Both the position numbers and the translations under genes were made by a program. Shown here one piece after another: positions 1 to 64,000 of a stretch of 64,000 bases of DNA. Numbering within the stretch: the first letter of the stretch is position 1; the number at the start of each line of letters is the position of its first letter. The stretch lies in assembly GCF_001278705.1 (NCBI RefSeq), contig NZ_CP012600.1:1612190-1676189 (forward strand). The letters are read 5' to 3'. The notes under the pieces are model-generated. The model was not told where the DNA came from, searched no databases, and was given only the letters and a program-made list of their open reading frames with translations. Origin of the DNA: Bacillus gobiensis. Its GTDB lineage: Bacteria > Bacillota > Bacilli > Bacillales > Bacillaceae.

Positions 1-435
1 AGCCTCAGAGTCAGGATGAAAAGGTAATTCTTTAAATACGTCATCCGGCATCTTAAATGAGGGTGATGAAGAGATTCCAGGAATATTGAAGTAATCTCTC
101 ACTAACTTTCCTGCTCCGAACATATCATACAGCACAAAATCAAAAGAAATGCTTTCTGACAATTGTTTCGTGATTTCCAGTATATCAAGCGACGATTGAA
201 TATGAATGTTTAAAAATGCTTGTAACCCTGCTGATGAAGAAGAATCAATGGAGGCTTTACTGAGCAGATCCGGATGAAGATGTACCTTTGCTCCCACTCC
301 TTCTAGCCGTTCCTTAAACTTTTCAGTCGTAATGTAGTGTACATTGTCTCCCTGTTCTGCAAGAGCCTTCACAATTCCAAGAGTAGGATTCACATGCCCT
401 TCCGCCGGAAAATTAATGAATAATATGTTTGCCAT
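1..435 (-). CDS. UDP-glycosyltransferase, macrolide type (3' end outside window)
   Basis: The first 145 codons are present, starting at ATG 435 after a GGAGTGAG-type ribosome site; the rest lies before base 1. The N-terminus MANILFINFPAEGHVNPTLG matches the GT1 family of Bacillus glycosyltransferases (YjiC/YojK/macrolide glycosyltransferase), with the GHVNP motif of the acceptor domain. Such enzymes move a sugar from a UDP-sugar onto small hydrophobic acceptors and often act in detoxification. The family is firm; the substrate cannot be told. A good promoter with a palindrome just downstream of its -10 box suggests repression by a MarR-like regulator. Confidence 0.85.
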   Translation of the reverse strand, partial: MANILFINFPAEGHVNPTLGIVKALAEQGDNVHYITTEKFKERLEGVGAKVHLHPDLLSKASIDSSSSAGLQAFLNIHIQSSLDILEITKQLSESISFDFVLYDMFGAGKLVRDYFNIPGISSSPSFKMPDDVFKELPFHPDSEA

Positions 436-471
436 TCTCAAGCTCACTCCTCCAAAGTTTATTGCGAAAGA

Positions 472-523
472 TAGTTATTAATAACTAACATAAATTATAA
501 TTCCAGCACAGAAAGCCAGTCAA
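472..523 (-). promoter_or_regulatory. Promoter and palindromic operator of the glycosyltransferase gene
   Basis: On the minus strand TTGACT (518-523) is followed after 18 bp by TATAAT (494-499). Just downstream is the perfect 16-bp palindrome TAGTTATTAATAACTA (472-487), placed where a bound repressor would block initiation. The palindrome type is common for MarR-family regulators. No MarR gene is seen in the window, so the regulator would act in trans. Confidence 0.6.
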
Positions 524-588
524 CAAATGACACTTGTATAAGGAAAAATAGTTCTCTTCTCCCTTTTCTTTCTTTTTATATCTAGGAC

Positions 589-616
589 AAAAGTTATTCC
601 AATTGGAATAACTTTT
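589..616. repeat. Perfect 28-bp palindrome
   Basis: Bases 589-602 are the exact reverse complement of 603-616, centred on CCAATTGG. It lies between the bkdB terminator and the glycosyltransferase promoter. It has no separate loop, so it looks more like a protein binding site than a terminator, although the arm ending in TTTT leaves a weak terminator possible. Confidence 0.6.
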
Positions 617-640
617 CCCATAATATTATTAAACCTTCTA

Positions 641-678
641 AAAAAAGAAAGCAGACGTTTTCAGTCCGCTTTCTTTTT
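641..678 (-). terminator. Rho-independent terminator of the bkd operon
   Basis: Read on the minus strand, AAAGCGGAC and GTCTGCTTT form a 9-bp stem (one GU pair) with a 7-nt loop, followed by TTTTTTT. It lies about 25 bp after the bkdB stop. The A-rich other flank could also let it work on the plus strand. Confidence 0.8.
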
Positions 679-700
679 ATTACTCTTTTATATATCAGCC

Positions 701-1966
701 CTAATAAACTGACATCGTTTCTTCATCAATGGTTTCCAGAATTTCTTTCACCCTCGCAAGAAATCTTCCGGATACAAGTCCGTCAAGTACTCTGTGATCA
801 ATGGAAAGGCAAATATTAATCATATCTCTTATCGCAATCATATTACCCTCCATAACCATCGGACGTTTCACGATTGATTCAATTTGCAGGATAGCTGCTT
901 GCGGATGGTTTATAATACCCATCGATTGAATGGAGCCGAATGAACCAGTATTGTTCACAGTAAACGTCCCCCCGCTCATATCCTCCGCATTCAGTGTTCC
1001 TGATCTCGCTTTTTTCGCCAGATCAACAATGTCCCTTGCAATTCCTTTGATCGTTTTATCGTCCGCATGCTTAATGACAGGTACATATAAGGCATCTTCT
1101 GCAGCAACTGCGATCGAAAGGTGAATATCTTTTTTCTGAATGATGGAATCGCCCGCCCATGTGCTATTGATTTGCGGGAATTCCTTTAATGCTTTTGCAA
1201 CGGCTTTTACAAAAAACGCGAAAAAGGTAAGATTAAATCCTTCTTTTTGTTTAAATTCTTCCTTGATACGATTTCGGTAAGTAACCAAATCCGTCACATC
1301 CACCTCAACCATCATCCAAGCATGGGGAATTTCAGTTTTGCTCTTAACCATATTCGCCGCGATCGTCTTTCTGACTCCGGAAACCGGAATTTCTTTGTCG
1401 CCCGACTGTGGCAATGGTTGTGCGATTTCTGCTTTTTCTTCAGCTTGCACCATGGCTGGATCTGGCTTTTCAACACCCTTGCTGGTTTCAGGAATTGTTC
1501 CTGATTCGATGATTTTTTGCAAATCCTTTCTTGTTATACGACCGCCGGCACCTGTCCCTTCTACAAGCTGAAGATTTATGCCATTCTCTTCTGCAAGACG
1601 AAGCACAGCTGGAGAATATCGGTTTCGTTTCGATTGATCTTTAGCGCGGTTCGAAGTATTTGAATGACTTTCCTCATTCGGTTCAGAGGCAGAAATTTCT
1701 TCTACTGTGGTCTTTTTTTCTGCCTCTTCTACTTCTATTTTGCATATCGATACTCCGACTTGGAGCATCTCTCCCTCTTGTGCCGTTAATTCCGTAATTT
1801 TCCCGGAATAAGAAGATGGGATTTCCGCATTCACTTTATCTGTCATTACTTCTGCGATTGGATCATATTTCGCTACATGGTCGCCTGGTTTTACGAGCCA
1901 TTTGCTGATTGTGCCTTCTGTTACGCTCTCACCTAACTGCGGCATTGCCATTTGTTCAATAGGCAT
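701..1966 (-). CDS. bkdB: Branched-chain alpha-keto acid dehydrogenase E2 (lipoamide acyltransferase)
   Basis: 421 aa, usual length. An N-terminal lipoyl domain carries the lipoylated lysine in VMTDKVNAEIPS (about residue 44). A charged linker follows, then a peripheral subunit-binding domain (RYSPAVLRLAEENGI, about 117-150) and the CoA acyltransferase domain ending in the catalytic SIDHRVLDG motif. It moves the branched acyl group from E1 to CoA, giving isobutyryl-, isovaleryl- and 2-methylbutyryl-CoA, the primers for branched fatty acids. It is the last gene of the bkd operon, 19 bp behind bkdAB, with a good AAGGAGG site before ATG 1966. Confidence 0.97.
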   Translation of the reverse strand: MPIEQMAMPQLGESVTEGTISKWLVKPGDHVAKYDPIAEVMTDKVNAEIPSSYSGKITELTAQEGEMLQVGVSICKIEVEEAEKKTTVEEISASEPNEESHSNTSNRAKDQSKRNRYSPAVLRLAEENGINLQLVEGTGAGGRITRKDLQKIIESGTIPETSKGVEKPDPAMVQAEEKAEIAQPLPQSGDKEIPVSGVRKTIAANMVKSKTEIPHAWMMVEVDVTDLVTYRNRIKEEFKQKEGFNLTFFAFFVKAVAKALKEFPQINSTWAGDSIIQKKDIHLSIAVAAEDALYVPVIKHADDKTIKGIARDIVDLAKKARSGTLNAEDMSGGTFTVNNTGSFGSIQSMGIINHPQAAILQIESIVKRPMVMEGNMIAIRDMINICLSIDHRVLDGLVSGRFLARVKEILETIDEETMSVY

Positions 1967-1985
1967 AGGTCGTTACCTCCTTGAT

Positions 1986-2969
1986 CTAAAACTCAGCCAA
2001 TTCTTTCATGGCTGCTTCAACCTTGTCCGGATTCACCATAAAGTACTTTTCCATCGTTGGAGCATAAGGCATGGCTGGAACATCTGGACCGGCGAGCCTT
2101 TTAATCGGGGCATCCAAATCAAATAAGCAATGCTCTGCAATAATGGCAGCCACTTCACTCATGACGCTTCCTTCCTTCGTATCCTCTGTTAATAAAAGAA
2201 CTTTCCCTGTTTTAGAAGCTGCCTCGATAATCGCTTCTTGATCAAGAGGATAGACAGTTCGCAAATCCAGAACGTGAACGGATATTCCTTCAGCTGCAAG
2301 GCGATCGGCTGCTTGCAAGGCGAAATGTACACACAGTCCGTACGTAATAACCGTGAGATCTTCTCCTTCCCGTTTTACATCTGCTTTCCCAATAGGCAAA
2401 ACGTAATCATCGTCTGGTACCTCGCCTTTTATCAAACGGTAAGCTCGCTTGTGCTCGAAAAACAGAACCGGGTCTTCATCTCGTATAGCCGCCTTCAATA
2501 ATCCTTTGACATCATAAGGAGTCGATGGCATGACTATTTTCAGTCCCGGCTGATTGGCAAAAATCGCTTCTACGGATTGGGAATGGTAAAGCGCGCCGTG
2601 AATCCCGCCTCCATAAGGAGCACGAATTACGATCGGGCATGTCCAGTCGCTGTTTGTCCTGTAACGAATTTTAGCAGCTTCCGATACAATTTGGTTGACT
2701 GCCGGCATGATAAAATCGGCAAATTGCATCTCTGCAATCGGACGCATCCCATACATAGCAGCGCCTATTCCCACGCCGGCGATTGCAGATTCAGCAAGCG
2801 GCGAGTCGATTACCCGTTCTTCGCCGAATTGCTCATAAAGACCTGAGGTTGCTTTAAATACTCCGCCTTTTTTTCCCACATCTTCACCAAGGACAAAAAC
2901 GCGGGAGTCCCGTTCCATTTCTTCTTTCATTGCCAATGTTACCGCATCAATGTAAGATATTATTGCCAT
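1986..2969 (-). CDS. bkdAB: Branched-chain alpha-keto acid dehydrogenase E1 beta subunit
   Basis: 327 aa, full length. It contains the transketolase-type pyrimidine-binding region (EDVGKKGGVFKATSGL) and the C-terminal transketolase domain, and pairs with BkdAA to bind thiamine diphosphate and decarboxylate keto acids derived from Leu, Ile and Val. It lies 11 bp downstream of bkdAA, so the subunits are probably translated together. Closest families are the E1-beta proteins of pyruvate and acetoin dehydrogenases; the bkd neighbours decide the call. Confidence 0.97.
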   Translation of the reverse strand: MAIISYIDAVTLAMKEEMERDSRVFVLGEDVGKKGGVFKATSGLYEQFGEERVIDSPLAESAIAGVGIGAAMYGMRPIAEMQFADFIMPAVNQIVSEAAKIRYRTNSDWTCPIVIRAPYGGGIHGALYHSQSVEAIFANQPGLKIVMPSTPYDVKGLLKAAIRDEDPVLFFEHKRAYRLIKGEVPDDDYVLPIGKADVKREGEDLTVITYGLCVHFALQAADRLAAEGISVHVLDLRTVYPLDQEAIIEAASKTGKVLLLTEDTKEGSVMSEVAAIIAEHCLFDLDAPIKRLAGPDVPAMPYAPTMEKYFMVNPDKVEAAMKELAEF

Positions 2970-2980
2970 TTGTTCTCCTC

Positions 2981-3973
2981 CTACTCTGCAAACACATGCC
3001 TTAATGCAGCTTCAGGTTCTGCGTAAGGTGCTGCTTCCGCATATTCTGTCGCTTCATTTACTTGCTTCATTACTTCTTCTAAGATAGGTTTTTTGCTTTC
3101 TTCCGTCAGCAAACCAGACTGTGTTAGATATTCTTCATATATTTTTAATGGGTCATTCTGTTTTGCTGCTGCCAGTTCTTCCTCTTCACGGTAGATGCGG
3201 TCATCATCATCGCTTGAATGGGGCGTCATTCGGTAAGAGATCGTTTCAATCAGGGTTGGTCCTTCTCCCTTCATTGCCCGTTCTCTCGCTTCTTTCACGG
3301 CTTGGTACACAGCAAGTAAGTCGTTTCCGTCAACCGTCACACCAGGCATCCCGTACCCCACGGCACGATCTGAAATACGCTCACAGGCCACTTGCTTTTC
3401 ATAGGGAACTGATATTGCGAACTTGTTATTTTCACACATGAAAATGACTGGGAGCTTATGGACGGCTGCAAAGTTTGCGCCTTCGTGAAAATCCCCCTGA
3501 TTGGAGGAGCCTTCCCCAAACGTCACAAGCGTGGCAAGTTTTTTATTTTCCAAGCGACTCGCAAGCGCTATTCCAACTGCGTGTGGAACTTGAGTGGTCA
3601 CAGGCGATGAGCCTGTCACGATCCGATTTTTTTTCTGACCGAAATGCCCCGGCATTTGCTTGCCGCCTGAATTGGGGTCTTCCGCTTTAGCAAAGCCCGA
3701 AAGCATAAGGTCAACAGCAGTCATTCCAAAGGAAAGCACAACCCCCATATCGCGATAATAAGGAAGGACATAATCATTTTCGCGATCCATTGCAAAAGAC
3801 GCACCTACCTGAGCTGCTTCTTGTCCCTGACACGAAACAACAAAAGGGATTTTTCCTGATCGATTTAACAACCACATTCTTTCATCTATCTTCCTAGCCA
3901 GTAACATCGTTTGATACATATCAATTGCTTCAGAATCCGAAATTCCCAGCTGTTTATGTTGAGAGTTTCCCAT
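2981..3973 (-). CDS. bkdAA: Branched-chain alpha-keto acid dehydrogenase E1 alpha subunit
   Basis: 330 aa from ATG 3973, which has an AGGAGG site directly upstream; the longer open frame to 4111 only overlaps lpdV and is not used. The thiamine diphosphate motif GEGSSNQGDFHEGAN followed by CENNKFA is intact, as is the family region SYRMTPHSSDDDD that carries the phosphorylation loop in eukaryotes. With BkdAB it forms E1 of the branched-chain keto acid dehydrogenase. It starts 16 bp after lpdV. Confidence 0.97.
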   Translation of the reverse strand: MGNSQHKQLGISDSEAIDMYQTMLLARKIDERMWLLNRSGKIPFVVSCQGQEAAQVGASFAMDRENDYVLPYYRDMGVVLSFGMTAVDLMLSGFAKAEDPNSGGKQMPGHFGQKKNRIVTGSSPVTTQVPHAVGIALASRLENKKLATLVTFGEGSSNQGDFHEGANFAAVHKLPVIFMCENNKFAISVPYEKQVACERISDRAVGYGMPGVTVDGNDLLAVYQAVKEARERAMKGEGPTLIETISYRMTPHSSDDDDRIYREEEELAAAKQNDPLKIYEEYLTQSGLLTEESKKPILEEVMKQVNEATEYAEAAPYAEPEAALRHVFAE

Positions 3974-3989
3974 AAAGTACCTCCTAATA

Positions 3990-5414
3990 TTAAAAGTGAA
4001 TCGCCTTTCCGTATACAGCTTGAGCTGCTTCCCCGATCGCCTCAGATAACGTCGGATGGGGATGGATTGTCTGGCCGATCTCCCAAGGCGTCGCATCAAG
4101 GACTTTAGCAAGACTCGCTTCTGAAATCATATCCGTTACATGCGGACCGATCATATGGACGCCTAAAATATCATCCGATTTTTCATCGGTAACGATTTTT
4201 ACAAAACCGTCTGTTTCTCCCGCCACAAGCGCTTTGCCTACTGCTTGAAAAGGGAATTTCCCTATTTTCACTTGAAATCCTTTCGCCTTTGCTTCTTCCT
4301 CAGATAAACCAATGCTTGCTGCCTCTGGGAAAGAGTAAATGCATTTCGCCACCTGTAAGGGATCCAGAGGTTTTGGCTGCTCGCCGGCAATATGTTCTAC
4401 TGCAATGATCCCTTCATGTGAGGCCACATGGGCAAGCTGCAGACCACCGATACAATCGCCGATTGCATAAATATGTGATTCTTTTGTTTGCTGCAAGTCA
4501 TTCGTTTTTATGTATCCTTGTTCAATGACGATATCGGTATTTTCTAGACCGATTCCTTCAATATTCGCTTGCCTTCCGACTGAAATGAGCGCTTTATCAG
4601 CAGTAAATGTGAAAATCTCTCCATCTTTTTCGGCATCAACTTTGATTCCCGGGGTCTTTATTGCGGTATGAGGCAAAATTTTCGCGCCCGTAATCAATTC
4701 AATTCCTCTGTTCTTCAGCTGTTTCGCCATTTCTTTGCTTATGCTCTCGTCCTCTGACGGAAGTATTCGATCTGCATATTCAACGACTGTCACTTTAACG
4801 CCGAAATCATTTAGCATAGAAGCCCACTCAATTCCGATCACTCCTCCGCCGATTATCAGCATAGAAGCAGGCAGCTCTTCGAGTGAAAGCGCCTGATCAG
4901 AGGAAAGAACCGTATGCTGATCAAATTCCAGCCCGTCTAACACCTTAGGCCTTGAACCTGTTGCGATCACGACATTTTTTGGAATCAGCATTTGGTTCTC
5001 CTCCCCATTCGCCAACTCAACAGAGACTGTACCAGGGATGGGTGAAAAAATTGAAGGTCCCAAAATCCTTCCGGTGCCTTCAAAAATATCGATTTTCCCT
5101 TTCTTCAGCAAGCTTTTCACACCTTGAAACAACTGGTTGACAATTGCTTGCTTTCGTTCTTGAACCTTTAAGAAGTTAAGAGTAGCGCCTGACGTATTCT
5201 CAACCCCGAAGTCGCTTGCCTGCTGCGTCGTTCTAAATACTTCGGCGCTTCTTAAAAGCGCTTTGCTCGGTATACAGCCTTTATGCAGACACGTGCCGCC
5301 AAGCTTCTCTTTTTCAACTATTGCGACTCGCAAGCCGAGCTGTGATGCACGGATCGCAGCAACATATCCGCCCGTTCCGCCGCCGATTATCACCAGATCA
5401 TATTCTGTTGCCAT
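3990..5414 (-). CDS. lpdV: Dihydrolipoamide dehydrogenase (E3) of the bkd complex
   Basis: 474 aa from ATG 5414 (GAGAGGG site). FAD-binding GGGTGGYVAA at the N-terminus, the redox disulphide in GGTCLHKGCIPSKALL, a second Rossmann motif GGGVIGIEWAS for NAD, and the C-terminal catalytic HPHPTLSE are all present. It reoxidises the lipoyl group of BkdB and makes NADH. Its place inside the bkd operon supports LpdV rather than the pyruvate dehydrogenase E3. Confidence 0.95.
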   Translation of the reverse strand: MATEYDLVIIGGGTGGYVAAIRASQLGLRVAIVEKEKLGGTCLHKGCIPSKALLRSAEVFRTTQQASDFGVENTSGATLNFLKVQERKQAIVNQLFQGVKSLLKKGKIDIFEGTGRILGPSIFSPIPGTVSVELANGEENQMLIPKNVVIATGSRPKVLDGLEFDQHTVLSSDQALSLEELPASMLIIGGGVIGIEWASMLNDFGVKVTVVEYADRILPSEDESISKEMAKQLKNRGIELITGAKILPHTAIKTPGIKVDAEKDGEIFTFTADKALISVGRQANIEGIGLENTDIVIEQGYIKTNDLQQTKESHIYAIGDCIGGLQLAHVASHEGIIAVEHIAGEQPKPLDPLQVAKCIYSFPEAASIGLSEEEAKAKGFQVKIGKFPFQAVGKALVAGETDGFVKIVTDEKSDDILGVHMIGPHVTDMISEASLAKVLDATPWEIGQTIHPHPTLSEAIGEAAQAVYGKAIHF

Positions 5415-5425
5415 TTGTATCCCTC

Positions 5426-6514
5426 TCAATCATTCGGATGATAGTGTTTTGCGTTTTCTTGTCTATTTAAAACCCGCAATGCACCTTCTGCGAGTGCTTG
5501 CAGTTCATTCTCTCCTGGTACGACGTGCACATCGGCAATCCAATCGACATACCTTCTAATGTTCTCCACGATAAGCTTGCTGTGGGCAAGACCGCCTGTT
5601 AAAATAACCGCGTCAACCGTTCCCTGTAACACAGCGGCTGCAGCTCCTATTTCTTTCGCGATTTGATACGTCATTGCTTCATAAACCAGACGCGCTTTTT
5701 CGTTCCCTTCTTCGATCATTGTTTCTACTGAATCTGCTTGGGTCGTACCTAGATAGCCCGCAAGCCCGCTCCCTCCGATCAGCATTTTTATCACTTCATC
5801 CTTGTAATATTGTCCGGAAAAACAGAGATCGACCAAGTCACCTGTCGGAACTGTACCTGCCCTCTCACGACTGAAAGGTCCTTCCCCATGCAAACCGTTA
5901 TTGACATCAATCACTTTTCCATGCCGATGTACACCTATTGTAATTCCGCCTCCCATATGGGTAATGATCAAATTTAAATCCTCATACCGTTTCTGTAAGT
6001 CTGAAGCAATCTTCCGTCCCACCGCCTTCTGATTCAAGGCATGAAAAATGCTTCTTCTCTCGATCGATGGAAATCCGGAAATCTTAGCAATAGGTTCCAT
6101 CTCATCAACAACGACAGGATCAACGATAAAGGCAGGAATGTTTAAGCCTGAAGCAATTTCATTCGCTAAAATGCCGCCAAGATTTGAGACGTGCTGGCCG
6201 GCATGCCCTGTCTTTAAATCTTTAAGCATTGCCTCGTTCACCTCATAGGTGCCTCCTTCAATCGGCCGAATCAGACCGCCTCTGCCGCAAACGGCATCAA
6301 GCCTTGAAAGATTGATTCCTTGATCGTGCAAGGTTTCTAGAATCACCATTTTTCGATATGGATATTGCCCATTAATGCCCCCGAGCTTTATAAGTTCTTT
6401 CTCATCATGTCGGACGATCTTTTCAAAGATTAAACGCTCATTATGGTACACACCTATTTTTGTTGAAGTAGAACCTGGATTAATCGCAAGTATGCGATGC
6501 TCTTTTCCCCGCAA
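5426..6514 (-). CDS. buk: Butyrate (branched-chain fatty acid) kinase
   Basis: About 362 aa of the acetate/butyrate kinase family. The start is taken as TTG 6514, because GGAGG stands 8 bp before it; an upstream TTG at 6529 is possible. The phosphate-binding [12 protein letters not shown] motif opens the protein, and ITHMGGGI and ILTGGLAHS belong to the ASKHA ATPase fold. It forms ATP from acyl phosphates made by Ptb, recovering energy from branched acyl-CoA. Between bcd and lpdV as in B. subtilis. Confidence 0.95.
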
Positions 6515-6539
6515 TGTTACTTCCTCCAATTCAAACCCT

Positions 6540-7634
6540 TTACCTTCTGCTTAGTATGTGATGGCCATTTCGTAAAAACTGGCTTCTTGACCGGCGCATC
6601 CTCTCAATCCGTTCTTCAGCGAGACGGTCAGCCGCTAGATATGTCGGAATTCCATCACGATTGGAGATGCTGAGAACCTGTTCAATATTGTTATAAATGC
6701 CTTCGACCTTTTTTAGTGCACGGTCTTTGTTGTACCCATATAATTCATCAGCGACATTGATCACTCCGCCAGCATTTATCACATAATCAGGAGCGTATAC
6801 GATTCCTTTTTCATGAATTAAATCCCCATGCCGTGCTTCCTTCAGCTGATTGTTCGCTGCACCAGCGATTACTTTCGCTTTTAATACCGGAATGGTTTCG
6901 TCGTTAATCGTAGCTCCGAGTGCACATGGAGAGTAAATGTCACACTCCTGCGAATAAATATCTGCCGGATCCACCGCACGTGCGCCGAATTCTTGAACGA
7001 CTCGTTCGACGGCATCTTTATTTATATCCGTCACAATTAGACTTGCACCTTCTTCATGTAAATGGCGGCACAGGTTATAAGCGACATTTCCAACGCCTTG
7101 GACAGCTACCACTTTTCCCTCTAGTGAATCTGTTCCGAATGCTGCTTTAGCTGCCGCCTTCATTCCGCGATACACACCGAAAGCAGTAACAGGCGATGGG
7201 TTTCCAGAGGATCCGAAAACCGGTGAAATACCTGTAACGAAATCTGTTTCATCATGGATAATGTCCATATCCTCTTCAGTTGTCCCGACATCTTCCGCTG
7301 TAATATATCTCCCGTTTAACCCTTGAATATATCTGCCAAAAGCCCGAAACATTTCTTCGTTTTTATCTTTTTTTGGATCGCCGATGATCACTGTTTTCCC
7401 TCCGCCCAAGTTCAATCCGGCGGCTGCGTTTTTATAAGTCATACCTCTTGCAAGTCTAAGCGCATCTTCAATCGCAGATTCCTCATTTTCATATGTCCAC
7501 ATTCTTGTTCCGCCAAGAGCGGGGCCAAGCGTCGTATCATGAATCGCAATAATCGCCTTCAATCCAGAGGCTTCATCTTGGCAAAAAACAAGCTGTTCGT
7601 AGTCATATTTTTCCATATAACGGAATATTTCCAT
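6540..7634 (-). CDS. bcd: Leucine (branched-chain amino acid) dehydrogenase
   Basis: 364 aa of the Glu/Leu/Phe/Val dehydrogenase family. The substrate domain has the glycine-rich [11 protein letters not shown] with its active-site lysine, and the NAD domain has [13 protein letters not shown]. It deaminates Leu, Ile and Val to the keto acids used by the BkdA/B complex. Start ATG 7634 follows AGGAGGAAAACCAG. The normal position is between ptb and buk. Confidence 0.96.
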
Positions 7635-7646
7635 CTGGTTTTCCTC

Positions 7647-8558
7647 CTAAAATGATTCATCTTTTTTCGTGCATAACGCAAGGGCAATCGAATTGAGTTT
7701 GCTTTCAAATGAATCCGACCTGCTAGTTAAAACAATGGGAGCTCTTGCACCGGCGATGATGGCGGACACTTTTGCTCCGGCAAAATAAATGAGCGATTTA
7801 TACAGAATATTACCTGCTTCAATTGTCGGTACTAATAAGATGTCCGCGTTTCCCGGTACATCTCCCGTTAATTGTTTATGTTCTGCAGATAGAGCGGAGA
7901 CAGCATTATCAATGGCTAAAGGTCCATCGATCAAACAATCTTTAATTTGCCCCCTTCGATTCATTTGAGCAAGAGAAGCTGCATGTATGGTTGCTTCCAT
8001 TTTCGGATTGACAGTTTCAACAGCTGCTAAAGCGGCAACTTTTGGTGAATCGACACCTAAATCTCTGGCGACCTTCACTGCATTGGTAACAATCTGCTCC
8101 AATTCCGGCAAATCCGGCTTCAAATTCATTGCAGCATCCGTTACAAACAGGAGCCGATCATATCCTTTGACTTCAAAAACTGCTACATGGGACAACAAAT
8201 ACTTTGTACGCAACCCATACTCTTTGTTCAATACAGCGTTTAAAAGAGTAGATGTTGGCAAATTCCCTTTCATTAGTACTTCGGCATTTTGATTTCGCAC
8301 CGATTTTACTGCCTGCTCCGCAGAATCTTCGGTAGTTTCTGAATGGATCACGTCGACCCAGTCACTAGATATCGAAAGCGAAAGTTGTTCAAGCATCAAT
8401 TGCAGCTTGCTGTGATTCCCAAACAGGATAAAACGGGCTATTTTATGCTCCGTCGCATGTTTTACCGCCTTAAGAACTTCAATATCTTCAGCATGGGCTA
8501 CCGCAATCGTTTGAATCGGTCCGTTTTTCGCTAGATCAATTAAACCTGAAAGCTTCAT
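7647..8558 (-). CDS. ptb: Phosphate butyryltransferase
   Basis: 303 aa from ATG 8558, chosen because AGAGGAGG lies six bases before it; the frame upstream to 8579 has no good site. The protein shows the Pta/Ptb family features KGNLPTSTLLNAVL and VTDAAMNLKPDL. It exchanges CoA for phosphate on branched short-chain acyl groups, feeding Buk. It is the first gene of the operon, directly downstream of the bkdR stop, where a sigma-54 promoter would be expected. Confidence 0.95.
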   Translation of the reverse strand: MKLSGLIDLAKNGPIQTIAVAHAEDIEVLKAVKHATEHKIARFILFGNHSKLQLMLEQLSLSISSDWVDVIHSETTEDSAEQAVKSVRNQNAEVLMKGNLPTSTLLNAVLNKEYGLRTKYLLSHVAVFEVKGYDRLLFVTDAAMNLKPDLPELEQIVTNAVKVARDLGVDSPKVAALAAVETVNPKMEATIHAASLAQMNRRGQIKDCLIDGPLAIDNAVSALSAEHKQLTGDVPGNADILLVPTIEAGNILYKSLIYFAGAKVSAIIAGARAPIVLTSRSDSFESKLNSIALALCTKKDESF

Positions 8559-8613
8559 CCTTTTCCTCCTCTGTGACAAGCCTTTGCATATTGATTCACA
8601 GAATTGATATAGA

Positions 8614-8634
8614 ACTATGCAAATTATTGCACGC
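8614..8634 (-). promoter_or_regulatory. Possible SigL (sigma-54) promoter of the ptb-bkd operon
   Basis: The gap between bkdR and ptb contains GTGCAATAATTTGCA on the minus strand, overlapping the bkdR stop. The -12 part (TTTGCA) fits the sigma-54 consensus well, but the expected GG at -24 reads GT. The presence of the sigma-54 activator BkdR next door is the main support. A second weaker candidate (TGTGAATCAATATGCA) lies about 25 bp downstream. Confidence 0.35.
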
Positions 8635-10690
8635 TATCTTTTGCAAGAGAATATTTATCCATTTTATAGTACAGACTGCGTATGCTTATTCCTAGCGCCT
8701 TTGCTGTTTTTGTCCGATTGTAATGAAATTTCTCAAGCTGCTTCTGAATATAGACGGCTTCAAAATCTTCAACTGCTGAAGATAATGTAAGATCCTCATT
8801 CAAAAGAATACTCTGTTTGCTTGCATTTTGCTTAGATGAAGCTTTCAGCTCAGGAAGATGCACATGATCGATCCATTCCGTCCTTGAATCTAAAAATATC
8901 ATTGCTCTGCTGAGGGCATTCTCAAGCTCACGCACGTTTCCAGGCCATTCATACATATTCAGCTTTTTCACTGCTTTCTCCGTTATTCCCTTTACATTTC
9001 TGCCATAATCCTGATTTATTTTTTCAATCAAGATTCGGCAAAGATCCATCATATCTTCTTTCCGCTGCCTTAGGGGAGGAATTGAGATAGGGTATCTGTT
9101 TAAACGATAATATAAATCTTCAAGAAACCTTCCTTCAGCTAAGGCCTTTTCAATATTCATATTTGTGGCGCCTATAATTCTGACATTGACAGGTATCGGA
9201 AATTCGCCACCAACCCTGATGATTTCTTTCTCTTTCATCACTCTTAACAGCTTAGCCTGAGTTGCAAGAGATAATTCCCCAATTTCATCCAAAAAAATGC
9301 TGCCATTATTCGCTTCTTCAAAATACCCTTTCTTTCCGCCTCTTTTAGCGCCTGAGAAAGCTTCTTCTTCATATCCGAACAGCTCTGACTCAAGCAAAGA
9401 TTCCGAAATTGCCGCGCAATTTACTCTTATAAATTTGTTATATTTCTGATTGCTTTCATTATGTATTGCATGTGCAAATAGCTCTTTTCCAGTACCGGAC
9501 TCTCCTCGAAGAAGGATTGTTGCCGGTGTATTTGCGCCAAGCTTTGCCTGTTCTAGTGCGACGACCATTTCTTCGCTATGCCCAATGATATCATCAAACG
9601 TATTTTTTGCTTCCAGCGTACGAATGATATGCTTCGCCGTGTTTAATTCCGAATTCAGCTCTCTCAATTTAGATTCATCTTGAAGGATCCCGACGCTTCC
9701 CTTTAAAAATCCATCAACTATAACTGGCGCGGCATTTACAATCACGTCCTTTTTGGCAGGTCCAACCTTCAATCGGGCACCTTTTACTGGACGTCTCGAT
9801 TCAAGAACCTTAACATGAATGTTTTCACCCTCGGAAATATCTATATCAGCCGGTTTTCCAATCACGTCAGATTCAGACAAACCGGTCATTTTTGTATATG
9901 CTTTATTTATCAGAGTCCCTTTGCCATTTTCATCGACAACGGATATCGCTTCATTAGAGGATTGGATAATCGCCTCTAACAATGAGCTAATCTGCTTTAG
10001 ATTCGTCACTTCTTCCGCCATCTGAATGACATCAGTGATATCCTTGAATAATGCTAGTGCTCCGAGAAGTGTACCGCCATCGTCTATAATTGGAAGACGG
10101 GTTGCAATAATTTGCAAATTGGAGTTCAGCAACTGTTTTTTATTAAATTCCGCTTTCCGTGTGTTTAATATCCGAGGCAATCTGGTATTAGGAACAACGT
10201 ACTTTACATTTTTACCAACCGCATCATCCCGGGAAGTCCCTATTATTTCTTCAGCAGTCTGGTTAAACAGGACGATTTCTTCATTTGAATCAATGAAAAT
10301 CATTCCTTCATTCATACTGTTAAAGACTCTGCCATCCCTATAGGTTTGGGACTTGAGCGTTTGAATCAATTCCTGTTTTTCTTGAAAAAGATCGGACAAG
10401 ATATGCGCCATCGGGCTTGGGATCACAGTAATATGATCAAATTTATTTTCCATTAACTGTTGAAGCAGCGCTTGATTCCCGCTCACTTCAAAGATGATGT
10501 CTATGTCCTTAGTTACATGGGTTTTCCAATCATCAGCAATGGGAATGCCATGTTGTTTTGCAAGAACCATACCTTCTGCATTAAGGTGTTTATCTATTAC
10601 AGCTGCAATATTAACCATTTTTGTAGTAAGAAACATTTGTAAAAGGGCTGATCCCCCTTTACCGGCACCAATCAGCAATACATTTTGCAT
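8624..10690 (-). CDS. bkdR: Sigma-54-dependent transcriptional activator of the bkd operon
   Basis: 688 aa from ATG 10690 (AAAGGGG site); the open frame runs further upstream without a better start. Order: an N-terminal nucleotide-binding-like segment with [10 protein letters not shown], a PAS domain (about 120-235), a second PAS-like domain (about 245-350), the AAA+ ATPase with Walker [10 protein letters not shown] and IFLDEIGEL, and a C-terminal Fis helix-turn-helix ([19 protein letters not shown]). It should activate SigL-dependent transcription of ptb-bkdB in response to branched-chain substrates. The sigma-54 contact motif reads EAFSGA, where GAFTGA is usual. Confidence 0.93.
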
Positions 10691-10841
10691 GACTTTACCC
10701 CTTTGTATGAAATCATTTGCAGAATTCATTGATCTATTTATTGCAAAACCTTGCACTTCCATTATCATATCATGACTTCAGATATTGACAAAACATTTTT
10801 TCACAGAGAAAATAAAAATGAGACACAGGAGGGGGATGTGT

Positions 10842-11075
10842 GTGGGAAGGATAATTGCATTACTTATTTTGCTTATTCCGGGAATCATTGCTGGTGTAGG
10901 AATAAAGCTAATGAGGGACACATTTTTTGGCGTTTTGGTTTCTCCTTTTTCCATCCTTTGGGTTCAAGGTTTCATAGGGATGATTTGTTTTGCTTTTGGG
11001 TTATATATCGTTGCTGGCTTTATCCTTTTCCGGGATCGAAAACGAAACAATGTAAGCGCTCGCTTCAGAAAATAA
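10842..11075 (+). CDS. yqzF: DUF2627 family membrane protein YqzF
   Basis: 77 aa from GTG 10842; AGGAGG nine bases upstream favours this over the in-frame ATGs at 10818 and 10836. Two hydrophobic helices (IIALLILLIPGIIAGVGIKLM and GFIGMICFAFGLYIVAGF) and a basic tail RDRKRNNVSARFRK match the small YqzF family. It is divergent from bkdR, as in B. subtilis. Function unknown. Confidence 0.85.
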   Translation: MGRIIALLILLIPGIIAGVGIKLMRDTFFGVLVSPFSILWVQGFIGMICFAFGLYIVAGFILFRDRKRNNVSARFRK

Positions 11076-11076
11076 A

Positions 11077-11096
11077 AAACTCCTGCAGTGGAGTTT
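11077..11096. terminator. Short hairpin between convergent yqzF and SGNH genes
   Basis: AAACTCC and GGAGTTT form a 7-bp stem around TGCAGT right after the yqzF stop. No long T-run follows, so termination is probable but weak. Confidence 0.4.
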
Positions 11097-11127
11097 AAAC
11101 TAAGCCCCATTTGCAGGAAAGTTTCAT

Positions 11128-11958
11128 TCATTTTGAGATAAACTCGTTGATTAGATAAGAAGACCAAGCTTCATGTCCTAAAGAACTAGGTTCGTTATTC
11201 CCTTTTTCTACATATTGTTTTAATTTAGGATCCTCGATTTCCGGCCAATTTTCCCAATGATCCAGATAGTAATGACCGTTCGATTCGATGGACTTTCTCA
11301 TCGATTCCATGTGCTGAGGATAGTAGGTTGTATCATAAATCGGATAAGATGGCTGTAACATAACGATTGCGTCCTTATTTGCTTTTTCGATTGACGTAAT
11401 AACCATTTGAGCCACGTCTTCAGCACTTTTTGTCGAGACATTCCCATTATTTTTTAATACAAATGGCTCAAACAACACCAAATCAGGTTTTAACTCTGCG
11501 ACCTTCAAATAAGATTTATCGCTAGACACATCTAACGAGTCTCTGTCACCATCTTCCGCGATAATATGAATATCAAAAACATCTTCTCCGTAAGTATCAA
11601 GAAGAGCCTCCTTAAACACCTTGGACCAAGACCCATCCTTCTCCTCAACTGCAGACGATCCATAAATGACAAATTTTAACGGTTTTTTCTCCTCTATTGC
11701 TTTTTCGATTTTATTGGCGACAACTTCCGGAAGATTCTTTGTATATGTCATATTTTCTATTTCTTTCTTTGATGAATTTTCTTCGTTATTATTTGCCGCG
11801 TCACCAGCAGCAGCTGACACTTTGCTGTCATCACTTTTAGACTTATGAGTCCAGTACAAATTTCCTATAATAATAATTGTTATGCATAGTATTACTGATA
11901 AAGCCGCCATTGCTTTTTCCAAAATCGCATCCTCCATTTGCACTATATTCTCATTCAA
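11128..11958 (-). CDS. Membrane-anchored SGNH/GDSL-type hydrolase
   Basis: 276 aa. One N-terminal transmembrane helix (ALSVILCITIIIIGNLYW, about 19-36), then a low-complexity Ser/Asn/Glu linker, then an extracellular alpha/beta domain beginning KFVIYGSSAVEE, where GSS takes the place of the GDS nucleophile block. The end NEPSSLGHEAWSSY could hold the late catalytic His. SGNH enzymes are esterases or lipases, often acting on cell-wall acyl groups. Fold assignment fair; substrate unknown. Confidence 0.7.
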   Translation of the reverse strand: MNENIVQMEDAILEKAMAALSVILCITIIIIGNLYWTHKSKSDDSKVSAAAGDAANNNEENSSKKEIENMTYTKNLPEVVANKIEKAIEEKKPLKFVIYGSSAVEEKDGSWSKVFKEALLDTYGEDVFDIHIIAEDGDRDSLDVSSDKSYLKVAELKPDLVLFEPFVLKNNGNVSTKSAEDVAQMVITSIEKANKDAIVMLQPSYPIYDTTYYPQHMESMRKSIESNGHYYLDHWENWPEIEDPKLKQYVEKGNNEPSSLGHEAWSSYLINEFISK

Positions 11959-12040
11959 TTTAATTATAAGGAAAAAGTTCCTTGACGGTAAATAATTGTC
12001 AAATAATTTGATAGTTTGATGAAAGAATGCTTAGAAAAAG

Positions 12041-12607
12041 CTACATCGCTTGAGTTGTTTTTTTCAGAAGTTTTGCCCGAATAAGTCCATTTCTAACTTG
12101 AATGCCTGCAATACTTGCCAGGAACGCCTTTATCACTCCGACGACAAGAAATGGATAAACGCCGACAGCCAAAGCCTTCGTCCACGATAAATCGAGAACC
12201 AATTTTAGCTGAACCGCACCAAACGCCAGCGTCACTATCATCCCTGCCACATTTGCGACAATTGCCATTGGCAGCGTAAAAACTGTCCGTTCCAAAATCC
12301 AACCTGTCAGAAATGCTGCGGCAACAAATCCGATAATGTAACCTCCCGTCGGACCTGCAATAATTTGTGCGCCTCCTTTAAAACCGGCAAAAACCGGTGC
12401 ACCGATGGCACCAATTGCAGCGTAGCAGATCATCGAAACAGATCCAAGCCTGCTTCCCAAAATAGTTGCTGTTAACCCTACCGCCAAAGTTTGGCCGCTG
12501 ATCGGAACAAACGGCAGTGGAATTTCAATTTGGGCAAAAACAGCTGTAATGGCAGCAAACATCCCACAAAGGATCACCTTACGAAGCTTTGAGTTGTTAT
12601 GATTCAT
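12041..12607 (-). CDS. bioY: Biotin transporter substrate-binding subunit BioY
   Basis: 188 aa with about six hydrophobic segments and the BioY family motifs (EIPLPFVPISGQTLAVGL, GAPVFAGFKGG, GPTGGYIIGF). It is the S-component of an ECF-type biotin uptake system, or a solitary transporter. No ATPase or EcfT gene is adjacent. A BirA-type operator sits 23 bp upstream, so it should be repressed when biotin is plentiful. Confidence 0.93.
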   Translation of the reverse strand: MNHNNSKLRKVILCGMFAAITAVFAQIEIPLPFVPISGQTLAVGLTATILGSRLGSVSMICYAAIGAIGAPVFAGFKGGAQIIAGPTGGYIIGFVAAAFLTGWILERTVFTLPMAIVANVAGMIVTLAFGAVQLKLVLDLSWTKALAVGVYPFLVVGVIKAFLASIAGIQVRNGLIRAKLLKKTTQAM

Positions 12608-12629
12608 TTGATTTTCCTGCTTCCTATGT

Positions 12630-12659
12630 ATGTTAACTTTATTTTATTAAGGTTAACAT
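12630..12659 (-). promoter_or_regulatory. BirA operator upstream of bioY
   Basis: ATGTTAAC and GTTAACAT form a perfect inverted repeat separated by 14 bp, matching the two-armed GTTAAC operator recognised by BirA in Bacillaceae. It lies just upstream of bioY and very likely represses it when BirA carries biotinyl-AMP. Confidence 0.8.
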
Positions 12660-12703
12660 ATCATCACTTATCAGGATAGAGGATTTTTCTCAAAACCGGG
12701 TAA

Positions 12704-12733
12704 AGAAAAAGAGACGCTGGAATGCGCCTCTCA
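12704..12733 (-). terminator. Terminator after the YpzG-like gene
   Basis: On the minus strand AGAGGCGC and GCGTCTCT pair (one GU) around a short loop, followed by TTTTT. Confidence 0.6.
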
Positions 12734-12759
12734 CTAAACCATCTCTCAATCAAATTCTA

Positions 12760-12915
12760 TCAATGCCAACGATGCGCTTTTGCATTGCTACGTAAAATGA
12801 TGTTCGTCTGAGACATTTCCGTATGCCCATTCACCTGTGACTTAGCACGTTTCGGCCTTGTCCAGTTATGATGAAAAAGCTCAGAGTGTTGATCTAATTT
12901 GTCTTTATAACTCAT
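12760..12915 (-). CDS. Small YpzG-like protein
   Basis: 51 aa. The translation has the motifs HSELFHHNWTRPKRAKSQVNG and ILRSNAKAHRW, which I recall as the small spore-former family named YpzG; the family name is from memory and could be off. A GAGGTGA site stands six bases before ATG 12915, and a terminator follows the stop. Function unknown. Confidence 0.65.
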   Translation of the reverse strand: MSYKDKLDQHSELFHHNWTRPKRAKSQVNGHTEMSQTNIILRSNAKAHRWH

Positions 12916-12998
12916 CAAATCACCTCAGATAGAATTTTTTGATGCGATGGGATATTCAATCAGTTGAATATCAACCTTATTTTACGCAAATTCATCTA

Positions 12999-13226
12999 TT
13001 ACATACGATCCTCCTTTTTCACAGCTTCTTGTATCTCCTCCCAGTCAGAGTACAATCCGCTTCCATTGCAGCTTGGACAAACAACTGAATGTCCTTCAAA
13101 CGGACTGATGAATGAAATATGCGCTGTCCCCCGGCAAGCCGGACACTTTCCTTCTGCTTTCATTTTATTTACATGTTTGGCATGTTGAGCATGGAACCAA
13201 TCTGATAGAAATGTAAATAGCTTCAC
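12999..13226 (-). CDS. Small zinc-finger-like protein with two CxxC pairs
   Basis: 75 aa from GTG 13226, which has AAGGTGA five bases upstream (an in-frame GTG at 13235 overlaps that site). Two motifs CPACRGTAH and CPSCNGSG resemble the CxxCxGxG zinc repeats of DnaJ-type proteins and probably bind one zinc ion. The rest is an amphipathic N-terminal helix. No functional assignment. Confidence 0.6.
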   Translation of the reverse strand: MKLFTFLSDWFHAQHAKHVNKMKAEGKCPACRGTAHISFISPFEGHSVVCPSCNGSGLYSDWEEIQEAVKKEDRM

Positions 13227-13378
13227 GATATTCACCTTTTTAAGAAGAATTAATATTATTTATATATATTCAAATGACGGGGACAAGGTGAATGGTTATT
13301 AAACAATTTACACGTGAAGAATAAGATTTAGGAAATATTGGGCAAACTACCTTTAAAAATGAAGAGGTGTCCAAAATA

Positions 13379-13846
13379 ATGAAATATATTTGGTCTTTTA
13401 TCATAAAATTAATAGCGACTTTTGCCTTGTTGTTTTTTATTCTAAACATGGGATTCGGCATATCTTTTCAAACTGTCGTATTTATTTCGCTCATTATGAG
13501 TATTGCTGGTTATCTGTTAGGTGATTTATTCATCCTTTCAAAAACGAATAACATTCTTGCTACCCTGGCAGATTTCACGCTAGCATTTGCCCTAACTTGG
13601 ATCACTCTTGATATGTTCACTGATAATCCCGGAGCTATCTTTTGGGGGACTGTTTTCGCTGTCTCAGGTCTGACAATGTTCGAATACTTCTATCATAAAT
13701 TTTTTGCGATCAGTGTTTTGAATAAACATCGGATACATGAAGCTAAAGAACCTGTCATCAACCCAGCCTACACTCTTCAAACAGAAGCATCAGAAGAGTT
13801 AGATCCTGAAATAACAGAGGATGGCAAGAATAATCGCAAAAAGTGA
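13379..13846 (+). CDS. YndM family (DUF2512) membrane protein
   Basis: 155 aa from ATG 13379; AGAGGTG nine bases upstream fits this better than the GTG at 13367. Four hydrophobic segments (IIKLIATFALLFFILNMGF, VVFISLIMSIAGYLLGDLF, TLADFTLAFALTWITLDMF, IFWGTVFAVSGLTMFEYF) match the four-helix YndM family, followed by an acidic tail. The role is unknown. No neighbour shares its operon. Confidence 0.75.
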   Translation: MKYIWSFIIKLIATFALLFFILNMGFGISFQTVVFISLIMSIAGYLLGDLFILSKTNNILATLADFTLAFALTWITLDMFTDNPGAIFWGTVFAVSGLTMFEYFYHKFFAISVLNKHRIHEAKEPVINPAYTLQTEASEELDPEITEDGKNNRKK

Positions 13847-13991
13847 TATAGTGGAAGATTTGTTTCATGGTTAGTTATGGTTTGATTGACACATAATACA
13901 GACATACTTTTAGCGCTTGACTGTTTCTCAAGCGGCTAAACAGGGACGGGCTGTTTATCTGTTCCTGTCATTTGTTGAAGGAGGTCATATA

Positions 13992-14166
13992 ATGGACATA
14001 CAGCGTGCACAAGAAATTGTCGCTTCACCAGAAATGATTAACGTAACCTATAACGGAGTATCTGTCTATAAATATAGATGAGAAGAGCGAAATGGCCAGT
14101 ATCTATCCTCTGGATGAGCCGAATAAAGAGCAAGAAATACCTCTAACAAGCTTAATGGAGCAGTAA
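13992..14166 (+). pseudogene. Frameshifted H-type small acid-soluble spore protein (sspH-like)
   Basis: Starting at ATG 13992 behind AAGGAGG, the frame gives MDIQRAQEIVASPEMINVTY, typical of SspH family spore proteins, then stops at 14081. The other half of the family signature, IYPLDEPNKEQEIPL, follows in another frame from about 14077 to the stop at 14166. Joining the two needs about five missing bases near 14070-14077. SASP-H proteins bind spore-core components in the forespore. As sequenced, only a 29-residue stub would be made. Sequencing error is possible. Confidence 0.75.
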
Positions 14167-14283
14167 CAAAGCACTTTTTGCACCGACTACTGGCTAATTT
14201 TTGAAAGATCAATAATTTTTGGTCATATGGAGGTCTTGTTCAGGATAACACCTAATTCACATCGAAAAACGCATATCAAGTAA

Positions 14284-14332
14284 TAAACAAAAACACTCAG
14301 AGAAATATCGTTCTGAGCGTTTTTGTTTGTTA
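14284..14332. terminator. Bidirectional terminator between the sspH-like gene and the acetyltransferase
   Basis: ACTCAGA and TCTGAGC arms plus the flanking AACAAAAAC / GTTTTTGTT form a long hairpin with A- and T-rich outer arms, serving both converging genes. Confidence 0.7.
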
Positions 14333-14396
14333 CAGTTAAGCAATTAAAGCCACCTTTATTTTAATAAATTTTGAAAATTGATTGTTTATCAAATCC

Positions 14397-14942
14397 TTAT
14401 CCATTAAACCTTCCCATCAAAATGGTATTATAATATTTCCCGTCAGATAGAATTTTGTCTTTTTTTAAAATACCTTCCACTTCAAAACCATATTTTTTAT
14501 AAAGCATTATAGCTTTATTATTGGTTTCAATAACATTCAAAGTAATTTTTTTAATTCCATTTGAGTCTGCCCAATGAACAGATTCTTTTAAAAGGTTTTT
14601 TCCTATACCATATCCCCTAAATTCTTTTAATACACAGATTCCAAATTCCACTTTATGTGACGTTCTTTTCAATCTGTTGCCTTCACATCTTGAAAAACCA
14701 ACAATTCTTTCATCAACTTCAGCAACTAAAAACAGGTTATTAATACTTTCTGTATCATTTTTAATTATCTTCTTGAAACCAGTTTCATCTATGTAGGCTT
14801 CGCCTTTTTCTCTGTCTAAATTTTCTGTTTCACCATCTATTTGCAGCCTTACATCAGCCAATTTTTTCGCATCTTTTTCTATTGCTGACCTTACAATATA
14901 ACGTATATTATAATTATTAAATTCTTTTGGAATAACCCTTAT
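14397..14942 (-). CDS. GNAT family N-acetyltransferase with a non-standard or lost start codon
   Basis: The GNAT fold is clear: acetyl-CoA binding motif VLKEFRGYGIGKNLL and ETNNKAIMLYKKYGF. The open frame reaches back to an AGGAGG ribosome site near 14951, but no ATG, GTG or TTG stands at the right distance; ATA (14940-14942) is eight bases from it. From there the protein would be 181 aa (VIPKEFNNYNIRY...). The first standard start is an internal TTG at 14861 (154 aa), which would remove the first beta strand. Acceptor substrate unknown. Confidence 0.7.
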   Translation of the reverse strand: MRVIPKEFNNYNIRYIVRSAIEKDAKKLADVRLQIDGETENLDREKGEAYIDETGFKKIIKNDTESINNLFLVAEVDERIVGFSRCEGNRLKRTSHKVEFGICVLKEFRGYGIGKNLLKESVHWADSNGIKKITLNVIETNNKAIMLYKKYGFEVEGILKKDKILSDGKYYNTILMGRFNG

Positions 14943-15291
14943 TACAATTTCCTCCTATCAATCTTTATTGAATTATACTTATATTACCATATAATTATAA
15001 TCCCCTGTTTATTCATTTAATTTAACAATCCGAATAACACGATGACAATAGTTATTGGTATATGTGTTAATTTATTTGCGATGCAATTTCTTATTTCAAA
15101 TGTGAATACTGGTTGATAAAGCGGGAGTAAAAAAGACCAATCAACATTTGAATTGGTCTGGTAATTAGTTTGCTATTTACTATGCTTTCTCCAAAAAACG
15201 GAACTACTTTATTTTTTTAGGAAAGCTTTTTAAACTCGTATTTAATTTCCATGTGTATTATTTAAACAATTAGTCCGTTGTAATATTAACT
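14943..15291. other. Gene-free stretch ahead of the old spo0A tail
   Basis: This AT-rich stretch holds no coding frame. It contains the putative original spo0A terminator at 15129-15159; nothing else is recognisable. Confidence 0.6.
15129..15159 (-). terminator. Displaced original spo0A terminator
   Basis: AGACCAAT and ATTGGTCT form a perfect 8-bp stem. Read on the minus strand it ends in TTTTTT. It lies about 130 bp behind the displaced spo0A stop codon and presumably ended the spo0A transcript before the element entered. Confidence 0.75.
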
Positions 15292-15388
15292 CTAAGATGC
15301 TTTATGTTCCAGCCGCAATTTATCAGCAACCATCGCAATGAATTCACTGTTTGTCGGTTTGGCTTTGGACATGCTGACGGTATATCCA
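15292..15388 (-). pseudogene. spo0A: Displaced 3' end of spo0A (original C-terminal codons)
   Basis: On the minus strand this reads in frame from [16 protein letters not shown] through [12 protein letters not shown] to [11 protein letters not shown] is the usual C-terminus of Bacillus Spo0A. It has no start and no promoter. It is the piece of spo0A pushed 15.2 kb downstream when the element integrated. Confidence 0.92.
15308..15388. repeat. Attachment-site direct repeat, distal copy
   Basis: 81 bp shared with 30494-30574 at a constant offset of 15,186 bp. The first 71 bp are identical; one mismatch (15379, G versus A) is silent in spo0A. Together they are the attL/attR pair of the element. 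Confidence 0.93.
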
Positions 15389-15426
15389 GGCGTTATAGTA
15401 ACGTTTTTCGACTATTTTACGTAATC

Positions 15427-15458
15427 TTTATCGGTATGTACCCGCTAAGTTTATCGGT
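15427..15458 (+). repeat. Putative integrase arm sites, distal end
   Basis: TTTATCGGT occurs at 15427-15435 and 15450-15458, the same orientation as two copies near the other end (30403-30411, 30424-30432). Paired short repeats flanking att sites are typical arm-type binding sites of tyrosine integrases. Confidence 0.55.
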
Positions 15459-15540
15459 CATTTGCCGATGTGTTATAAGGCGATATTACCAAATATTGCA
15501 CAGTTGTACAAGCGTTATTTTTCGTATGTATTTGCGCAAA

Positions 15541-15574
15541 TAAAAAACTCCCCGGTCATATAGCCGAGGATTTG
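15541..15574 (-). terminator. Terminator at the end of the element's leftward operon
   Basis: On the minus strand CCTCGG and CCGGGG pair around an 8-nt loop, followed by AGTTTTTTA. It lies just after the last small gene (15584-15760). Confidence 0.65.
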
Positions 15575-15583
15575 CCATCTTGC

Positions 15584-15760
15584 TTACTTCACTTGTGTAA
15601 CCTTCCAGTCCATATAAGCATGAAAAACCTTGTCGCCGGTTGTCTTGTATTTTCTTGCGATCCTCCAAAGTTCCGTTTGAATATCCGGGAGAAGTTCTTC
15701 AAAACTAACATGACCATTCTCCTGCATGAATAATTCGAATTCTTTAACCATAGGCTCCAT
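15584..15760 (-). CDS. Small element protein, 58 aa
   Basis: ATG 15760 is preceded by GGGAGGTGA seven bases upstream. The 58-residue product (MEPMVKEFELFMQENG... ending HAYMDWKVTQVK) is acidic at the start and helical, and a terminator follows. It is the last gene before the distal attachment site. No known family. Confidence 0.65.
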   Translation of the reverse strand: MEPMVKEFELFMQENGHVSFEELLPDIQTELWRIARKYKTTGDKVFHAYMDWKVTQVK

Positions 15761-15873
15761 ATTCTCACCTCCCGTTTAATCCATTATCGGATAAAATACG
15801 GGACAATGGAACTATATGCGTAATTTGTCTAACAAAAAAAAGCGCGACTCCCCGTTAAGGCAGCCGCATTCCA

Positions 15874-16323
15874 TTAATTCAATAGCTTATTCAATTCCGC
15901 AAGCTGGTCGCTTACTTCTTCGTCCGTTAACCGTTTCGTCTTGCGCTGATCCTCGCTAACGATAGACATCTCGCTCTTGTTGACGAGCTTACCGATCATC
16001 TGATAATAAAGCTGAAGCGCCTTGATCGAACCAATTCCGTTGTTTCCTCCGCGAATAAGTTTGATAAGCATTGCGTCGACTTCGGATCGGTATGAATAGA
16101 GAGTAACGTCGCTGATTGCGTTTTGATACGCGATAAAGTTTCGGTCACTCTTGCGCCAATTGTACAGCGTTTTCGTGGAGATACCAACCTCTTCCGCGAT
16201 CTCTTCATATGAGCGCTTTTTACCTTCGACCTGGGCGGCAAGTTCGTTATTATTCAGAAGCCACGCAGCCTTTTTTTGTTGATCCGTTAATGATAGCTCT
16301 AATTCTTCCATTGATAGTGACAT
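15874..16323 (-). CDS. Terminase small subunit-like helix-turn-helix protein (phBC6A51 type)
   Basis: 149 aa. A helix-turn-helix SYEEIAEEVGISTKTLYNWRKSDRNFIAYQN occupies about residues 38-70. The rest (IKALQLYYQMIGKLVNKSE) is typical of the phBC6A51-type HTH proteins that phages use as small terminase-like DNA-recognition subunits. Good AAGGAGG before ATG 16323. No large terminase gene is in the window, so if it packages DNA it would need a helper phage. It could also be a simple regulator. Confidence 0.6.
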   Translation of the reverse strand: MSLSMEELELSLTDQQKKAAWLLNNNELAAQVEGKKRSYEEIAEEVGISTKTLYNWRKSDRNFIAYQNAISDVTLYSYRSEVDAMLIKLIRGGNNGIGSIKALQLYYQMIGKLVNKSEMSIVSEDQRKTKRLTDEEVSDQLAELNKLLN

Positions 16324-16727
16324 TATAGTTCCTCCTTGTATTTATTGATTTCCGCGATTAAATAGGCGTCATCGGCCTTTAACCGGTCATACTCGCGCTT
16401 AATTTCTTTTAATTGCTCGTAATTCTCGCCGTTACTTCGTTTGTAGTCATATGCTGCCGTACTCAACGTAACTCGGTAGCCAAGACGCGCAATTTGTAGC
16501 GCCTGCAATAAACGCCTTACATACCGGCCCGGATCCGATTCTGAGTCCGCCTTTTCGATCGTTTGGCTTGCGATTGTCATGCCGACCGCGAACGAATTAA
16601 TTTGCTGTTCAGCGTTCCATATAAGCGACAAATAATCGTTATACTTCGCAAATATCTCCGTATTAGCCGGCAAAACGGCATCGGCTTCGTTGCACAACGC
16701 AGTGTATTTCGCGACGTACTCATACAA
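16323..16727 (-). CDS. Element protein of unknown function, 134 aa
   Basis: Mostly helical, with a coiled-coil C-terminus (QLKEIKREYDRLKADDAYLIAEINKYKEEL). It starts at TTG 16727, overlapping the stop of the upstream small gene, and its own stop overlaps the next ATG by one base, so translation is coupled. No family recognised. Confidence 0.65.
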   Translation of the reverse strand: MYEYVAKYTALCNEADAVLPANTEIFAKYNDYLSLIWNAEQQINSFAVGMTIASQTIEKADSESDPGRYVRRLLQALQIARLGYRVTLSTAAYDYKRSNGENYEQLKEIKREYDRLKADDAYLIAEINKYKEEL

Positions 16728-16857
16728 CGGACTGCAGCGCTCTTATCAATACGTTAGCCAGTGAAATAGGGACGAAAGGTTTACGCGGTTCCGATATCCC
16801 AAGCGACTCCATTCGTTTTCTTAATTCCTCGATTTCTTTGCGGATTGCATCTGACAC
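16720..16857 (-). CDS. Small element protein, 45 aa
   Basis: GTG 16857 follows GGAGGTGATAAC. The product begins MSDAIRKEIEELRKRMESLG, a short amphipathic helix, and ends SLANVLIRALQSVV. The 8-bp overlap with the next gene indicates translational coupling. Unknown function. Confidence 0.5.
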   Translation of the reverse strand: MSDAIRKEIEELRKRMESLGISEPRKPFVPISLANVLIRALQSVV

Positions 16858-16898
16858 GTTATCACCTCCGAAAATTAAAAGAACGCCCCGGAAGGCGC

Positions 16899-17162
16899 TC
16901 ACTGTCGTATTACTTCGTCTCGGACATACCCGCAGAAAGTATCCGTTGCTGTAACGGAAATTGAATCGAACGGCTCAAGTAATTCGTCTAATGTGTATCC
17001 TGACGGAATCATAAAAACATGGCCGTTTACTTCAACCGTTAAATCACTTACTCCAGTATTAATCAAAACGAGATACTCGCATCGTTTTTTAAAAGTCTTT
17101 TCGAAATTACCGCTCCCACTGAAGCCCTCTCTCGCGTAAAAATACTTGTCGTATAATGCCAT
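16899..17162 (-). CDS. Element protein of unknown function, 87 aa
   Basis: ATG 17162 behind AAGGAGG. Predicted mostly beta: YLVLINTGVSDLTVEVNGHVFMIPSG resembles small phage structural or decoration folds, but this is only an impression. No family recognised. Confidence 0.6.
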   Translation of the reverse strand: MALYDKYFYAREGFSGSGNFEKTFKKRCEYLVLINTGVSDLTVEVNGHVFMIPSGYTLDELLEPFDSISVTATDTFCGYVRDEVIRQ

Positions 17163-17176
17163 TTTAAAATTCCTCC

Positions 17177-17803
17177 TTATTTGATTTCACCCTGCATCCA
17201 AGCGCTGTAAATCTCTCTATCGATGATCCCATACGGATTTGTACCATTGCCGCGATACGTATAAATCGGCTGATGAACGGATAATGACGGTTCGTTATCT
17301 TTTGCGGTCTTTTCATTGACGCCAATCTCGCGTACAAGATCGTAGTATTTCCCCTGCCCATCTACCATAATTAAATCGTGATAAGCTTTCGCGGCCTCTA
17401 AATACTCTTGCTTGGCCTTCGCGATCCTTTCAAGTGCCTTATCTTTTTCCGCGGCATGATTCGCTAAGATTTCCGCTTTAGCCAACCGTAAGACTTCGAG
17501 AGTTAGTTCGTTTTCTTTTACAGACTTGGACTGAAATACAACGCTTGACCTCTGTTGCGATCCGCTTACCTCAAGCCTTAGCGCCGCGACTTTCTTGCGA
17601 GCTTCGTTCTCTTTTTTTCGATTCTCTGCGGAAGGGTCATCGCCAAGTTGTTCAATTGCTGTGGCAAGTTCTTGTTCAGTTTCGGCTAGTTCCTGCGCGA
17701 TTGAATCGTTATAGCCTTTCATCTTCTCGCCGCTTGCTTCACGGCTTTGTTTAAGCGCTTTAAGTTCGTCAATTTTCCCCTGTAGTTTTTTCGAAAATTC
17801 CAT
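17177..17803 (-). CDS. Coiled-coil element protein, 208 aa
   Basis: Long charged coiled coils (about 1-75 and 85-150) with heptads rich in Glu, Lys and Ala, ending in a short globular tail with PIYTYRGNGTNPYG. Good AAAGGGAG before ATG 17803. The coiled-coil build could be a scaffold-like or DNA-associated protein. No family recognised. Confidence 0.6.
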   Translation of the reverse strand: MEFSKKLQGKIDELKALKQSREASGEKMKGYNDSIAQELAETEQELATAIEQLGDDPSAENRKKENEARKKVAALRLEVSGSQQRSSVVFQSKSVKENELTLEVLRLAKAEILANHAAEKDKALERIAKAKQEYLEAAKAYHDLIMVDGQGKYYDLVREIGVNEKTAKDNEPSLSVHQPIYTYRGNGTNPYGIIDREIYSAWMQGEIK

Positions 17804-17819
17804 TTGTCATCGTCTCCCT

Positions 17820-18305
17820 TTATCGAATAATTTTTTGCGGATTAAAAAAACGATCGAATAATAGTTGCCATCGTCCTTTAACCGTCCGTGCTTGTTCTAA
17901 CGCATCAAGCGCCTCATCCAGCGCCATTACTTCGAAGGGACTTGCATCGTCATCCCCGTACTCACCGGATCCAATCTCGTAAGCTGAAAATCGTTTTAGT
18001 AAACGCTGTGTTCCTCGGCTAAGTGCCGGATATAACGGAGGCTCGATCTCCATAACTTCGAATGCCAGCGGATTGACTACCGATATGTCAAAGTTAATGT
18101 GTAGCGTTATTACACCGTCAAGCCTTGCCGCAACTCTGAGCGCCCTTTGTAATGCGATGTTTCCTGCGTAACTTTCGTCGTTTCTGCGATCTCCTAACGC
18201 AAGAAAGACACCGCTTGCCTTAACGCCTTCGAAGTTCGATATCACGTAACTATATGCGGTATGCTTGTCGTCGCCGGCAGATGCGAGGTACAAAGAGTAC
18301 TTCAA
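17820..18305 (-). CDS. Element protein, possible RNase H-like fold, 161 aa
   Basis: The N-terminal half (YSLYLASAGDDKHTAYSYV, then GNIALQRALRVAARLDGVITLHINF) alternates strands and helices as in RNase H-like domains, but no complete set of catalytic acids is evident, so activity is doubtful. The TTG start at 18305 overlaps the TGA of the upstream gene (TTGA), a coupled start. Confidence 0.55.
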   Translation of the reverse strand: MKYSLYLASAGDDKHTAYSYVISNFEGVKASGVFLALGDRRNDESYAGNIALQRALRVAARLDGVITLHINFDISVVNPLAFEVMEIEPPLYPALSRGTQRLLKRFSAYEIGSGEYGDDDASPFEVMALDEALDALEQARTVKGRWQLLFDRFFNPQKIIR

Positions 18306-18661
18306 TCCGTTTCACCGCCTGCTTCTGCACTTTCTAGCGCTTGGATGCGTGTATCTATCGAAAGTAATTCCGCTGCTTGCCGCGTAGATCCGGCTCCGCC
18401 TTTGTATTCCGCTGCCTTCTCGTCATAAATACTCCGCAACTCACTAACGGACATGCCTTCGTATGGATCGGCAGGCTTTCCAGCGTCGTGGTTGCCGTTG
18501 TGTATGGCCGTATAAAGGGTGTAAACGTCCTTTAACGCCTGTTGATATTCGCTGTCTGTGACGGATCGATACAGCTTTAATGCGCCCTCATACCGCATGA
18601 CAACCTGTTTCGCGTCTATTAATTGGCGCTCAAGTTCCTTCCGCTCTTCTAACCAGTCCAT
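18302..18661 (-). CDS. Coiled-coil element protein, 119 aa
   Basis: ATG 18661 follows GGAGGAATTGTAA. Highly charged and helical throughout (EERKELERQLIDAKQVVMRY, AAELLSIDTRIQALESAEAG). It overlaps the next gene by 4 bp. Unknown function. Confidence 0.6.
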   Translation of the reverse strand: MDWLEERKELERQLIDAKQVVMRYEGALKLYRSVTDSEYQQALKDVYTLYTAIHNGNHDAGKPADPYEGMSVSELRSIYDEKAAEYKGGAGSTRQAAELLSIDTRIQALESAEAGGETD

Positions 18662-19015
18662 TTACAATTCCTCCTCGATTGTATTTTTACGACTCAACGC
18701 ATCGAGAGATAGTTGGATACAGTCTTTAATACCGTAATAGCTCTCGATATTTCTAATCTTTATATTTTTTGGCGGAGTGTAATTTCTTACTTTTCTTGAC
18801 ATTCGGATAATCGCGTCTTCTGTTCCTACTAGTCTTTTAATGTGCTGTACGGAATAGTCGAAGCCCATATCCCAGTTGTTATGATCCGCGATGTATATAG
18901 ACGCTATATAGATAATTTTTGAACCACCGCCCCATTCCTGGATACCGATACCTGTCCCGGATCCGTCCGTTGAAATGGATACTCTAAATCTGCGTCTTTT
19001 CGTTTTTACCTTCAT
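18662..19015 (-). CDS. Element protein of unknown function, 117 aa
   Basis: Starts KVKTKRRRFRVSISTDGSGTG, then IIYIASIYIADHNNWDMGFDY. The DGSG near the N-terminus and the strand pattern recall small RNase H-like proteins, like its neighbour at 17820-18305, but the evidence is thin. It abuts the next gene with no gap. Confidence 0.55.
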   Translation of the reverse strand: MKVKTKRRRFRVSISTDGSGTGIGIQEWGGGSKIIYIASIYIADHNNWDMGFDYSVQHIKRLVGTEDAIIRMSRKVRNYTPPKNIKIRNIESYYGIKDCIQLSLDALSRKNTIEEEL

Positions 19016-19171
19016 CAGCTTCGCCCGCCTTTAACTTTTCGAATAAATGCGTAGTCCAATCAATTCCGTCGCGCTTTGGATTGCTCAGACGTTTTTTTCG
19101 TTCAATCTGGCGCTGTTTTCGCTGTGGTAGAGCGTTAAATCTTACGTCCTTACTATATTCCGTCTTGCCAT
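18984..19171 (-). pseudogene. Small basic gene apparently frameshifted right after its start
   Basis: AGGGGTGA is properly placed before ATG 19171, but that frame ends after nine codons. A long frame one base off runs on to TAG at 18984, encoding a basic peptide (RFNALPQRKQRQIERKKRLS, then DGIDWTTHLFEKLKAG) that looks like real phage-type protein. One base missing just after the start would explain it. The alternative is that the frame is chance. Confidence 0.4.
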
Positions 19172-19189
19172 AAAATCACCCCTAAGAAA

Positions 19190-19762
19190 TTAAATAGATG
19201 CTACCTTATCTAATCCTTTAAAATTTTGCTCGATTACATACTCGGCGTGTTCCTCGAGCATCTTGTTTACGACTTCTTTTAATGGTTGTTCTGAAGTGAG
19301 CGCAATCACCCACGCAACCGCAGATAATGATTCGTCACTGAACACGTCGCGATCTCTATTAAAATAGAAAGTTATTAACGGTTTATCCGCTTTTGAAATA
19401 TTGCAGGATGCACACGCGATAACAAGATTTGATATATGATTTGTTCCGCCTCTACTTAACGGTGTGATATGGTCCATGTGATGCGATTTACCTGTTTCTT
19501 CTTCGGTCGCCCCACAATAGATACACTTACCGTCATGAGCATTGTAGATTGTTCTTATTTGGTCAACCGTTATCTCCATCGGTATGCCAGCCCGTGCAGC
19601 ACGCTCCCTCATGTGACGAAAAGCTAGTCGCGCTTTGTCTTGGAGATTACTTTTACACGCCTTGCACCGGTTTGTACGTTCATTTTTTACACGTCGGTCA
19701 ATTTCAAATTGGTCCAACGGCTTTATTTCGCAGCAAAGTCGGCATTTTTGGTTTTCAGTCAC
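19190..19762 (-). CDS. HNH endonuclease
   Basis: 190 aa. An N-terminal zinc cluster (CRLCCEIKPLDQF, then CKACKS) is followed by a classical HNH core: CIYCGA, HHMDHITPLSRGGTNHISNLVIACASCN. Such nucleases accompany phage terminases or act as homing enzymes. Its GTG start overlaps the preceding small gene by four bases. The full set of metal and catalytic residues is present, so it is probably active. Confidence 0.85.
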   Translation of the reverse strand: MTENQKCRLCCEIKPLDQFEIDRRVKNERTNRCKACKSNLQDKARLAFRHMRERAARAGIPMEITVDQIRTIYNAHDGKCIYCGATEEETGKSHHMDHITPLSRGGTNHISNLVIACASCNISKADKPLITFYFNRDRDVFSDESLSAVAWVIALTSEQPLKEVVNKMLEEHAEYVIEQNFKGLDKVASI

Positions 19763-19857
19763 GCTAAAACACCGCCGATCACGTACCAGGCTAAAATGAC
19801 GTACAAAGTTTTTTCACTTGCAAACGGCTTTACTGTCTTTTCATTTACATTTTTCAT
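19759..19857 (-). CDS. Single-span membrane micropeptide, 32 aa
   Basis: MKNVNEKTVKPFASEKTLYV leads into a hydrophobic end (ILAWYVIGGVLA). The stop TGA overlaps the GTG start of the HNH gene (GTGA), and AAGGGGAT lies upstream, supporting real translation. Function unknown. Confidence 0.5.
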   Translation of the reverse strand: MKNVNEKTVKPFASEKTLYVILAWYVIGGVLA

Positions 19858-19872
19858 TTCGTTTCCATCCCC

Positions 19873-20181
19873 TTAGTCTTTTTTAATCAGATTAATATTG
19901 TTTTTTGCCAACACGTCCGCAAGCATATTTGATAACGTTGTATTTTCGTCTTTTTCTCCGAATAACTCACGCTTTAATTGATGATGGTTAGAGTCTAATT
20001 CCACATCGCAATCAGATACGTTTCGTAGAGCAAGGATTAACGACTTATAAGCCGCGAAAATTGAGTTACAGCGTTCAAATGTACGATTCATTACCATCGC
20101 ATTTTCTTCGGCATCGATCAGCGTTGTTTCTGCTATAAACTCGGCCGGTCTGACGCGCTCGATTTTTTGTTTCAATAGCAT
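19873..20181 (-). CDS. Element protein of unknown function, 102 aa
   Basis: ATG 20181 has AAGGGGG at better spacing than the in-frame ATG 20187. The product is helical (ENAMVMNRTFERCNSIFAAY) with no recognised family. Confidence 0.55.
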   Translation of the reverse strand: MLLKQKIERVRPAEFIAETTLIDAEENAMVMNRTFERCNSIFAAYKSLILALRNVSDCDVELDSNHHQLKRELFGEKDENTTLSNMLADVLAKNNINLIKKD

Positions 20182-20272
20182 TGACATTTCCCCCTTTGTT
20201 ATGTTATTGTATATTGGGATAGACTTGCCATCCCTTCATAATTAACGTAGTTTTTTAGGCGTTTTATCTACT

Positions 20273-21163
20273 TTATCCGACAGTTTTTTCGAATTTTATT
20301 GCACGTTTTCTTTCTAACTGCAAATGTCTTTCGGAGTACTTTTCGCGAAAATATTGATCCATTTCTTCGGCCATCATTTTCTTTACTTGAACAGCGCCCG
20401 GCTTCCTTTCTTCAGCCGCTTTTACTGCCGCATCTATACGGTGTGATTTTAGCGACCTTTCCTCATTCGTACGATCCCTACGTCCATCTTCTTCATATTT
20501 TTCTAATTCTTTATTAGCTCCGATTAATTCTAGCGTTGCAGGCTCGAATAACCGTTCATGCTTTTCATAGTTTTCTTTCTCTTGTTTGTCACGAATATCT
20601 TTATAGGCAAAGACGGGCAGGTATGTTCCGTTAGCGTAGATTTTACTCGTCCGCTTGAACTCTGCGACCGCATTACTTTCGGCTTTTCTACATTTATGAT
20701 CACAATACTTTTGATCTTTACGGTTTGGCACGAAGTAGTTTAAACAGAAACGATGCTCGCACGGACGATATTTCCGCCGAGTGGCTTGAAGCTCTTCGCG
20801 AGTTATCCGACCTGCTTCGCGTTCAGTTAACAACATATCGATTAGATCCGGTAAAGTAAAATCGGCCCTTACAACGTATTCATGCTCAAGCTTTCGCCAT
20901 TCTTCCGCAGTTCGATTAATGATTTCTCGTTCCTGGGCTACACGTTCGATATTTTCCGCGACGTAATCAAGAATGCCCGCGAGCATATCCAATTGATCGG
21001 CCGGAGGAACCTTGCCTGTTTCTTCGAATTGTTCATCGATTGATCGGTCGATCGAGTCTGCCACACCTTTAAAATCCGTTACTGCAGCGCGTTCAAACTC
21101 CATTCTTAATGCGTATAATTCACTTGATTTCATTTTCATTGTTCTTGCGGTTTGCTGGCTCAT
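20273..21163 (-). CDS. Element protein with a C-x-C zinc-ribbon-like motif, 296 aa
   Basis: Helical N-terminal half, then a zinc motif CEHRFCLNYFVPNRKDQKYC followed by DHKC, a pattern seen in several phage-borne zinc proteins (C..C near F.P....KYC...C). The C-terminus is a long basic/acidic coiled coil. It follows AAAGGGGAAC before ATG 21163. Nucleic-acid binding is plausible; no function can be named. Confidence 0.6.
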   Translation of the reverse strand: MSQQTARTMKMKSSELYALRMEFERAAVTDFKGVADSIDRSIDEQFEETGKVPPADQLDMLAGILDYVAENIERVAQEREIINRTAEEWRKLEHEYVVRADFTLPDLIDMLLTEREAGRITREELQATRRKYRPCEHRFCLNYFVPNRKDQKYCDHKCRKAESNAVAEFKRTSKIYANGTYLPVFAYKDIRDKQEKENYEKHERLFEPATLELIGANKELEKYEEDGRRDRTNEERSLKSHRIDAAVKAAEERKPGAVQVKKMMAEEMDQYFREKYSERHLQLERKRAIKFEKTVG

Positions 21164-21200
21164 TTACAGTTCCCCTTTTTATTGATTTTTTATATTTTCA

Positions 21201-21229
21201 TTGACAATAGACCGATATTTTCGTATAAT
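21201..21229 (+). promoter_or_regulatory. Consensus promoter pointing antisense into the RepL-like gene
   Basis: TTGACA (21201-21206), a 17-bp spacer and TATAAT (21224-21229) match the sigma-A consensus exactly. It points rightward, while every gene nearby is leftward. A transcript would be antisense to the 3' end of the replication-like gene at 21263-22195. Confidence 0.6.
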
Positions 21230-21262
21230 GTTAATTGTAGAAGTATGAATAAAAACCTTAAA

Positions 21263-22195
21263 TTAATCGTTAAATAAAACCTTAATCGCTTCTAACGTTT
21301 CGTTGTTGCTCGCGAACACTACTGAAGGATTTATTATCACCTTCCTTTTACGGCTATCTGATTCATCCTCTACGAATTGGAAAATCGGCTTCCCATCGTA
21401 ACGTATTGCCCGTAATGCTGTTTTTAATGCGCTAGCTTTCGCGTATCCCAATTTATCCGCGAGTTCCCCTAAGCGCATAGGCTTTACATAGCCCGACACT
21501 TGTTCGTCAGGGTTATGCGATATAATGTTATATTTGAAGTTAACAAACGGAAGCACTGCGTAAATAAGGCCGAGTTGTTTAATCTGGCGACCATTATATT
21601 CACGATAAAGCTCTCGGACCGTTTTCCGGAATACCCGCGTATTTTGAAAATCGTTAACAATCGGCTTTACCTTTCCGAAGTCACCTCGATAAAAGTAACC
21701 TGGATTTACAGCGAGTTTCTCTTCGTCTTCCTCTATAATTCCGCAATCAACGATCTTCTTATAAAACTCATCGAATTTATTACGACTCATTTTCAACAAT
21801 TCGAACATCCCCTTTTTCGAAATATAATGTCCGTTGTCATGACGTAAGTACCCGTACGAGCTGTCGCGATCTGGATAACTCGTATAAGTCGCTAAGAAAA
21901 GAAGTCGCGCCATATCTGATTGCGTTAGTTCCGGAATACGTTCAAGCATCGTTTTACTTTGTTCAAAGAATACGTTAACGAATCCGCCGTGTTCCGCTTG
22001 GTGAACGTCAAGCTCCGTAATACCTTTTAGAGCGCGTTTCTGATTTTCGGTGTAAATCGGAGCCGGTTCGTAGTGTGACGCAACCTCTCCCGTTTCCGTA
22101 TTGAAAACGACCAGGTTACTTCGTTCATTCATAATTCGTCGGTAGGCTTCGCTATTTAAGCTGCGAAGAAATTTCTTGTCTCTCTGTCGGTCCAT
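21263..22195 (-). CDS. RepL-like winged-helix replication protein
   Basis: 310 aa from ATG 22195 (AAGGGGAG six bases upstream). The central part, MARLLFLATYTSYPD then GHYISKKGMFELLKMSRNKF and CGIIEEDEEKLAVNP, matches the winged-helix organisation of Firmicute plasmid/phage replication initiators of the RepL type. A second helix-turn-helix (MRLGELADKLGYAKASALKTAL) lies near residue 250. Two 17-bp repeats upstream could be autoregulatory or origin sites. Initiator of replication is the likely role; a pure regulator is the alternative. Confidence 0.6.
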   Translation of the reverse strand: MDRQRDKKFLRSLNSEAYRRIMNERSNLVVFNTETGEVASHYEPAPIYTENQKRALKGITELDVHQAEHGGFVNVFFEQSKTMLERIPELTQSDMARLLFLATYTSYPDRDSSYGYLRHDNGHYISKKGMFELLKMSRNKFDEFYKKIVDCGIIEEDEEKLAVNPGYFYRGDFGKVKPIVNDFQNTRVFRKTVRELYREYNGRQIKQLGLIYAVLPFVNFKYNIISHNPDEQVSGYVKPMRLGELADKLGYAKASALKTALRAIRYDGKPIFQFVEDESDSRKRKVIINPSVVFASNNETLEAIKVLFND

Positions 22196-22222
22196 TACAT
22201 TCTCCCCTTCCAAAATAATACA

Positions 22223-22271
22223 TCCCTTTTCGGGTGCAAAATCGGCGATTTATGTCCCTTTTCGGGTGCAA
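22223..22271. repeat. Two direct 17-bp repeats upstream of the RepL-like gene
   Basis: TCCCTTTTCGGGTGCAA occurs at 22223-22239 and 22255-22271, 32 bp apart (three helical turns), 28 bp upstream of the gene start. The spacing puts both on the same DNA face, as for cooperative binding by one protein. Confidence 0.65.
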
Positions 22272-22686
22272 TTCAAAAACCCGATTTAAGCCGAAAAACC
22301 CTGTATTATCGCCGTTTTTCTCCCGTTTTCTCCGTTTTTCATAAAGTCTATCCCTATTAATAACTCTATCTATTAATACCGTGAATGCCGAAATAAACAA
22401 CTAAACTAATACCTAGCGCCCCTCCGTTCCTTACAGTCACTACGGGCCGCACCATTCTTCATTTAAACCTTTGCGCAATAAGATAATAGGTATTTATATC
22501 CGCGTTACGAAGCCACGGTTTTTGTGGCGAAGTGACGCTATGTTTTAAAGAACAAGACCTAGCAACTCCTTAAGTCGTTGCGGATATTATTTATAAAAAC
22601 ATTTTCATAACCTAAAAACCTTTCACGCGAATAATATAGATGATGCATGAAGGGGCGGTCTTCCCCGAATGCGGGACGTAGTCCCA
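22272..22686. other. Non-coding region of the element, possible origin or leader
   Basis: About 415 bp without a credible gene. It holds a TATTAATA-type near-repeat (about 22355-22380) and a hairpin GCCAC-loop-GTGGC at 22512-22528 whose outer arms also pair. The hairpin has no T-run. Position next to the RepL-like gene makes an origin possible. Confidence 0.35.
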
Positions 22687-23097
22687 TTAATGACGTATGC
22701 TCGTATTATCAGACGACAACAAAGACACATATCGTTCATAGCAACGATTAAACGCGTTGTTATCACCCGTTAATATAGACTCAAGCATCGATTGCACGTC
22801 GGAAAACTCTCTGCCGGCTTCTCGTTCGATATCCCTATAAAAATGCCGCAAGTAACCGTATTTCGTGGCCGGTTTAATATTGCGAAGTAAATTCTCATAG
22901 CAGCGAAGCACTTTTCGTATAGCTGTTATCGCTCGCGGCTTGTTTTCGATTTCTTCAAGAAGATTGATCGCGTGCAGTCGAGCTTCGTTTAGATCGGCAT
23001 TAAACTTTTCCATACGGATTACTTCGTGATGGGTAGCTTTTTGCTGCGGAAGATTCATTTTTCGGACACCTCCGCCGGTTAATAAGTAGACACTCAT
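22687..23097 (-). CDS. Element protein of unknown function, 136 aa
   Basis: ATG 23097 follows GGAGGAATTACAA. All-helical, charged (MEKFNADLNEARLHAINLLEEI; KYGYLRHFYRDIEREAGREF). The tyrosine- and arginine-rich centre recalls small phage regulators, but no family is recognised. Confidence 0.6.
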   Translation of the reverse strand: MSVYLLTGGGVRKMNLPQQKATHHEVIRMEKFNADLNEARLHAINLLEEIENKPRAITAIRKVLRCYENLLRNIKPATKYGYLRHFYRDIEREAGREFSDVQSMLESILTGDNNAFNRCYERYVSLLSSDNTSIRH

Positions 23098-23142
23098 TTG
23101 TAATTCCTCCTTTAAATCAGGCGATGTTACCGCCTTACATAT

Positions 23143-23830
23143 TTAACGCGGAAATTTAGGCGTTTCACTCATAAAAATATATCCATAACCCATATACGTC
23201 ATTACTTCGGTCATTTGGCCGGAGATTTCTAAACTTTTTTCATTGGTAATAGACAGCGCCTTTTTCCGCATCTGCACAATTCTATTTTTAAGTTCGTGCG
23301 TCGGCTGACTTTCGTCAATTTGTGGAAGGCCCGATTCCTTCTCTTTTAATTCTTCGACTTTTTTGCGTTCGACTGCGATTGGCTCTTCGGTCGGTTCTTC
23401 TTCTGGTGCTTCGTCCGACTTCATTTGCGTATACGCTTTGTTGATTGAGTATTGACCGTCTAGTACGATTTGGAAAATGTCCGGGCGGTTACGGTAGACT
23501 GCAAGCAAGTAGTACATGGATCTCCGACTAATACCAACTTTACTAGCTAGTATTTTCGCAGCATCTTCGCTAACCTTAGTGCAAATTTGCACTGATGTTA
23601 AGTCGGTACGTTCTCCCTGTCTTTCTCTCGCTTTCTTGCGCTCTTCCTCGTAATACAGCAAAATAACTAATGCCGCTTTTACGACTTAACTCCGGAATTC
23701 CTAGCTTCGAGTTAATGATGCGAGACGGTACATCATCTTCGGAAATATCTTTGATAATAACACGAACGCTTTCGATACCAAGTTCCTTCGCTTTCCGTTT
23801 TTGTGGGAATTTAATTTTCTTCTTGACAAT
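23143..23830 (-). pseudogene. ParB-like (partition-type) HTH gene broken by a frameshift
   Basis: Two overlapping frames encode one protein. The first gives the ParB-type strand and motif VRVIIKDISEDDVPSRIINS, then leaves frame near 23690. The second resumes there with VKAALVILLYYEEERKKARE, RQGERTDLTS and the helix-turn-helix ILASKVGISRRSMYYLL. Moving one base restores the fusion. ParB-like proteins act in plasmid partition or phage regulation. The start is unclear: no ATG is near the putative ribosome site. It may be a real mutation or a sequencing slip. Confidence 0.65.
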
Positions 23831-24371
23831 GACTCCACAAGGTAGTATGATATAGTCAAGAATCAAATATGATATAATTGGTGTATTGTAGGCATAAATT
23901 TGCCCTATAACTCCATCATACCACAAGTCTCCAAACTTGTTTTTCGCCTATATTTCGTGATTTAGCGCAATTAGGCCCATCTCACTAACGAATTCTACCG
24001 TATGCTCACGTACGCTATACAAACCTTTCAAACCGTTGTGGCTCTAAGGCTGAACGCGTTTTATTACGAATATTACAATTATATTACATATGAGTGCCTA
24101 AATAACGTTCTCGATCTTCCTACGGTTCTGAACACAACGCGTCGGTGGCAGCCGTTAAACGCTCCATTCAGAATCGCGCCGAGATTAATCGGGTAACTCA
24201 CGTACCTTGCTTAGTGGTACACGAACTTCCGAATACGGATTTTTAGACACCTCTTAATTATATCGGCAAGTTATTGCGATTGTTTAGTGTTTCCGCAAAT
24301 TTTTTACATATATCCGTACAAAGTCCGCGAATGTTTTTTTGCGGATTTTTTTGTATGTTCATGCAATGGCC
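23831..24371. other. Long non-coding stretch ending in a plus-strand terminator
   Basis: Roughly 540 bp with no supported gene; the 64-codon frame at 24002-24196 lacks a ribosome site. The stretch ends in a rightward terminator at 24324-24352, so some rightward transcript may run through it. TTGACT on the minus strand near 23850 may be the -35 box of the ParB-like gene. Confidence 0.4.
24324..24352 (+). terminator. Rightward terminator inside the element
   Basis: TCCGC and GCGGA pair around a 12-nt loop and are followed by TTTTTTT on the plus strand. All recognised genes here run leftward. Confidence 0.6.
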
Positions 24372-25076
24372 TCAATTTCTTCGGCAATGTCCTTCGACAT
24401 AATTTCCGTTTCTGTAGTAACCTTTGACATAATGGCGTCCAGGCCCGCAAGTGCCAGGCGCATCGACGTCCGGACTATCCTCGTCAATATCTACGTCAAC
24501 GTCAGGAATATCGCCCTTTTCTTTCTCTTTGCATTGACTTACATCGAATTTCTTGCTTACCGCGATATCTTTCTTTTTGACCGTAAATTTCTGATATTTT
24601 TCGGACCCTCTAATTGAATTGTATTTAATCGTTATCGTAAATTCGTCAGAATCAACGTATTTAAACGAAATATCATCGTCGCTTGTAAGTACGGATTCCG
24701 GTTTTTTACCCTCTTTCGTTTCAACTGTTACCTTTTGCGAATCCCAATGATAGCCATTCTCGTCCGTGTCCTCCTTAAAATCAAAGGTAAGGTAGTCTGT
24801 TTTTTCTTTAGAGTACTCATAATCAAAACAGCTCTGAGAAAAGTTTCTCTTTACAGAAAGTAGTTTTGTATATGACTCTTCTTTTTTCGCGGACTTCTTT
24901 TGTTCGACTGGCTTCGCTTGCGTTTGCTCCGCATTTGCTGGCGCTTTAGTTTCCGTTTCCGTTTGCGTTTGCTCCGTTTTCGTCGGCTCTTTTGGCGCCT
25001 CCGACGATTCTTCGTTTCCACACGCAGCTGTAAGCAGTAGTCCGGCTAATGTCATCGTTAATAAAGGTATTTTCAA
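24372..25076 (-). CDS. Lipoprotein encoded by the element
   Basis: 234 aa from TTG 25076 (GGGGGA upstream). A short basic start and hydrophobic segment lead into the lipobox LTAAC, so the cysteine is lipidated at the membrane. A Thr/Glu/Lys-rich linker follows, then a beta-rich domain with KRNFSQSCFDYEY, then a tail with repeated Tyr/Gly/His (RHYVKGYYRNGNYVEGHC). Phage-borne lipoproteins often block superinfection, but nothing in this sequence proves it. Confidence 0.75.
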   Translation of the reverse strand: MKIPLLTMTLAGLLLTAACGNEESSEAPKEPTKTEQTQTETETKAPANAEQTQAKPVEQKKSAKKEESYTKLLSVKRNFSQSCFDYEYSKEKTDYLTFDFKEDTDENGYHWDSQKVTVETKEGKKPESVLTSDDDISFKYVDSDEFTITIKYNSIRGSEKYQKFTVKKKDIAVSKKFDVSQCKEKEKGDIPDVDVDIDEDSPDVDAPGTCGPGRHYVKGYYRNGNYVEGHCRRN

Positions 25077-25097
25077 TTTAATTTCCCCCAAAAATGT

Positions 25098-25634
25098 TTA
25101 AAGTTTTTTCTCTAGTTTTTTGATTCTATTTTCAAATGATGTATTGTCTTTGACTCCGAGTTCTATAGCTTTTCTGCTTATTTTGATAGCTTCCTCAATT
25201 TCACCAGTACGTTCATAAGCAATAGCTAATTCTCTAAAAGAAGAATAATTAGGATCACCATGTTGATTACCCAAGTTTTTATTATCTTCTCTTTCTTGAT
25301 GAATGAATCTTGGAAAAAGGGCGCAATCTTTCTTTAGTACCTCAATCTGGTGATGATAGTATTTTGGATCTTCTTTAATTAGACGCTTATACTCACTTGC
25401 AATATGCATGTAAGAAAAATGTTTCATAACAATATCTGATTTTTGTTCTACTTCATTCAATACTGTTTTTAACTTGTTTTCTTTACTCTTTATAGTCTTT
25501 AACTTATTAATCTCATCTCTTAAACCGAAAGTATTAACAGAATCTTGACGTCTCTTTGTCATTTCTATAAAGTATTTTAGTCGTTTATCACGTTCGACAC
25601 TTTGATTTTTCTTATTATTGAAAAGACCAAACAT
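25098..25634 (-). CDS. Element protein with a C-terminal TPR-like repeat, 178 aa
   Basis: A lysine-rich N-terminus is followed by a tetratricopeptide-like unit FRELAIAYERTGEIEEAIKISRKAIELG and a final coiled coil. TPR units bind peptides or partner proteins. It has good AGGGGGA before ATG 25634 and lies just before the lipoprotein gene, so the two may be cotranscribed. More AT-rich codon use than its neighbours suggests a different source. Confidence 0.65.
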   Translation of the reverse strand: MFGLFNNKKNQSVERDKRLKYFIEMTKRRQDSVNTFGLRDEINKLKTIKSKENKLKTVLNEVEQKSDIVMKHFSYMHIASEYKRLIKEDPKYYHHQIEVLKKDCALFPRFIHQEREDNKNLGNQHGDPNYSSFRELAIAYERTGEIEEAIKISRKAIELGVKDNTSFENRIKKLEKKL

Positions 25635-25885
25635 CTTAATTCCCCCTACTGATCATCTTGACTTGCTTCTTGTCGTTAACAACTGCAACTGGCGGCAATA
25701 ACACGATAAGACTCCCTCCTTTATACCCAAAATATAATATACCATACTTATCCAAAAATTTGTTCGCAAGATATAATCGGAATCGATCTCATATTTGAGC
25801 CAGTGGCCGGCATCTAACACAATCTACCGTTGGCGCGGAAGGCTCCGTTTGGCGCCGGATCATCGGACATGTCCTCCTCTATCGT

Positions 25886-26146
25886 CTATAGTCCGAGATA
25901 TGCCCACCGATTCCTTATTTTAGTTTTCACGTACTCTTCCTGCCATGCTCTCGTTTTAGCTTCAATCTCACCGAATAATTCCTGCGCCTTCGTTGCGTCT
26001 ATCTCTCCGCAGCCAACAAATGCGCGTTCACTTACGGATGGAAGAATAGATAGGAAATACTTTGCGTTTACATAGACATTGCGGTTATTACCCGGGAGGC
26101 TTACGATATAGCCTCCGTTTTGTTGTTTTTCGAAAATAATGTTCAT
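25886..26146 (-). CDS. Element protein of unknown function, 86 aa
   Basis: Third of three short genes read leftward from the divergent promoter at 26762-26790. ATG 26146 follows AGAGAGGG. Contains FEKQQNGGYIVSLPGNNRNVYV, beta-rich, then a helix. No family recognised. Confidence 0.6.
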   Translation of the reverse strand: MNIIFEKQQNGGYIVSLPGNNRNVYVNAKYFLSILPSVSERAFVGCGEIDATKAQELFGEIEAKTRAWQEEYVKTKIRNRWAYLGL

Positions 26147-26350
26147 TTAGACAGCCCTCTCTATAGATATCGTTTTTGTTTCGCCCCAATAATAAATTTC
26201 GAGTAACCAGATCGCCTGCTGTATTGCTTTCGCGCCTGAGTATGACGGGCATTTATGGTAGGCTTCGTACTCCCCCGTTTGAAATTCCTTTGCAACTTCG
26301 GTTAGGTACGCTTCATAAAACGGGATTAATGCGCTAATTACGGCATCCAT
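26147..26350 (-). CDS. Element protein of unknown function, 67 aa
   Basis: Its ATG overlaps the stop of the preceding gene (TGATG) and GAGGAGG lies upstream, so it is translationally coupled. Helical (FYEAYLTEVAKEFQTGEYEA) with tryptophan and tyrosine residues in the middle. Unknown. Confidence 0.6.
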   Translation of the reverse strand: MDAVISALIPFYEAYLTEVAKEFQTGEYEAYHKCPSYSGAKAIQQAIWLLEIYYWGETKTISIERAV

Positions 26351-26712
26351 CAGACAGCCTCCTCTATCGTCTCCGGCAGTACCGTTCCCTCTAGTTCCGA
26401 GAAATATTTCATCGCTTCAATGAATGTCATGGTTGAGAGGCATAATAAATCGGGATCTTCCTGCGCGCGGATACTAAAGCAAAATAACTCTGTTTCCTTA
26501 TCGCCTAACTCGTAACTGCCGTCAGCGTTCCGATGCATTATAAGAAGCTGTACATATTCGCAATCAGCTTTTAATACAAGGCCGTCTCCGAAATGTAAAA
26601 CCTCTTCTGTTGTGCGGCAGCCTTCCGAATCAAGCTCACTCGGCCGGATGATGTAAGGTACGGTAATAACCTCCGGTTGATTCTCGTCAGAAATCCATTC
26701 AATTTTATTCAT
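26350..26712 (-). CDS. Element protein of unknown function, 120 aa
   Basis: ATG 26712 (MNKIEWISDE) has AAGGAGG eight bases upstream; the longer frame to 26790 covers the promoter and is rejected. First gene of the leftward transcript, directly opposite the Xre regulator. Early genes here often encode antirepressors, but no motif supports this. Confidence 0.6.
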   Translation of the reverse strand: MNKIEWISDENQPEVITVPYIIRPSELDSEGCRTTEEVLHFGDGLVLKADCEYVQLLIMHRNADGSYELGDKETELFCFSIRAQEDPDLLCLSTMTFIEAMKYFSELEGTVLPETIEEAV

Positions 26713-26761
26713 TTGCGATTCCTCCTTGTGATTCCGACTACATTTCGTTGTCGTTAAATAC

Positions 26762-26790
26762 ATATTACTCTGACTACGAAACGATGTCAA
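26762..26790 (-). promoter_or_regulatory. Leftward early promoter of the element
   Basis: On the minus strand TTGACA (26785-26790), 17 bp, TAATAT (26762-26767). A GACTAC motif (26772-26777) lies between the boxes and another (26736-26741) lies downstream. Confidence 0.75.
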
Positions 26791-26797
26791 TACTTTT

Positions 26798-26826
26798 TTG
26801 ACTACTTTTAATAGTCAGCTTATAAT
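26798..26826 (+). promoter_or_regulatory. Rightward promoter of the Xre regulator with a palindrome
   Basis: TTGACT (26798-26803), 17 bp, TATAAT (26821-26826). The spacer contains the inverted repeat GACTA-N7-TAGTC (26800-26816). Only 7 bp separate its -35 from that of the leftward promoter. Confidence 0.8.
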
Positions 26827-26849
26827 TAGCGCAGGAGGTGACGGAAATC

Positions 26850-27065
26850 ATGCGAGTAAAATCGAATTTGAAGGCGATATTAAATGAACGGGAGATGTCG
26901 ATACGCGAATTAGAGGCGAAAAGCGGACTTAAATTTGAAACGTTGAGGCGCCTGTATAACGATGAAACTAAACAATATCAACGCGACACGATCGGTAGGA
27001 TATGTGAAGTCTTGGACGTGGAGATATCGCAATTACTTATATTAGTAGAAGATGACGGAGAGTGA
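26850..27065 (+). CDS. Small Xre-family repressor-like regulator
   Basis: 71 aa from ATG 26850, eight bases behind GGAGGTGA. The whole protein is one Cro/Xre helix-turn-helix: NLKAILNEREMSIRELEAKS, then FETLRRLYNDETKQ. It is the only recognised rightward gene of the element and is divergent from the leftward genes across overlapping promoters with GACTAC motifs, the usual geometry of a lysogeny switch. Confidence 0.85.
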   Translation: MRVKSNLKAILNEREMSIRELEAKSGLKFETLRRLYNDETKQYQRDTIGRICEVLDVEISQLLILVEDDGE

Positions 27066-27373
27066 ACCTCCGTTTTTTCTTTCTTAACAGATTGCGGAAA
27101 CACCGTCATATCAACGGTCGTGGCCGGCTAAGTTCGGTAGGCTAACCGTTACACTACACGGTTCTAAGTATGGTAGGTACTGTTACGGAGGTGTTCGATA
27201 AGTGCGGTAGTTACACGGTTTAACCCCGGAGTTTTAAAAATTTTATCGCGGAATTTTTTACCCTGGGAAACGGAAAATAATTCTCGCTCTCTTGGGGGGC
27301 CAGGCGGACGGGATGAGCCGCGACCTACCCCCGCCGGTCAAAATAAAAAAGCCGACCGTCTTGGCCGACCATT
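27066..27373. other. Non-coding region between the Xre regulator and the XerC-like gene
   Basis: About 310 bp with no supported gene. It has an AACCGT / ACACGGTT inverted repeat (about 27147-27167) and repeated CGGTAG/GGTAGG words. Just before the XerC-like stop there is a GGTCGGC-rich T-tailed stretch on the minus strand (27340-27372) that may terminate transcription, although its stem is imperfect. Confidence 0.4.
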
Positions 27374-28210
27374 TTAATCGAATATATTTGCGACTGCTTG
27401 CGCCTTCTCTTCTTCGCTTGGAGTTGAGTACCACGCAACCATATCCGCGCTACTGTGTCCCGTTAAGCTCATGATCGTTGCCATGTCTACGCCTTTATCG
27501 ACGAGCGCTTTAACGTAGCTATGTCGCAACTGATGCGGATGCACGTTGTATTCGGAGAGCATCGCCTGGACTGCACGCACACTCACTCGCTTACCTAACG
27601 ACGATAGGAACAATGCGGGAATGGCGTCAGCCCGTTGATCTAAGTACTGCGTGATCGCTCGTCTAGTGTCCGCAGGTATCGGCACATAACGTTCCTTGTT
27701 ACCTTTAGCATGACGTACATGTAGCATGCCTTTGCGTTCGCTTACGTCTATGTCATCGCGGTCTAGCGCTACCAGCTCCGACACACGTAGGCCGCAGCCA
27801 AGCAACGTCATTATGATCGCATGGTCACGCTTGTTACGTTTGCGGTCAGTCTCCCGGATAATTCTATTACGCGTACTCTTATCGATCCATTCCGGGGCTT
27901 TACTCGTTAGCTTGGCCGGCTTAGTTACGCGAATATCAGCAACTGCGGCATCGTTACCGGACCACCGGCAATATGATCGTATTGCTGCGAGTTCTCTATT
28001 TACACCGGATGCACTGCGCTTCTCTACCGTTTCCAGGCGCTGTATGTAGAACTGTACGTCTGACCGGGCGAAGGTTGTAAGATTCGCGCCGCTTCCGTCA
28101 AGATAATCCGCAAACTGTTCGAGTGAAAGGCGATATGACTTAATCGTGTTTGGCGCCTTGCCCACTAATCCTTCCGCAATAAACTGATTAATGACCGCGT
28201 TTGTTTCCAT
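27374..28210 (-). CDS. XerC/XerD-like tyrosine recombinase
   Basis: 278 aa. A SAM-like N-terminal core-binding domain (about 1-95) precedes the catalytic domain with Arg in GCGLRVSELVAL, Lys in HAKGNKERYVPI, HQLRH, GHSS and the Tyr nucleophile in AWYSTP. All catalytic residues are present. Being the second recombinase of the element and far from the attachment site, it is more likely a dimer resolvase, or it works at another site. Three TTATACGCA repeats lie upstream. Confidence 0.85.
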   Translation of the reverse strand: METNAVINQFIAEGLVGKAPNTIKSYRLSLEQFADYLDGSGANLTTFARSDVQFYIQRLETVEKRSASGVNRELAAIRSYCRWSGNDAAVADIRVTKPAKLTSKAPEWIDKSTRNRIIRETDRKRNKRDHAIIMTLLGCGLRVSELVALDRDDIDVSERKGMLHVRHAKGNKERYVPIPADTRRAITQYLDQRADAIPALFLSSLGKRVSVRAVQAMLSEYNVHPHQLRHSYVKALVDKGVDMATIMSLTGHSSADMVAWYSTPSEEEKAQAVANIFD

Positions 28211-28300
28211 CGTAATACCCCCGTTAAATAATTATGCGCAACTTTTTTCCGGTGTTATTCGCCGTAAATGGCGGGTATCTGCGACTGATCTTACAATTAT

Positions 28301-28340
28301 TATACGCATAATTCTAATTATACGCAAGTATTATACGCAT
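28301..28340. repeat. Three TTATACGCA repeats upstream of the XerC-like gene
   Basis: TTATACGCA occurs at 28301-28309, 28319-28327 and 28332-28340, with a variant TTATGCGCA at 28233-28241. On the minus strand each copy reads TGCGTATAA, so each contains an extended -10 box; TTGCGT-17-TATAAT is a credible leftward promoter. They look like iterons or an operator array. Confidence 0.65.
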
Positions 28341-28504
28341 GTTTCAACCCTGGGATTTCGGAGGCAAGCGCACGCGGCCGGCGCAAGGCTGACAAATCGC
28401 GGAATATAGGTAAACTTCGGAAGGGAATCGGTTGACATATCGTTATCTGTGCGGAGATTCAAGCCGTTGGTCACAAGCGTATTTTCACTTGACTCGACGT
28501 CGAG

Positions 28505-29191
28505 TCATTCGAAAGCCTTCCGGAATTTATCGAACAAACTTACCGGCGCATTTAGGCGAGCTTTAATCGTAAACGCCGCTTTACGGAATGCTTCGTACAG
28601 ATAGCCGTCCAGCTTGCGAATTTTACCGTGTTTAAGCTTTAAGACGACCGCGTGCCAAGCTTCTACGAAAGGCTCCGCATGATCTTCGAGTATAATCGCT
28701 GGATCTACGGAAGCTTTAGCGCGAAGCAATATACCGTAATACTTATAAATATCGTCTGCTTCAAAGTAGCGACTCATCGCGGAGTATATTTCGGCTGGCA
28801 GCGCATTTTTTAAGGCTTCGGACGGGATTACCGTATCTTTATATGTATTATTATTTATGTTTCTAGACGGAGCTTCTTCGGTATGACATTCCGGTGTGAC
28901 ATGCGCCAATATCTCGATCAAATTAGACGTCTGCCTGCGGTCGCCCGTCTGACGCATCCGTTTCGATTGACGGATGATTCCGAGCTGTTCCAGGCGATTA
29001 CATACGCGAATTACTTGACGGCGTGACTTGCCGACAAGCTCTGCGATAGTTGACTTCGCAAGAAAAGACCGGCCGATTTCCTTGCAGCTATAACGCGATA
29101 ATACGTCAAGGACTTCCGTCTCGGTTGCGGTTAGTTGATGATTCCGCTTGTGAGCGCGGACTGTGGCGTTTAGTTCTTCGATTGATTTCAT
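28505..29191 (-). CDS. Winged-helix replication-type protein, 228 aa
   Basis: Start ATG 29191 (GGGGAG upstream) gives MKSIEELNATVRAHKRNHQL, then a MarR/helix-turn-helix-like wing (LTATETEVLDVLSRYSCKE; KSTIAELVGKSRRQVIRVCN; LEQLGIIRQSKR). The C-terminal half is helical. The N-terminal HTH with tail resembles replication or partition proteins of Bacillus phages and plasmids. Its leader faces a possible small RNA (29298-29349), which would fit copy control. Not firmly assigned. Confidence 0.6.
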   Translation of the reverse strand: MKSIEELNATVRAHKRNHQLTATETEVLDVLSRYSCKEIGRSFLAKSTIAELVGKSRRQVIRVCNRLEQLGIIRQSKRMRQTGDRRQTSNLIEILAHVTPECHTEEAPSRNINNNTYKDTVIPSEALKNALPAEIYSAMSRYFEADDIYKYYGILLRAKASVDPAIILEDHAEPFVEAWHAVVLKLKHGKIRKLDGYLYEAFRKAAFTIKARLNAPVSLFDKFRKAFE

Positions 29192-29262
29192 TTCGTTCTC
29201 TCCCCGTTTAGAGAGCGCACACCCGTACATATGTTCGTTAAAAACCGCATAATGAAGAAACG

Positions 29263-29291
29263 TTGACTTCAACGATTTTTCGCGATAATAT
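29263..29291 (+). promoter_or_regulatory. Rightward promoter of a possible small RNA
   Basis: TTGACT (29263-29268), 17 bp, TAATAT (29286-29291). The -35 lies inside the inverted repeat CGTTGA-CT-TCAACG (29261-29274), a likely operator. Confidence 0.65.
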
Positions 29292-29297
29292 GTAGTT

Positions 29298-29349
29298 ACC
29301 TAAGTAAATCTGGCGTTTGGCTGTTCCCGCAGCCGGCGCTCTTTTTTTG
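29298..29349 (+). ncRNA. Putative ~50-nt small RNA in the int-rep intergenic
   Basis: About 50 bases run from the promoter at 29263-29291 to a terminator: GGCTG / CAGCC stem with a second GCG / CGC pair and a run of seven T's (29312-29348). No frame is coded. It is antisense to the leader of the downstream replication-type gene, the layout of plasmid counter-transcribed RNAs. Confidence 0.45.
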
Positions 29350-29353
29350 TTTT

Positions 29354-30331
29354 TTATATTTTTAGATTATTTAAAGGCGAATGTCTTTGGTATTTCTTCG
29401 CGACTTCATCGTCGGTAAAATCCAAGTATGCTTTTTGCGTTACCTCTACATTAGAATGGCCGAGTATTCGCGATAAGGTTACAAAGTCCCCGCCATTTAA
29501 GAGGTAATACTTAGCAAAGTTATTGCGCAATTGATGCGGAGTCACTTCAATACCCACAGAGTTAGTGATCTTTTTTAATCCTTTTTCAAACGCACTAACA
29601 TCCTGCTTATTTCCTCTATTTGTCGGAAACAGATATGCGCTATCACTGAAGCGATCTCTATATTGCATCCATCTCCGTAAATCCGTAGACAGCTTGTCCG
29701 AAATAAACACATACCTTTGCTTCTTGTTTTTAGGATTGGTAATTAAAATCGACTTCGCTCTAAAGTCTAAATCCTCCGGCTTCAATTCCACGCATTCACC
29801 GATCCGAATGCCGGTATCTAATATCAATCGCAGAGAAATCCATATACGATAGCCGTGGAAAGTAGACGTATCTATCGCGCCAAACAATGTTTTTAGTTCT
29901 TGTGGAGAAAGAAGCCGTTTCTTTTTCCTTTGCGGCTTAATATTCGCAATCGCGCTCGCTGGGCTTTCCTTGATTTCTTTTTCGGCCTCCAAGAAATTAA
30001 AGAACACCTTTATATTGCGCAAGTAGTTCGCTATTGTCGTATCGCTGATCGGTTTCGTACGGTCGGACCGTGAATCCGGATTGTTAGACGCCTTGCTATC
30101 GTTGTTAGAAACTACGGTATATTTGCCGCGTTCCCGTAAATGTTTGATGTAATTTCGGATATGTGCTGGCTTTACCTCGCGGGGATCTTCTATCTTAAAT
30201 TCATTGCGGAGGTACATCGAAAAGAGACGGAGAGTTTGATCGTAACTTTTCTTCGTCTTATCGGATAGGTTTTTTGAATCGCAGTAAATCATGAAATTAT
30301 CGAACTGAAATTCGAACTCATTAAACAACAA
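29354..30331 (-). CDS. Tyrosine integrase of the element
   Basis: 325 aa, adjacent to the spo0A-proximal attachment repeat. N-terminal core-binding domain (about 10-130), then catalytic Arg in LDTGIRIGECVEL, Lys in NPKNKKQRYVF, HQLRNNF, LGHSN, and Tyr in TQKAYLDF. All catalytic residues are present. It very likely catalyses integration into spo0A and excision from it. It probably starts at a TTG behind GGGGG. Confidence 0.9.
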   Translation of the reverse strand: MLFNEFEFQFDNFMIYCDSKNLSDKTKKSYDQTLRLFSMYLRNEFKIEDPREVKPAHIRNYIKHLRERGKYTVVSNNDSKASNNPDSRSDRTKPISDTTIANYLRNIKVFFNFLEAEKEIKESPASAIANIKPQRKKKRLLSPQELKTLFGAIDTSTFHGYRIWISLRLILDTGIRIGECVELKPEDLDFRAKSILITNPKNKKQRYVFISDKLSTDLRRWMQYRDRFSDSAYLFPTNRGNKQDVSAFEKGLKKITNSVGIEVTPHQLRNNFAKYYLLNGGDFVTLSRILGHSNVEVTQKAYLDFTDDEVAKKYQRHSPLNNLKI

Positions 30332-30402
30332 AAACGCCCCCTTTTTCCGCGGTTACATACGGTAAAGAGGACGTAAAATATAGTCGGTAAGTTTTCGCAA
30401 CA

Positions 30403-30432
30403 TTTATCGGTGTGTTTCCGATATTTATCGGT
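30403..30432 (+). repeat. Putative integrase arm sites, spo0A-proximal end
   Basis: TTTATCGGT at 30403-30411 and 30424-30432, matching the pair near the distal end. They lie between int and the att repeat. Confidence 0.55.
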
Positions 30433-30477
30433 AACTTCCGTGTGGTGTAAACCTTCACAAACGTTGATACACCGCCA

Positions 30478-31275
30478 TTATGACGCGTTCTTCTCCAGCC
30501 GCAATTTATCAGCAACCATCGCAATGAATTCACTGTTTGTCGGTTTGGCTTTGGACATGCTGACAGTATATCCAAACAATGAGGAAATGGAATCGATGTT
30601 GCCGCGGCTCCAAGCAACCTCTATGGCGTGACGGATTGCGCGTTCTACCCTGCTTGCTGTCGTGTTGAATTTTTTTGCAATATCTGGGTATAACACTTTT
30701 GTGATGCTGCCTAAAAGTTCAATATCGTTATAGACCATGCTGATCGCTTCACGCAAATACATATACCCTTTAATATGTGCTGGTACGCCAATTTCATGAA
30801 TAATGCTTGTAATGCTTGCATCAAGATTTTTCTTTTTCGGCTCCGGCTGAGGTCTGATGAAACTGCTTTGAGAAGCCGACCGGTGCATAGACGGCTGTCC
30901 GTTTCCGCTTACCTGACGAATATGCCCGACCAAATTTTCCATATCAAACGGCTTGAGAATAAAGTAAGAGGCGCCGAGTTCCACAGCCTTTTTTGTTACA
31001 TCCTCTTGGCCAAAAGCTGTCAGCATAATGACGTTTGGCTGTTTATTCAGCTGGGTTGACCTTACTCTTTCAAGAACAGCAAGTCCGTCCAGATGAGGCA
31101 TAATAATGTCCAGAACAAGCACATCAGGCTCTTTATCTTTAAATAAAGAAAGACAGTCCTGTCCGTTATATGCAACGCCCAGTATTTCCATATCCTCCTG
31201 GCCGTTAATGTATTCACTTAAAAGTCCTACAAGCTCACGATTGTCATCAGCTACACACACTTTAATTTTCCCCAC
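30478..31275 (-). CDS. spo0A: Sporulation master regulator Spo0A, with an element-supplied C-terminus
   Basis: 265 aa, full length. Receiver domain with acidic DD (ADDNRELV), phosphoacceptor Asp in [12 protein letters not shown] and Lys in [11 protein letters not shown]; hinge; then the highly conserved DNA-binding domain ([40 protein letters not shown]). The last 31 codons are a copy brought by the mobile element and end LRLEKNAS where the displaced original has LRLEHKAS. Phosphorylated Spo0A starts sporulation and controls biofilm genes. GTG start behind GGGAGG; three 0A boxes upstream. Confidence 0.97.
30494..30574. repeat. Attachment-site direct repeat, spo0A-proximal copy
   Basis: Second copy of the 81-bp repeat, inside the 3' end of functional spo0A. 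See 15308-15388. Confidence 0.93.
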
Positions 31276-31316
31276 TTTGGTTCCTCCCTGTAATGTAATT
31301 CTTCTTTATACACTTC

Positions 31317-31455
31317 ATTCGACAAAACCAATGCATTCCCTTTAAAAAAAATTCATTTCAGCAATACTAGTGGTTTATCTTCGATATTCTCACTATTTCT
31401 TGATTATTCGACTAAAGGTGCTATTTGACAATCAGCTTAATTTCAGTTTGTCGAA
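31317..31455 (-). promoter_or_regulatory. spo0A promoter region: SigH-like promoter and 0A boxes
   Basis: AGGGAATG (31334-31341) and GTCGAAT (31317-31323) on the minus strand resemble SigH -35 and -10 elements. Spo0A boxes (TTTGTCGAA) occur at 31318-31326 (minus strand, over the -10), 31407-31415 (variant TTAGTCGAA) and 31447-31455 (plus strand). This implies SigH use and autoregulation as known for B. subtilis. Confidence 0.65.
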
Positions 31456-31511
31456 TTTTCTTTCTTTTCTTCTATATTACCCTACATTCATTTTAAGTAA
31501 AAGTTGATCAA

Positions 31512-31541
31512 GAAAAAAACTGCCGAATTTTTCCGGCAGTC
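31512..31541 (-). terminator. spoIVB terminator
   Basis: ACTGCCGG and TTCGGCAGT pair on the minus strand, followed by TTTTTTT; it overlaps the last codons of spoIVB. Confidence 0.75.
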
Positions 31542-32817
31542 AACTTGCTTTTTTTTCGCTGCTGTATATATCAATTCCAGCTTCTCTAAGCATCCATTCA
31601 ATGTGGACACCGTAACCGCTTGTTGGATCGTTGACAAAAACATGGGTCACAGCACCGATAATTTTTCCATTCTGGATAATCGGGCTGCCGCTCATCCCTT
31701 GAACAATTCCGCCCGTTTTCTTTAAGAGCGCGGGATCCGTTACTTTTAGAACCATTCCCTTTGTAGCAGGGAACTTTTGAGAAGTTGTACTTACGATTTC
31801 AATATTGAATCGTTCTACCTTGTCTTTTTCAACAACCGTCAATATTTCCGCCGGTCCTTTTTTCACTTCATTCGAAAGAGCAACTGGAAGTGCTTGATCA
31901 GCGATTTGGTTTTCTAACGATTGGTTAAGCGTTCCGAATATGCCAAATGGGCTGTTTCGATTGATATCTCCAATAATTTTTTTCTCTGAAGAAAATCGTG
32001 CCAGCTTTTCTCCTGGATTTCCACCTGTTCCTTTTTCTATTGAAGTCACAGTTGATCGTACGATTTGGCCATTTTCGACGACAATCGGTTTTTTTGTATC
32101 CATGTCGGAAATGACGTGCCCTAGCGCACCGTATTTTTTCGATTTCGGTTCAAAAAAAGTCATTGTTCCTATTCCTGCTGCTGAATCACGGATATATAAG
32201 CCAATTCGATAAAGATTTTCAGATTGGTCTTTTTCTGGAATAAGCTTGGTAACCATTTTTTTATTGTCTCGTTTGATTTGCAATTGAAGAGGTTCACCGG
32301 TTTTTCCCGCTTCTTGAATGAACGGGGCAATGTCCTTCATCTTTTCTATTTTCTTTCCATTGATTTCGGTAATAATATCTCCTATATAAATCCCGGCTGT
32401 TTCACCAGGAGATTTTTTTCCGTTTATCGTATCAATTTGATGAAAGCCTACAACTAATACACCTAGAGAATGAAGCTTTACGCCAATAGACTGGCCACCG
32501 GGTACGACCCTTAAATCATTTAATACGTGTACCTTTGTTTTTTTCAACGGGAACCCTGCAAATTCGTAAATCAATTCCCCATTCCCGTTTTTTTCGCCGC
32601 TGACTTCAACTTCATTTTTCGTAAATTTTAACGAAAATGCTTCTGACGGGCTGTTTTCCGCAGGTAAAGCGGTCGAAACAGTCTGCGAGCTGTTTTCAAA
32701 TATAGTTAATTGATTCGGAATTTCCATGTATTGTTTAAATGGTTTATAAAACCCCAGGCTTATCAAAGAAACAAGGAGAATTAACCCAACTGCTTTCCTG
32801 ATTTTTTCTGCATCCAC
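31540..32817 (-). CDS. spoIVB: SpoIVB signalling serine protease
   Basis: 425 aa, S55 family. One N-terminal membrane anchor ([15 protein letters not shown]), a PDZ domain (about residues 120-200; [15 protein letters not shown]), then the protease with the catalytic His in GALGHVISD and Ser in GMSGSPI, both present. Made in the forespore under SigG, it cuts SpoIVFA so that pro-SigK is processed in the mother cell. GTG start behind GAGGAG. Gene order spo0A-spoIVB-recN is conserved. Confidence 0.96.
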
Positions 32818-32975
32818 CTTTTCACTCTCCTCGCACCTACCACACCGTTTATTGGTGACACTAATACTTTTGCCTTCTCGGAAGGGTTTTATAACTGTCT
32901 GAAAGAGAAAAACAATGGATAAAATGATAATAAAAATAAAAAATATAGTGAATAGCTCGTGTAAGCAAAAGAAAA

Positions 32976-33003
32976 AGAAAAAAGCCGCAATTATGCAGCT
33001 TTT
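32976..33003 (-). terminator. recN terminator
   Basis: AAAGCTGC and GCGGCTTT pair around a short loop on the minus strand (one GU), then TTTTTT; begins in the recN stop region. Confidence 0.75.
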
Positions 33004-34738
33004 ATCCTACAGTTTTTACATGATTTGCTTGATGGAGCAGCTCCTTGGCGTGCTGTTTCGTTAAGTCGGTTACTTCAACTCCCGCAATCATTCGGCCGAT
33101 TTCTGCGATCTTTTCATCGTGGGAAAGCGGAGCGACCTTTGTCGTTGTTCTTCCAGCGCGTGATTTTTTGGAAATAAACAAATGGGTATCCGCCATTGCT
33201 GCAACCTGCGGTAAGTGTGTGATACACAAAACCTGAGAGCCTATGGAAACCTTTTGGATTTTTTCAGCAATCGCTTGAGCCACTCGTCCGCTTACCCCGG
33301 TATCCACCTCATCAAATATAATTGATGTGACACCCTGGTGATTGGATAGTATCCTTTTCATGGCAAGCATAATTCGAGAAAGCTCACCTCCGGATGCAAC
33401 TTTTGAAAGCGATTTTAATGGCTCTCCCGTATTCGTGGATAATAGGAAACGAATGTCGTCATAGCCATACTTCGATAATTGCACAGGTACGCCATTTACC
33501 TTGGGCTGCGCTTCATCATTTGCCGATTTTAAAGTAAATTCAGTTTCAAAAACCGTTTTCTCCATATAAAGCTCTTTCAGTTCCTTATGGATTTGCTTCG
33601 CAAGCTTTTTGGCTGACTTTTTGCGAATGTCAGATACATTCTTTGCTTCAAGAACGATATCCTTGCTAAGTGATTCCAGTTCGGATTGAAGGGCGAGCAA
33701 GCGGCTGTCCCGATTTTCAATACTGTCGATTTCTTCTTCAATTTTCGCTGAATAGCTTTGAATTTCTTCGATGGTAGACCCGTATTTTCGCTTTAACTGT
33801 TTAATTTCATTCAGTCTGGCTTCGATCGTATCAAGTCGGGCCGGATCGTATTCCATTTCATCCAAAAGATTTCTCATTTGGAATGTTGATTCTTCAAGTA
33901 GATAATACGAATTTGAAATATTTTCTGATAGCGTTTTGAGTTGGTCATTGATATCTGAAATGCCTTCTAGTTGACTTGAAGCCATTCCGACCCAATCCAG
34001 TCCCCCTTGCTCATTTCTTAAAGCATGATAGGCATTTTGGACACCTTCAAAGATCTGTTCAAAATTCGAAATTTTCTCTTTTTCACCTGATAGCTGCTGG
34101 TCTTCACCAGGGGTTAAATTCGCAGATTCAATTTCGTCTAGCTGAAATTGAATAAGATCGAGGCGATGTGCCAATTCCTGTTCATTTTCTGACAGCTCGG
34201 ACAATTTTTTGCGCAGCGCAGTATATTTCTCATAGCCTGACTGATATTCCTTCAGCGCTTCTTTTAATGGTTTTCCCGCAAACTCGTCAAGAACATACAA
34301 ATGGTTTTCTTCTTCCATAAGCATCTGGTTGTCATGCTGTCCATGTATATCCAACAAAAGACGACCCAATTCCCTCAAGATCGAAATCGTGACAAGTTTG
34401 CCGTTAATTCGGCAGACGCTTTTTCCGCTTTGATAAATATCTCTTCGTAAAATGATCATACCATCACTCGCATCAATACCAAATTTACGGCATGCGATAA
34501 AGGCCGGATGATCTTCCTCTAAAAGAAACAACCCCTCTAGCTCAGACTTATCTTCTCCAAACCTGACAAATTCGGCGGAGCCTCTACCTCCAACCAAAAG
34601 TGAGATGGAATCGATAATAATCGATTTTCCTGCACCCGTTTCTCCTGTCAGCACAGTCAATCCTTTTTCAAAGGAGATTGTTAATTCTTCAATGATAGCA
34701 AAGTTCTTTACTGATAACTCGGCTAGCAAGCTTATCAC
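33002..34738 (-). CDS. recN: DNA repair SMC-like ATPase RecN
   Basis: 578 aa, full length. Walker A GETGAGKS near residue 37, long coiled-coil arms in the middle, ABC signature [13 protein letters not shown] and Walker [14 protein letters not shown] near the C-terminus. RecN gathers at double-strand breaks before RecA loading. Start frame begins near a second AUG-like codon; the call is safe. Neighbours argR upstream and spoIVB downstream as in Bacillus. Confidence 0.96.
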
Positions 34739-34815
34739 ACCTCTTCTTTAAAATTATCTGTATAAATAGGAAAGCCATGCAAAAGAGATCTATCCTTTAG
34801 TGAAGATTCACTATA

Positions 34816-35265
34816 TTAAAGAAGCTCCAACAATCGGGCAGATATTAACTCTGTATCTTCAACGGATCTGCAAATGATTAATATCGTATCATCTCCGCAA
34901 ATAGTCCCTAATACTTCAGCCCAGTCCAATTTATCCAACAATGCTCCTATCGATTGAGCATTTCCGGGCATTGTTTTTAGGACGATAAAATGGCTGGTTG
35001 AATCAATTTTTACAAATGAGTCAATAAGAGCCCGTTTCAATTTGGAAAGCGGATTAAATCGATGATCTGACGGAAGGCTATATTTATAAGCTCCTTTGCT
35101 GGTTGGAACTTTTACTAAATGGAGTTCCTTAATATCTCTTGATACCGTTGCCTGTGTGACATTAAACCCTTCATTTCTCAGAATTTCCACAAGTTCATCC
35201 TGCGTTTCAATTTCTTCATTTGTGATGATTTCCCTAATTTTTATATGCCTTTGACCTTTTGTCAT
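34816..35265 (-). CDS. argR: Arginine repressor ArgR/AhrC
   Basis: 149 aa. Winged-helix N-terminus with the helix-turn-helix [20 protein letters not shown], and the hexamerising arginine-binding C-terminus ending [14 protein letters not shown]. It represses arginine synthesis and activates breakdown. Own ribosome site AGGAGG before ATG 35265. Confidence 0.96.
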
Positions 35266-35362
35266 CTTTGCCTCCTGATTGCTATTCCTCTTATTATGTC
35301 CATGTTAACGGATAATGGTTAAAAAGTATATCTCTATATAAAAAGGAATAATAGAAAACCTA

Positions 35363-36208
35363 TTATTCCATAACGTCCGTTTTTTTTTGTTTTAAGCTCA
35401 TATGGGCTTCCTTCACTACGGTAGATATCATTTCGTCGCTTAAATCAACACCGCCTGACTCAGGTCCTTCCCAAGAAAGATGAAGCAAAAATTCAATATT
35501 TCCATCTCCTCCTGTAATCGGAGAAAATGAAATCCCCTTGCACTGATATCCTTCGTTACTGGAAAAAGCGGATATTTCTTTAATCACTGAGGCATGAACC
35601 TCAGGATCTCTAACTATCCCCTTTTTTCCGACCAATTCTCGCCCGGCTTCAAATTGAGGCTTGATCAAGGCAATACAGTCGCTGTTTTCTGTTAAGATCT
35701 TTTTTAATACAGGCAGGATAAGCTTCAAGGAGATAAAAGAAACATCAATCGTTGCAAATTCAGGCATCCCGGAATGAAATTCCTCCGGAGTTGAGTAGCG
35801 AAAATTTGTCCTTTCCATGACGACGACACGCTCATCCTGCCTTAGCTTCCAGGCAAGCTGATTATAGCCGACATCCACAGCATAAGATAATTTTGCTCCA
35901 TTTTGCAAAGCACAATCGGTAAACCCGCCTGTGGATGAGCCAATATCAATGATGATTTTATCTTTAACGTTTACTTGAAAAAGCGATAACGCTTTTTCAA
36001 GCTTAAGTCCTCCCCTGCTGACGTATTTTAAAGGATTTCCTTTTATAGTGAGGGGGGAGCTTCGGTCTATTTTTTCTCCAGGCTTGTCTAATCTCGTTTC
36101 GTTCGAAAATACAACTCCTGCCATAATAGCTCGTTTTGCTTTTTCTCGAGTTTCGATAAGCCCTCGTTCTACTAATAAAACATCCAATCGTTCTTTTTTG
36201 CCGGTCAT
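35363..36208 (-). CDS. tlyA: TlyA/YqxC family rRNA 2'-O-methyltransferase
   Basis: 281 aa: an S4 RNA-binding domain ([20 protein letters not shown]) followed by an FtsJ-type SAM methyltransferase with [13 protein letters not shown] as motif I. Overlaps the dxs stop by 4 bp. Homologues methylate ribosomal RNA; the exact sites here are inferred by family. Confidence 0.93.
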
Positions 36209-38115
36209 GATCCAATTCCTTTTCGATGATTCGCGAAGGTAAGCCGGCGAATTCGATGCACGATCTGATCAACCGTTAATCCGACTTCCTCCAATAGCTT
36301 TGGCACGCTTCCGTGTTCGATGAAACGATCTGGAATCCCCATACGGTCAATTAACGGATGACGACTCGATTCATCATAGGCAAATTCAAGCACGGCGCTT
36401 CCAAAACCTCCTTGAAGAACCGCCTCCTCTATTGTCAGAATCGGCAGACCGTCTGAAAGGATTTTTTTGAGCATCTTTTCATCTAACGGCTTGATGAAAC
36501 GTGCATTCACAACCCGCACAGATCGGCCTTCTTTTTGCAGCTCCTCAGCAGCTTTTAAAGCCATCTGAATCGTCGTGCCAAACGTTAAGATGACAGCGTC
36601 CGTTCCAGGCCGGAGCACTTCCCATGTTCCAATCGGAATCGTTTTTAATTCAGAATCGAGTTTTACGCCTATTCCATTGCCTCTCGGGTAACGCATAGCA
36701 ATCGGTCCATCGTTATATTGTATCGCAGTATTGACCATATGCTGGCCTTCATTTTCATCCTTCGGCATCATTAGCACCATATTTGGCAGATGACGCATGA
36801 ACGCTATGTCAAATACACCTTGGTGGGTTTCTCCATCTGCCCCAACAAGTCCGGCTCGATCGATACCGATAAAAACATTGAGGTTTTGTCTGCATATATC
36901 GTGGACAACTTGATCGTATGCCCGCTGCAAAAACGTAGAATAAATCGCAAGAAACGGCTTCATGTTTTGTGTTGCAAGTCCGGCCGCCATAGTGGTCGCG
37001 TGCTGTTCGGCAATTCCGACGTCAAACATCCGATCAGGGAACTCGCTTGCAAAACCTTCGAGCTTCGAACCTACAGGCATCGCAGGGGTAATTGCTACAA
37101 TCCGGTCATCCTTTCTGGCTAGCTTTCGCACCGTTTCACTTACGAGAGCACTCCATGCAGGTGCAGCTGCCTTCGGCTTGACGAAATCGCCTGTATCCAT
37201 TTTATAAGGACCCGGACCATGCCAAGTTCCGATTGTATCCGTTTCAGCCGGTTTATAGCCTTTTCCTTTTTTCGTAATGACGTGAAGAAGTACCGGTCCA
37301 TTCGTTTTTTTGGCAGCTTGCAGATTGCTGAATAATTCTTCATAAGAATGCCCATCTACAGGTCCATAATAAGTGAAACCAAGCTCTTCAAAAAACATGC
37401 CGGAAACAAGCAGATACTTCAAGCTGTCTTTCACTCGTTCAGCAGTAGAAGCAAGCTTGCCTCCTACAGCAGGAATCCGTTTTAGCAGATATTCCAATTC
37501 ATCCTTCACCCATTGATATTTTCCGGCAGTGCGAAGACGGCTTAGCATTGTATGAATGGCACCAACGTTTGGAGCTATGCTCATTTCATTGTCATTCAGG
37601 ATCACGATCATATCTTTCTGTTCATGGCCAATGTGATTTAACGCTTCTAGAGCCATTCCGCCGGTTAAAGCGCCATCTCCGATAATTGGCACGATAAACT
37701 CCTTGGTACCTTTCAGATCCCGTGCTGCAGCCATACCCATTGCACCTGACAAAGAAGTGGAGCTATGGCCTGTTTCCCACACATCATGCTCACTTTCGTC
37801 TCGTTTCGGAAAGCCGCATAGTCCTTTATATTGGCGGATCGTATCAAAGTCTTTTCCTCTTCCAGTCAAAAGCTTGTGGACATAAGATTGGTGGCCGACA
37901 TCCCAAAGAAATTTATCAGTTGGGCTGTTAAATTCTTTATGAAGAGCGACAGTTAGCTCCACGACACCTAAATTCGGTCCGATATGCCCTCCTGACACCG
38001 ATAATGTTTCAATTAAAAAAGAACGAATGTCAGCACTAAGTTCGTATAGATCATCAATGGATAGTTTTTTTAAAAATGCCGGGTCTTTTATTGATAATAG
38101 ATCCAACTGGATCAA
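36205..38115 (-). CDS. dxs: 1-deoxy-D-xylulose-5-phosphate synthase
   Basis: 636 aa. Thiamine diphosphate motif [11 protein letters not shown] with the distal [10 protein letters not shown], the central pyrimidine-binding transketolase domain ([15 protein letters not shown]) and the C-terminal domain. First enzyme of the non-mevalonate isoprenoid route, combining pyruvate and glyceraldehyde 3-phosphate. IspA upstream and TlyA downstream give the usual Bacillus order. Confidence 0.97.
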
Positions 38116-38271
38116 CTCACTTTCAGCTTAATTTCTCAGCAGTCTGTTACCTAATTCATTTATCTTATGCTATACAATTCAACGATAATCAGATTAAGAT
38201 ATTGGAAACAACTATAGAGGACTTTAGCTAATATGTCATACTGTAAACGTCCCCATATTTTAACTCCGTAC

Positions 38272-38300
38272 ATTTTATCACACTATCCCTTAACTCTCAA
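38272..38300 (-). promoter_or_regulatory. Likely promoter of dxs
   Basis: TTGAGA (38295-38300), 17 bp, TAAAAT (38272-38277) on the minus strand in the gap between ispA and dxs. It gives dxs-tlyA their own promoter. Confidence 0.6.
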
Positions 38301-38312
38301 TTCACGTTCTTG

Positions 38313-39197
38313 TTAATGATCCCTGTTCCCAATTAATTCACACAGTTCGGTTAACAATTCTTTTTCGAGAGAAAGCTCATATAAAAGCCCTTTAGCCGAT
38401 TGGATATGATCATTTAGCTTTTCCTTTGCTCCCGTGAGAGTAAGCATTGAAGGATAGGTAGTTTTTTCATTGGCTGTATCAGAACCGATTCGTTTTCCTA
38501 TTTTATCTTCCGAGCCTTCAAGATCCAAAATATCATCGCGGATTTGAAAAGCAATCCCGATATGAAATCCGAATTGACGAAGCCTTTCGATTTCCACATT
38601 TGGGGCATCGGATAAAATGGCTCCAGCTACGATACTAAAGCTTAAAAGCTTAGCTGTTTTCATCGCATGAATCGCCTCAAGCTCAGCAGGAGTTACTTTC
38701 TTTCCTTCGGCTTCCATATCCGCAACCTGCCCCCCTACCATTCCTTCAGCACCGATGGCAGCAGAAAGCTCTTTGATAAGGGCAATCCGCTTTTCTGCGG
38801 AAACCATATCAAGTGTCGCAATCACTCGAAAGGCTTCAGTTAATAAACCATCGCCGGCGAGAACAGCAGCAGCTTCGCCAAACACCTTATGATTTGTCGG
38901 CTTTCCCCTTCTTAAATCATCATCATCCATGCAAGGAAGATCATCATGGATAAGGGAGTACGTATGAATCATTTCGACTGCGCATCCGATCGGCAATCCT
39001 TGTTCTTCATTTTTTCCATACGCATGAAGCAATGCAAGAACAAGAATCGGACGCAGCCTTTTTCCTCCCGCCTCTAATGAATAAAGCATCGATTCCTTTA
39101 ATATGGGTGGTGCATTTAATTGTTTTACATAAATCGGGAGATGGTGTTCGATTGTTTCTTTTCTCGTCCGAAGAAATTCCTGTAAATTAACTGCCAC
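38313..39197 (-). CDS. ispA: Farnesyl diphosphate synthase
   Basis: 294 aa from GTG 39197 (AGGAGG nine bases upstream); this gives the same N-terminal length as the B. subtilis enzyme, while the frame to 39239 runs into xseB. Aspartate-rich motifs [15 protein letters not shown] and DDILD are intact. Makes farnesyl diphosphate for undecaprenyl-phosphate and quinones. Overlaps xseB by 11 bp. Confidence 0.95.
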
Positions 39198-39444
39198 CTT
39201 TTTCATCCTCCTGTACATGAAAAGGTGCAAGCTCACCATCTTCCTTTAAAATGGAATCCATTTGTTTTTCGACCGTTTGCAGCTTGGTATGGCAAAGCTT
39301 CGACAGGGTCATGCCTTCCTGAAAATACTCGATCGCCTTTTCTAAGGGAACATCACCTTCTTCAAGCTTACCTACAATTTCCTCAAGCTCCTTCATTGCT
39401 TGCTCAAACGTTTTTTCCGAACTGTTTTTATCATTCGTCGCCAC
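39187..39444 (-). CDS. xseB: Exodeoxyribonuclease VII small subunit
   Basis: 85 aa, helical, with the family core [20 protein letters not shown]. Partners XseA. Overlaps xseA (14 bp) and ispA, so translation is coupled. Confidence 0.95.
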
Positions 39445-40789
39445 TCTTGACTTCCTCCTCTTTCCCTAAGACCTCACAAAGAAGGTTTCCATCGTTCATT
39501 TTTATCTTCAACCTGTCATGCAATTGGACGTTCTGCACGCTCTTTGCTATTTCCTCATCTTTATATACTAGGCTATAGCCCCTTTGCATTATGTGAAGCG
39601 GACTTAAAACCTGTAGTTTTCCTAAAACAGATTGGAACTGAGAACTGTTCTCCCTAATCACAGAAGACATCGCTCGTTTCAACGTGGCTGTCTTTTCCAG
39701 ATATGCTTTTTCTGCTTGGTCCAGACGGTGTTTAGGATGATGGGACGACAGTCTATAGGATTCCCGTTCCAGCTTCATTTTTTTCCTATCAAGCAAGTCA
39801 GCTGCTTTTTTTTGCAAACGGTCAAACATGAGATCGAACTGCTGCTCCTTTTGTTCAAAAAGCCTTTTCGGATATTTAAAAGCATAAGAGGATTGCAAAG
39901 AGTGCAGGATTTCCTTTTCCCTTTTTACTTTTTGCTGGACGTCTTTTAACAACGTCGTCCGAAGCATTCCTATTCGTTCCATTAACTCAGTCGTATGCGG
40001 TACCGCAAGCTCTGCAGCACCGGTAGGCGTCGGGGCCCGAAGATCCGCAACAAAATCGCTGATCGTATAATCAGTTTCATGCCCTACGGCAGAGATGACT
40101 GGAATCTCAGAAGAAAAAATCTCCCTAGCCACAATTTCTTCATTAAATGCCCATAGCTCCTCGATGGATCCGCCGCCTCTTCCGACAATTAATACGTCAC
40201 ACAGCTTCGCGGCATTCGCCTTTTGGATATGGCCCGCAATCGACTGACCAGCATTTACGCCTTGCACCAAAGCAGGATAAAGGATTGTTTTTGCGAGAGG
40301 ATATCTCCTTTTAATCGTGATGAGGATATCTCTTATGGCTGCACCGGTAGGAGATGTTATGATTCCTATAGTGGCGGGAAATCGTGGAATTGGCTTTTTG
40401 TGGCTTTCATCGAAAAGACCCTCTTTTGCAAGTTTATTTTTTAGTTCTTCGTATGCAAGATAAAGGGCTCCGATCCCGTCTGGCTGAATTTCTTTCGCAT
40501 ATAGCTGATAGTTCCCGCTCGGCTCGTATACTGAGATTCCCCCTCTGACGAGCACCTTCATACCTGATTCTGGCGTAAAGCTTAAGTCTTTATTTTGTCT
40601 CGCAAACATCACTGACTGTATACGGGCGTTCTCATCTTTCAACGTAAAATAAATGTGCCCGCGGCTATGGATTTTCACATTTGAGAGCTCGCCTTTAATC
40701 CAGATATTTTCAAGATGGGGATCTACATCAAACTTTCTTTTAATATATTTTGTCAATGCAGTGACTGTGACGTAAGCAGGTTCACTCAA
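39431..40789 (-). CDS. xseA: Exodeoxyribonuclease VII large subunit
   Basis: 452 aa from TTG 40789, which has GAGGGGGG upstream and matches the family N-terminus ([17 protein letters not shown]); the frame to 40825 is longer but unlike the family. An OB-fold DNA-binding domain ([19 protein letters not shown]), the catalytic [11 protein letters not shown] and [18 protein letters not shown] follow. Degrades single-stranded DNA in repair. Confidence 0.95.
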
Positions 40790-40855
40790 TAGCAGACACC
40801 CCCCTCTACTTAAGGAGCAGTCCATCTGCCGCCTGAACAGATGGACTGCATCGTA

Positions 40856-41704
40856 TTACATTCTGTTCTTTGCTGATTTTACTGTATTATGGGCAAGCAT
40901 CGTAATTGTCATTGGACCAACTCCCCCTGGTACAGGAGTAATATAGGATGCTTTTTCTTTCGCTGCTTCAAAATCTACATCTCCGACAAGCTTGCCTGAA
41001 TCCAAGCGATTGACACCAACATCAATTACAATCGCGCCTTCTTTGATTTGATCAGCAGTCAGAAAATGCGCTTTGCCGACTGCTACAATCAATATATCTG
41101 CTTTTCTTGTATGGGCTCCAATGTCTTTTGTTCTGGAGTGGCAGAATGTAACCGTCGCATTTTCATTTAATAGAAGCTGACCGACCGGTTTTCCAACGAT
41201 GTTGCTCCGCCCGATGACGACAACTTCCTTGCCAGATAAATCCGTGTTGGTTTTTTTTAACAATTCTACAATCCCTGCAGGAGTGCATGGCAAAAACGTC
41301 TCTTCTCCGAGAAGCATTTTTCCGATATTTAACGGATGGAAGCCATCGACATCCTTTTCAGTAGAAATACGTTCGATAACCGCCTTTTCAGATATATGTT
41401 TAGGGAGTGGCAGTTGAACAAGTATGCCGTGAAAACTGTCATCTTGATTGTACTGGTCGATTAAAGAGAGCAGCTTGTCCTCTTCAATCGTATCTTCCAA
41501 ATGATCAAGCTTAAAATGCATACCCATTGTCTCTGCAGCTTTCTTTTTTCCTCTAACGTAAGAAAGAGAGGCCGGATCATCGCCGATTAAAATGACGACA
41601 AGACCTGGAGTTACTCCTTTTTCTTTTAGCCGGCTAACTTCTTCAGCCAGCTGCTGGCGCATTTCCTTTGCCGCTTCTTTTCCGTCAATAATTGTTGCAG
41701 TCAT
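40856..41704 (-). CDS. folD: Bifunctional methylenetetrahydrofolate dehydrogenase/cyclohydrolase
   Basis: 282 aa. Catalytic YVRGKKKAAETMG (Tyr and Lys), NADP motif VIGRSNIVGKPVG and the C-terminal PVPGGVGPMT. Interconverts methylene- and formyl-tetrahydrofolate. Between nusB and xseA as in B. subtilis. Confidence 0.97.
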   Translation of the reverse strand: MTATIIDGKEAAKEMRQQLAEEVSRLKEKGVTPGLVVILIGDDPASLSYVRGKKKAAETMGMHFKLDHLEDTIEEDKLLSLIDQYNQDDSFHGILVQLPLPKHISEKAVIERISTEKDVDGFHPLNIGKMLLGEETFLPCTPAGIVELLKKTNTDLSGKEVVVIGRSNIVGKPVGQLLLNENATVTFCHSRTKDIGAHTRKADILIVAVGKAHFLTADQIKEGAIVIDVGVNRLDSGKLVGDVDFEAAKEKASYITPVPGGVGPMTITMLAHNTVKSAKNRM

Positions 41705-41725
41705 TGTGCTTTCCTCCTACTGGAT

Positions 41726-42112
41726 TTATAGTTCTGAATGAATACTGGATAGAACACCGTTAATAAATTTGGCAGACTTGTCATCGCCAAATGATTTCGC
41801 AAGTTCAATGGCTTCATTTATCGTTACGTTGGCCGGTATATCTTCTTGATACAGCAATTCATAAACAGCTGTTCTAAGAATCACACGGTCTACATTTGCA
41901 ATTCTGTCAAGCTTCCAGTTCACGAGATGCTTTGAAATCAAACGGTCTATCTCCGTTTGATTAGTTACTACACCGTGAACAAGGTTTTCAAAAAAAGCAT
42001 CGCTTTCTGCACCATCCAATGCATGTATCATTGCATCTTCGGATTCAATATCGCTCAGGTCGATTTGAAATAATGCTTGTAATGCCTTTTCTCTGGCCAA
42101 TCTTCTTTTCAT
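41726..42112 (-). CDS. nusB: Transcription antitermination factor NusB
   Basis: 128 aa from ATG 42112 with GGAG upstream, matching the usual NusB start ([16 protein letters not shown]). All-helical RNA-binding fold with [19 protein letters not shown] near the end. It supports rRNA antitermination with NusE. Confidence 0.95.
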
Positions 42113-42285
42113 TTCATTTCTCCTTTGATAATGCCTATCTTGTCCCATTCCATGCGATCATACAGAGATCATACCATATTTTTTTCAGCACCGCATGGAA
42201 AGATCGAACGGCATTAAACGTAAAAGCTATTATCGAAAATGTGGTAAACCAGCTTTTTACAGCCTCAGATCAACCAGCAAATAAA

Positions 42286-42316
42286 GAACCAAAGGGACAG
42301 ACACCCCTTTGGTTTC
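42286..42316 (-). terminator. Terminator after yqhY
   Basis: AACCAAAGGG and CCCTTTGGTT form a 10-bp stem directly after the yqhY stop; a moderately T-rich tail follows on the minus strand. Confidence 0.65.
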
Positions 42317-42317
42317 C

Positions 42318-42734
42318 TTACACTTCCTGGTCTATTTCCGTTTCGCTCGTTTTGTTGTCAAATTGGATACCCACCACATGAATGTTGATTTCCTTGATGG
42401 CAAGTGCTGTCATATTTAAAAGCGCTTGTCTTATGTTATCCTGTACGGCATTCGCTACTTTAGGGATAGATACTCCAAAGATCATGACACAATACACTTC
42501 AATAATAATCCCATCTTCAGTTAAATCAACCTTTACTCCTTTGCGATGGTTCTTCTTTCCGAAGCGCTCAGCAACTCCGGCTGCGAAATTACCGCGCATT
42601 TCAGCTACTCCTTCAACCTCATAGGCGGCAATTCCGGCAATGACCTCAATCACTTCAGGAGCGATTTCCACTTTACCAAGTTGATTTTCTTCATCATTCA
42701 TTTCTAACAAATTATTTTCTTTCAAGGTCTTCAC
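42318..42734 (-). CDS. yqhY: Asp23/Gls24 family protein YqhY
   Basis: 138 aa with the family core GKVEIAPEVIEVIAGIAAYEVEGV and INIHVVGIQF. In B. subtilis YqhY is coupled to acetyl-CoA carboxylase activity; it follows accC here too. Cytoplasmic. Confidence 0.94.
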   Translation of the reverse strand: MKTLKENNLLEMNDEENQLGKVEIAPEVIEVIAGIAAYEVEGVAEMRGNFAAGVAERFGKKNHRKGVKVDLTEDGIIIEVYCVMIFGVSIPKVANAVQDNIRQALLNMTALAIKEINIHVVGIQFDNKTSETEIDQEV

Positions 42735-42747
42735 CTCCGAAAATATT

Positions 42748-44103
42748 TCATTGATTGCCCATCACGTCATAGGTTTCTAAAAACTTGGTATTAAAGGCTC
42801 CGCTGACAAAAGTTTCATGCTCCAATAATCGTAAGTGGAACGGGATGGTTGTATGGATGCCCTCAATGACAAATTCGCTTAATGCGCGCTTCATTCTAGC
42901 AATCGCTTCTTCTCTCGTCCTGCCATACGTAATGACCTTTGCGATCATACTGTCATAATAAGGCGGAATGCTGTAACCAGGATATGCAGCTGAATCAACA
43001 CGTACGCCAAAACCGCCTGGAGGCAGATACATTTTAATCTGACCTGCTGAAGGCATAAAATTTTTCTCCGGGTTTTCAGCATTAATCCTGCATTCGATTG
43101 ACCAGCCATTAAAGGTGACTTCAGATTGCGAAATACCGAGCTTTTCGCCGGAAGCAACAGCAATTTGTTCTTTTATCAAGTCCACACCTGTGACTTGTTC
43201 CGTAACGGGATGTTCTACTTGAATCCGGGTGTTCATTTCCATAAAGTAGAATTTTCGCTCATTGTAATCGTAGATGAATTCAACCGTTCCTGCACCTGAG
43301 TAGTTAACCGCTTGGGCAGCTTTTACCGCAGCTGCTCCCATCTGCTCCCTGGTTTCTTCATTTAAAGCAGGTGATGGAGTCTCTTCCAGAAGCTTTTGAA
43401 GCCTTCTTTGAATAGAGCAGTCGCGTTCGCCAAGATGAATCGTATTCCCGTAGTTATCGGCGAGAACCTGAATCTCAACATGTCTGAAATCCTCTATGTA
43501 TTTTTCAAGATATACTCCTGGATTTCCGAACGCAGTAGCCGCTTCCTGCCTTGTAATCTTAATCCCATTAATCAGCTCTTCTTCGGTGCGGGCAATACGT
43601 ATTCCTTTACCTCCCCCGCCTGCAGTTGCCTTTATAATAACAGGATACCCAATTTCACCTGCAATCGAAACCGCTTCTGCCTCATCTTTTATTATTCCTG
43701 TTGAACCAGGTACAATAGGAACGCCAGCTTCTTTCATCGTTTCCCTTGCGACGTCTTTAGTTCCCATCTTGTTAATCGCTTCTGCGGATGGACCGACAAA
43801 TATGACGTTGCATTCTTCACAAAGCTCGGCAAAATCGGCATTCTCAGCTAAAAATCCATATCCTGGATGTATAGCATCTGTACCCGTCAGCTTTGCAACA
43901 CTTACTATATTCGTAGGGTTTAAATAGCTGTCCTTCGAAGCAGTAGGTCCGATGCAGAATGATTCATCCGCCATTTGAACATGAAGCGCATCGTTATCCG
44001 CTTCGGAATAAACAGCAACGGTTTCAATCCCTAATTCTCTGCACGCACGAATAATTCGTACAGCAATTTCTCCTCGATTGGCAATTAATAGCTTCTTTAT
44101 CAT
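42748..44103 (-). CDS. accC: Acetyl-CoA carboxylase biotin carboxylase subunit
   Basis: 451 aa. ATP-grasp lysine/glycine loop [14 protein letters not shown], catalytic and metal sites in [16 protein letters not shown], and the C-terminal biotin carboxylase domain. Carboxylates biotin on AccB to start fatty acid synthesis. Lies 11 bp after accB. Confidence 0.97.
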
Positions 44104-44114
44104 CTGACTTCTCC

Positions 44115-44597
44115 TTACTCTGCTTTTACAAGAAATAACGGCTGTCCGTATTCCACCAATTGGCCATTTTCAACTAAAATGTCAACAATTTCTCCTTTGA
44201 CATCAGCTGTTATTTCATTAAATAGTTTCATCGCTTCAACAATACATACAATGCTCTCTTCTTCAACCTTGGATCCTTTACTCACATATGCATCGGATTC
44301 CGGATTGGAAGACGTATAAAAGGTTCCTACCATTGGAGATTTGATTTGGTGCAGGTTTTCATTTGTCTCTTTCGCTTCATTATTCACAGGTGCCTCTTGC
44401 GGGGCAGCTTGTGCTTCAGGATTGGTTTGCTGCGGGACAGGCGCATGCGTAACAGGTGCCGGAGCAGCAGTCTGGATCACTTCTGCGCCCTTTTTCCTTA
44501 GCTTTATCTTCGAACCTTCGATTTCATACGAAAATTCATCAATTGAAGATTTATCAATTAATTTTATTAATTCGCGTATTTCTTCTATTTTCAGCAT
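44115..44597 (-). CDS. accB: Acetyl-CoA carboxylase biotin carboxyl carrier protein
   Basis: 160 aa. Helical N-terminus, Ala/Pro/Gln-rich linker, C-terminal biotinyl domain with the biotinylation motif VEAMKLFN. First gene of the accB-accC-yqhY unit. Confidence 0.96.
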
Positions 44598-44700
44598 TAT
44601 TACAGCACTCCTTGGATTTTCCAGTCATTTTATAGTCTAGTACTAAAAGTACATACTATTATTATCTTACAGGAGAGATTATCCGAATTCAACTTCCATT

Positions 44701-44732
44701 AAAAAAACTCCGTGTCTTGAAAACGGAGTTCT
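44701..44732 (-). terminator. Terminator after the spoIIIA operon
   Basis: AACTCCGT and ACGGAGTT pair on the minus strand, followed by TTTTTTT, directly after spoIIIAH. Confidence 0.85.
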
Positions 44733-44739
44733 CTTTTCC

Positions 44740-45417
44740 TTACTTTTCCGGTTCAAATGCGACATTTACATTCCCATCTTGTCCTGTTTCCTTTTGGACA
44801 AGGTCAACGATCTTTATTACGGCTGTTTTTGAATGTTCTTTGGCTCTTACAGTCACATTCACATCATTACCGGATGCAACAACAAAGGCATCACCGTATC
44901 CTTCCGTTTTTATTAATGTTTCAAGTGTTTCTTCCGTTATTTCTTCATCATCCAATTTCTTCATCATATCGACTGCTTCACTTTTTTCTTCTGCAGTTGC
45001 TTCATCGCTCATCGCTATTTCATTATAATCTTCTTTTTGCTTGCTTCGTTTGTCTTGTAGACTCAAGCGAAAGTTTGTAAACGCATCGTCACTTGCCTCA
45101 GTCGTAACCTCTGCACCTTCTTCACTATCCTCTTTAGACGTATCCTTGCCTTCTTTTCCTTCTTTACCTTCCTCTTCTTTCATAGGTTCTTCTTCGGTTG
45201 TTTCTTTTTGTTCATCAGTTGTTCCTTTTTCTTCTGTGTCTTGTACGTCGCCTTTATCTTCAGCCGGAGCCTTTTCCTCCATAGCCTGTTTTCCTTCTTC
45301 GACATTATCTACTGGAGCAGACAAATTATCATCTGGAGACATAATATAATAAACACTTAATACGACGACAAGACTAAGCATGGTTAACAGCCAAACCGTT
45401 TGTTTCTTTAACATCAT
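44740..45417 (-). CDS. spoIIIAH: Stage III sporulation protein AH
   Basis: 225 aa. One N-terminal transmembrane helix (VWLLTMLSLVVVLSVYYI), a long acidic linker, and a C-terminal ring-building motif domain of the YscJ/FliF type (EITEETLETLIKTEGYGDAFV). Made in the mother cell; binds SpoIIQ of the forespore to form the feeding channel. Last gene of spoIIIA. The linker is very Glu/Lys-rich. Confidence 0.95.
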   Translation of the reverse strand: MMLKKQTVWLLTMLSLVVVLSVYYIMSPDDNLSAPVDNVEEGKQAMEEKAPAEDKGDVQDTEEKGTTDEQKETTEEEPMKEEEGKEGKEGKDTSKEDSEEGAEVTTEASDDAFTNFRLSLQDKRSKQKEDYNEIAMSDEATAEEKSEAVDMMKKLDDEEITEETLETLIKTEGYGDAFVVASGNDVNVTVRAKEHSKTAVIKIVDLVQKETGQDGNVNVAFEPEK

Positions 45418-46101
45418 TTATGAATCCTCCTTCATTTTTTTCGGTGCCACCTGCACTCTGTGGCTGGGAACATCCAGCACCCGAGTGACAGCATCAATGA
45501 CTGTCTTCTTTATTTGAACGTTGTCCACTCCTTGAGCAACAACGAGAACACCCCTTATTTCAGGTTTTTTTGTTTGGACAACTACCGGAATTTCTTCATC
45601 GCCCTTTTTAATCATGACAATCTGTTCGTCCGCTGATTGATCTGTCACGACTCTTTTTCCGCCTTCTTTATCAGTTTCTTCTGTTGTTTGGGTTTGATTT
45701 TTTTTGTTTTTTTCATAAACTTTTAATGAGGTAGCATCGACATTGACCATGATCGAGACATCTTCTACGCCAATGACCGTTTCCAAAATCTCTTTCATTT
45801 CATTTTCATATTCTTGTTCATAGTCTTCAATTGTTTGATTCGTCTCATTTCCCTTGTCTGGTTTAAATACTTCTTTTTCCGCAGGCTTAGTATCTGATGA
45901 TGCACTGGGTAGCATTGAGGATGCTTCTTGCTGTGACCCTTCTGGAGAAGAGAACATTTGATTCATGAGCATAAAGGAAATGCCGAGAATAAAAGCGATC
46001 AGGAGATAATGGTATTTTGTTAGCTTGGCCTTCTCTTCGTTTTTAGTTCGATTTGGAAAAAAAAGATGTTTGATCCGCTCGCTCCAATTCGGCTTATCCA
46101 T
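45418..46101 (-). CDS. spoIIIAG: Stage III sporulation protein AG
   Basis: 227 aa. One transmembrane helix (YHYLLIAFILGISFMLMNQMF) and a ring-building motif domain (EMKEILETVIGVEDVSIMVN; RGVLVVAQGVDNVQIKKTV). SpoIIIAG forms the large ring of the channel in the mother cell membrane. Abuts spoIIIAH. Confidence 0.95.
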   Translation of the reverse strand: MDKPNWSERIKHLFFPNRTKNEEKAKLTKYHYLLIAFILGISFMLMNQMFSSPEGSQQEASSMLPSASSDTKPAEKEVFKPDKGNETNQTIEDYEQEYENEMKEILETVIGVEDVSIMVNVDATSLKVYEKNKKNQTQTTEETDKEGGKRVVTDQSADEQIVMIKKGDEEIPVVVQTKKPEIRGVLVVAQGVDNVQIKKTVIDAVTRVLDVPSHRVQVAPKKMKEDS

Positions 46102-46711
46102 CTTTCTTCACCTCTCCTCCTTCCAGAATGACGGTTACCTTCCCAGGATCCACTTCCCACGTTTCTGCGAGTTGATTTTTCATTGCTTCTGCTTCTTTTT
46201 TTTGAAAAGGGCTGATGCGGTTTTCGTTTCCTCCAATTTCGACTGGTGCAACTGACGGAATTGTTTCTTCTTCTGTCTCTTTTGTTAAATGAACGATAAT
46301 TTGTTTAACATCTTCTGCGGAATTCAATTGGCTGCTTGTTTCAATATCTAGCTTTTCAATTGTGTAATTGCTTTCTATAAGGGGCTTTTTTGCTTCATTC
46401 TTTAATTGGACAGCCATTTGTTCTAAAATATATGCACGTGAGGCAGCTTGTATTTCTTTTTTTTCATCATTCAGCTGATTTTTTATATTTTCGGATTGAG
46501 CTTGTCCACCAGCTGTCAATTCATCGTATATTTTTTCAGGATCGGCATGAAATATAGAAAAAATCGGCTGCAGCAAGACAAGGATCAATAAAAGGCTGAT
46601 AATCATCTTTACATATTTTTGCATCACGGAATTTGGAAGAAGCAGATCGATCACGATTGCAAGCAGAATAAATACAATGATATTGGTTAGCCACTCTGTT
46701 AAAAAGCTCAA
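46094..46711 (-). CDS. spoIIIAF: Stage III sporulation protein AF
   Basis: 205 aa. Two transmembrane helices at the N-terminus (IIVFILLAIVIDLLLP; MIISLLLILVLLQPIFSIF) and a soluble ring-building-like domain (IIVHLTKETEEETIPSVAPV). Overlaps spoIIIAG by 8 bp. Part of the A-Q channel complex. Confidence 0.94.
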   Translation of the reverse strand: MSFLTEWLTNIIVFILLAIVIDLLLPNSVMQKYVKMIISLLLILVLLQPIFSIFHADPEKIYDELTAGGQAQSENIKNQLNDEKKEIQAASRAYILEQMAVQLKNEAKKPLIESNYTIEKLDIETSSQLNSAEDVKQIIVHLTKETEEETIPSVAPVEIGGNENRISPFQKKEAEAMKNQLAETWEVDPGKVTVILEGGEVKKDG

Positions 46712-46723
46712 TTTCCAGCCCTC

Positions 46724-47962
46724 CTACCTGACCATCATTGTTAAATTTCCCGCAGTAATGATGACCGTTATGCATAAGAAAAACATGAGAGATACGATGG
46801 CGAGCGCCGCAAAAATATAGATCACACTTCTTGAGATTATATCCAGGCATGAAATCACCGGCCCCCCGCCAAGCGGCTGCAATATCGCGGCTGCGACTTT
46901 ATAAATCAAAGCGAGGGAAAGGACTTTTATTGCAGGAAACGCAGCGATGACTACGAGAATGGCAACACCAATAATGCCGACTGTATTCTTTAATAAAACA
47001 GAAGCACTGACAACAGTGTCCGTCGCGTCAGTGAACATCCTTCCTAAAACCGGAATAAAATTCCCGGTAATAAACTTTGCTGTTCGCAAGGTAATGCCAT
47101 CCGCAACTGCCGCAGAAGCCCCTTGAACGGAAATCACACCCAAGAAAACGGTGAGGAAAATGGCAAGTGATCCAATCGCGATATTTCGAAGCAGCTGAGC
47201 GAGCTGAGTGACTTTGTACTGATCGGTCATCGTACTGACAATGCTCAGGATAGCCGAAAGAAAAATCAAAGGAAGTATAATATGCTGAATAAACATCCCG
47301 CTCGTATTCATTAAAAACAGAATGACTGGATGAAAAAATGTCGCGGATGCGATTCCTCCTGAAGAAGCCATAAGCGCGAGCAATAGAGGAATAATAGCAA
47401 GAATGAACCCTGTCATCGACTCAATTGCCTGATTTGCATAGGTGATAGCGACGTGAAAGCTGTTTAACGCCAAAATAATTAAAACCATATATACGATGGC
47501 GTAAGCGACTTTGCTGACAGCACTTTGCTGAAAAGCATTTTGCAGCAGCTGAAGCAGCACACTAAAAATCGTTAGGAGGATTAAGGTTCCCAGCAACTTT
47601 CCATTTGCAATAACCTCGTGAAACAAATAAGCAAACAGTGCTTTACCCCATTCTCCCGGAGAAAATTTCTTATCCCCATTCACAAATTCGAGCAGGCTCC
47701 CTTTTTGGCTTTCGGGTAAAAATCCGCCGTACTCTGTTAATATCATGTTCCAGTACTCCCCAACGGAATCGAGATCCAAGGATTCTGATTGTTTCTTAGC
47801 AATCGCTTCGGCTGATGGCTCTTCTGCCGCCGTATCCTCTTCTTCGGGGGAATCCTTGTCCAACTCACTGCTTCCGGAGCCTTGTTCTGCATGAACTATC
47901 GGATCGAACGAAAACAGAAAGAGTGAGCTTAGTATACAAATGAAAATCAAGCATTTCTTCAT
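46724..47962 (-). CDS. spoIIIAE: Stage III sporulation protein AE
   Basis: 412 aa. A signal peptide (CLIFICILSSLFLFSF), an acidic N-terminal stretch, then about seven to eight transmembrane helices. Core membrane subunit of the SpoIIIA complex. Confidence 0.95.
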   Translation of the reverse strand: MKKCLIFICILSSLFLFSFDPIVHAEQGSGSSELDKDSPEEEDTAAEEPSAEAIAKKQSESLDLDSVGEYWNMILTEYGGFLPESQKGSLLEFVNGDKKFSPGEWGKALFAYLFHEVIANGKLLGTLILLTIFSVLLQLLQNAFQQSAVSKVAYAIVYMVLIILALNSFHVAITYANQAIESMTGFILAIIPLLLALMASSGGIASATFFHPVILFLMNTSGMFIQHIILPLIFLSAILSIVSTMTDQYKVTQLAQLLRNIAIGSLAIFLTVFLGVISVQGASAAVADGITLRTAKFITGNFIPVLGRMFTDATDTVVSASVLLKNTVGIIGVAILVVIAAFPAIKVLSLALIYKVAAAILQPLGGGPVISCLDIISRSVIYIFAALAIVSLMFFLCITVIITAGNLTMMVR

Positions 47963-47982
47963 ACTTGTCCCCTACTCCCGGT

Positions 47983-48375
47983 TTAAAATGCAGGAATGAG
48001 CCCGATAACGGTTTCAATGATGACAGTCAAAATTGGTATCGCCATTGTCAAAATCAATATTTTTCCGCCAAGCTCAATCTTTGATGCGATTGCGCCTTGG
48101 CCGGCATCCTTCGTCAGCTGTGCGCCGAATTCGGCAATATAGGCGATGCCAATAATTTTTAGAATCGTTTCCATATACATCATATTGACATTTGCATTCA
48201 CCGCGATTTTCTCAATCATTCGAATGAGCTCGTAAATTTGATCAACAAGATATAAAAAAATGGCGCATCCGGTAAAAACAACTATCATAAAGGCAAATGT
48301 CGGCTTTTGCTCTTTTACAATCAACGAAAGAAAGGTGGCAATCAGACCTAGCCCAACTATTTGGATGATTTCAAT
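47983..48375 (-). CDS. spoIIIAD: Stage III sporulation protein AD, apparently starting at ATT
   Basis: The family N-terminus (EIIQIVGLGLIATFLSLIVK) is fully coded, but the only start at the right distance from the ribosome site (AAGGGGG, eight bases) is ATT 48373-48375. The first conventional start, TTG 48324, would delete the first membrane helix. From ATT the protein is 130 aa, close to the 133 aa of B. subtilis. Hydrophobic segments and AEFGAQLTKDAGQGAIASKI identify it. ATT starts are rare (infC is the classic example). Confidence 0.9.
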   Translation of the reverse strand: MEIIQIVGLGLIATFLSLIVKEQKPTFAFMIVVFTGCAIFLYLVDQIYELIRMIEKIAVNANVNMMYMETILKIIGIAYIAEFGAQLTKDAGQGAIASKIELGGKILILTMAIPILTVIIETVIGLIPAF

Positions 48376-48388
48376 AGGGATGACCCCC

Positions 48389-48595
48389 TTAGCCCTGGAA
48401 TAAAAATACGGCTCTTATCGTTCGAAACAGATCGTCCACAATCGAAGCCACCATAAACAGAATATAGATGAAACCGAGCAGCGTGACCCACTGTGCATAT
48501 TCTTTTTTTCCCATCTGATCGAGTATGGTATGAAGGAATGCAACAACAATCCCTACCCCTGCAATTTGAAAAATGATATTTACATCAATCCCCAT
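48389..48595 (-). CDS. spoIIIAC: Stage III sporulation protein AC
   Basis: 68 aa with two transmembrane helices (IIFQIAGVGIVVAFLHTIL; WVTLLGFIYILFMVASIV). Small membrane component of the SpoIIIA complex, in normal position. Confidence 0.95.
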   Translation of the reverse strand: MGIDVNIIFQIAGVGIVVAFLHTILDQMGKKEYAQWVTLLGFIYILFMVASIVDDLFRTIRAVFLFQG

Positions 48596-48619
48596 AAATA
48601 TGCTTGCTCCTCCCGCATC

Positions 48620-49135
48620 TTACATCAAAATTAAAATTAGCAACAATCCCGTAAGAAACCCCAAGCTTCGCACCATTTTTTCATATTTTCCTTGGACTAT
48701 GCCTGCTTCTTTTTCTTCGGCTTCAAGATGAGTGAGCGTCAGCCGAATATGCTTTTGCTGAGATTCTCTATCATGCAGGCCCAAAGTTTCGCCAAATTGC
48801 TTCAAAACCTCTATCTCACTTTGTTTTAAGGATGTCTTGTGTTTAATGCAGGCAAGACTTTCTTCCCATGCCTTGCTTGCCGTGTCTTCCCCCTTCATCA
48901 ATCGATCTGAAAATCCGGCAAAAAGAGTTGAAACCGGGTCCGGTGTCTGGGTCGCTATTCGGGCAGAAGCTATATTTAATGGAGAGAAGCCGTACATGAT
49001 TTCTGCTTCCAATGACTGGAGTGCGTACATTAACTGGCGGATTTGCTTTGTCCTTTCACTGTACGTTTTTGAATATTCATATCCCATCCATGTGGTCGAT
49101 AAGACGATAAACACTGCTCCTATGAGCTTTAGCAT
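48620..49135 (-). CDS. spoIIIAB: Stage III sporulation protein AB
   Basis: 171 aa from ATG 49135, matching the usual MLKLIGAVFI start (a second ATG is at 49141). Transmembrane helices at both ends (IGAVFIVLSTTWMGYEY and GFLTGLLLILILM) and the GspF-like helical core. Overlaps spoIIIAA. Confidence 0.94.
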   Translation of the reverse strand: MLKLIGAVFIVLSTTWMGYEYSKTYSERTKQIRQLMYALQSLEAEIMYGFSPLNIASARIATQTPDPVSTLFAGFSDRLMKGEDTASKAWEESLACIKHKTSLKQSEIEVLKQFGETLGLHDRESQQKHIRLTLTHLEAEEKEAGIVQGKYEKMVRSLGFLTGLLLILILM

Positions 49136-50052
49136 GTCCATACACCAGGTGAGCTGGCCAGCGGCTTACCTTCCTGATTTAGTATTGAAACAACCGAACC
49201 GGGTCCGCGCTTTCTTGAAAGCTCTACAAATCGATCAAATACTCTGTTTTCCCATAATATTTTTAACGAAGGCCTCTTGATTAAATCTTGAAGGGAAAAT
49301 CCATGGGCCGATACGATAATAGACACACCGGCGTGCATTGCTTCAAGAATAGCTCTCGAATCTTCAACTCTTCCAATTTCATCTATGATAATGACGTCCG
49401 GGCTCATTGAACGGATCATCATCATCAGCCCTTCCGCTTTCGGACAGGCATCTAAAACGTCCAGCCTGTTTCCGAATGTATGCTGGGGAACCCCGCTGAC
49501 ACACCCTGCAATTTCCGACCTCTCATCAACAATGCCGACCTTTTTAGCAGGAATCTGTCTCCTACCGGTGCTGATCAGCCTCGCTAAATCCCTGAGCAGC
49601 GTGGTTTTTCCAGTTTGCGGAGGACCTATGATCAATGTATTTAACCAGCCATTTTCAAACAAATCATTGACATAGCGTTCGGAAATCCCGAGCTTTTGCC
49701 TTGCAACACGGATGTTGAAAGAAGATATATCCCGCAATCCCTTCACGTGTCCTCCTTCTACGACGACTCTTCCTGCTAGTCCGACCCGATGCCCTCCCCG
49801 AAGTGTCACATATCCTTTTTTCAGTTCTTCCTCCAACGTATACATACTGTAATTGCTGAGTCTGCCAATGATCATTGAAGCATCCTTGATCGTTGACACA
49901 TATTTTAAAAAGTACGGATCGCCATTAGAAACCAATTCAACCGGTTGATTTGACCGTATTCTGATTTCCTCGATCGCATTCAACTTGGCTTCGGGCAATT
50001 CGTTCAATTCATTTATGATGTGTTCAGGGAGTATCTCTAGTATTTCTTTCAT
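49129..50052 (-). CDS. spoIIIAA: Stage III sporulation protein AA, secretion-type ATPase
   Basis: 307 aa. Walker A IIGPPQTGKTTLLRD and Walker B VIIIDEIGR place it with the GspE/VirB11-like ATPases. It is the motor of the SpoIIIA-SpoIIQ channel. First gene of the operon, which should be driven by SigE; I did not find a convincing SigE promoter in the short gap upstream. Confidence 0.95.
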   Translation of the reverse strand: MKEILEILPEHIINELNELPEAKLNAIEEIRIRSNQPVELVSNGDPYFLKYVSTIKDASMIIGRLSNYSMYTLEEELKKGYVTLRGGHRVGLAGRVVVEGGHVKGLRDISSFNIRVARQKLGISERYVNDLFENGWLNTLIIGPPQTGKTTLLRDLARLISTGRRQIPAKKVGIVDERSEIAGCVSGVPQHTFGNRLDVLDACPKAEGLMMMIRSMSPDVIIIDEIGRVEDSRAILEAMHAGVSIIVSAHGFSLQDLIKRPSLKILWENRVFDRFVELSRKRGPGSVVSILNQEGKPLASSPGVWTC

Positions 50053-50121
50053 TAGATGCCTCCTTATTTTAATAACATATGATGCCGGACACGAAATATG
50101 CCAAGCTTAATCGGCACTAGG

Positions 50122-50406
50122 TTATTTATAAATACCGGCAAGAATAAACAGGACGCCAATTCCTATTAATATCAGCTTTGCATAGGAAAGCTGTTCTGAG
50201 AGCTGATAGATTCCAATGCTCATTGTCACAATGAAAATCAAAGGCCCGATAATTGCAAGCATACTGTTTATGACAACCGCCTTGCGCACATCATTGACGA
50301 CCAGCATACAAAGAGCAGCAGTTAATTCGATTACGGAAGAAATCACTCGCAGTACAGCCATAGAAAGAACGGTCTGATCAACTTGTCCAAGAAATAATTT
50401 TTTCAT
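50122..50406 (-). CDS. yqhV: YqhV family membrane protein
   Basis: 94 aa with three hydrophobic segments; between efp and spoIIIAA as in B. subtilis. Role unknown. Confidence 0.85.
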   Translation of the reverse strand: MKKLFLGQVDQTVLSMAVLRVISSVIELTAALCMLVVNDVRKAVVINSMLAIIGPLIFIVTMSIGIYQLSEQLSYAKLILIGIGVLFILAGIYK

Positions 50407-50483
50407 ATCTACCTCCGTTTTTACTATAATCTATGCGTGTAATCGGAAAAGTAGTCTTCCTTCTTCTCTTTCAGAAACAAAGT

Positions 50484-50528
50484 CAAAAAAAGCCGGCTTA
50501 GCGACGAAAACGTCACTAAGCCGGCTTG
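50484..50528 (-). terminator. efp terminator
   Basis: AAGCCGGCTTAG and CTAAGCCGGCTT form a long, near perfect stem on the minus strand, then TTTTTTT. The strongest terminator in the window. Confidence 0.9.
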
Positions 50529-50548
50529 GCAGGATAGCGATATTAAAA

Positions 50549-51106
50549 TTATGCTCTTGAAACGTATGAACCGTCAGATGTGTTCACAACCAACTTATCA
50601 CCTTGATTCACAAAGAATGGAACGTTGACGACAAGGCCAGTTTCTGTTGTTGCAGGCTTTGTGCCTCCTGAAGCCGTATCGCCTTTGATACCCGGTTCCG
50701 TTTCTACGACTTCAAGCTCAACCGTATTCGGCAGCTCAACTCCAAGAGTTTCACTTTCATACATCACGATTTGGACAGACATATTTTCCAGCAGAAATTT
50801 TAGCTCATATTCAATTTGCGTAGCATTAAGCTCGATTTGTTCGTAGCTCGTCGTATCCATAAATACGTGCTGGTCTGCATTTGCATATAAGTATTGCATC
50901 GTTTTTGTTTCGATTTGTGCTCTTGCTACTTTTTCTCCGGCACGAAAAGTTTTTTCCTGGATTGATCCCGTGCGGAGGTTTCGAAGCTTAGAACGGACAA
51001 AAGCCGCTCCTTTTCCCGGTTTAACGTGCTGGAAATCTACGACTCTCCAGATGCCTCCATCAACCTCTATCGTTAAACCTGTGCGAAAATCATTTACTGA
51101 AATCAT
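50549..51106 (-). CDS. efp: Elongation factor P
   Basis: 185 aa, three beta-barrel domains. The modification-loop lysine is in [11 protein letters not shown] (near residue 32). EF-P relieves ribosome stalling at proline runs. Good AGGAGG site. Confidence 0.97.
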
Positions 51107-51136
51107 TAATTATCCTCCTATATCGCTTTACATCTC

Positions 51137-52201
51137 TTATAAAATGATTAATTCTTTCGGGGAATGAATTAAGGACGTGTTCCCGTCTTCCGTCAATACA
51201 ATATCATCTTCGATACGGACCCCGCCGAGACCGGAAAGATAAATGCCCGGTTCAACTGTGACGACCATTCCCTTTTCAAGCTCCCATTCTGACTTTATCG
51301 AAAGGGCTGGATTCTCATGGACCTCCATCCCGAGACCGTGGCCTGTAGAATGCCCAAAGTACTCTCCGTATCCCTTCTCAGCTATGATACTCCTTGCTAA
51401 TGCATCTGCCTCTTTTCCGGAGATGCCCGGTTTTATATGCTTCCTGGCATGCAATTGGGCTTCCAAGACAACCTGATAAATTTCTTTCAGCTTATCTGAA
51501 GGCTTCCCAACGCTTACTGTTCTTGTAATATCTGAACAATAGCCCTTATAGTAAGCACCATAATCCAATGTTACAAAATCACCTGGTTCAATGATCTTAT
51601 CACTGGCTACTCCGTGAGGAAGGGCTGACCTCGCTCCTGAAGCAACTATCGTGTCAAATGAAGACTCAGATGCTCCAAGCTTTCTCATATAAAATTCAAG
51701 CTCATTAGCAACTGAAAGCTCGGAAATTCCCGGCTTAATAAAGGTCAAAATGTGGCTGAATGCTTCGTCTGCAATCTTGGCAGCTTCCTCTAATATCTTA
51801 ATCTCTTCAGGTGTCTTAATCAAGCGCAATTTCTCTACCGTTTGGGAGGTAGGAACAAAATTTGCATCAGGATATTGTTTTAAATATGCTGCATATGTAC
51901 CATACGTCATTTTGTCTTGTTCGAAACCGATTGATTTGATCCCCATATCCTTCATCGTTTCAACAGCTTTTTTTGTCAGATTGCCCTTATGCTCAATAAT
52001 TTCAAACCCGTCAATTTGCTCATTCGCTTGATCCATGTACCTGAAATCGGTAATAAAGGCAGCCCGGTCCTTAGAAACGACAGCTAATCCTGATGAACCT
52101 GTAAAGCCTGTCATATAACGAAGGTTGACAGCGCTTGTAATCAATATACCATCAATGTTCCAATCGTTAAAAATACTTCTTAGCTTCTTTACTTTTCCCA
52201 T
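51137..52201 (-). CDS. yqhT: Xaa-Pro dipeptidase/aminopeptidase (YqhT, PapA-like)
   Basis: 354 aa, M24 family. N-terminal creatinase-like domain, then the pita-bread fold with metal ligands in DYGAYYKGYCSDITRT, STGHGLGMEVHE, VEPGIY and VRIEDDI. Cleaves peptides at proline. ATG 52201 overlaps the aroQ stop (TGATG), so translation is coupled. Confidence 0.94.
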   Translation of the reverse strand: MGKVKKLRSIFNDWNIDGILITSAVNLRYMTGFTGSSGLAVVSKDRAAFITDFRYMDQANEQIDGFEIIEHKGNLTKKAVETMKDMGIKSIGFEQDKMTYGTYAAYLKQYPDANFVPTSQTVEKLRLIKTPEEIKILEEAAKIADEAFSHILTFIKPGISELSVANELEFYMRKLGASESSFDTIVASGARSALPHGVASDKIIEPGDFVTLDYGAYYKGYCSDITRTVSVGKPSDKLKEIYQVVLEAQLHARKHIKPGISGKEADALARSIIAEKGYGEYFGHSTGHGLGMEVHENPALSIKSEWELEKGMVVTVEPGIYLSGLGGVRIEDDIVLTEDGNTSLIHSPKELIIL

Positions 52202-52644
52202 CAATCTTTTCCCCCCCAGTTCTCAGTTAAGTATGATAATGCGAGCTTGTAGCTGTCAAAACCAAATCCCGATATTTGCCCCTTGCAGACAGCTGCTAAT
52301 ACTGACTGATGCCTGAACTCTTCTCTTTGATGGATATTAGTAATATGTACTTCAATAACAGGAAGACTGGACCCTGCAATGGCATCCCGAATTGCATAGC
52401 TGTAGTGAGTAAAAGCCCCTGCGTTTAAAACCACGCCAGCGTAATGCTTTTCCGCTTCGTGAAGGGAATCAATGATATCCCCTTCATGATTGGATTGAAA
52501 AAAGGTGACTTCAAAGTTTTTCTCTTCAGCGAATCGAAACAATCCGTGCTCCAAATCGTCCAACGTCTGGTTCCCATACTTATCAGGTTCCCTTTTTCCG
52601 AGCTGATTTAAATTCGGTCCATTAATGACTAAAAAATGAGCCAA
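52201..52644 (-). CDS. aroQ: Type II 3-dehydroquinate dehydratase
   Basis: 147 aa from TTG 52644 (AAGGAG upstream), which matches the family N-terminus AHFLVINGPNLN; the long frame to 52740 is not coding. Active-site motifs GKREPDKYGNQT, SNHEG, NAGAFTHYSYAIRDA and EVHITN are present. Third step of the shikimate pathway. Confidence 0.95.
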   Translation of the reverse strand: MAHFLVINGPNLNQLGKREPDKYGNQTLDDLEHGLFRFAEEKNFEVTFFQSNHEGDIIDSLHEAEKHYAGVVLNAGAFTHYSYAIRDAIAGSSLPVIEVHITNIHQREEFRHQSVLAAVCKGQISGFGFDSYKLALSYLTENWGGKD

Positions 52645-52720
52645 CCTTTTTCTCTCCTTATATATAAAATAAAATGTCCACTTCTGTGAACATTTTATCA
52701 TACTAAACTTTGTAAGAACA

Positions 52721-53257
52721 CTATTCCGAAGATTGTCCAAGCGCCCGTTTCAGCTTCTCGGAATTGAGCTCGTTATAGTCAAACGAAATGGAGTACCCGA
52801 CAAATAAACCGAAGAGAAGATATAAACAAAAGGAAGAGATGAGCGTCTCGCTTTTCAGCTCATTAATTGAAGCGAGTTCCGGAAAGAGTGGATTAAAGAG
52901 AAAAAACACGATCGCCCATAGCATTACACCGTAAATTAATCCCGCCCACATGCCTTTAATTCTTCGAAAAAATAAATAGTAAAGGAGTGCGGCACCAATC
53001 CCTAAAACCCCAATAATAATGATGCTGATGAAGGTACCCATCAGCTTGTTTTTCCAATCCCCAAGGATAAAAGGCTGCAGCAGCATATTCGGGCTGATCT
53101 CTGAAAAACGAAAAAGGGAAAAGAGATAACCAATCAAACTCAATCCTGCTCCGCCAATAAAACCTGTCAATACAACTCGGCCGAGAATGAGGTTTGGCTT
53201 CCCCCTCTGATCCTTCTCACGATTTATTGATACAGCTTTTTTTTCTTCATGATCCAT
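52721..53257 (-). CDS. yqhR: YqhR family membrane protein
   Basis: 178 aa from ATG 53257 (GGAGGTG). Four hydrophobic helices (VVLTGFIGGAGLSLIGYLFS; FISIIIIGVLGIGAALLYYL; GVMLWAIVFFLFNP; FCLYLLFGLFVGYSI). Divergent from yqhQ as in B. subtilis. Unknown function. Confidence 0.9.
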   Translation of the reverse strand: MDHEEKKAVSINREKDQRGKPNLILGRVVLTGFIGGAGLSLIGYLFSLFRFSEISPNMLLQPFILGDWKNKLMGTFISIIIIGVLGIGAALLYYLFFRRIKGMWAGLIYGVMLWAIVFFLFNPLFPELASINELKSETLISSFCLYLLFGLFVGYSISFDYNELNSEKLKRALGQSSE

Positions 53258-53462
53258 GTATAACACCTCCAAAAGTAGCATGCCCTCAAACATGAGCTTT
53301 CATGATTTTTTTGTAGGATGATGTGTAAAAATTTCTGATCAGGGTACACTAAAAAAAGTACCAAAAATTATAAGGTATCAATCTAGAGGTTTCAAACCAT
53401 TTCCTGTAGAATATACTCATAAGAAACACTATAAATATTCTAAATAGGTAGGTTGATGTCTA

Positions 53463-54410
53463 ATGGCAAAAACTAACAAAAAACCTGCTTACGGCGGTCA
53501 AGCAGTCATCGAAGGAGTTATGTTTGGCGGCAGACATCACTATGTTACCGCTGTGCGCAGAACGGATCAGAGCATTGATTATTTCAAGCTCCCACGCAAG
53601 TCCAGCTCATCACTTACCGCTTTACGGCGAATTCCATTTATTCGAGGAATCGCAGCCATCATCGAAGCGAGTGCAAATGGGACGAAACACCTAAATTTTT
53701 CATCGGAAAGATATGAAGTTCATCCCGATGAGGATCAGAAAATAAATGAAGAAGAAAAAAGCTCAAAGCTTACAATGATTTTTGGCCTGGCTGTACTAGG
53801 AGTGCTATCCTTTTTATTCAGCAAATTTATTTTCGTTTTAGTTCCAGCCGCTTTGGCACATCTGACAAAGCCTATTTTTTCTTCAGATTTCTCGCAGGTT
53901 ATGGTGGAATCTTTTTTGAAGTTGATGCTTTTGCTCGGCTACATTTATGTTGTCTCTATGACACCGCTCATTAAACGAGTTTTCCAATATCATGGGGCAG
54001 AGCATAAAGTCATAAACTGTTACGAGAAAAACCTCCCGATAACTGTTGAGAACGTGCAAAAGCAATCCAGGCTGCATTACAGATGCGGCAGCAGCTTTAT
54101 TCTCTTCACTGTTATCGTGGGGATGTTCGTTTACCTGCTTGTTCCGACAGACCCTCTTTGGATTCGTTTACTGAGCAGGATTGCCCTGATTCCGGTCGTA
54201 CTTGGAATCTCTTTTGAAGTTTTGCAGTTAACGAATAAGGTTCGGGAAGTACCTGTATTAAAGTTCCTCGGATATCCAGGACTTTGGCTGCAATTGCTCA
54301 CGACAAAAGAACCTTCGGACGATCAGGTTGAAGTCGCAATCGCGAGTTTTAACGAGCTTCTTCGGATGGAAGAAGAGACAGATGCGTATAAAAAGGACAT
54401 TGTGATTTAG
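53463..54410 (+). CDS. yqhQ: DUF1385 family membrane protein YqhQ
   Basis: 315 aa. Family motifs GGQAVIEGVMFGG at the N-terminus, YHGAEHKVINCYE and YRCGSSFILF. About four transmembrane helices. Widely conserved in Firmicutes; role in cell-surface or competence processes has been proposed but is not shown here. Confidence 0.93.
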   Translation: MAKTNKKPAYGGQAVIEGVMFGGRHHYVTAVRRTDQSIDYFKLPRKSSSSLTALRRIPFIRGIAAIIEASANGTKHLNFSSERYEVHPDEDQKINEEEKSSKLTMIFGLAVLGVLSFLFSKFIFVLVPAALAHLTKPIFSSDFSQVMVESFLKLMLLLGYIYVVSMTPLIKRVFQYHGAEHKVINCYEKNLPITVENVQKQSRLHYRCGSSFILFTVIVGMFVYLLVPTDPLWIRLLSRIALIPVVLGISFEVLQLTNKVREVPVLKFLGYPGLWLQLLTTKEPSDDQVEVAIASFNELLRMEEETDAYKKDIVI

Positions 54411-54447
54411 GAAATAAGGTGCTGATTAATTAGGGAGGTGGATGAAA

Positions 54448-54834
54448 ATGAATCGACTTATACAGCCGATTATCGGGGTTATTATTGGTTTGGGAGCGAT
54501 TGGCATTATTTATTCATTGGTTACTAGTCCGGGACAGTTTGCCTGGTCGCTCTTCTATATAGCAATCGGAGCATGTATTCTGTTTTTTGTGTTGCGATAT
54601 TTCTTGACTGGCCGAATGGGAACAGACGGTGCAGCTTATAAGAAAGCTGCTAAGCAATCAGCCAGGCGTTTTCAAGATAAAAAACCGAAACGATCAGCCA
54701 AAAATCGTCACTCTCACTTAAGAAGCATTCCTAATCCAAATGCAAAACCGCTTGTGATTCGCAAGAAAAGCAAAACGCAGCTCACCGTGATCGAAGGCAA
54801 GAAGAACAAAAAGAAAAAGAGAGCTTTATTTTAA
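54448..54834 (+). CDS. yqhP: YqhP-like protein with two membrane helices and a basic tail
   Basis: 128 aa from ATG 54448, seven bases behind GGAGGTG (the ATG at 54442 is too close). Two helices, then a strongly basic Lys/Arg tail. Named from position after yqhQ. Confidence 0.75.
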   Translation: MNRLIQPIIGVIIGLGAIGIIYSLVTSPGQFAWSLFYIAIGACILFFVLRYFLTGRMGTDGAAYKKAAKQSARRFQDKKPKRSAKNRHSHLRSIPNPNAKPLVIRKKSKTQLTVIEGKKNKKKKRALF

Positions 54835-55706
54835 TAGCTCCATTGTTTTAAAAAGGTCTCTGTTTTCAATTTTCCAAGCTCAATAAGCGCTTCTTTTTTC
54901 TCATCTGTCATTGAAAAATCGGTAGCCATTACGTGATCTGCCGGAATAAAAATAATGTTTTTTTCATGTCTGGATGCGATATGCCTTGCATCATGGGCAT
55001 CTCTCATCGTTTCAAAAAGAGCACCGAATAACTCAAATGCATGTTTGATTGAGTTTTTTGGTCGCTCTTTTTCATTTGCTGTTAAAGTCACCCCAATGAC
55101 CGGCCTTTTTTTATGCTTAGAAAAAAGCCATATAGGAAAATTGCTCAGAACCCCGCCATCTACAACAATACTTTGCCCTTGATTCGACTGCAGTTTTACA
55201 GGTTCAAAGAAATAAGGAAGGCTGCAGCTCATCCGTATAGCCCGTGCCACTGAAAAGCTATCTGGATTTAATCCGTATGACGGCAGGTCATCCGGCAAAA
55301 CCATTAGTTTTCCGTTAGTTAAATCGGAAGCAATCACTCTTAACGAATGTGGCCTTAAATCTGAAAATACAGTAACCCCTTTGTTCTTAAGCTTGACACT
55401 TAACCAGTTTTCAAATGTATCCCCTTTATATAAGCCAAGACGCCAATAGATTGATATCCATCGAAGCGCTTTAAATGGCAAGTATGGGAAAGGCTGATCC
55501 AATAAGATGTCATTATTCAATTCTTTCAGAAGCGCGATCATCTCTTTACTCGTATAGCCCGCAGCAATAAAAGCTGCGACCATTGAACCTGCACTTGTCC
55601 CCGCCACTCGAACGAAGCGAAACCCTTCGTTTTCAAGCACTTTATATGCGCCTGCTAACGCAATTCCTTTAGCTCCTCCACCAGAAAAAACGCCATCTAT
55701 ATACAT
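54831..55706 (-). CDS. yqhO: Patatin-like phospholipase YqhO
   Basis: 291 aa. Oxyanion motif GGGAKGIALAGA, nucleophile GTSAGS and the catalytic DGG in VVDGGVLSN are all present. Likely a cytoplasmic or membrane-associated lipid acyl hydrolase. Convergent with yqhP; the stop codons overlap. Confidence 0.92.
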   Translation of the reverse strand: MYIDGVFSGGGAKGIALAGAYKVLENEGFRFVRVAGTSAGSMVAAFIAAGYTSKEMIALLKELNNDILLDQPFPYLPFKALRWISIYWRLGLYKGDTFENWLSVKLKNKGVTVFSDLRPHSLRVIASDLTNGKLMVLPDDLPSYGLNPDSFSVARAIRMSCSLPYFFEPVKLQSNQGQSIVVDGGVLSNFPIWLFSKHKKRPVIGVTLTANEKERPKNSIKHAFELFGALFETMRDAHDARHIASRHEKNIIFIPADHVMATDFSMTDEKKEALIELGKLKTETFLKQWSY

Positions 55707-55801
55707 ACATGGCCCTCCCCTTTTCTTCTCCTACAATCATTTTAGGAAGGTTAAGATCAAAATAGACCAGAAAGAAAAGAGGCAAAAAGTTAAAAGAATT
55801 A

Positions 55802-55832
55802 TAAAAAGCATGCTCATTTAAGAACATGCTTA
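55802..55832 (-). terminator. mntR terminator
   Basis: AAGCATG and CATGCTT arms on the minus strand, followed by TTTTAT; overlaps the mntR stop. Confidence 0.7.
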
Positions 55833-56258
55833 CTGGTTTTCTTGCTCGTTATTTTTCTGAACCGTTATTAATTGTTCAACTCTCTCACGGTCTTCTTCGA
55901 AATATTGGACCAAATCACCAATTCGATCGATACTGTTCCAGCTGAGATGATGTTCAATTCCTTCAACATCATGGTAGATCTTCTCTTCGTCTACACCAAT
56001 GATTCGTAAAAACTGTTCTAGCAATTCATGTCTATAAACAAGCCGTTTTCCTATTTTATTGCCTTTAGGCGTAAGAACGAGGCCGCGATATTTTTCGTAT
56101 ACAAGATACTCATCTTTATCTAGTTTTTGAACCATTTTTGTAACAGAGGAGGGATGCACTTTCAAAGCTTCTGCTATGTCTGAAACCCGCGCATAGCCTT
56201 TTTCTTCAATTAAGATATAAATTTGTTCTATGTAATCTTCCATACTAACTGTCGGCAT
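55830..56258 (-). CDS. mntR: Manganese transport regulator MntR
   Basis: 142 aa. DtxR-type winged helix with metal ligands Asp8 and Glu11 ([10 protein letters not shown]), and His/Glu in RHELLEQFL and [10 protein letters not shown]. Represses manganese uptake when manganese is plentiful. Confidence 0.96.
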
Positions 56259-56445
56259 ATTACCCCTCCATTAAGCATCGCCTGCGGTAAGAAATCATTA
56301 CAAGTGTACACTATAGGTACTTAAAAAACAAGAAAATGCGATAAAGTGATCATTCATTCAGTGAGGGTTTTTATTAATCATCATACAATAGGTCACCCTC
56401 TTTCATTTTCAAGGTGACCTAATTGCGTGATAAACCTAATGGGGC

Positions 56446-57282
56446 TTATCTTTTGTAGTTCCATTTATCTGTTGAATATTTATCTGCTGCAATTTTTAAT
56501 ACTTCTTTTTCTTCTTTCTCATTCAGTTCATAAGGCTCCAGTGTCACATTCAACCCTTTTTCAAAGCCAGTTTTGAAGGCTTTCCTCGCGTCTTCGATAG
56601 TAACAGGATTTTCGATTAGCTCGTTAATGGCGACTGCTTTCTTTTTAAAGCTTTTTTGCATTCTTTCCTTTACACGCTCATTCGGGTACAAAAACAAATC
56701 AAACAGCTTATCTTCATCAAGATCAAGCAGAATCGATCCATGCTGAAGGATGACGCCCTTTTGCCTTGTTTGTGCGCTTCCTGCCACTTTTCTTCCTTCA
56801 ACGACCAGCTCGTACCATGAAGGAGCGTCAAAGCAAACAGAGCTCCTTGGATTTTTCAGCTCTGCTTTTTCTTTGTCAGATCGCGGAATTGCAAAATAAG
56901 CATCAAGCCCAAGCTCACGAAATCCTTGCAGAATCCCTTCGGAAATCACCCGGTATGCTTCAGTAACGGTGGTTGGCATTTCAGGATGATCCTCTGGGAC
57001 AATCACACTGTACGTGAGCTCTTGGTCATGGAGCACGCCTCTTCCTCCCGTTGGCCTTCTGACAAAACCAAGATTGTGATCTTTCACAGCATCAAAATTA
57101 ATTTCCTTATGTATGTTTTGAAAATAACCAACAGAAAGCGTTGGCGGATTCCATCCGTAAAAGCGAATCGTAGGCGGAATCAGTTTTTGGCTGTTCCAAT
57201 TTAATAGCGCTTCATCAAGAGCCATATTATAAGCGGGTGATTGAAAACCCGAGTCAATAAATCTCCATGTTTCTTTTTCCAT
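56446..57282 (-). CDS. lipM: Octanoyl-[acyl carrier]:protein transferase LipM
   Basis: 278 aa, BPL/LplA/LipB family. Active-site cysteine in [14 protein letters not shown], and [22 protein letters not shown]. Starts lipoate synthesis by loading octanoate onto GcvH. Hence it works with the glycine cleavage and bkd complexes nearby. Confidence 0.95.
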
Positions 57283-57460
57283 TGTTTCCCCTTCTTTTTA
57301 ACAGACTACTTTAAGTCTATCAAATTCTCGAGCGAAACTAAAATAATTTCAACCTTTACTGGTGACAATTGTTTTATGCTTTACTATAATAGAAGTTGTC
57401 TATCTTATCTATTTTCTATAATAGGCTAAAAGCGTGTAATAAAAGGAGTATGAAACAAGC

Positions 57461-57841
57461 ATGAATTATCTCATCCTCATCATTCTTTGTGCGGCAATTA
57501 TTATTTACTCTGTCGTTACATATATTTATCAACAACGAATCATGAAAACCCTAACAGAAGAAGAATTCCGCGCAGGCTACAGGAAAGCCCAGCTGATCGA
57601 CGTGCGCGAGCCGAAGGAATACGAAGGCGGACATATTCTCGGTGCAAGAAACATTCCATTATCACAGCTTAAACACAGAAAAGCAGAAATCAGACCTGAC
57701 AAGCCCGTCTACATTTACTGTCAAAACAATGTCAGGAGCGGACGTGCAGCTCAAACCTTACGTAAAAACGGCTGTAGAGAAATATACAACCTTAAAGGCG
57801 GTTTTAAGCAATGGAATGGGAAAATTAAGAAAAAGGGTTGA
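57461..57841 (+). CDS. yqhL: Rhodanese-like protein YqhL
   Basis: 126 aa. One N-terminal transmembrane helix, then a single rhodanese domain with active-site cysteine in IYCQNNVRSGRAAQ. Sulphur transfer is likely; a role is not known. Confidence 0.92.
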   Translation: MNYLILIILCAAIIIYSVVTYIYQQRIMKTLTEEEFRAGYRKAQLIDVREPKEYEGGHILGARNIPLSQLKHRKAEIRPDKPVYIYCQNNVRSGRAAQTLRKNGCREIYNLKGGFKQWNGKIKKKG

Positions 57842-57847
57842 TTTTTT

Positions 57848-57877
57848 GAGAGTGGCTTTGTTCCCACTCTCTTTTTT
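57848..57877 (+). terminator. yqhL terminator
   Basis: GAGAGTGG and CCACTCTC stem around a short loop, then TTTTTT on the plus strand. Confidence 0.85.
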
Positions 57878-58074
57878 GTAGTTCTCCGTAAATCATCCAT
57901 TTACTCTCTTTAGTTGTACAATTCTCTCTCGGATTGGTGCAATTCTCTCACTGGTCGGTGCATTTATTCCGATAAAATTGTTTCAAATCCGCATTCCCTT
58001 AAAATGTATCTCCTAAATGTATTATTCTAATCAAATATTCACAGGATCAAACTTAATAGTCCCAAAGCAATATA

Positions 58075-58105
58075 AAATAGACCCCCGAAGGAGGGTCTAT
58101 TTTTC
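58075..58105 (-). terminator. Terminator after the gcv operon
   Basis: AATAGACCC and GGGTCTATT stem on the minus strand, then TTAT. It lies just after the gcvPB stop. Confidence 0.75.
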
Positions 58106-58111
58106 ATGTAA

Positions 58112-59575
58112 TCACGATTCCTTCACGTACCTCAACACAGGTTTTCTCGCAGCCATTGTTTCATCCATTCGTTTCACGATCGTAGTGTGAGGGGCTTCTT
58201 GGACAATTTCCGGATTTTCTTCCGCTTCTTTGGCGATTTGAATCATGGCGTCAATAAAGGAATCGAGCGTTTCCTTGGACTCTGTTTCCGTCGGTTCAAC
58301 CATGATGCACTCTTCCACATTAAGCGGAAAATAAATCGTTGGCGGATGGTAGCCGAAGTCTAGAAGACGTTTCGCGATATCGAGTGTACGAACGCCCAAC
58401 TTTTTCTGACGTTTTCCTGACAAGACGAATTCATGCTTGCAATGCTTATCAAATGGCAAATCGTAATACGGTGCCAGGCGGCGCATCATGTAATTTGCAT
58501 TTAGGACGGCATTTTCAGTTACTTCTTTTAAGCCGTCTGGACCCATGGAACGTATATACGTATAAGCTCTCACGTTAATGCCGAAATTTCCGTAGAACGG
58601 CTTCACTCTTCCGATCGCTTCCGGTCGATCATAATCAAACGTATATCGATCCTCTTTTTTGACTAACACAGGTTTTGGCAAATACGGAATGAAGTCTTTT
58701 TTCACTCCGACTGGACCTGATCCAGGGCCGCCTCCGCCATGCGGTCCGGTAAAGGTTTTATGCAAATTCAGATGAACAACGTCAAAACCCATATCCCCTG
58801 GTCTCGCCTGGCTTAATACAGCGTTAAGGTTCGCTCCGTCATAATAAAGCTTTCCGCCTGCTTCGTGAACAATCGCAGCCATTTCCAAAATGTTTTCTTC
58901 AAACAGGCCGAGTGTGTTTGGATTTGTAAGCATGAGCGCTGCAGTTTCTTCGTTTACGACCTGCTTCAAATGCTCCAGATCGACAAGTCCTTGCTCATTG
59001 GATTTAACAGTGATTGTTTCAAAGCCGGCAACAGTTGCTGAAGCGGGATTCGTTCCGTGTGCGGAATCCGGCACGATAACCTTCGTCCGCTTCACGTCTC
59101 CTCTCGCTTCATGATAAGCGCGGATCATCATCAGCCCGGTCCACTCGCCGTGGGCTCCTGCTGCAGGCTGAAGCGTTACTTCGTCCATACCAGTAATTTC
59201 TTCGAGGTGCTCGCTTAGATCATACATCAGCTCCATTGCACCTTGAACGGTTTCTTCGTCCTGTAACGGATGGATGGATGAAAAGCCGGGAATACGGGCA
59301 ATTTTCTCATTGATTTTCGGATTGTATTTCATCGTGCACGATCCTAACGGATAAAAGCCGGAATCCACGCCGTGATTTCGCTTCGAAAGGGCGGTATAAT
59401 GCCTCATAATATCCAGCTCTGAAACTTCAGGCAGACCAGCAGGCTCTTCTCGAATATAATCTTCTCCCACAAGCTCAGATAGGCTTGCTTCGGGAATATC
59501 AAATTCAGGCAGGCTATAGCCGATTCTCCCGGGTTTTGATACTTCAAATATTAACGATTGGTCTTGGTTAGTCAC
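58112..59575 (-). CDS. gcvPB: Glycine dehydrogenase (decarboxylating) subunit 2
   Basis: 487 aa. PLP lysine in [19 protein letters not shown]. With GcvPA it decarboxylates glycine and passes the aminomethyl group to GcvH. ATG overlaps the gcvPA stop by 4 bp. Confidence 0.97.
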
Positions 59576-60915
59576 TTGATTTCCCCCAATTCCTGCAAAA
59601 ATAGATCAATTTCATCCTTTGTCCGGAGCTCTGTTACAGCAACCAGCATATGGTTTTCGAGCTTTGCATCCACTTTTCCAAGATCAAACCCGCCGATAAT
59701 CTCTTTTTCCAAAAGACGCTGATTTGCTTTCTTCACAGAAACATTCAATTTAATTACAAATTCATTAAATATTGGCCCATCATACAAAACCTCAAGCCCG
59801 AGAGAAATGGCTTTCTGTTTTGCATAGTTTGCTTTTTGAATGTTTTGCCAAGCGATTTCTTTTACTCCTTCTTTGCCCAATGCTGTCATTGCTACAGAAG
59901 CTGCAAGTGCATTCAGCGCCTGATTCGAACAAATATTAGAGGTAGCTTTGTCCCGGCGAATATGCTGTTCTCTCGCTTGCAAGGTTAAGACGAATCCTCG
60001 TTTTCCATTTTCATCGGTTGTCTGCCCCACTAACCGGCCGGGAACCTTTCTCATTAACTTTTTGGTCACTGCAAAATATCCGCAATGCGGTCCGCCAAAC
60101 GCAGCAGGAATGCCAAACGGCTGGGCATCACCTACGACGATATCAGCGCCAAAGTGTCCAGGCGGCGTTAAAATTCCAAGCGCCAGCGGATTAGATGAAA
60201 CGACGAACAGCCCTTTTCCTTTATGCGCAATTTTTTCGATTGCCTTTAACGGCTCGATTTGTCCGTAAAAATTCGGATATTGGACGAGAACCGCTGCTGT
60301 TTCATCACATACGGCTTCTTCAAGCGCCTCAAGGTCGGTTACTCCATTTTTTTCAGGAATGACGACTACCTCCAAGTACTGGCCATTCGCATATGTTGTT
60401 AACACATCTCTTGATTCCGGATGAACCGTTTCAGAAACGACAATTTTCTTCTTCTTTGTATGGCCGGCAGCAAGCATCGCTGCCTCTGCAAAAGAAGTCC
60501 CTCCGTCATACATTGACGAATTACTAATGTCCATGCCGGTTAACTCACAAATCATTGTTTGAAATTCAAAAATTGCTTGAAGCTCTCCTTGAGAAATTTC
60601 CGGTTGATACGGAGTATAAGCTGTATAGAACTCGGACCTGGAAATGACATGGTCAACGATCACAGGGGCATAATGATCATAAACACCTGCTCCAAGAAAG
60701 GAGGCGTACGTTGTTGTATCCGCATTTTTTGCTGCGAGCTTTGCTAGCTCTCTCGTAAGTTCTGTTTCGGATTTTGCTTTTTTTATGTTGTACTCTCGAT
60801 TGAACCTTACTTTTTCGGGGATATCTGAAAATAAATCATCCACACTTAGAGCGCCAATCGCATCAAGCATGTCTTTTTTGTCTTGATCTGTTGCTGGTAA
60901 ATAACGATGCTTCAT
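59572..60915 (-). CDS. gcvPA: Glycine dehydrogenase (decarboxylating) subunit 1
   Basis: 447 aa, PLP-fold subunit lacking the PLP lysine, as normal for the split P-protein. Motifs [14 protein letters not shown] and [12 protein letters not shown]. Lies 18 bp after gcvT. Confidence 0.97.
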
Positions 60916-60933
60916 ATCCTCATTCCTTTCAAT

Positions 60934-62028
60934 TTATTTTTGGCGTTTATAAAAAGGCGTTTTTACAACCTTTGCTTTTAAAACTCTTGATCGAACTTGT
61001 ACATCAACAATCGTGCCTGGCTCGCTATGCTCCTTCGCGATTAAAGCAAGCCCGATGTTTTTTTTCAAGGTTGGCGATTGTGTTCCAGTCGTTACTTCTC
61101 CAACCAATTCACCTTGAACGAACACTTGATAACCGTGGCGCGGGATACCTTTTTCAATCATTTCAAGCCCCACCATTTTTCTCTGCACACCGTTCTCTTT
61201 CTGATCAGCCAACACAGACTTTCCGAAAAAGTCTGACTCTTTCCCCGTTTTAACGGCAAAACCTATTCCCGCTTCAATCGGAGTGATATCCTTTGTTAGT
61301 TCCTGTCCGTAAAGAGGAAGTCTCGCTTCAAAGCGCAGCGTATCTCTTGCTCCCAATCCGCATGGGATGAGACCATCTTGCTTTCCGGCTTCAAGCAAAA
61401 GCGTCCAAATCTCTTTAGCCGACCCGCTCTCACAATAAATTTCAAAGCCGTCTTCTCCGGTATAGCCTGTTCTTGATACGAGTGCCTTTTCGCTTCCAAT
61501 GCTTACGTCCTCTTTAAAATAAAAAGGTTTCAACTGCGATAGGTTCTCATCTGTTACCTTTTGAAGGATACCGGCTGCAAGCGGACCTTGAATCGCAAGC
61601 AGGCAGATCTCGTCTGAACGATTAATCAAACTCACATCGCCTGTTTGATGCTTTTCCATCCAAGCGATATCTTTTTCAATATTTGAAGCATTGATCACTA
61701 CGAGATAAAGATTTTCATTCCTTTTGTAGACAAGGAGATCATCGACTGTCCCGCCGTCTTCGTAGCACATAGCGCTGTAAAGAGCCTGCCCCTCTTTGAG
61801 TAATGACACGTCATTAGTAAGAAGCCGCTGCAAAAATTCAAGGCTGTCCTCACCCCTAACTTCGACTTCACCCATATGCGAGACGTCAAATAACCCAGCC
61901 TTTGACCGGACCGCTTCATGCTCTCCTTTTATTGAAGAAAATTGGACTGGAAGCTCCCAGCCTCCGAAATCAATCGTTTTTCCGCCGTAATCCTTATACA
62001 AATCGAATAATGGAGTTCTTTTTAGCAC
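60934..62028 (-). CDS. gcvT: Glycine cleavage aminomethyltransferase (T-protein)
   Basis: 364 aa, full length, with the folate-binding family motif [13 protein letters not shown] and the C-terminal barrel. First gene of gcvT-gcvPA-gcvPB, under the glycine riboswitch. Confidence 0.97.
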
Positions 62029-62067
62029 ATGGTTTCCCCCTTTAGATTTTAATCAGTTTCAATTGCA

Positions 62068-62118
62068 CGAAAAAAGGACAGAAAAACCCCATGAAACATA
62101 AAAGGGTTCTCTGTCCTT
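62068..62118 (-). terminator. Riboswitch-controlled terminator ahead of gcvT
   Basis: AGGACAGA and TCTGTCCT form a long stem with GGG/CCC extension, followed by TTTTTT on the minus strand. The first arm overlaps the end of aptamer 2, so ligand binding can prevent termination. Confidence 0.85.
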
Positions 62119-62302
62119 GCACCTGAAAGTTTACTTTGCCTTAATCAAAGCTTTCCTCTTTGGTGGTTTGCCATACCATCATGCCAAACTCTCTCCAGAG
62201 TTGCGTCAAGCAAGAGTTCTTTTGCCTGAGAGATTCACAAATTTGTTTGCTCCTTCGGCGCCCGGGATTGGATCCACAAAGTCTCTCCTCTTGCTATCAT
62301 CC
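62108..62302 (-). promoter_or_regulatory. Tandem glycine riboswitch
   Basis: Two glycine aptamers on the minus strand. The first has GAGGAGAGAC, GCCGAAGGAGCAA and CTCTCAGGCAAAAG; the second has CTGGAGAGAG, CACCAAAGAGGAAAGC and TTTCAGGTGCAAGGAC. A linker joins them as in the known class, and a terminator follows, so glycine should turn the gcv operon on. Confidence 0.95.
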
Positions 62303-62365
62303 GCTCATATTTTTTGTTTTGATGGACATACTGTATGTAAATTGTTGTTGATACGTACTATCAAT

Positions 62366-62394
62366 ATCCTAACATCATAAAAAGATTTGGGCAA
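62366..62394 (-). promoter_or_regulatory. Likely promoter of the glycine riboswitch-gcv operon
   Basis: TTGCCC (62389-62394), 17 bp, TAGGAT (62366-62371) on the minus strand, upstream of aptamer 1. Confidence 0.5.
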
Positions 62395-62534
62395 TAGAAA
62401 ATGGTTAACATTTTATTCAATACAACTTTCAAATGTTCGCTTTTCGAACAATCTTCTTGTTTCATTTCGTAATATTTTATTAAAATAGATTAATTTAGGA
62501 ACATTCAGTTTGCAAAAAAGGTGGTCTGCTGTCT

Positions 62535-64000
62535 ATGAATCCTCAAATACAAACAGAGCAGGATTGGCAAGAACAATTTCTGACTCATCTAAAAAATGAC
62601 GGGCCCTGGTCGCCTTGGAGCTTATATAAGCTATCTTATGAAGTACAAGAAAGGCTTGCGATTCCCTCATTTGAAGGTTTGCTCGCCCCTAAATTTCTCC
62701 CTGATTTCACACCTCTTCCCCATCAGCTGGAGGTTGCGCAAAAGGTCGTAGAAAAAATGAATGGAAAAGCCATTCTTGCAGATGAGGTCGGTCTGGGAAA
62801 AACGGTTGAAGCCGGCTTGATAATGAAGGAATACATGATCAGGGGCCTGGCAAAAAAAATCCTCATCCTTGTTCCTGCGTCTCTGGTTTCCCAATGGGTA
62901 AAGGAGCTTCGGGAAAAATTTTTAATCCCGGCAGTTGAACAGAAAAAGAGCTACGTATGGGAGCAATGTGATGTCGTCGTTTCTTCTATCGACACAGCCA
63001 AGCGTTCGCCTCACAAAGAAATTGTTTTATCGCTTCCTTATGATCTAGTGATTATTGATGAAGCTCACAAACTGAAAAACAACAAAACGAAAAACTATGA
63101 ATTTGTCCGGACGCTAAAGAAAAAATATTGCCTATTGCTAACTGCCACCCCGATTCAAAATAAAATTGAAGAGATTTTCAACCTTGTTTCCTTGTTAAAA
63201 CCGGGACATCTGGGGAATGAAACAGTATTTAGCGAAGCTTATTCAAAGCAGAAATTATCAATAGAAGAGCAGGATCATTTGAAAAATTTAGTCAATAAAG
63301 TGATGATTCGCAACAGGCGCCAAAATACGGGTGTCGATTGGACAAAAAGGCTGGTTAAAACGATTTCGGTTACTTTATCGCCAACCGAAGAAGCGTTATA
63401 TAAGGAAATCACAGAGCTCAGAAGGAACAAAGAAGAAGCTTCAAGCGCTTTCTCTATTATGACACTGGAACGAGAATGCTGTTCCAGCAGGGAAGCCGTT
63501 TATATGACATTAAAGAAAATGATCGACAATCAGGAGAAGCAAACCCCTGCCATTCACATGGATGCCATTGAACGATTGATGGAACAAATTAACCAAGTGA
63601 CGCAAAACTCAAAAGCAATCGAGGTTGTCGAGCTAATAAAGAAAATAAATGATAAAGTTGTCATTTTCACTGAATATCGTGCCTCACAAATTTATCTGCA
63701 GTGGTTCTTACAGCAAAACGGCATCAGCTCTGTTCCATTCCGAGGAGGGTTTAAACGAGGGAAAAAAGATTGGATGAAGGAGCTTTTTCGGAATAAGGTT
63801 CAGGTATTAATAGCGACAGAAGCAGGAGGAGAGGGAATCAACCTTCAATTCTGCAGCTCCATCATTAACTACGATCTGCCTTGGAATCCAATGCGGCTTG
63901 AACAAAGAATCGGAAGGATACACCGATTCGGTCAAACGAGAGACGTACAAATCTATAATATGGCGACAAAAAACACAATTGAAGAACATATATTAAAGCT
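62535..64000 (+). CDS. yqhH: SNF2-family helicase YqhH (3' end outside window)
   Basis: 488 codons, open to the end of the window. Walker A ADEVGLGKTVEAG, motif II DEAH, TATP, then the second helicase domain with TEAGGEGINLQFC and EQRIGRIHRFGQ. SNF2/RapA-type ATPase that moves along DNA or remodels RNA polymerase complexes. Start ATG 62535 behind AAGGTGG. Confidence 0.93.
   Translation, partial: MNPQIQTEQDWQEQFLTHLKNDGPWSPWSLYKLSYEVQERLAIPSFEGLLAPKFLPDFTPLPHQLEVAQKVVEKMNGKAILADEVGLGKTVEAGLIMKEYMIRGLAKKILILVPASLVSQWVKELREKFLIPAVEQKKSYVWEQCDVVVSSIDTAKRSPHKEIVLSLPYDLVIIDEAHKLKNNKTKNYEFVRTLKKKYCLLLTATPIQNKIEEIFNLVSLLKPGHLGNETVFSEAYSKQKLSIEEQDHLKNLVNKVMIRNRRQNTGVDWTKRLVKTISVTLSPTEEALYKEITELRRNKEEASSAFSIMTLERECCSSREAVYMTLKKMIDNQEKQTPAIHMDAIERLMEQINQVTQNSKAIEVVELIKKINDKVVIFTEYRASQIYLQWFLQQNGISSVPFRGGFKRGKKDWMKELFRNKVQVLIATEAGGEGINLQFCSSIINYDLPWNPMRLEQRIGRIHRFGQTRDVQIYNMATKNTIEEHILK

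Follow-up and report, generated by a model that had tools for sequence, protein, structure and literature searches.

The closest described parallel to the locus analysed here is the family of dusA-associated integrases, which is dedicated to one conserved host gene in Proteobacteria (PMC4482086). As portrayed in the available text of that source, dusA islands resemble the spo0A elements in that the element supplies the gene end that it replaces and is flanked by conserved direct repeats, and in that prophages and a type I restriction island are among what is carried. The spo0A element, being inserted in spo0A, is not itself a dusA insertion; going by the published description, the dusA elements insert at the 5' end of their gene in Proteobacteria whereas it lies at the 3' end of its gene in Bacillota. 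In addition, spo0A elements have a leader hairpin, of which the available text makes no mention for dusA integrases (PMC4482086). Mobile elements are also known in Firmicutes sporulation genes, namely skin, SPbeta/spsM, gin, and yin (PMC4191935, PMC5595907, PMC10747680), and those of the skin type use a serine recombinase (PMC5595907). In the excerpts available, skin-type elements split their target gene, whereas the spo0A element rebuilds it, uses an integrase of the tyrosine type, and occupies the regulator atop the cascade.

The hairpin also has parallels. In IS10-type fold-back protection, transcripts of transposase genes that start outside the element fold back and hide the start region; the spo0A element differs in having its integrase behind a fixed host gene and in its T-tract, as predicted from sequence. 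Terminator T1 at the end of Tn916 blocks element genes when a host promoter lies upstream (PMC11658703), as the spo0A-element hairpin, also at an element end, would do. As far as the excerpt of that source goes, T1 protects the replication and conjugation genes of an element with many insertion sites, whereas the spo0A hairpin overlaps the int Shine-Dalgarno sequence at a fixed site and, unlike T1, would double as the terminator of the host gene. The KplE1 gene intS shares with the spo0A element an att region that overlaps integrase control sequences (PMC2951348), but the portion of the KplE1 account at hand concerns autoregulation of a promoter by protein, while the conserved feature here is an RNA hairpin. 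In our literature search no paper gave spo0A as a site of attachment, and no earlier description of a spo0A-dedicated family turned up.

Few bacterial regulators have been studied as much as Spo0A. We propose, with a probability of roughly 0.83 and reading from sequence, that the window (the whole 64 kb stretch of the Bacillus gobiensis chromosome that was analysed) holds an integrated mobile element of a spo0A-dedicated family, which would rebuild the gene on docking and carry an insulating hairpin. A repeat search returned one long direct-repeat family, at 15293-15388 and 30479-30574, with a spacing of 15,186 bp. The first-pass annotation had described this as an 81-bp repeat with one silent mismatch, and base-by-base comparison agrees: the copies are the same over 71 bp (15308-15378 and 30494-30564), differ at 15379/30565 (G/A; ACC/ACT, both Thr), and are identical again over 9 bp (15380-15388 and 30566-30574), giving 80/81 in total, with 6 of the next 15 bases differing outward of the repeat. 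Five shorter repeat families (25-33 nt at 74-79%) were unremarkable.

The inner att copy (30494-30574), at the spo0A/element junction, lies within spo0A (30478-31275, minus strand), an intact ORF of 265 aa that matches NCBIfam TIGR02875 (spore_0_A, E=3.5e-129) and takes its last codons from the element. By repeat and ORF comparison, the outer copy (15292-15388, minus strand) is a spo0A tail alone, ending in LRLEHKAS and a stop and preceded by non-spo0A sequence. Beside it stands the original spo0A terminator, a hairpin stem at 15134-15159 (minus strand) followed by a T-run, now 15 kb from its gene; the first-pass annotation had likewise placed this copy in a promoterless spo0A tail beside a stranded terminator. 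The tail in the working spo0A, which ends EKNAS, is the element's copy, and the stranded tail, which ends EHKAS, is the host's own along with the terminator. Also as annotated, a tyrosine integrase adjoins the inner copy (int, 29354-30331, minus strand, 325 aa; Pfam PF00589, E=4e-31), and alignment and tree place it in the spo0A-adjacent clade described below. In alignment A1 its R176, K201, and H266 are invariant and R269 nearly so, residues which we take to be catalytic, and GHS and KAYLDF occur in the sequence. The genome is a single contig of 4,597,587 bp in which a spo0A DNA search matches just these two places. Relatives with the repeat but no history of insertion would have refuted the annotation, and this refutation fails: in the DNA search spo0A is present once in 43/43 other genomes of the genus, and only the present genome has a second piece. 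A more sensitive tail search, covering part of the genus, found a weak fragment far from spo0A in one genome (G002).

How might such an element dock? Int would recombine the attP of the element with an attB within the last spo0A codons, the crossover probably falling in the codons for a 12-residue stretch of the Spo0A tail. Because attP would bring its own spo0A tail and stop, an intact Spo0A would be rebuilt and the host tail and terminator pushed to the far end, an outcome that can be read from the two junctions. In 14/20 tail pairs the same 18 residues are encoded despite up to 16/54 base differences, which suggests that the borrowed tail is retained for the protein it encodes. The motif TTTATCGGT has 5 exact copies in the 64 kb, 4 of them at the two ends of the element: 30403-30411 and 30424-30432 on one arm, and 15427-15435 and 15450-15458 on the other. 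These four arm-type sites, two per arm, are likely candidates for Int binding.

Relatives confirm that a mobile element can sit at the 3' end of spo0A and leave the gene intact, as first suggested for this locus, and the element is no isolated case: its integrase belongs to a widespread family dedicated to spo0A. A scan with the window integrase gave 202 integrase relatives in GTDB genomes, from which 79 loci were kept; in 77/79 the integrase is closely preceded, on the same strand, by the end of spo0A or of its tail, and the other 2/79 lie at contig edges. The distance from the spo0A stop to the matched int start is 105-309 bp, or 133-235 bp minus two awkward loci, L074 (an N run) and L081 (a partial match). 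In a tree of 77 of the 79 GTDB loci and the window, made with short or broken matches excluded and flagged for long branches within the outgroup, the spo0A-adjacent integrases form one clade reaching from Bacillus to Clostridia (support 100/99), a label that takes in L105 and L123, whose upstream DNA lies outside the dataset. Standing within ~300 bp after spo0A, on the same strand and inside this clade, the window integrase belongs to it. L029 (G047, 34%), which lacks a neighbouring spo0A, is placed outside the clade. L035 (G399), where ~2.2 kb with one ORF separate spo0A from a truncated integrase downstream, was considered as an exception and rejected as one; by eye, the intervening ORF resembles a transposase. 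In L026 (G070), contig edges end both the integrase and spo0A. Integrases broken by stops occur in G060, G062, and G070.

Between the spo0A stop and int, folding predicts a terminator-like hairpin (30334-30374, minus strand) whose 3' arm contains the int Shine-Dalgarno and whose T-run leads into the TTG start. A hairpin with z < -3 is found at the int start in 57/78 loci, against 6/77 upstream-gap controls and 16/300 other gene starts with a Shine-Dalgarno, a control made stricter if some of these are int starts, as they may be where int is not at position 10001. The hairpin 3' arm holds the int Shine-Dalgarno in 69/78, a T-tract is present in 64/78, and both in 60/78, counts that come from applying a permissive pattern to the best hairpin of each locus and that have no matched control. 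Covariation was 0.498 versus 0.275 in shuffles (0/500 as high) for one 9-pair stem in 17/78 leaders, a related set picked for similar length, whose consensus fold comprises the outer 9 pairs only, the inner stem being misaligned. Model R1, of which the window is itself part, matches the window leader at 30329-30387; among 39 held-out loci it correctly locates the int leader in 19 and misses it in 20. Sequestration is not universal, since in L080, L082, L084, and L086-L089 the core hairpin precedes the Shine-Dalgarno, although L082 and L087-L089 are still counted by the pattern, as their outer pairing reaches it. No convincing int promoter was found, the best candidate having 9/12 consensus bases. 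Hence, judged by sequence only, a hairpin with a T-tract stands between a host promoter and the element genes, as in an insulating terminator. We infer that it serves as the replacement terminator of spo0A and as a silencer of int on transcripts entering from spo0A: it would end spo0A transcripts in place of the displaced host terminator and keep int silent on those that read through, so that host and element would be mutually insulated after docking.

One alternative is that the hairpin acts as DNA only, as an inverted repeat to which Int or an excisionase binds. Its 5' arm often holds the arm-type motif TTTATTGG (by eye), and an attL overlapping integrase control regions is an arrangement known from the available account of KplE1 (PMC2951348), but a DNA site needs no T-tract (64/78), no Shine-Dalgarno in the 3' arm (69/78), and no G-U pairs; we think this unlikely as the sole explanation, and DNA and RNA roles may go together. 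The first mechanism that we considered was excision driven by spo0A itself, in which strong spo0A transcription at the onset of sporulation reads into the co-directional int and triggers excision at commitment. This would suit an int close behind spo0A on the same strand (77/79 loci) and a displaced host terminator, but the hairpin spoke against it: a strong stem between the two genes, usually with a T-tract and a buried Shine-Dalgarno, opposes read-through coupling unless there is antitermination, and we consider the idea improbable.

The insulated, docked element that we favour also has to be set against the view that the integrase is native to the spo0A locus of spore-formers and does not mark a mobile element. 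Its constant adjacency to spo0A and a clade that spans the phylum might suggest so. The integrase is, however, very patchy: at family level it is in 8/80 genomes with a match (one outside the clade), at order level in 13/397, and at phylum level there are 3 clade members in 398, judged by similarity and adjacency. Together with differing cargo at one place and flanking spo0A tails in 20 sequences, this makes residence very improbable.

A second spo0A tail lies 4.5-15.2 kb away in 20/113 sequences, most of which hold little far-side DNA, and 2.1-41.7 kb away in 14/20 chosen genomes, one of these with another integrase lineage. B. spizizenii TU-B-10 (G033) has a 78% integrase at spo0A and no outer tail, and so some element copies may be locked in. 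In a tail survey of the order, 196/199 genomes match and 11 match twice, 5 of the 11 with a clade integrase. Not all of the remaining six can be taken as scars: the second match is a full-length paralogue in G083, lies 89 kb away in G208, and is a distant chromosomal fragment in G002; in three further genomes it is 0.9-3 kb away. Could the second tail in the window be an artefact of misassembly or of local duplication by homologous recombination? Judged from the assembled sequence, the genome is a single contig, the same layout in unrelated genomes argues strongly against misassembly, and the interior has phage-like genes while arm sites mark the ends, leaving this reading scarcely tenable. 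Spo0A acts before any skin-type excision could, which counts against an intervening element of the skin kind that would keep a sporulation gene broken up to its developmental excision. Elements of that kind are known from Bacillus sigK, spsM, and gerE in the available parts of PMC4191935 and PMC5595907, but here the spo0A ORF is intact, not split, and the recombinase is of the tyrosine, not the serine, type, so that this reading too is barely credible.

As for its contents, the integrated element (body 15389-30493, between the repeat copies by repeat search) has, after int, a HTH/replication-initiation-like protein (28505-29272, minus strand; phrog_1835), a second tyrosine recombinase of 278 aa that the tree places outside the spo0A clade (27374-28210, minus strand), and a Cro/CI-type regulator divergent from the next genes (26838-27065, plus strand; profile matches). 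Further along on the minus strand are a phrog_9501 protein with a weak match, below the Pfam cut-off, to phage replication protein O (21263-22213), an HNH endonuclease (19190-19762; profile matches), and a HTH protein (15874-16323) whose best PHROG is a terminase small subunit (phrog_7344) and whose best Pfam match is a transposase HTH. No capsid, portal, or tail gene was found with PHROGs in 20 of the 25 listed element ORFs, and the element thus does not qualify as a complete prophage. Satellites of the PICI kind have an integrase, a divergent regulator, a replication gene, and a small terminase, and no structural genes. The layout here fits such a satellite, with the small terminase being a PHROG match only, as Pfam prefers a transposase HTH. 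PADLOC, run on 10 ORFs of the window element, gave HNH-type matches and one weak Cas4-like match and nothing else. The element DNA has no match in the phage collection, and against the phage and plasmid collections the best listed protein matches of the integrase are <31% identical and all matches <60%; thus no isolated phage in those collections is shown to use the spo0A site.

In relatives, the elements at spo0A are 2-42 kb long and comprise, among others, a prophage, an island for type I restriction, and candidate defence islands; a sister element (G425) has portal, major head, and tail genes. The ORFs scanned were 10 chosen long ones in G425, five in each of two elements, and ten across four. 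The cargo is interchangeable between prophages, satellite-like elements, and defence islands, and in many Bacillota spore-formers spo0A is an old landing site, little noticed so far, at which prophages and defence islands settle. Use of the spo0A 3' end across Bacillota offers one fixed address at which to search spore-formers for prophages, satellites, and defence islands not yet seen, and suggests a docking rule for an essential developmental regulator: bring the codons, bring the terminator, and hide the integrase. The integrase could also be turned into a tool for site-specific work in Bacillota. Enrichment of the C-terminal Pfam domain of Spo0A has been reported for gut mobile elements, where the available part of the source proposes sporulation-gene transfer (PMC6907783); spo0A elements may explain that enrichment.

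Finally, R1 matches the spo0A terminator in 8/9 element-free Bacillus species close to B. spizizenii, which suggests a fossil insertion. We lean towards the view that the spo0A terminator of the B. subtilis group (a name that rests on closeness to B. spizizenii) is a domesticated element relic, a decayed insertion that kept the int leader hairpin and Shine-Dalgarno, and that repeated docking and decay rewrote spo0A 3' regions many times in spore-formers. At three loci of other genus members (L004, L006, and L007), where R1 gives no match, a similar-looking hairpin was seen by eye behind spo0A.

Here, we show from sequence that the stranded spo0A tail at the outer end of the 15-kb element is the host's own and that the working spo0A now ends in codons brought by the element. 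This is based on the residues past the shared core, where the inner tail ends in LRLEKNAS and the outer tail in LRLEHKAS, an ending also found in many relatives, and on the terminator retained beside the outer tail. The long direct repeat described in the first-pass annotation proved to be a single pair (15293-15388 and 30479-30574, spaced 15,186 bp apart), with the claimed 81-bp core and its one mismatch (15308-15388 against 30494-30574; 80 of 81 bases identical). As that annotation also held, the right copy lies within an intact spo0A of 265 aa (30478-31275, minus strand), the left copy consists of the tail alone, with the original terminator outward at 15134-15159, and a tyrosine integrase gene (int, 29354-30331) adjoins spo0A. 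A DNA search of the genome (one contig) with spo0A matched only these two places. On the far side of the outer tail, an ORF of small size (10840-11074) resembles by eye a Mesobacillus ORF behind an outer tail (locus L080, 16615-16875), and host gene order seems to resume there.

At the junction of element arm and core, the shortest shared cores (loci L044, L079, and L080) start at the N-S-E-F-I-A-M codons. Since L044 and L080 have their element-side letters in common up to GAATTC, strand exchange is suggested to occur 3' of this motif, within a 12-residue codon stretch near the end of spo0A. Of 20 tail pairs, 14 are identical over the 18 encoded residues despite up to 16 of 54 differing bases; the window is one of the six pairs with altered residues (EKNAS for EHKAS).

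The search for other spo0A insertions that the first-pass annotation had proposed was run with the integrase and found spo0A-adjacent relatives beyond Bacillus gobiensis. Within the genus, spo0A is present in 44/44 genomes, and the DNA search found a second piece only in B. gobiensis itself. A tail protein search gave a weak fragment far from spo0A in another genus member (G002, L216 1507-1602; 32 codons, 75% identical, within a stretch lacking a long frame), which may be a scar left at some secondary site. Integrase matches were obtained in 8/80 genomes of the family (E up to 1e-30), in 13/397 of the order (E up to 1e-35) and, searching with an alignment, in 15/398 of the phylum (E up to 1e-40), with only three of these last (B. 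gobiensis, G497, and G463) being clade members as judged from similarity and adjacency. Six of the eight family matches have int directly after spo0A (G070 is split over contig ends and G047 is unrelated); in the order set, the two genes are adjacent in 11 of the 12 besides B. gobiensis, the twelfth having an ORF inserted between them. Scanning GTDB contigs yielded 202 integrase relatives, of which 79 loci were kept; 77 of these have spo0A or its tail upstream of int in the same orientation, and the remaining two reach a contig edge at 183 and 211 bp from int. Among the named hosts are Bacillus spizizenii TU-B-10, Anoxybacillus, Lysinibacillus, Paenibacillus, Sporolactobacillus, Desulfosporosinus, and Clostridium. 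A tree of 95 recombinases separates the 78 that are labelled spo0A-adjacent, two of which are contig-edge cases, from the rest at a branch supported at 100/99. In addition, 32 integrase relatives come from IMG/VR viral contigs 10-51 kb long, most of which carry int close to one end; a spo0A piece is visible before int in seven, the others being cut at that place. Phage and plasmid records searched with the integrase gave no match at 60% identity or above.

Genome G463 has two full-length spo0A-like genes (C1:325563 and C5:75113), with a broken integrase behind the C1 copy. Genome G677 (L178, L176, L166; 1863068-1904961) carries a distant integrase lineage behind spo0A (two tandem tyrosine recombinases, ~27% identity) and a further recombinase beside an outer tail 39.7 kb away; by sequence, we take this to be an independent use of the site.

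In the literature searched, which left most subscription journals outside its scope, spo0A was not found named as an attachment site, and an earlier report may thus exist. The word spo0A is absent from the main text of Abe 2014 (PMC4191935) and Abe 2017 (PMC5595907). The nearest precedent for integrases dedicated to spo0A is the dusA integrase family (PMC4482086). A gut survey reports enrichment of the Spo0A C-terminal domain among mobile elements and suggests sporulation-gene transfer (PMC6907783); on another reading, att tails are a candidate alternative source of that enrichment.

Both spo0A tails are seen in 20 of 113 sequences, 4.5-15.2 kb apart, most of the other 93 holding too little far-side DNA to judge. 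Among 20 genomes chosen from integrase matches, a set sharing some elements with the 113, a second, partial tail lies at a distance of 2.1-41.7 kb in 14 (G677 with its other integrase lineage), five have a single tail, and the last has a full-length paralogue. Cargo ranges from a 38.9-kb prophage (G425; portal, major head, tape measure, tail, and endolysin genes) to the PADLOC candidate HEC-05 (G075), ApeA with MrcB/HNH and FRG proteins (G217), and a Y-family polymerase, FtsK-like protein, and primase (G248). The B. spizizenii TU-B-10 element (~11.7 kb as judged from synteny with G036 and G005; L042 5470-17174) has type I restriction genes and the integrase closest to the window's (78%); as it lacks an outer spo0A tail, this element may be locked in. 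At L096, a second integrase fragment lies behind the outer tail, showing that insertions pile up.

In the window element, 24 of the 25 ORFs listed between the repeats are on the minus strand. The spo0A-proximal end holds the integrase, a replication-like HTH protein (Pfam/PHROGs), a second tyrosine recombinase (27374-28210) outside the spo0A clade, and a divergent Cro/CI regulator; an HNH endonuclease and a phrog_9501 protein lie farther from spo0A, and an ORF at 24372-25091 has, by eye, a lipoprotein-like start. Capsid, portal, tail, and large terminase families gave no match in the 20 of 25 ORFs scanned (Pfam and PHROGs). The layout resembles that of a phage satellite, a class to which we do not assign it because the best PHROG of the far-end protein, small terminase subunit, is insecure. 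Of the five exact occurrences of the 9-mer TTTATCGGT in the 64 kb, four lie on the two arms, immediately inward of the repeats (15427, 15450, 30403, and 30424), placed as expected for arm-type integrase sites, which we predict them to be.

Between the rebuilt spo0A stop and int, the window leader forms a hairpin (30334-30374) with AAAAAGGGGGCG in its 3' arm and a T-run reaching the TTG start of int. Across 78 loci (the window and 77 others), the fold at the int start has z < -3 in 57 and z < -2 in 65 (mean -4.34), against 6 and 14 of 77 just upstream and 16 and 29 of 300 Shine-Dalgarno-bearing starts of other genes (mean -0.37). A Shine-Dalgarno lies in the 3' arm in 69/78 (permissive pattern), at least four T follow within six bases in 64/78, and both hold in 60/78, these being counts without a matched control in which some misses are mis-centred, the matched start differing from the true one. 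In one subgroup, the core hairpin precedes the Shine-Dalgarno. Nine pairs are predicted in 17 aligned leaders, five of them changed on both sides, and the covariation score of 0.498 compares with 0.275 for shuffles (0/500) and at most 0.241 when slid. Most likely, the hairpin would end spo0A transcripts and hide the int start from them. This proposed role fits the fold-back of IS10. It also fits the insulator terminator known from Tn916 (PMC11658703).

By eye, several of the 20 outer tails have more leader hairpins and broken integrase starts behind them (L044, L084, L094, L096, L099, and L122). In int-less Bacillus genomes close to B. spizizenii, the spo0A terminator itself is CGTCTTTTATTTATTGG...GATAAATAGGAGGCGTTTTG or near, the same design as the leader. 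A covariance model built from int leaders only (17, window included) was run over 52 sources with rough E-values; it is a strict test, since it recovers just 19/39 held-out leaders. The model matches the spo0A terminators of eight of nine int-less species near B. spizizenii (L012, L013, L008, L016, L018, L005, L014, and L015; 1.3e-5 to 4e-3), three of which recur as L241-L243, the ninth (L011) scoring 0.77. The palindromic match at L261 (1.3e-4) is best on the strand opposite spo0A (0.072 on the spo0A strand), and the best remaining match is 0.19. In the 250 nt that follow spo0A, 13/44 int-less loci contain arm-like 8-mers (shuffle mean 1.9, maximum 5; 2/44 upstream and 2/44 further downstream), with five of the 13 from the B. 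spizizenii-related group and hence fewer independent cases.

We put slightly better than even odds (about 0.55) on this terminator being a leader left by an old, decayed element. Either that, or elements once captured the host terminator; integrase matches behind the spo0A terminators of this group were not found. A decayed element is favoured over capture because the model also matches G136 (L269, E=5e-7), a fossil where the first int codons are still present, and because the Shine-Dalgarno of the terminator has no gene to serve. In two further genomes, G037 (L003) and G011 (L019), a common arm-like stretch around TTTATCGTAATTCCGATGAATTTTTCG lies behind spo0A, with a 24-27% recombinase further on in G037 and none matched in G011; this stretch is probably the scar of another element.
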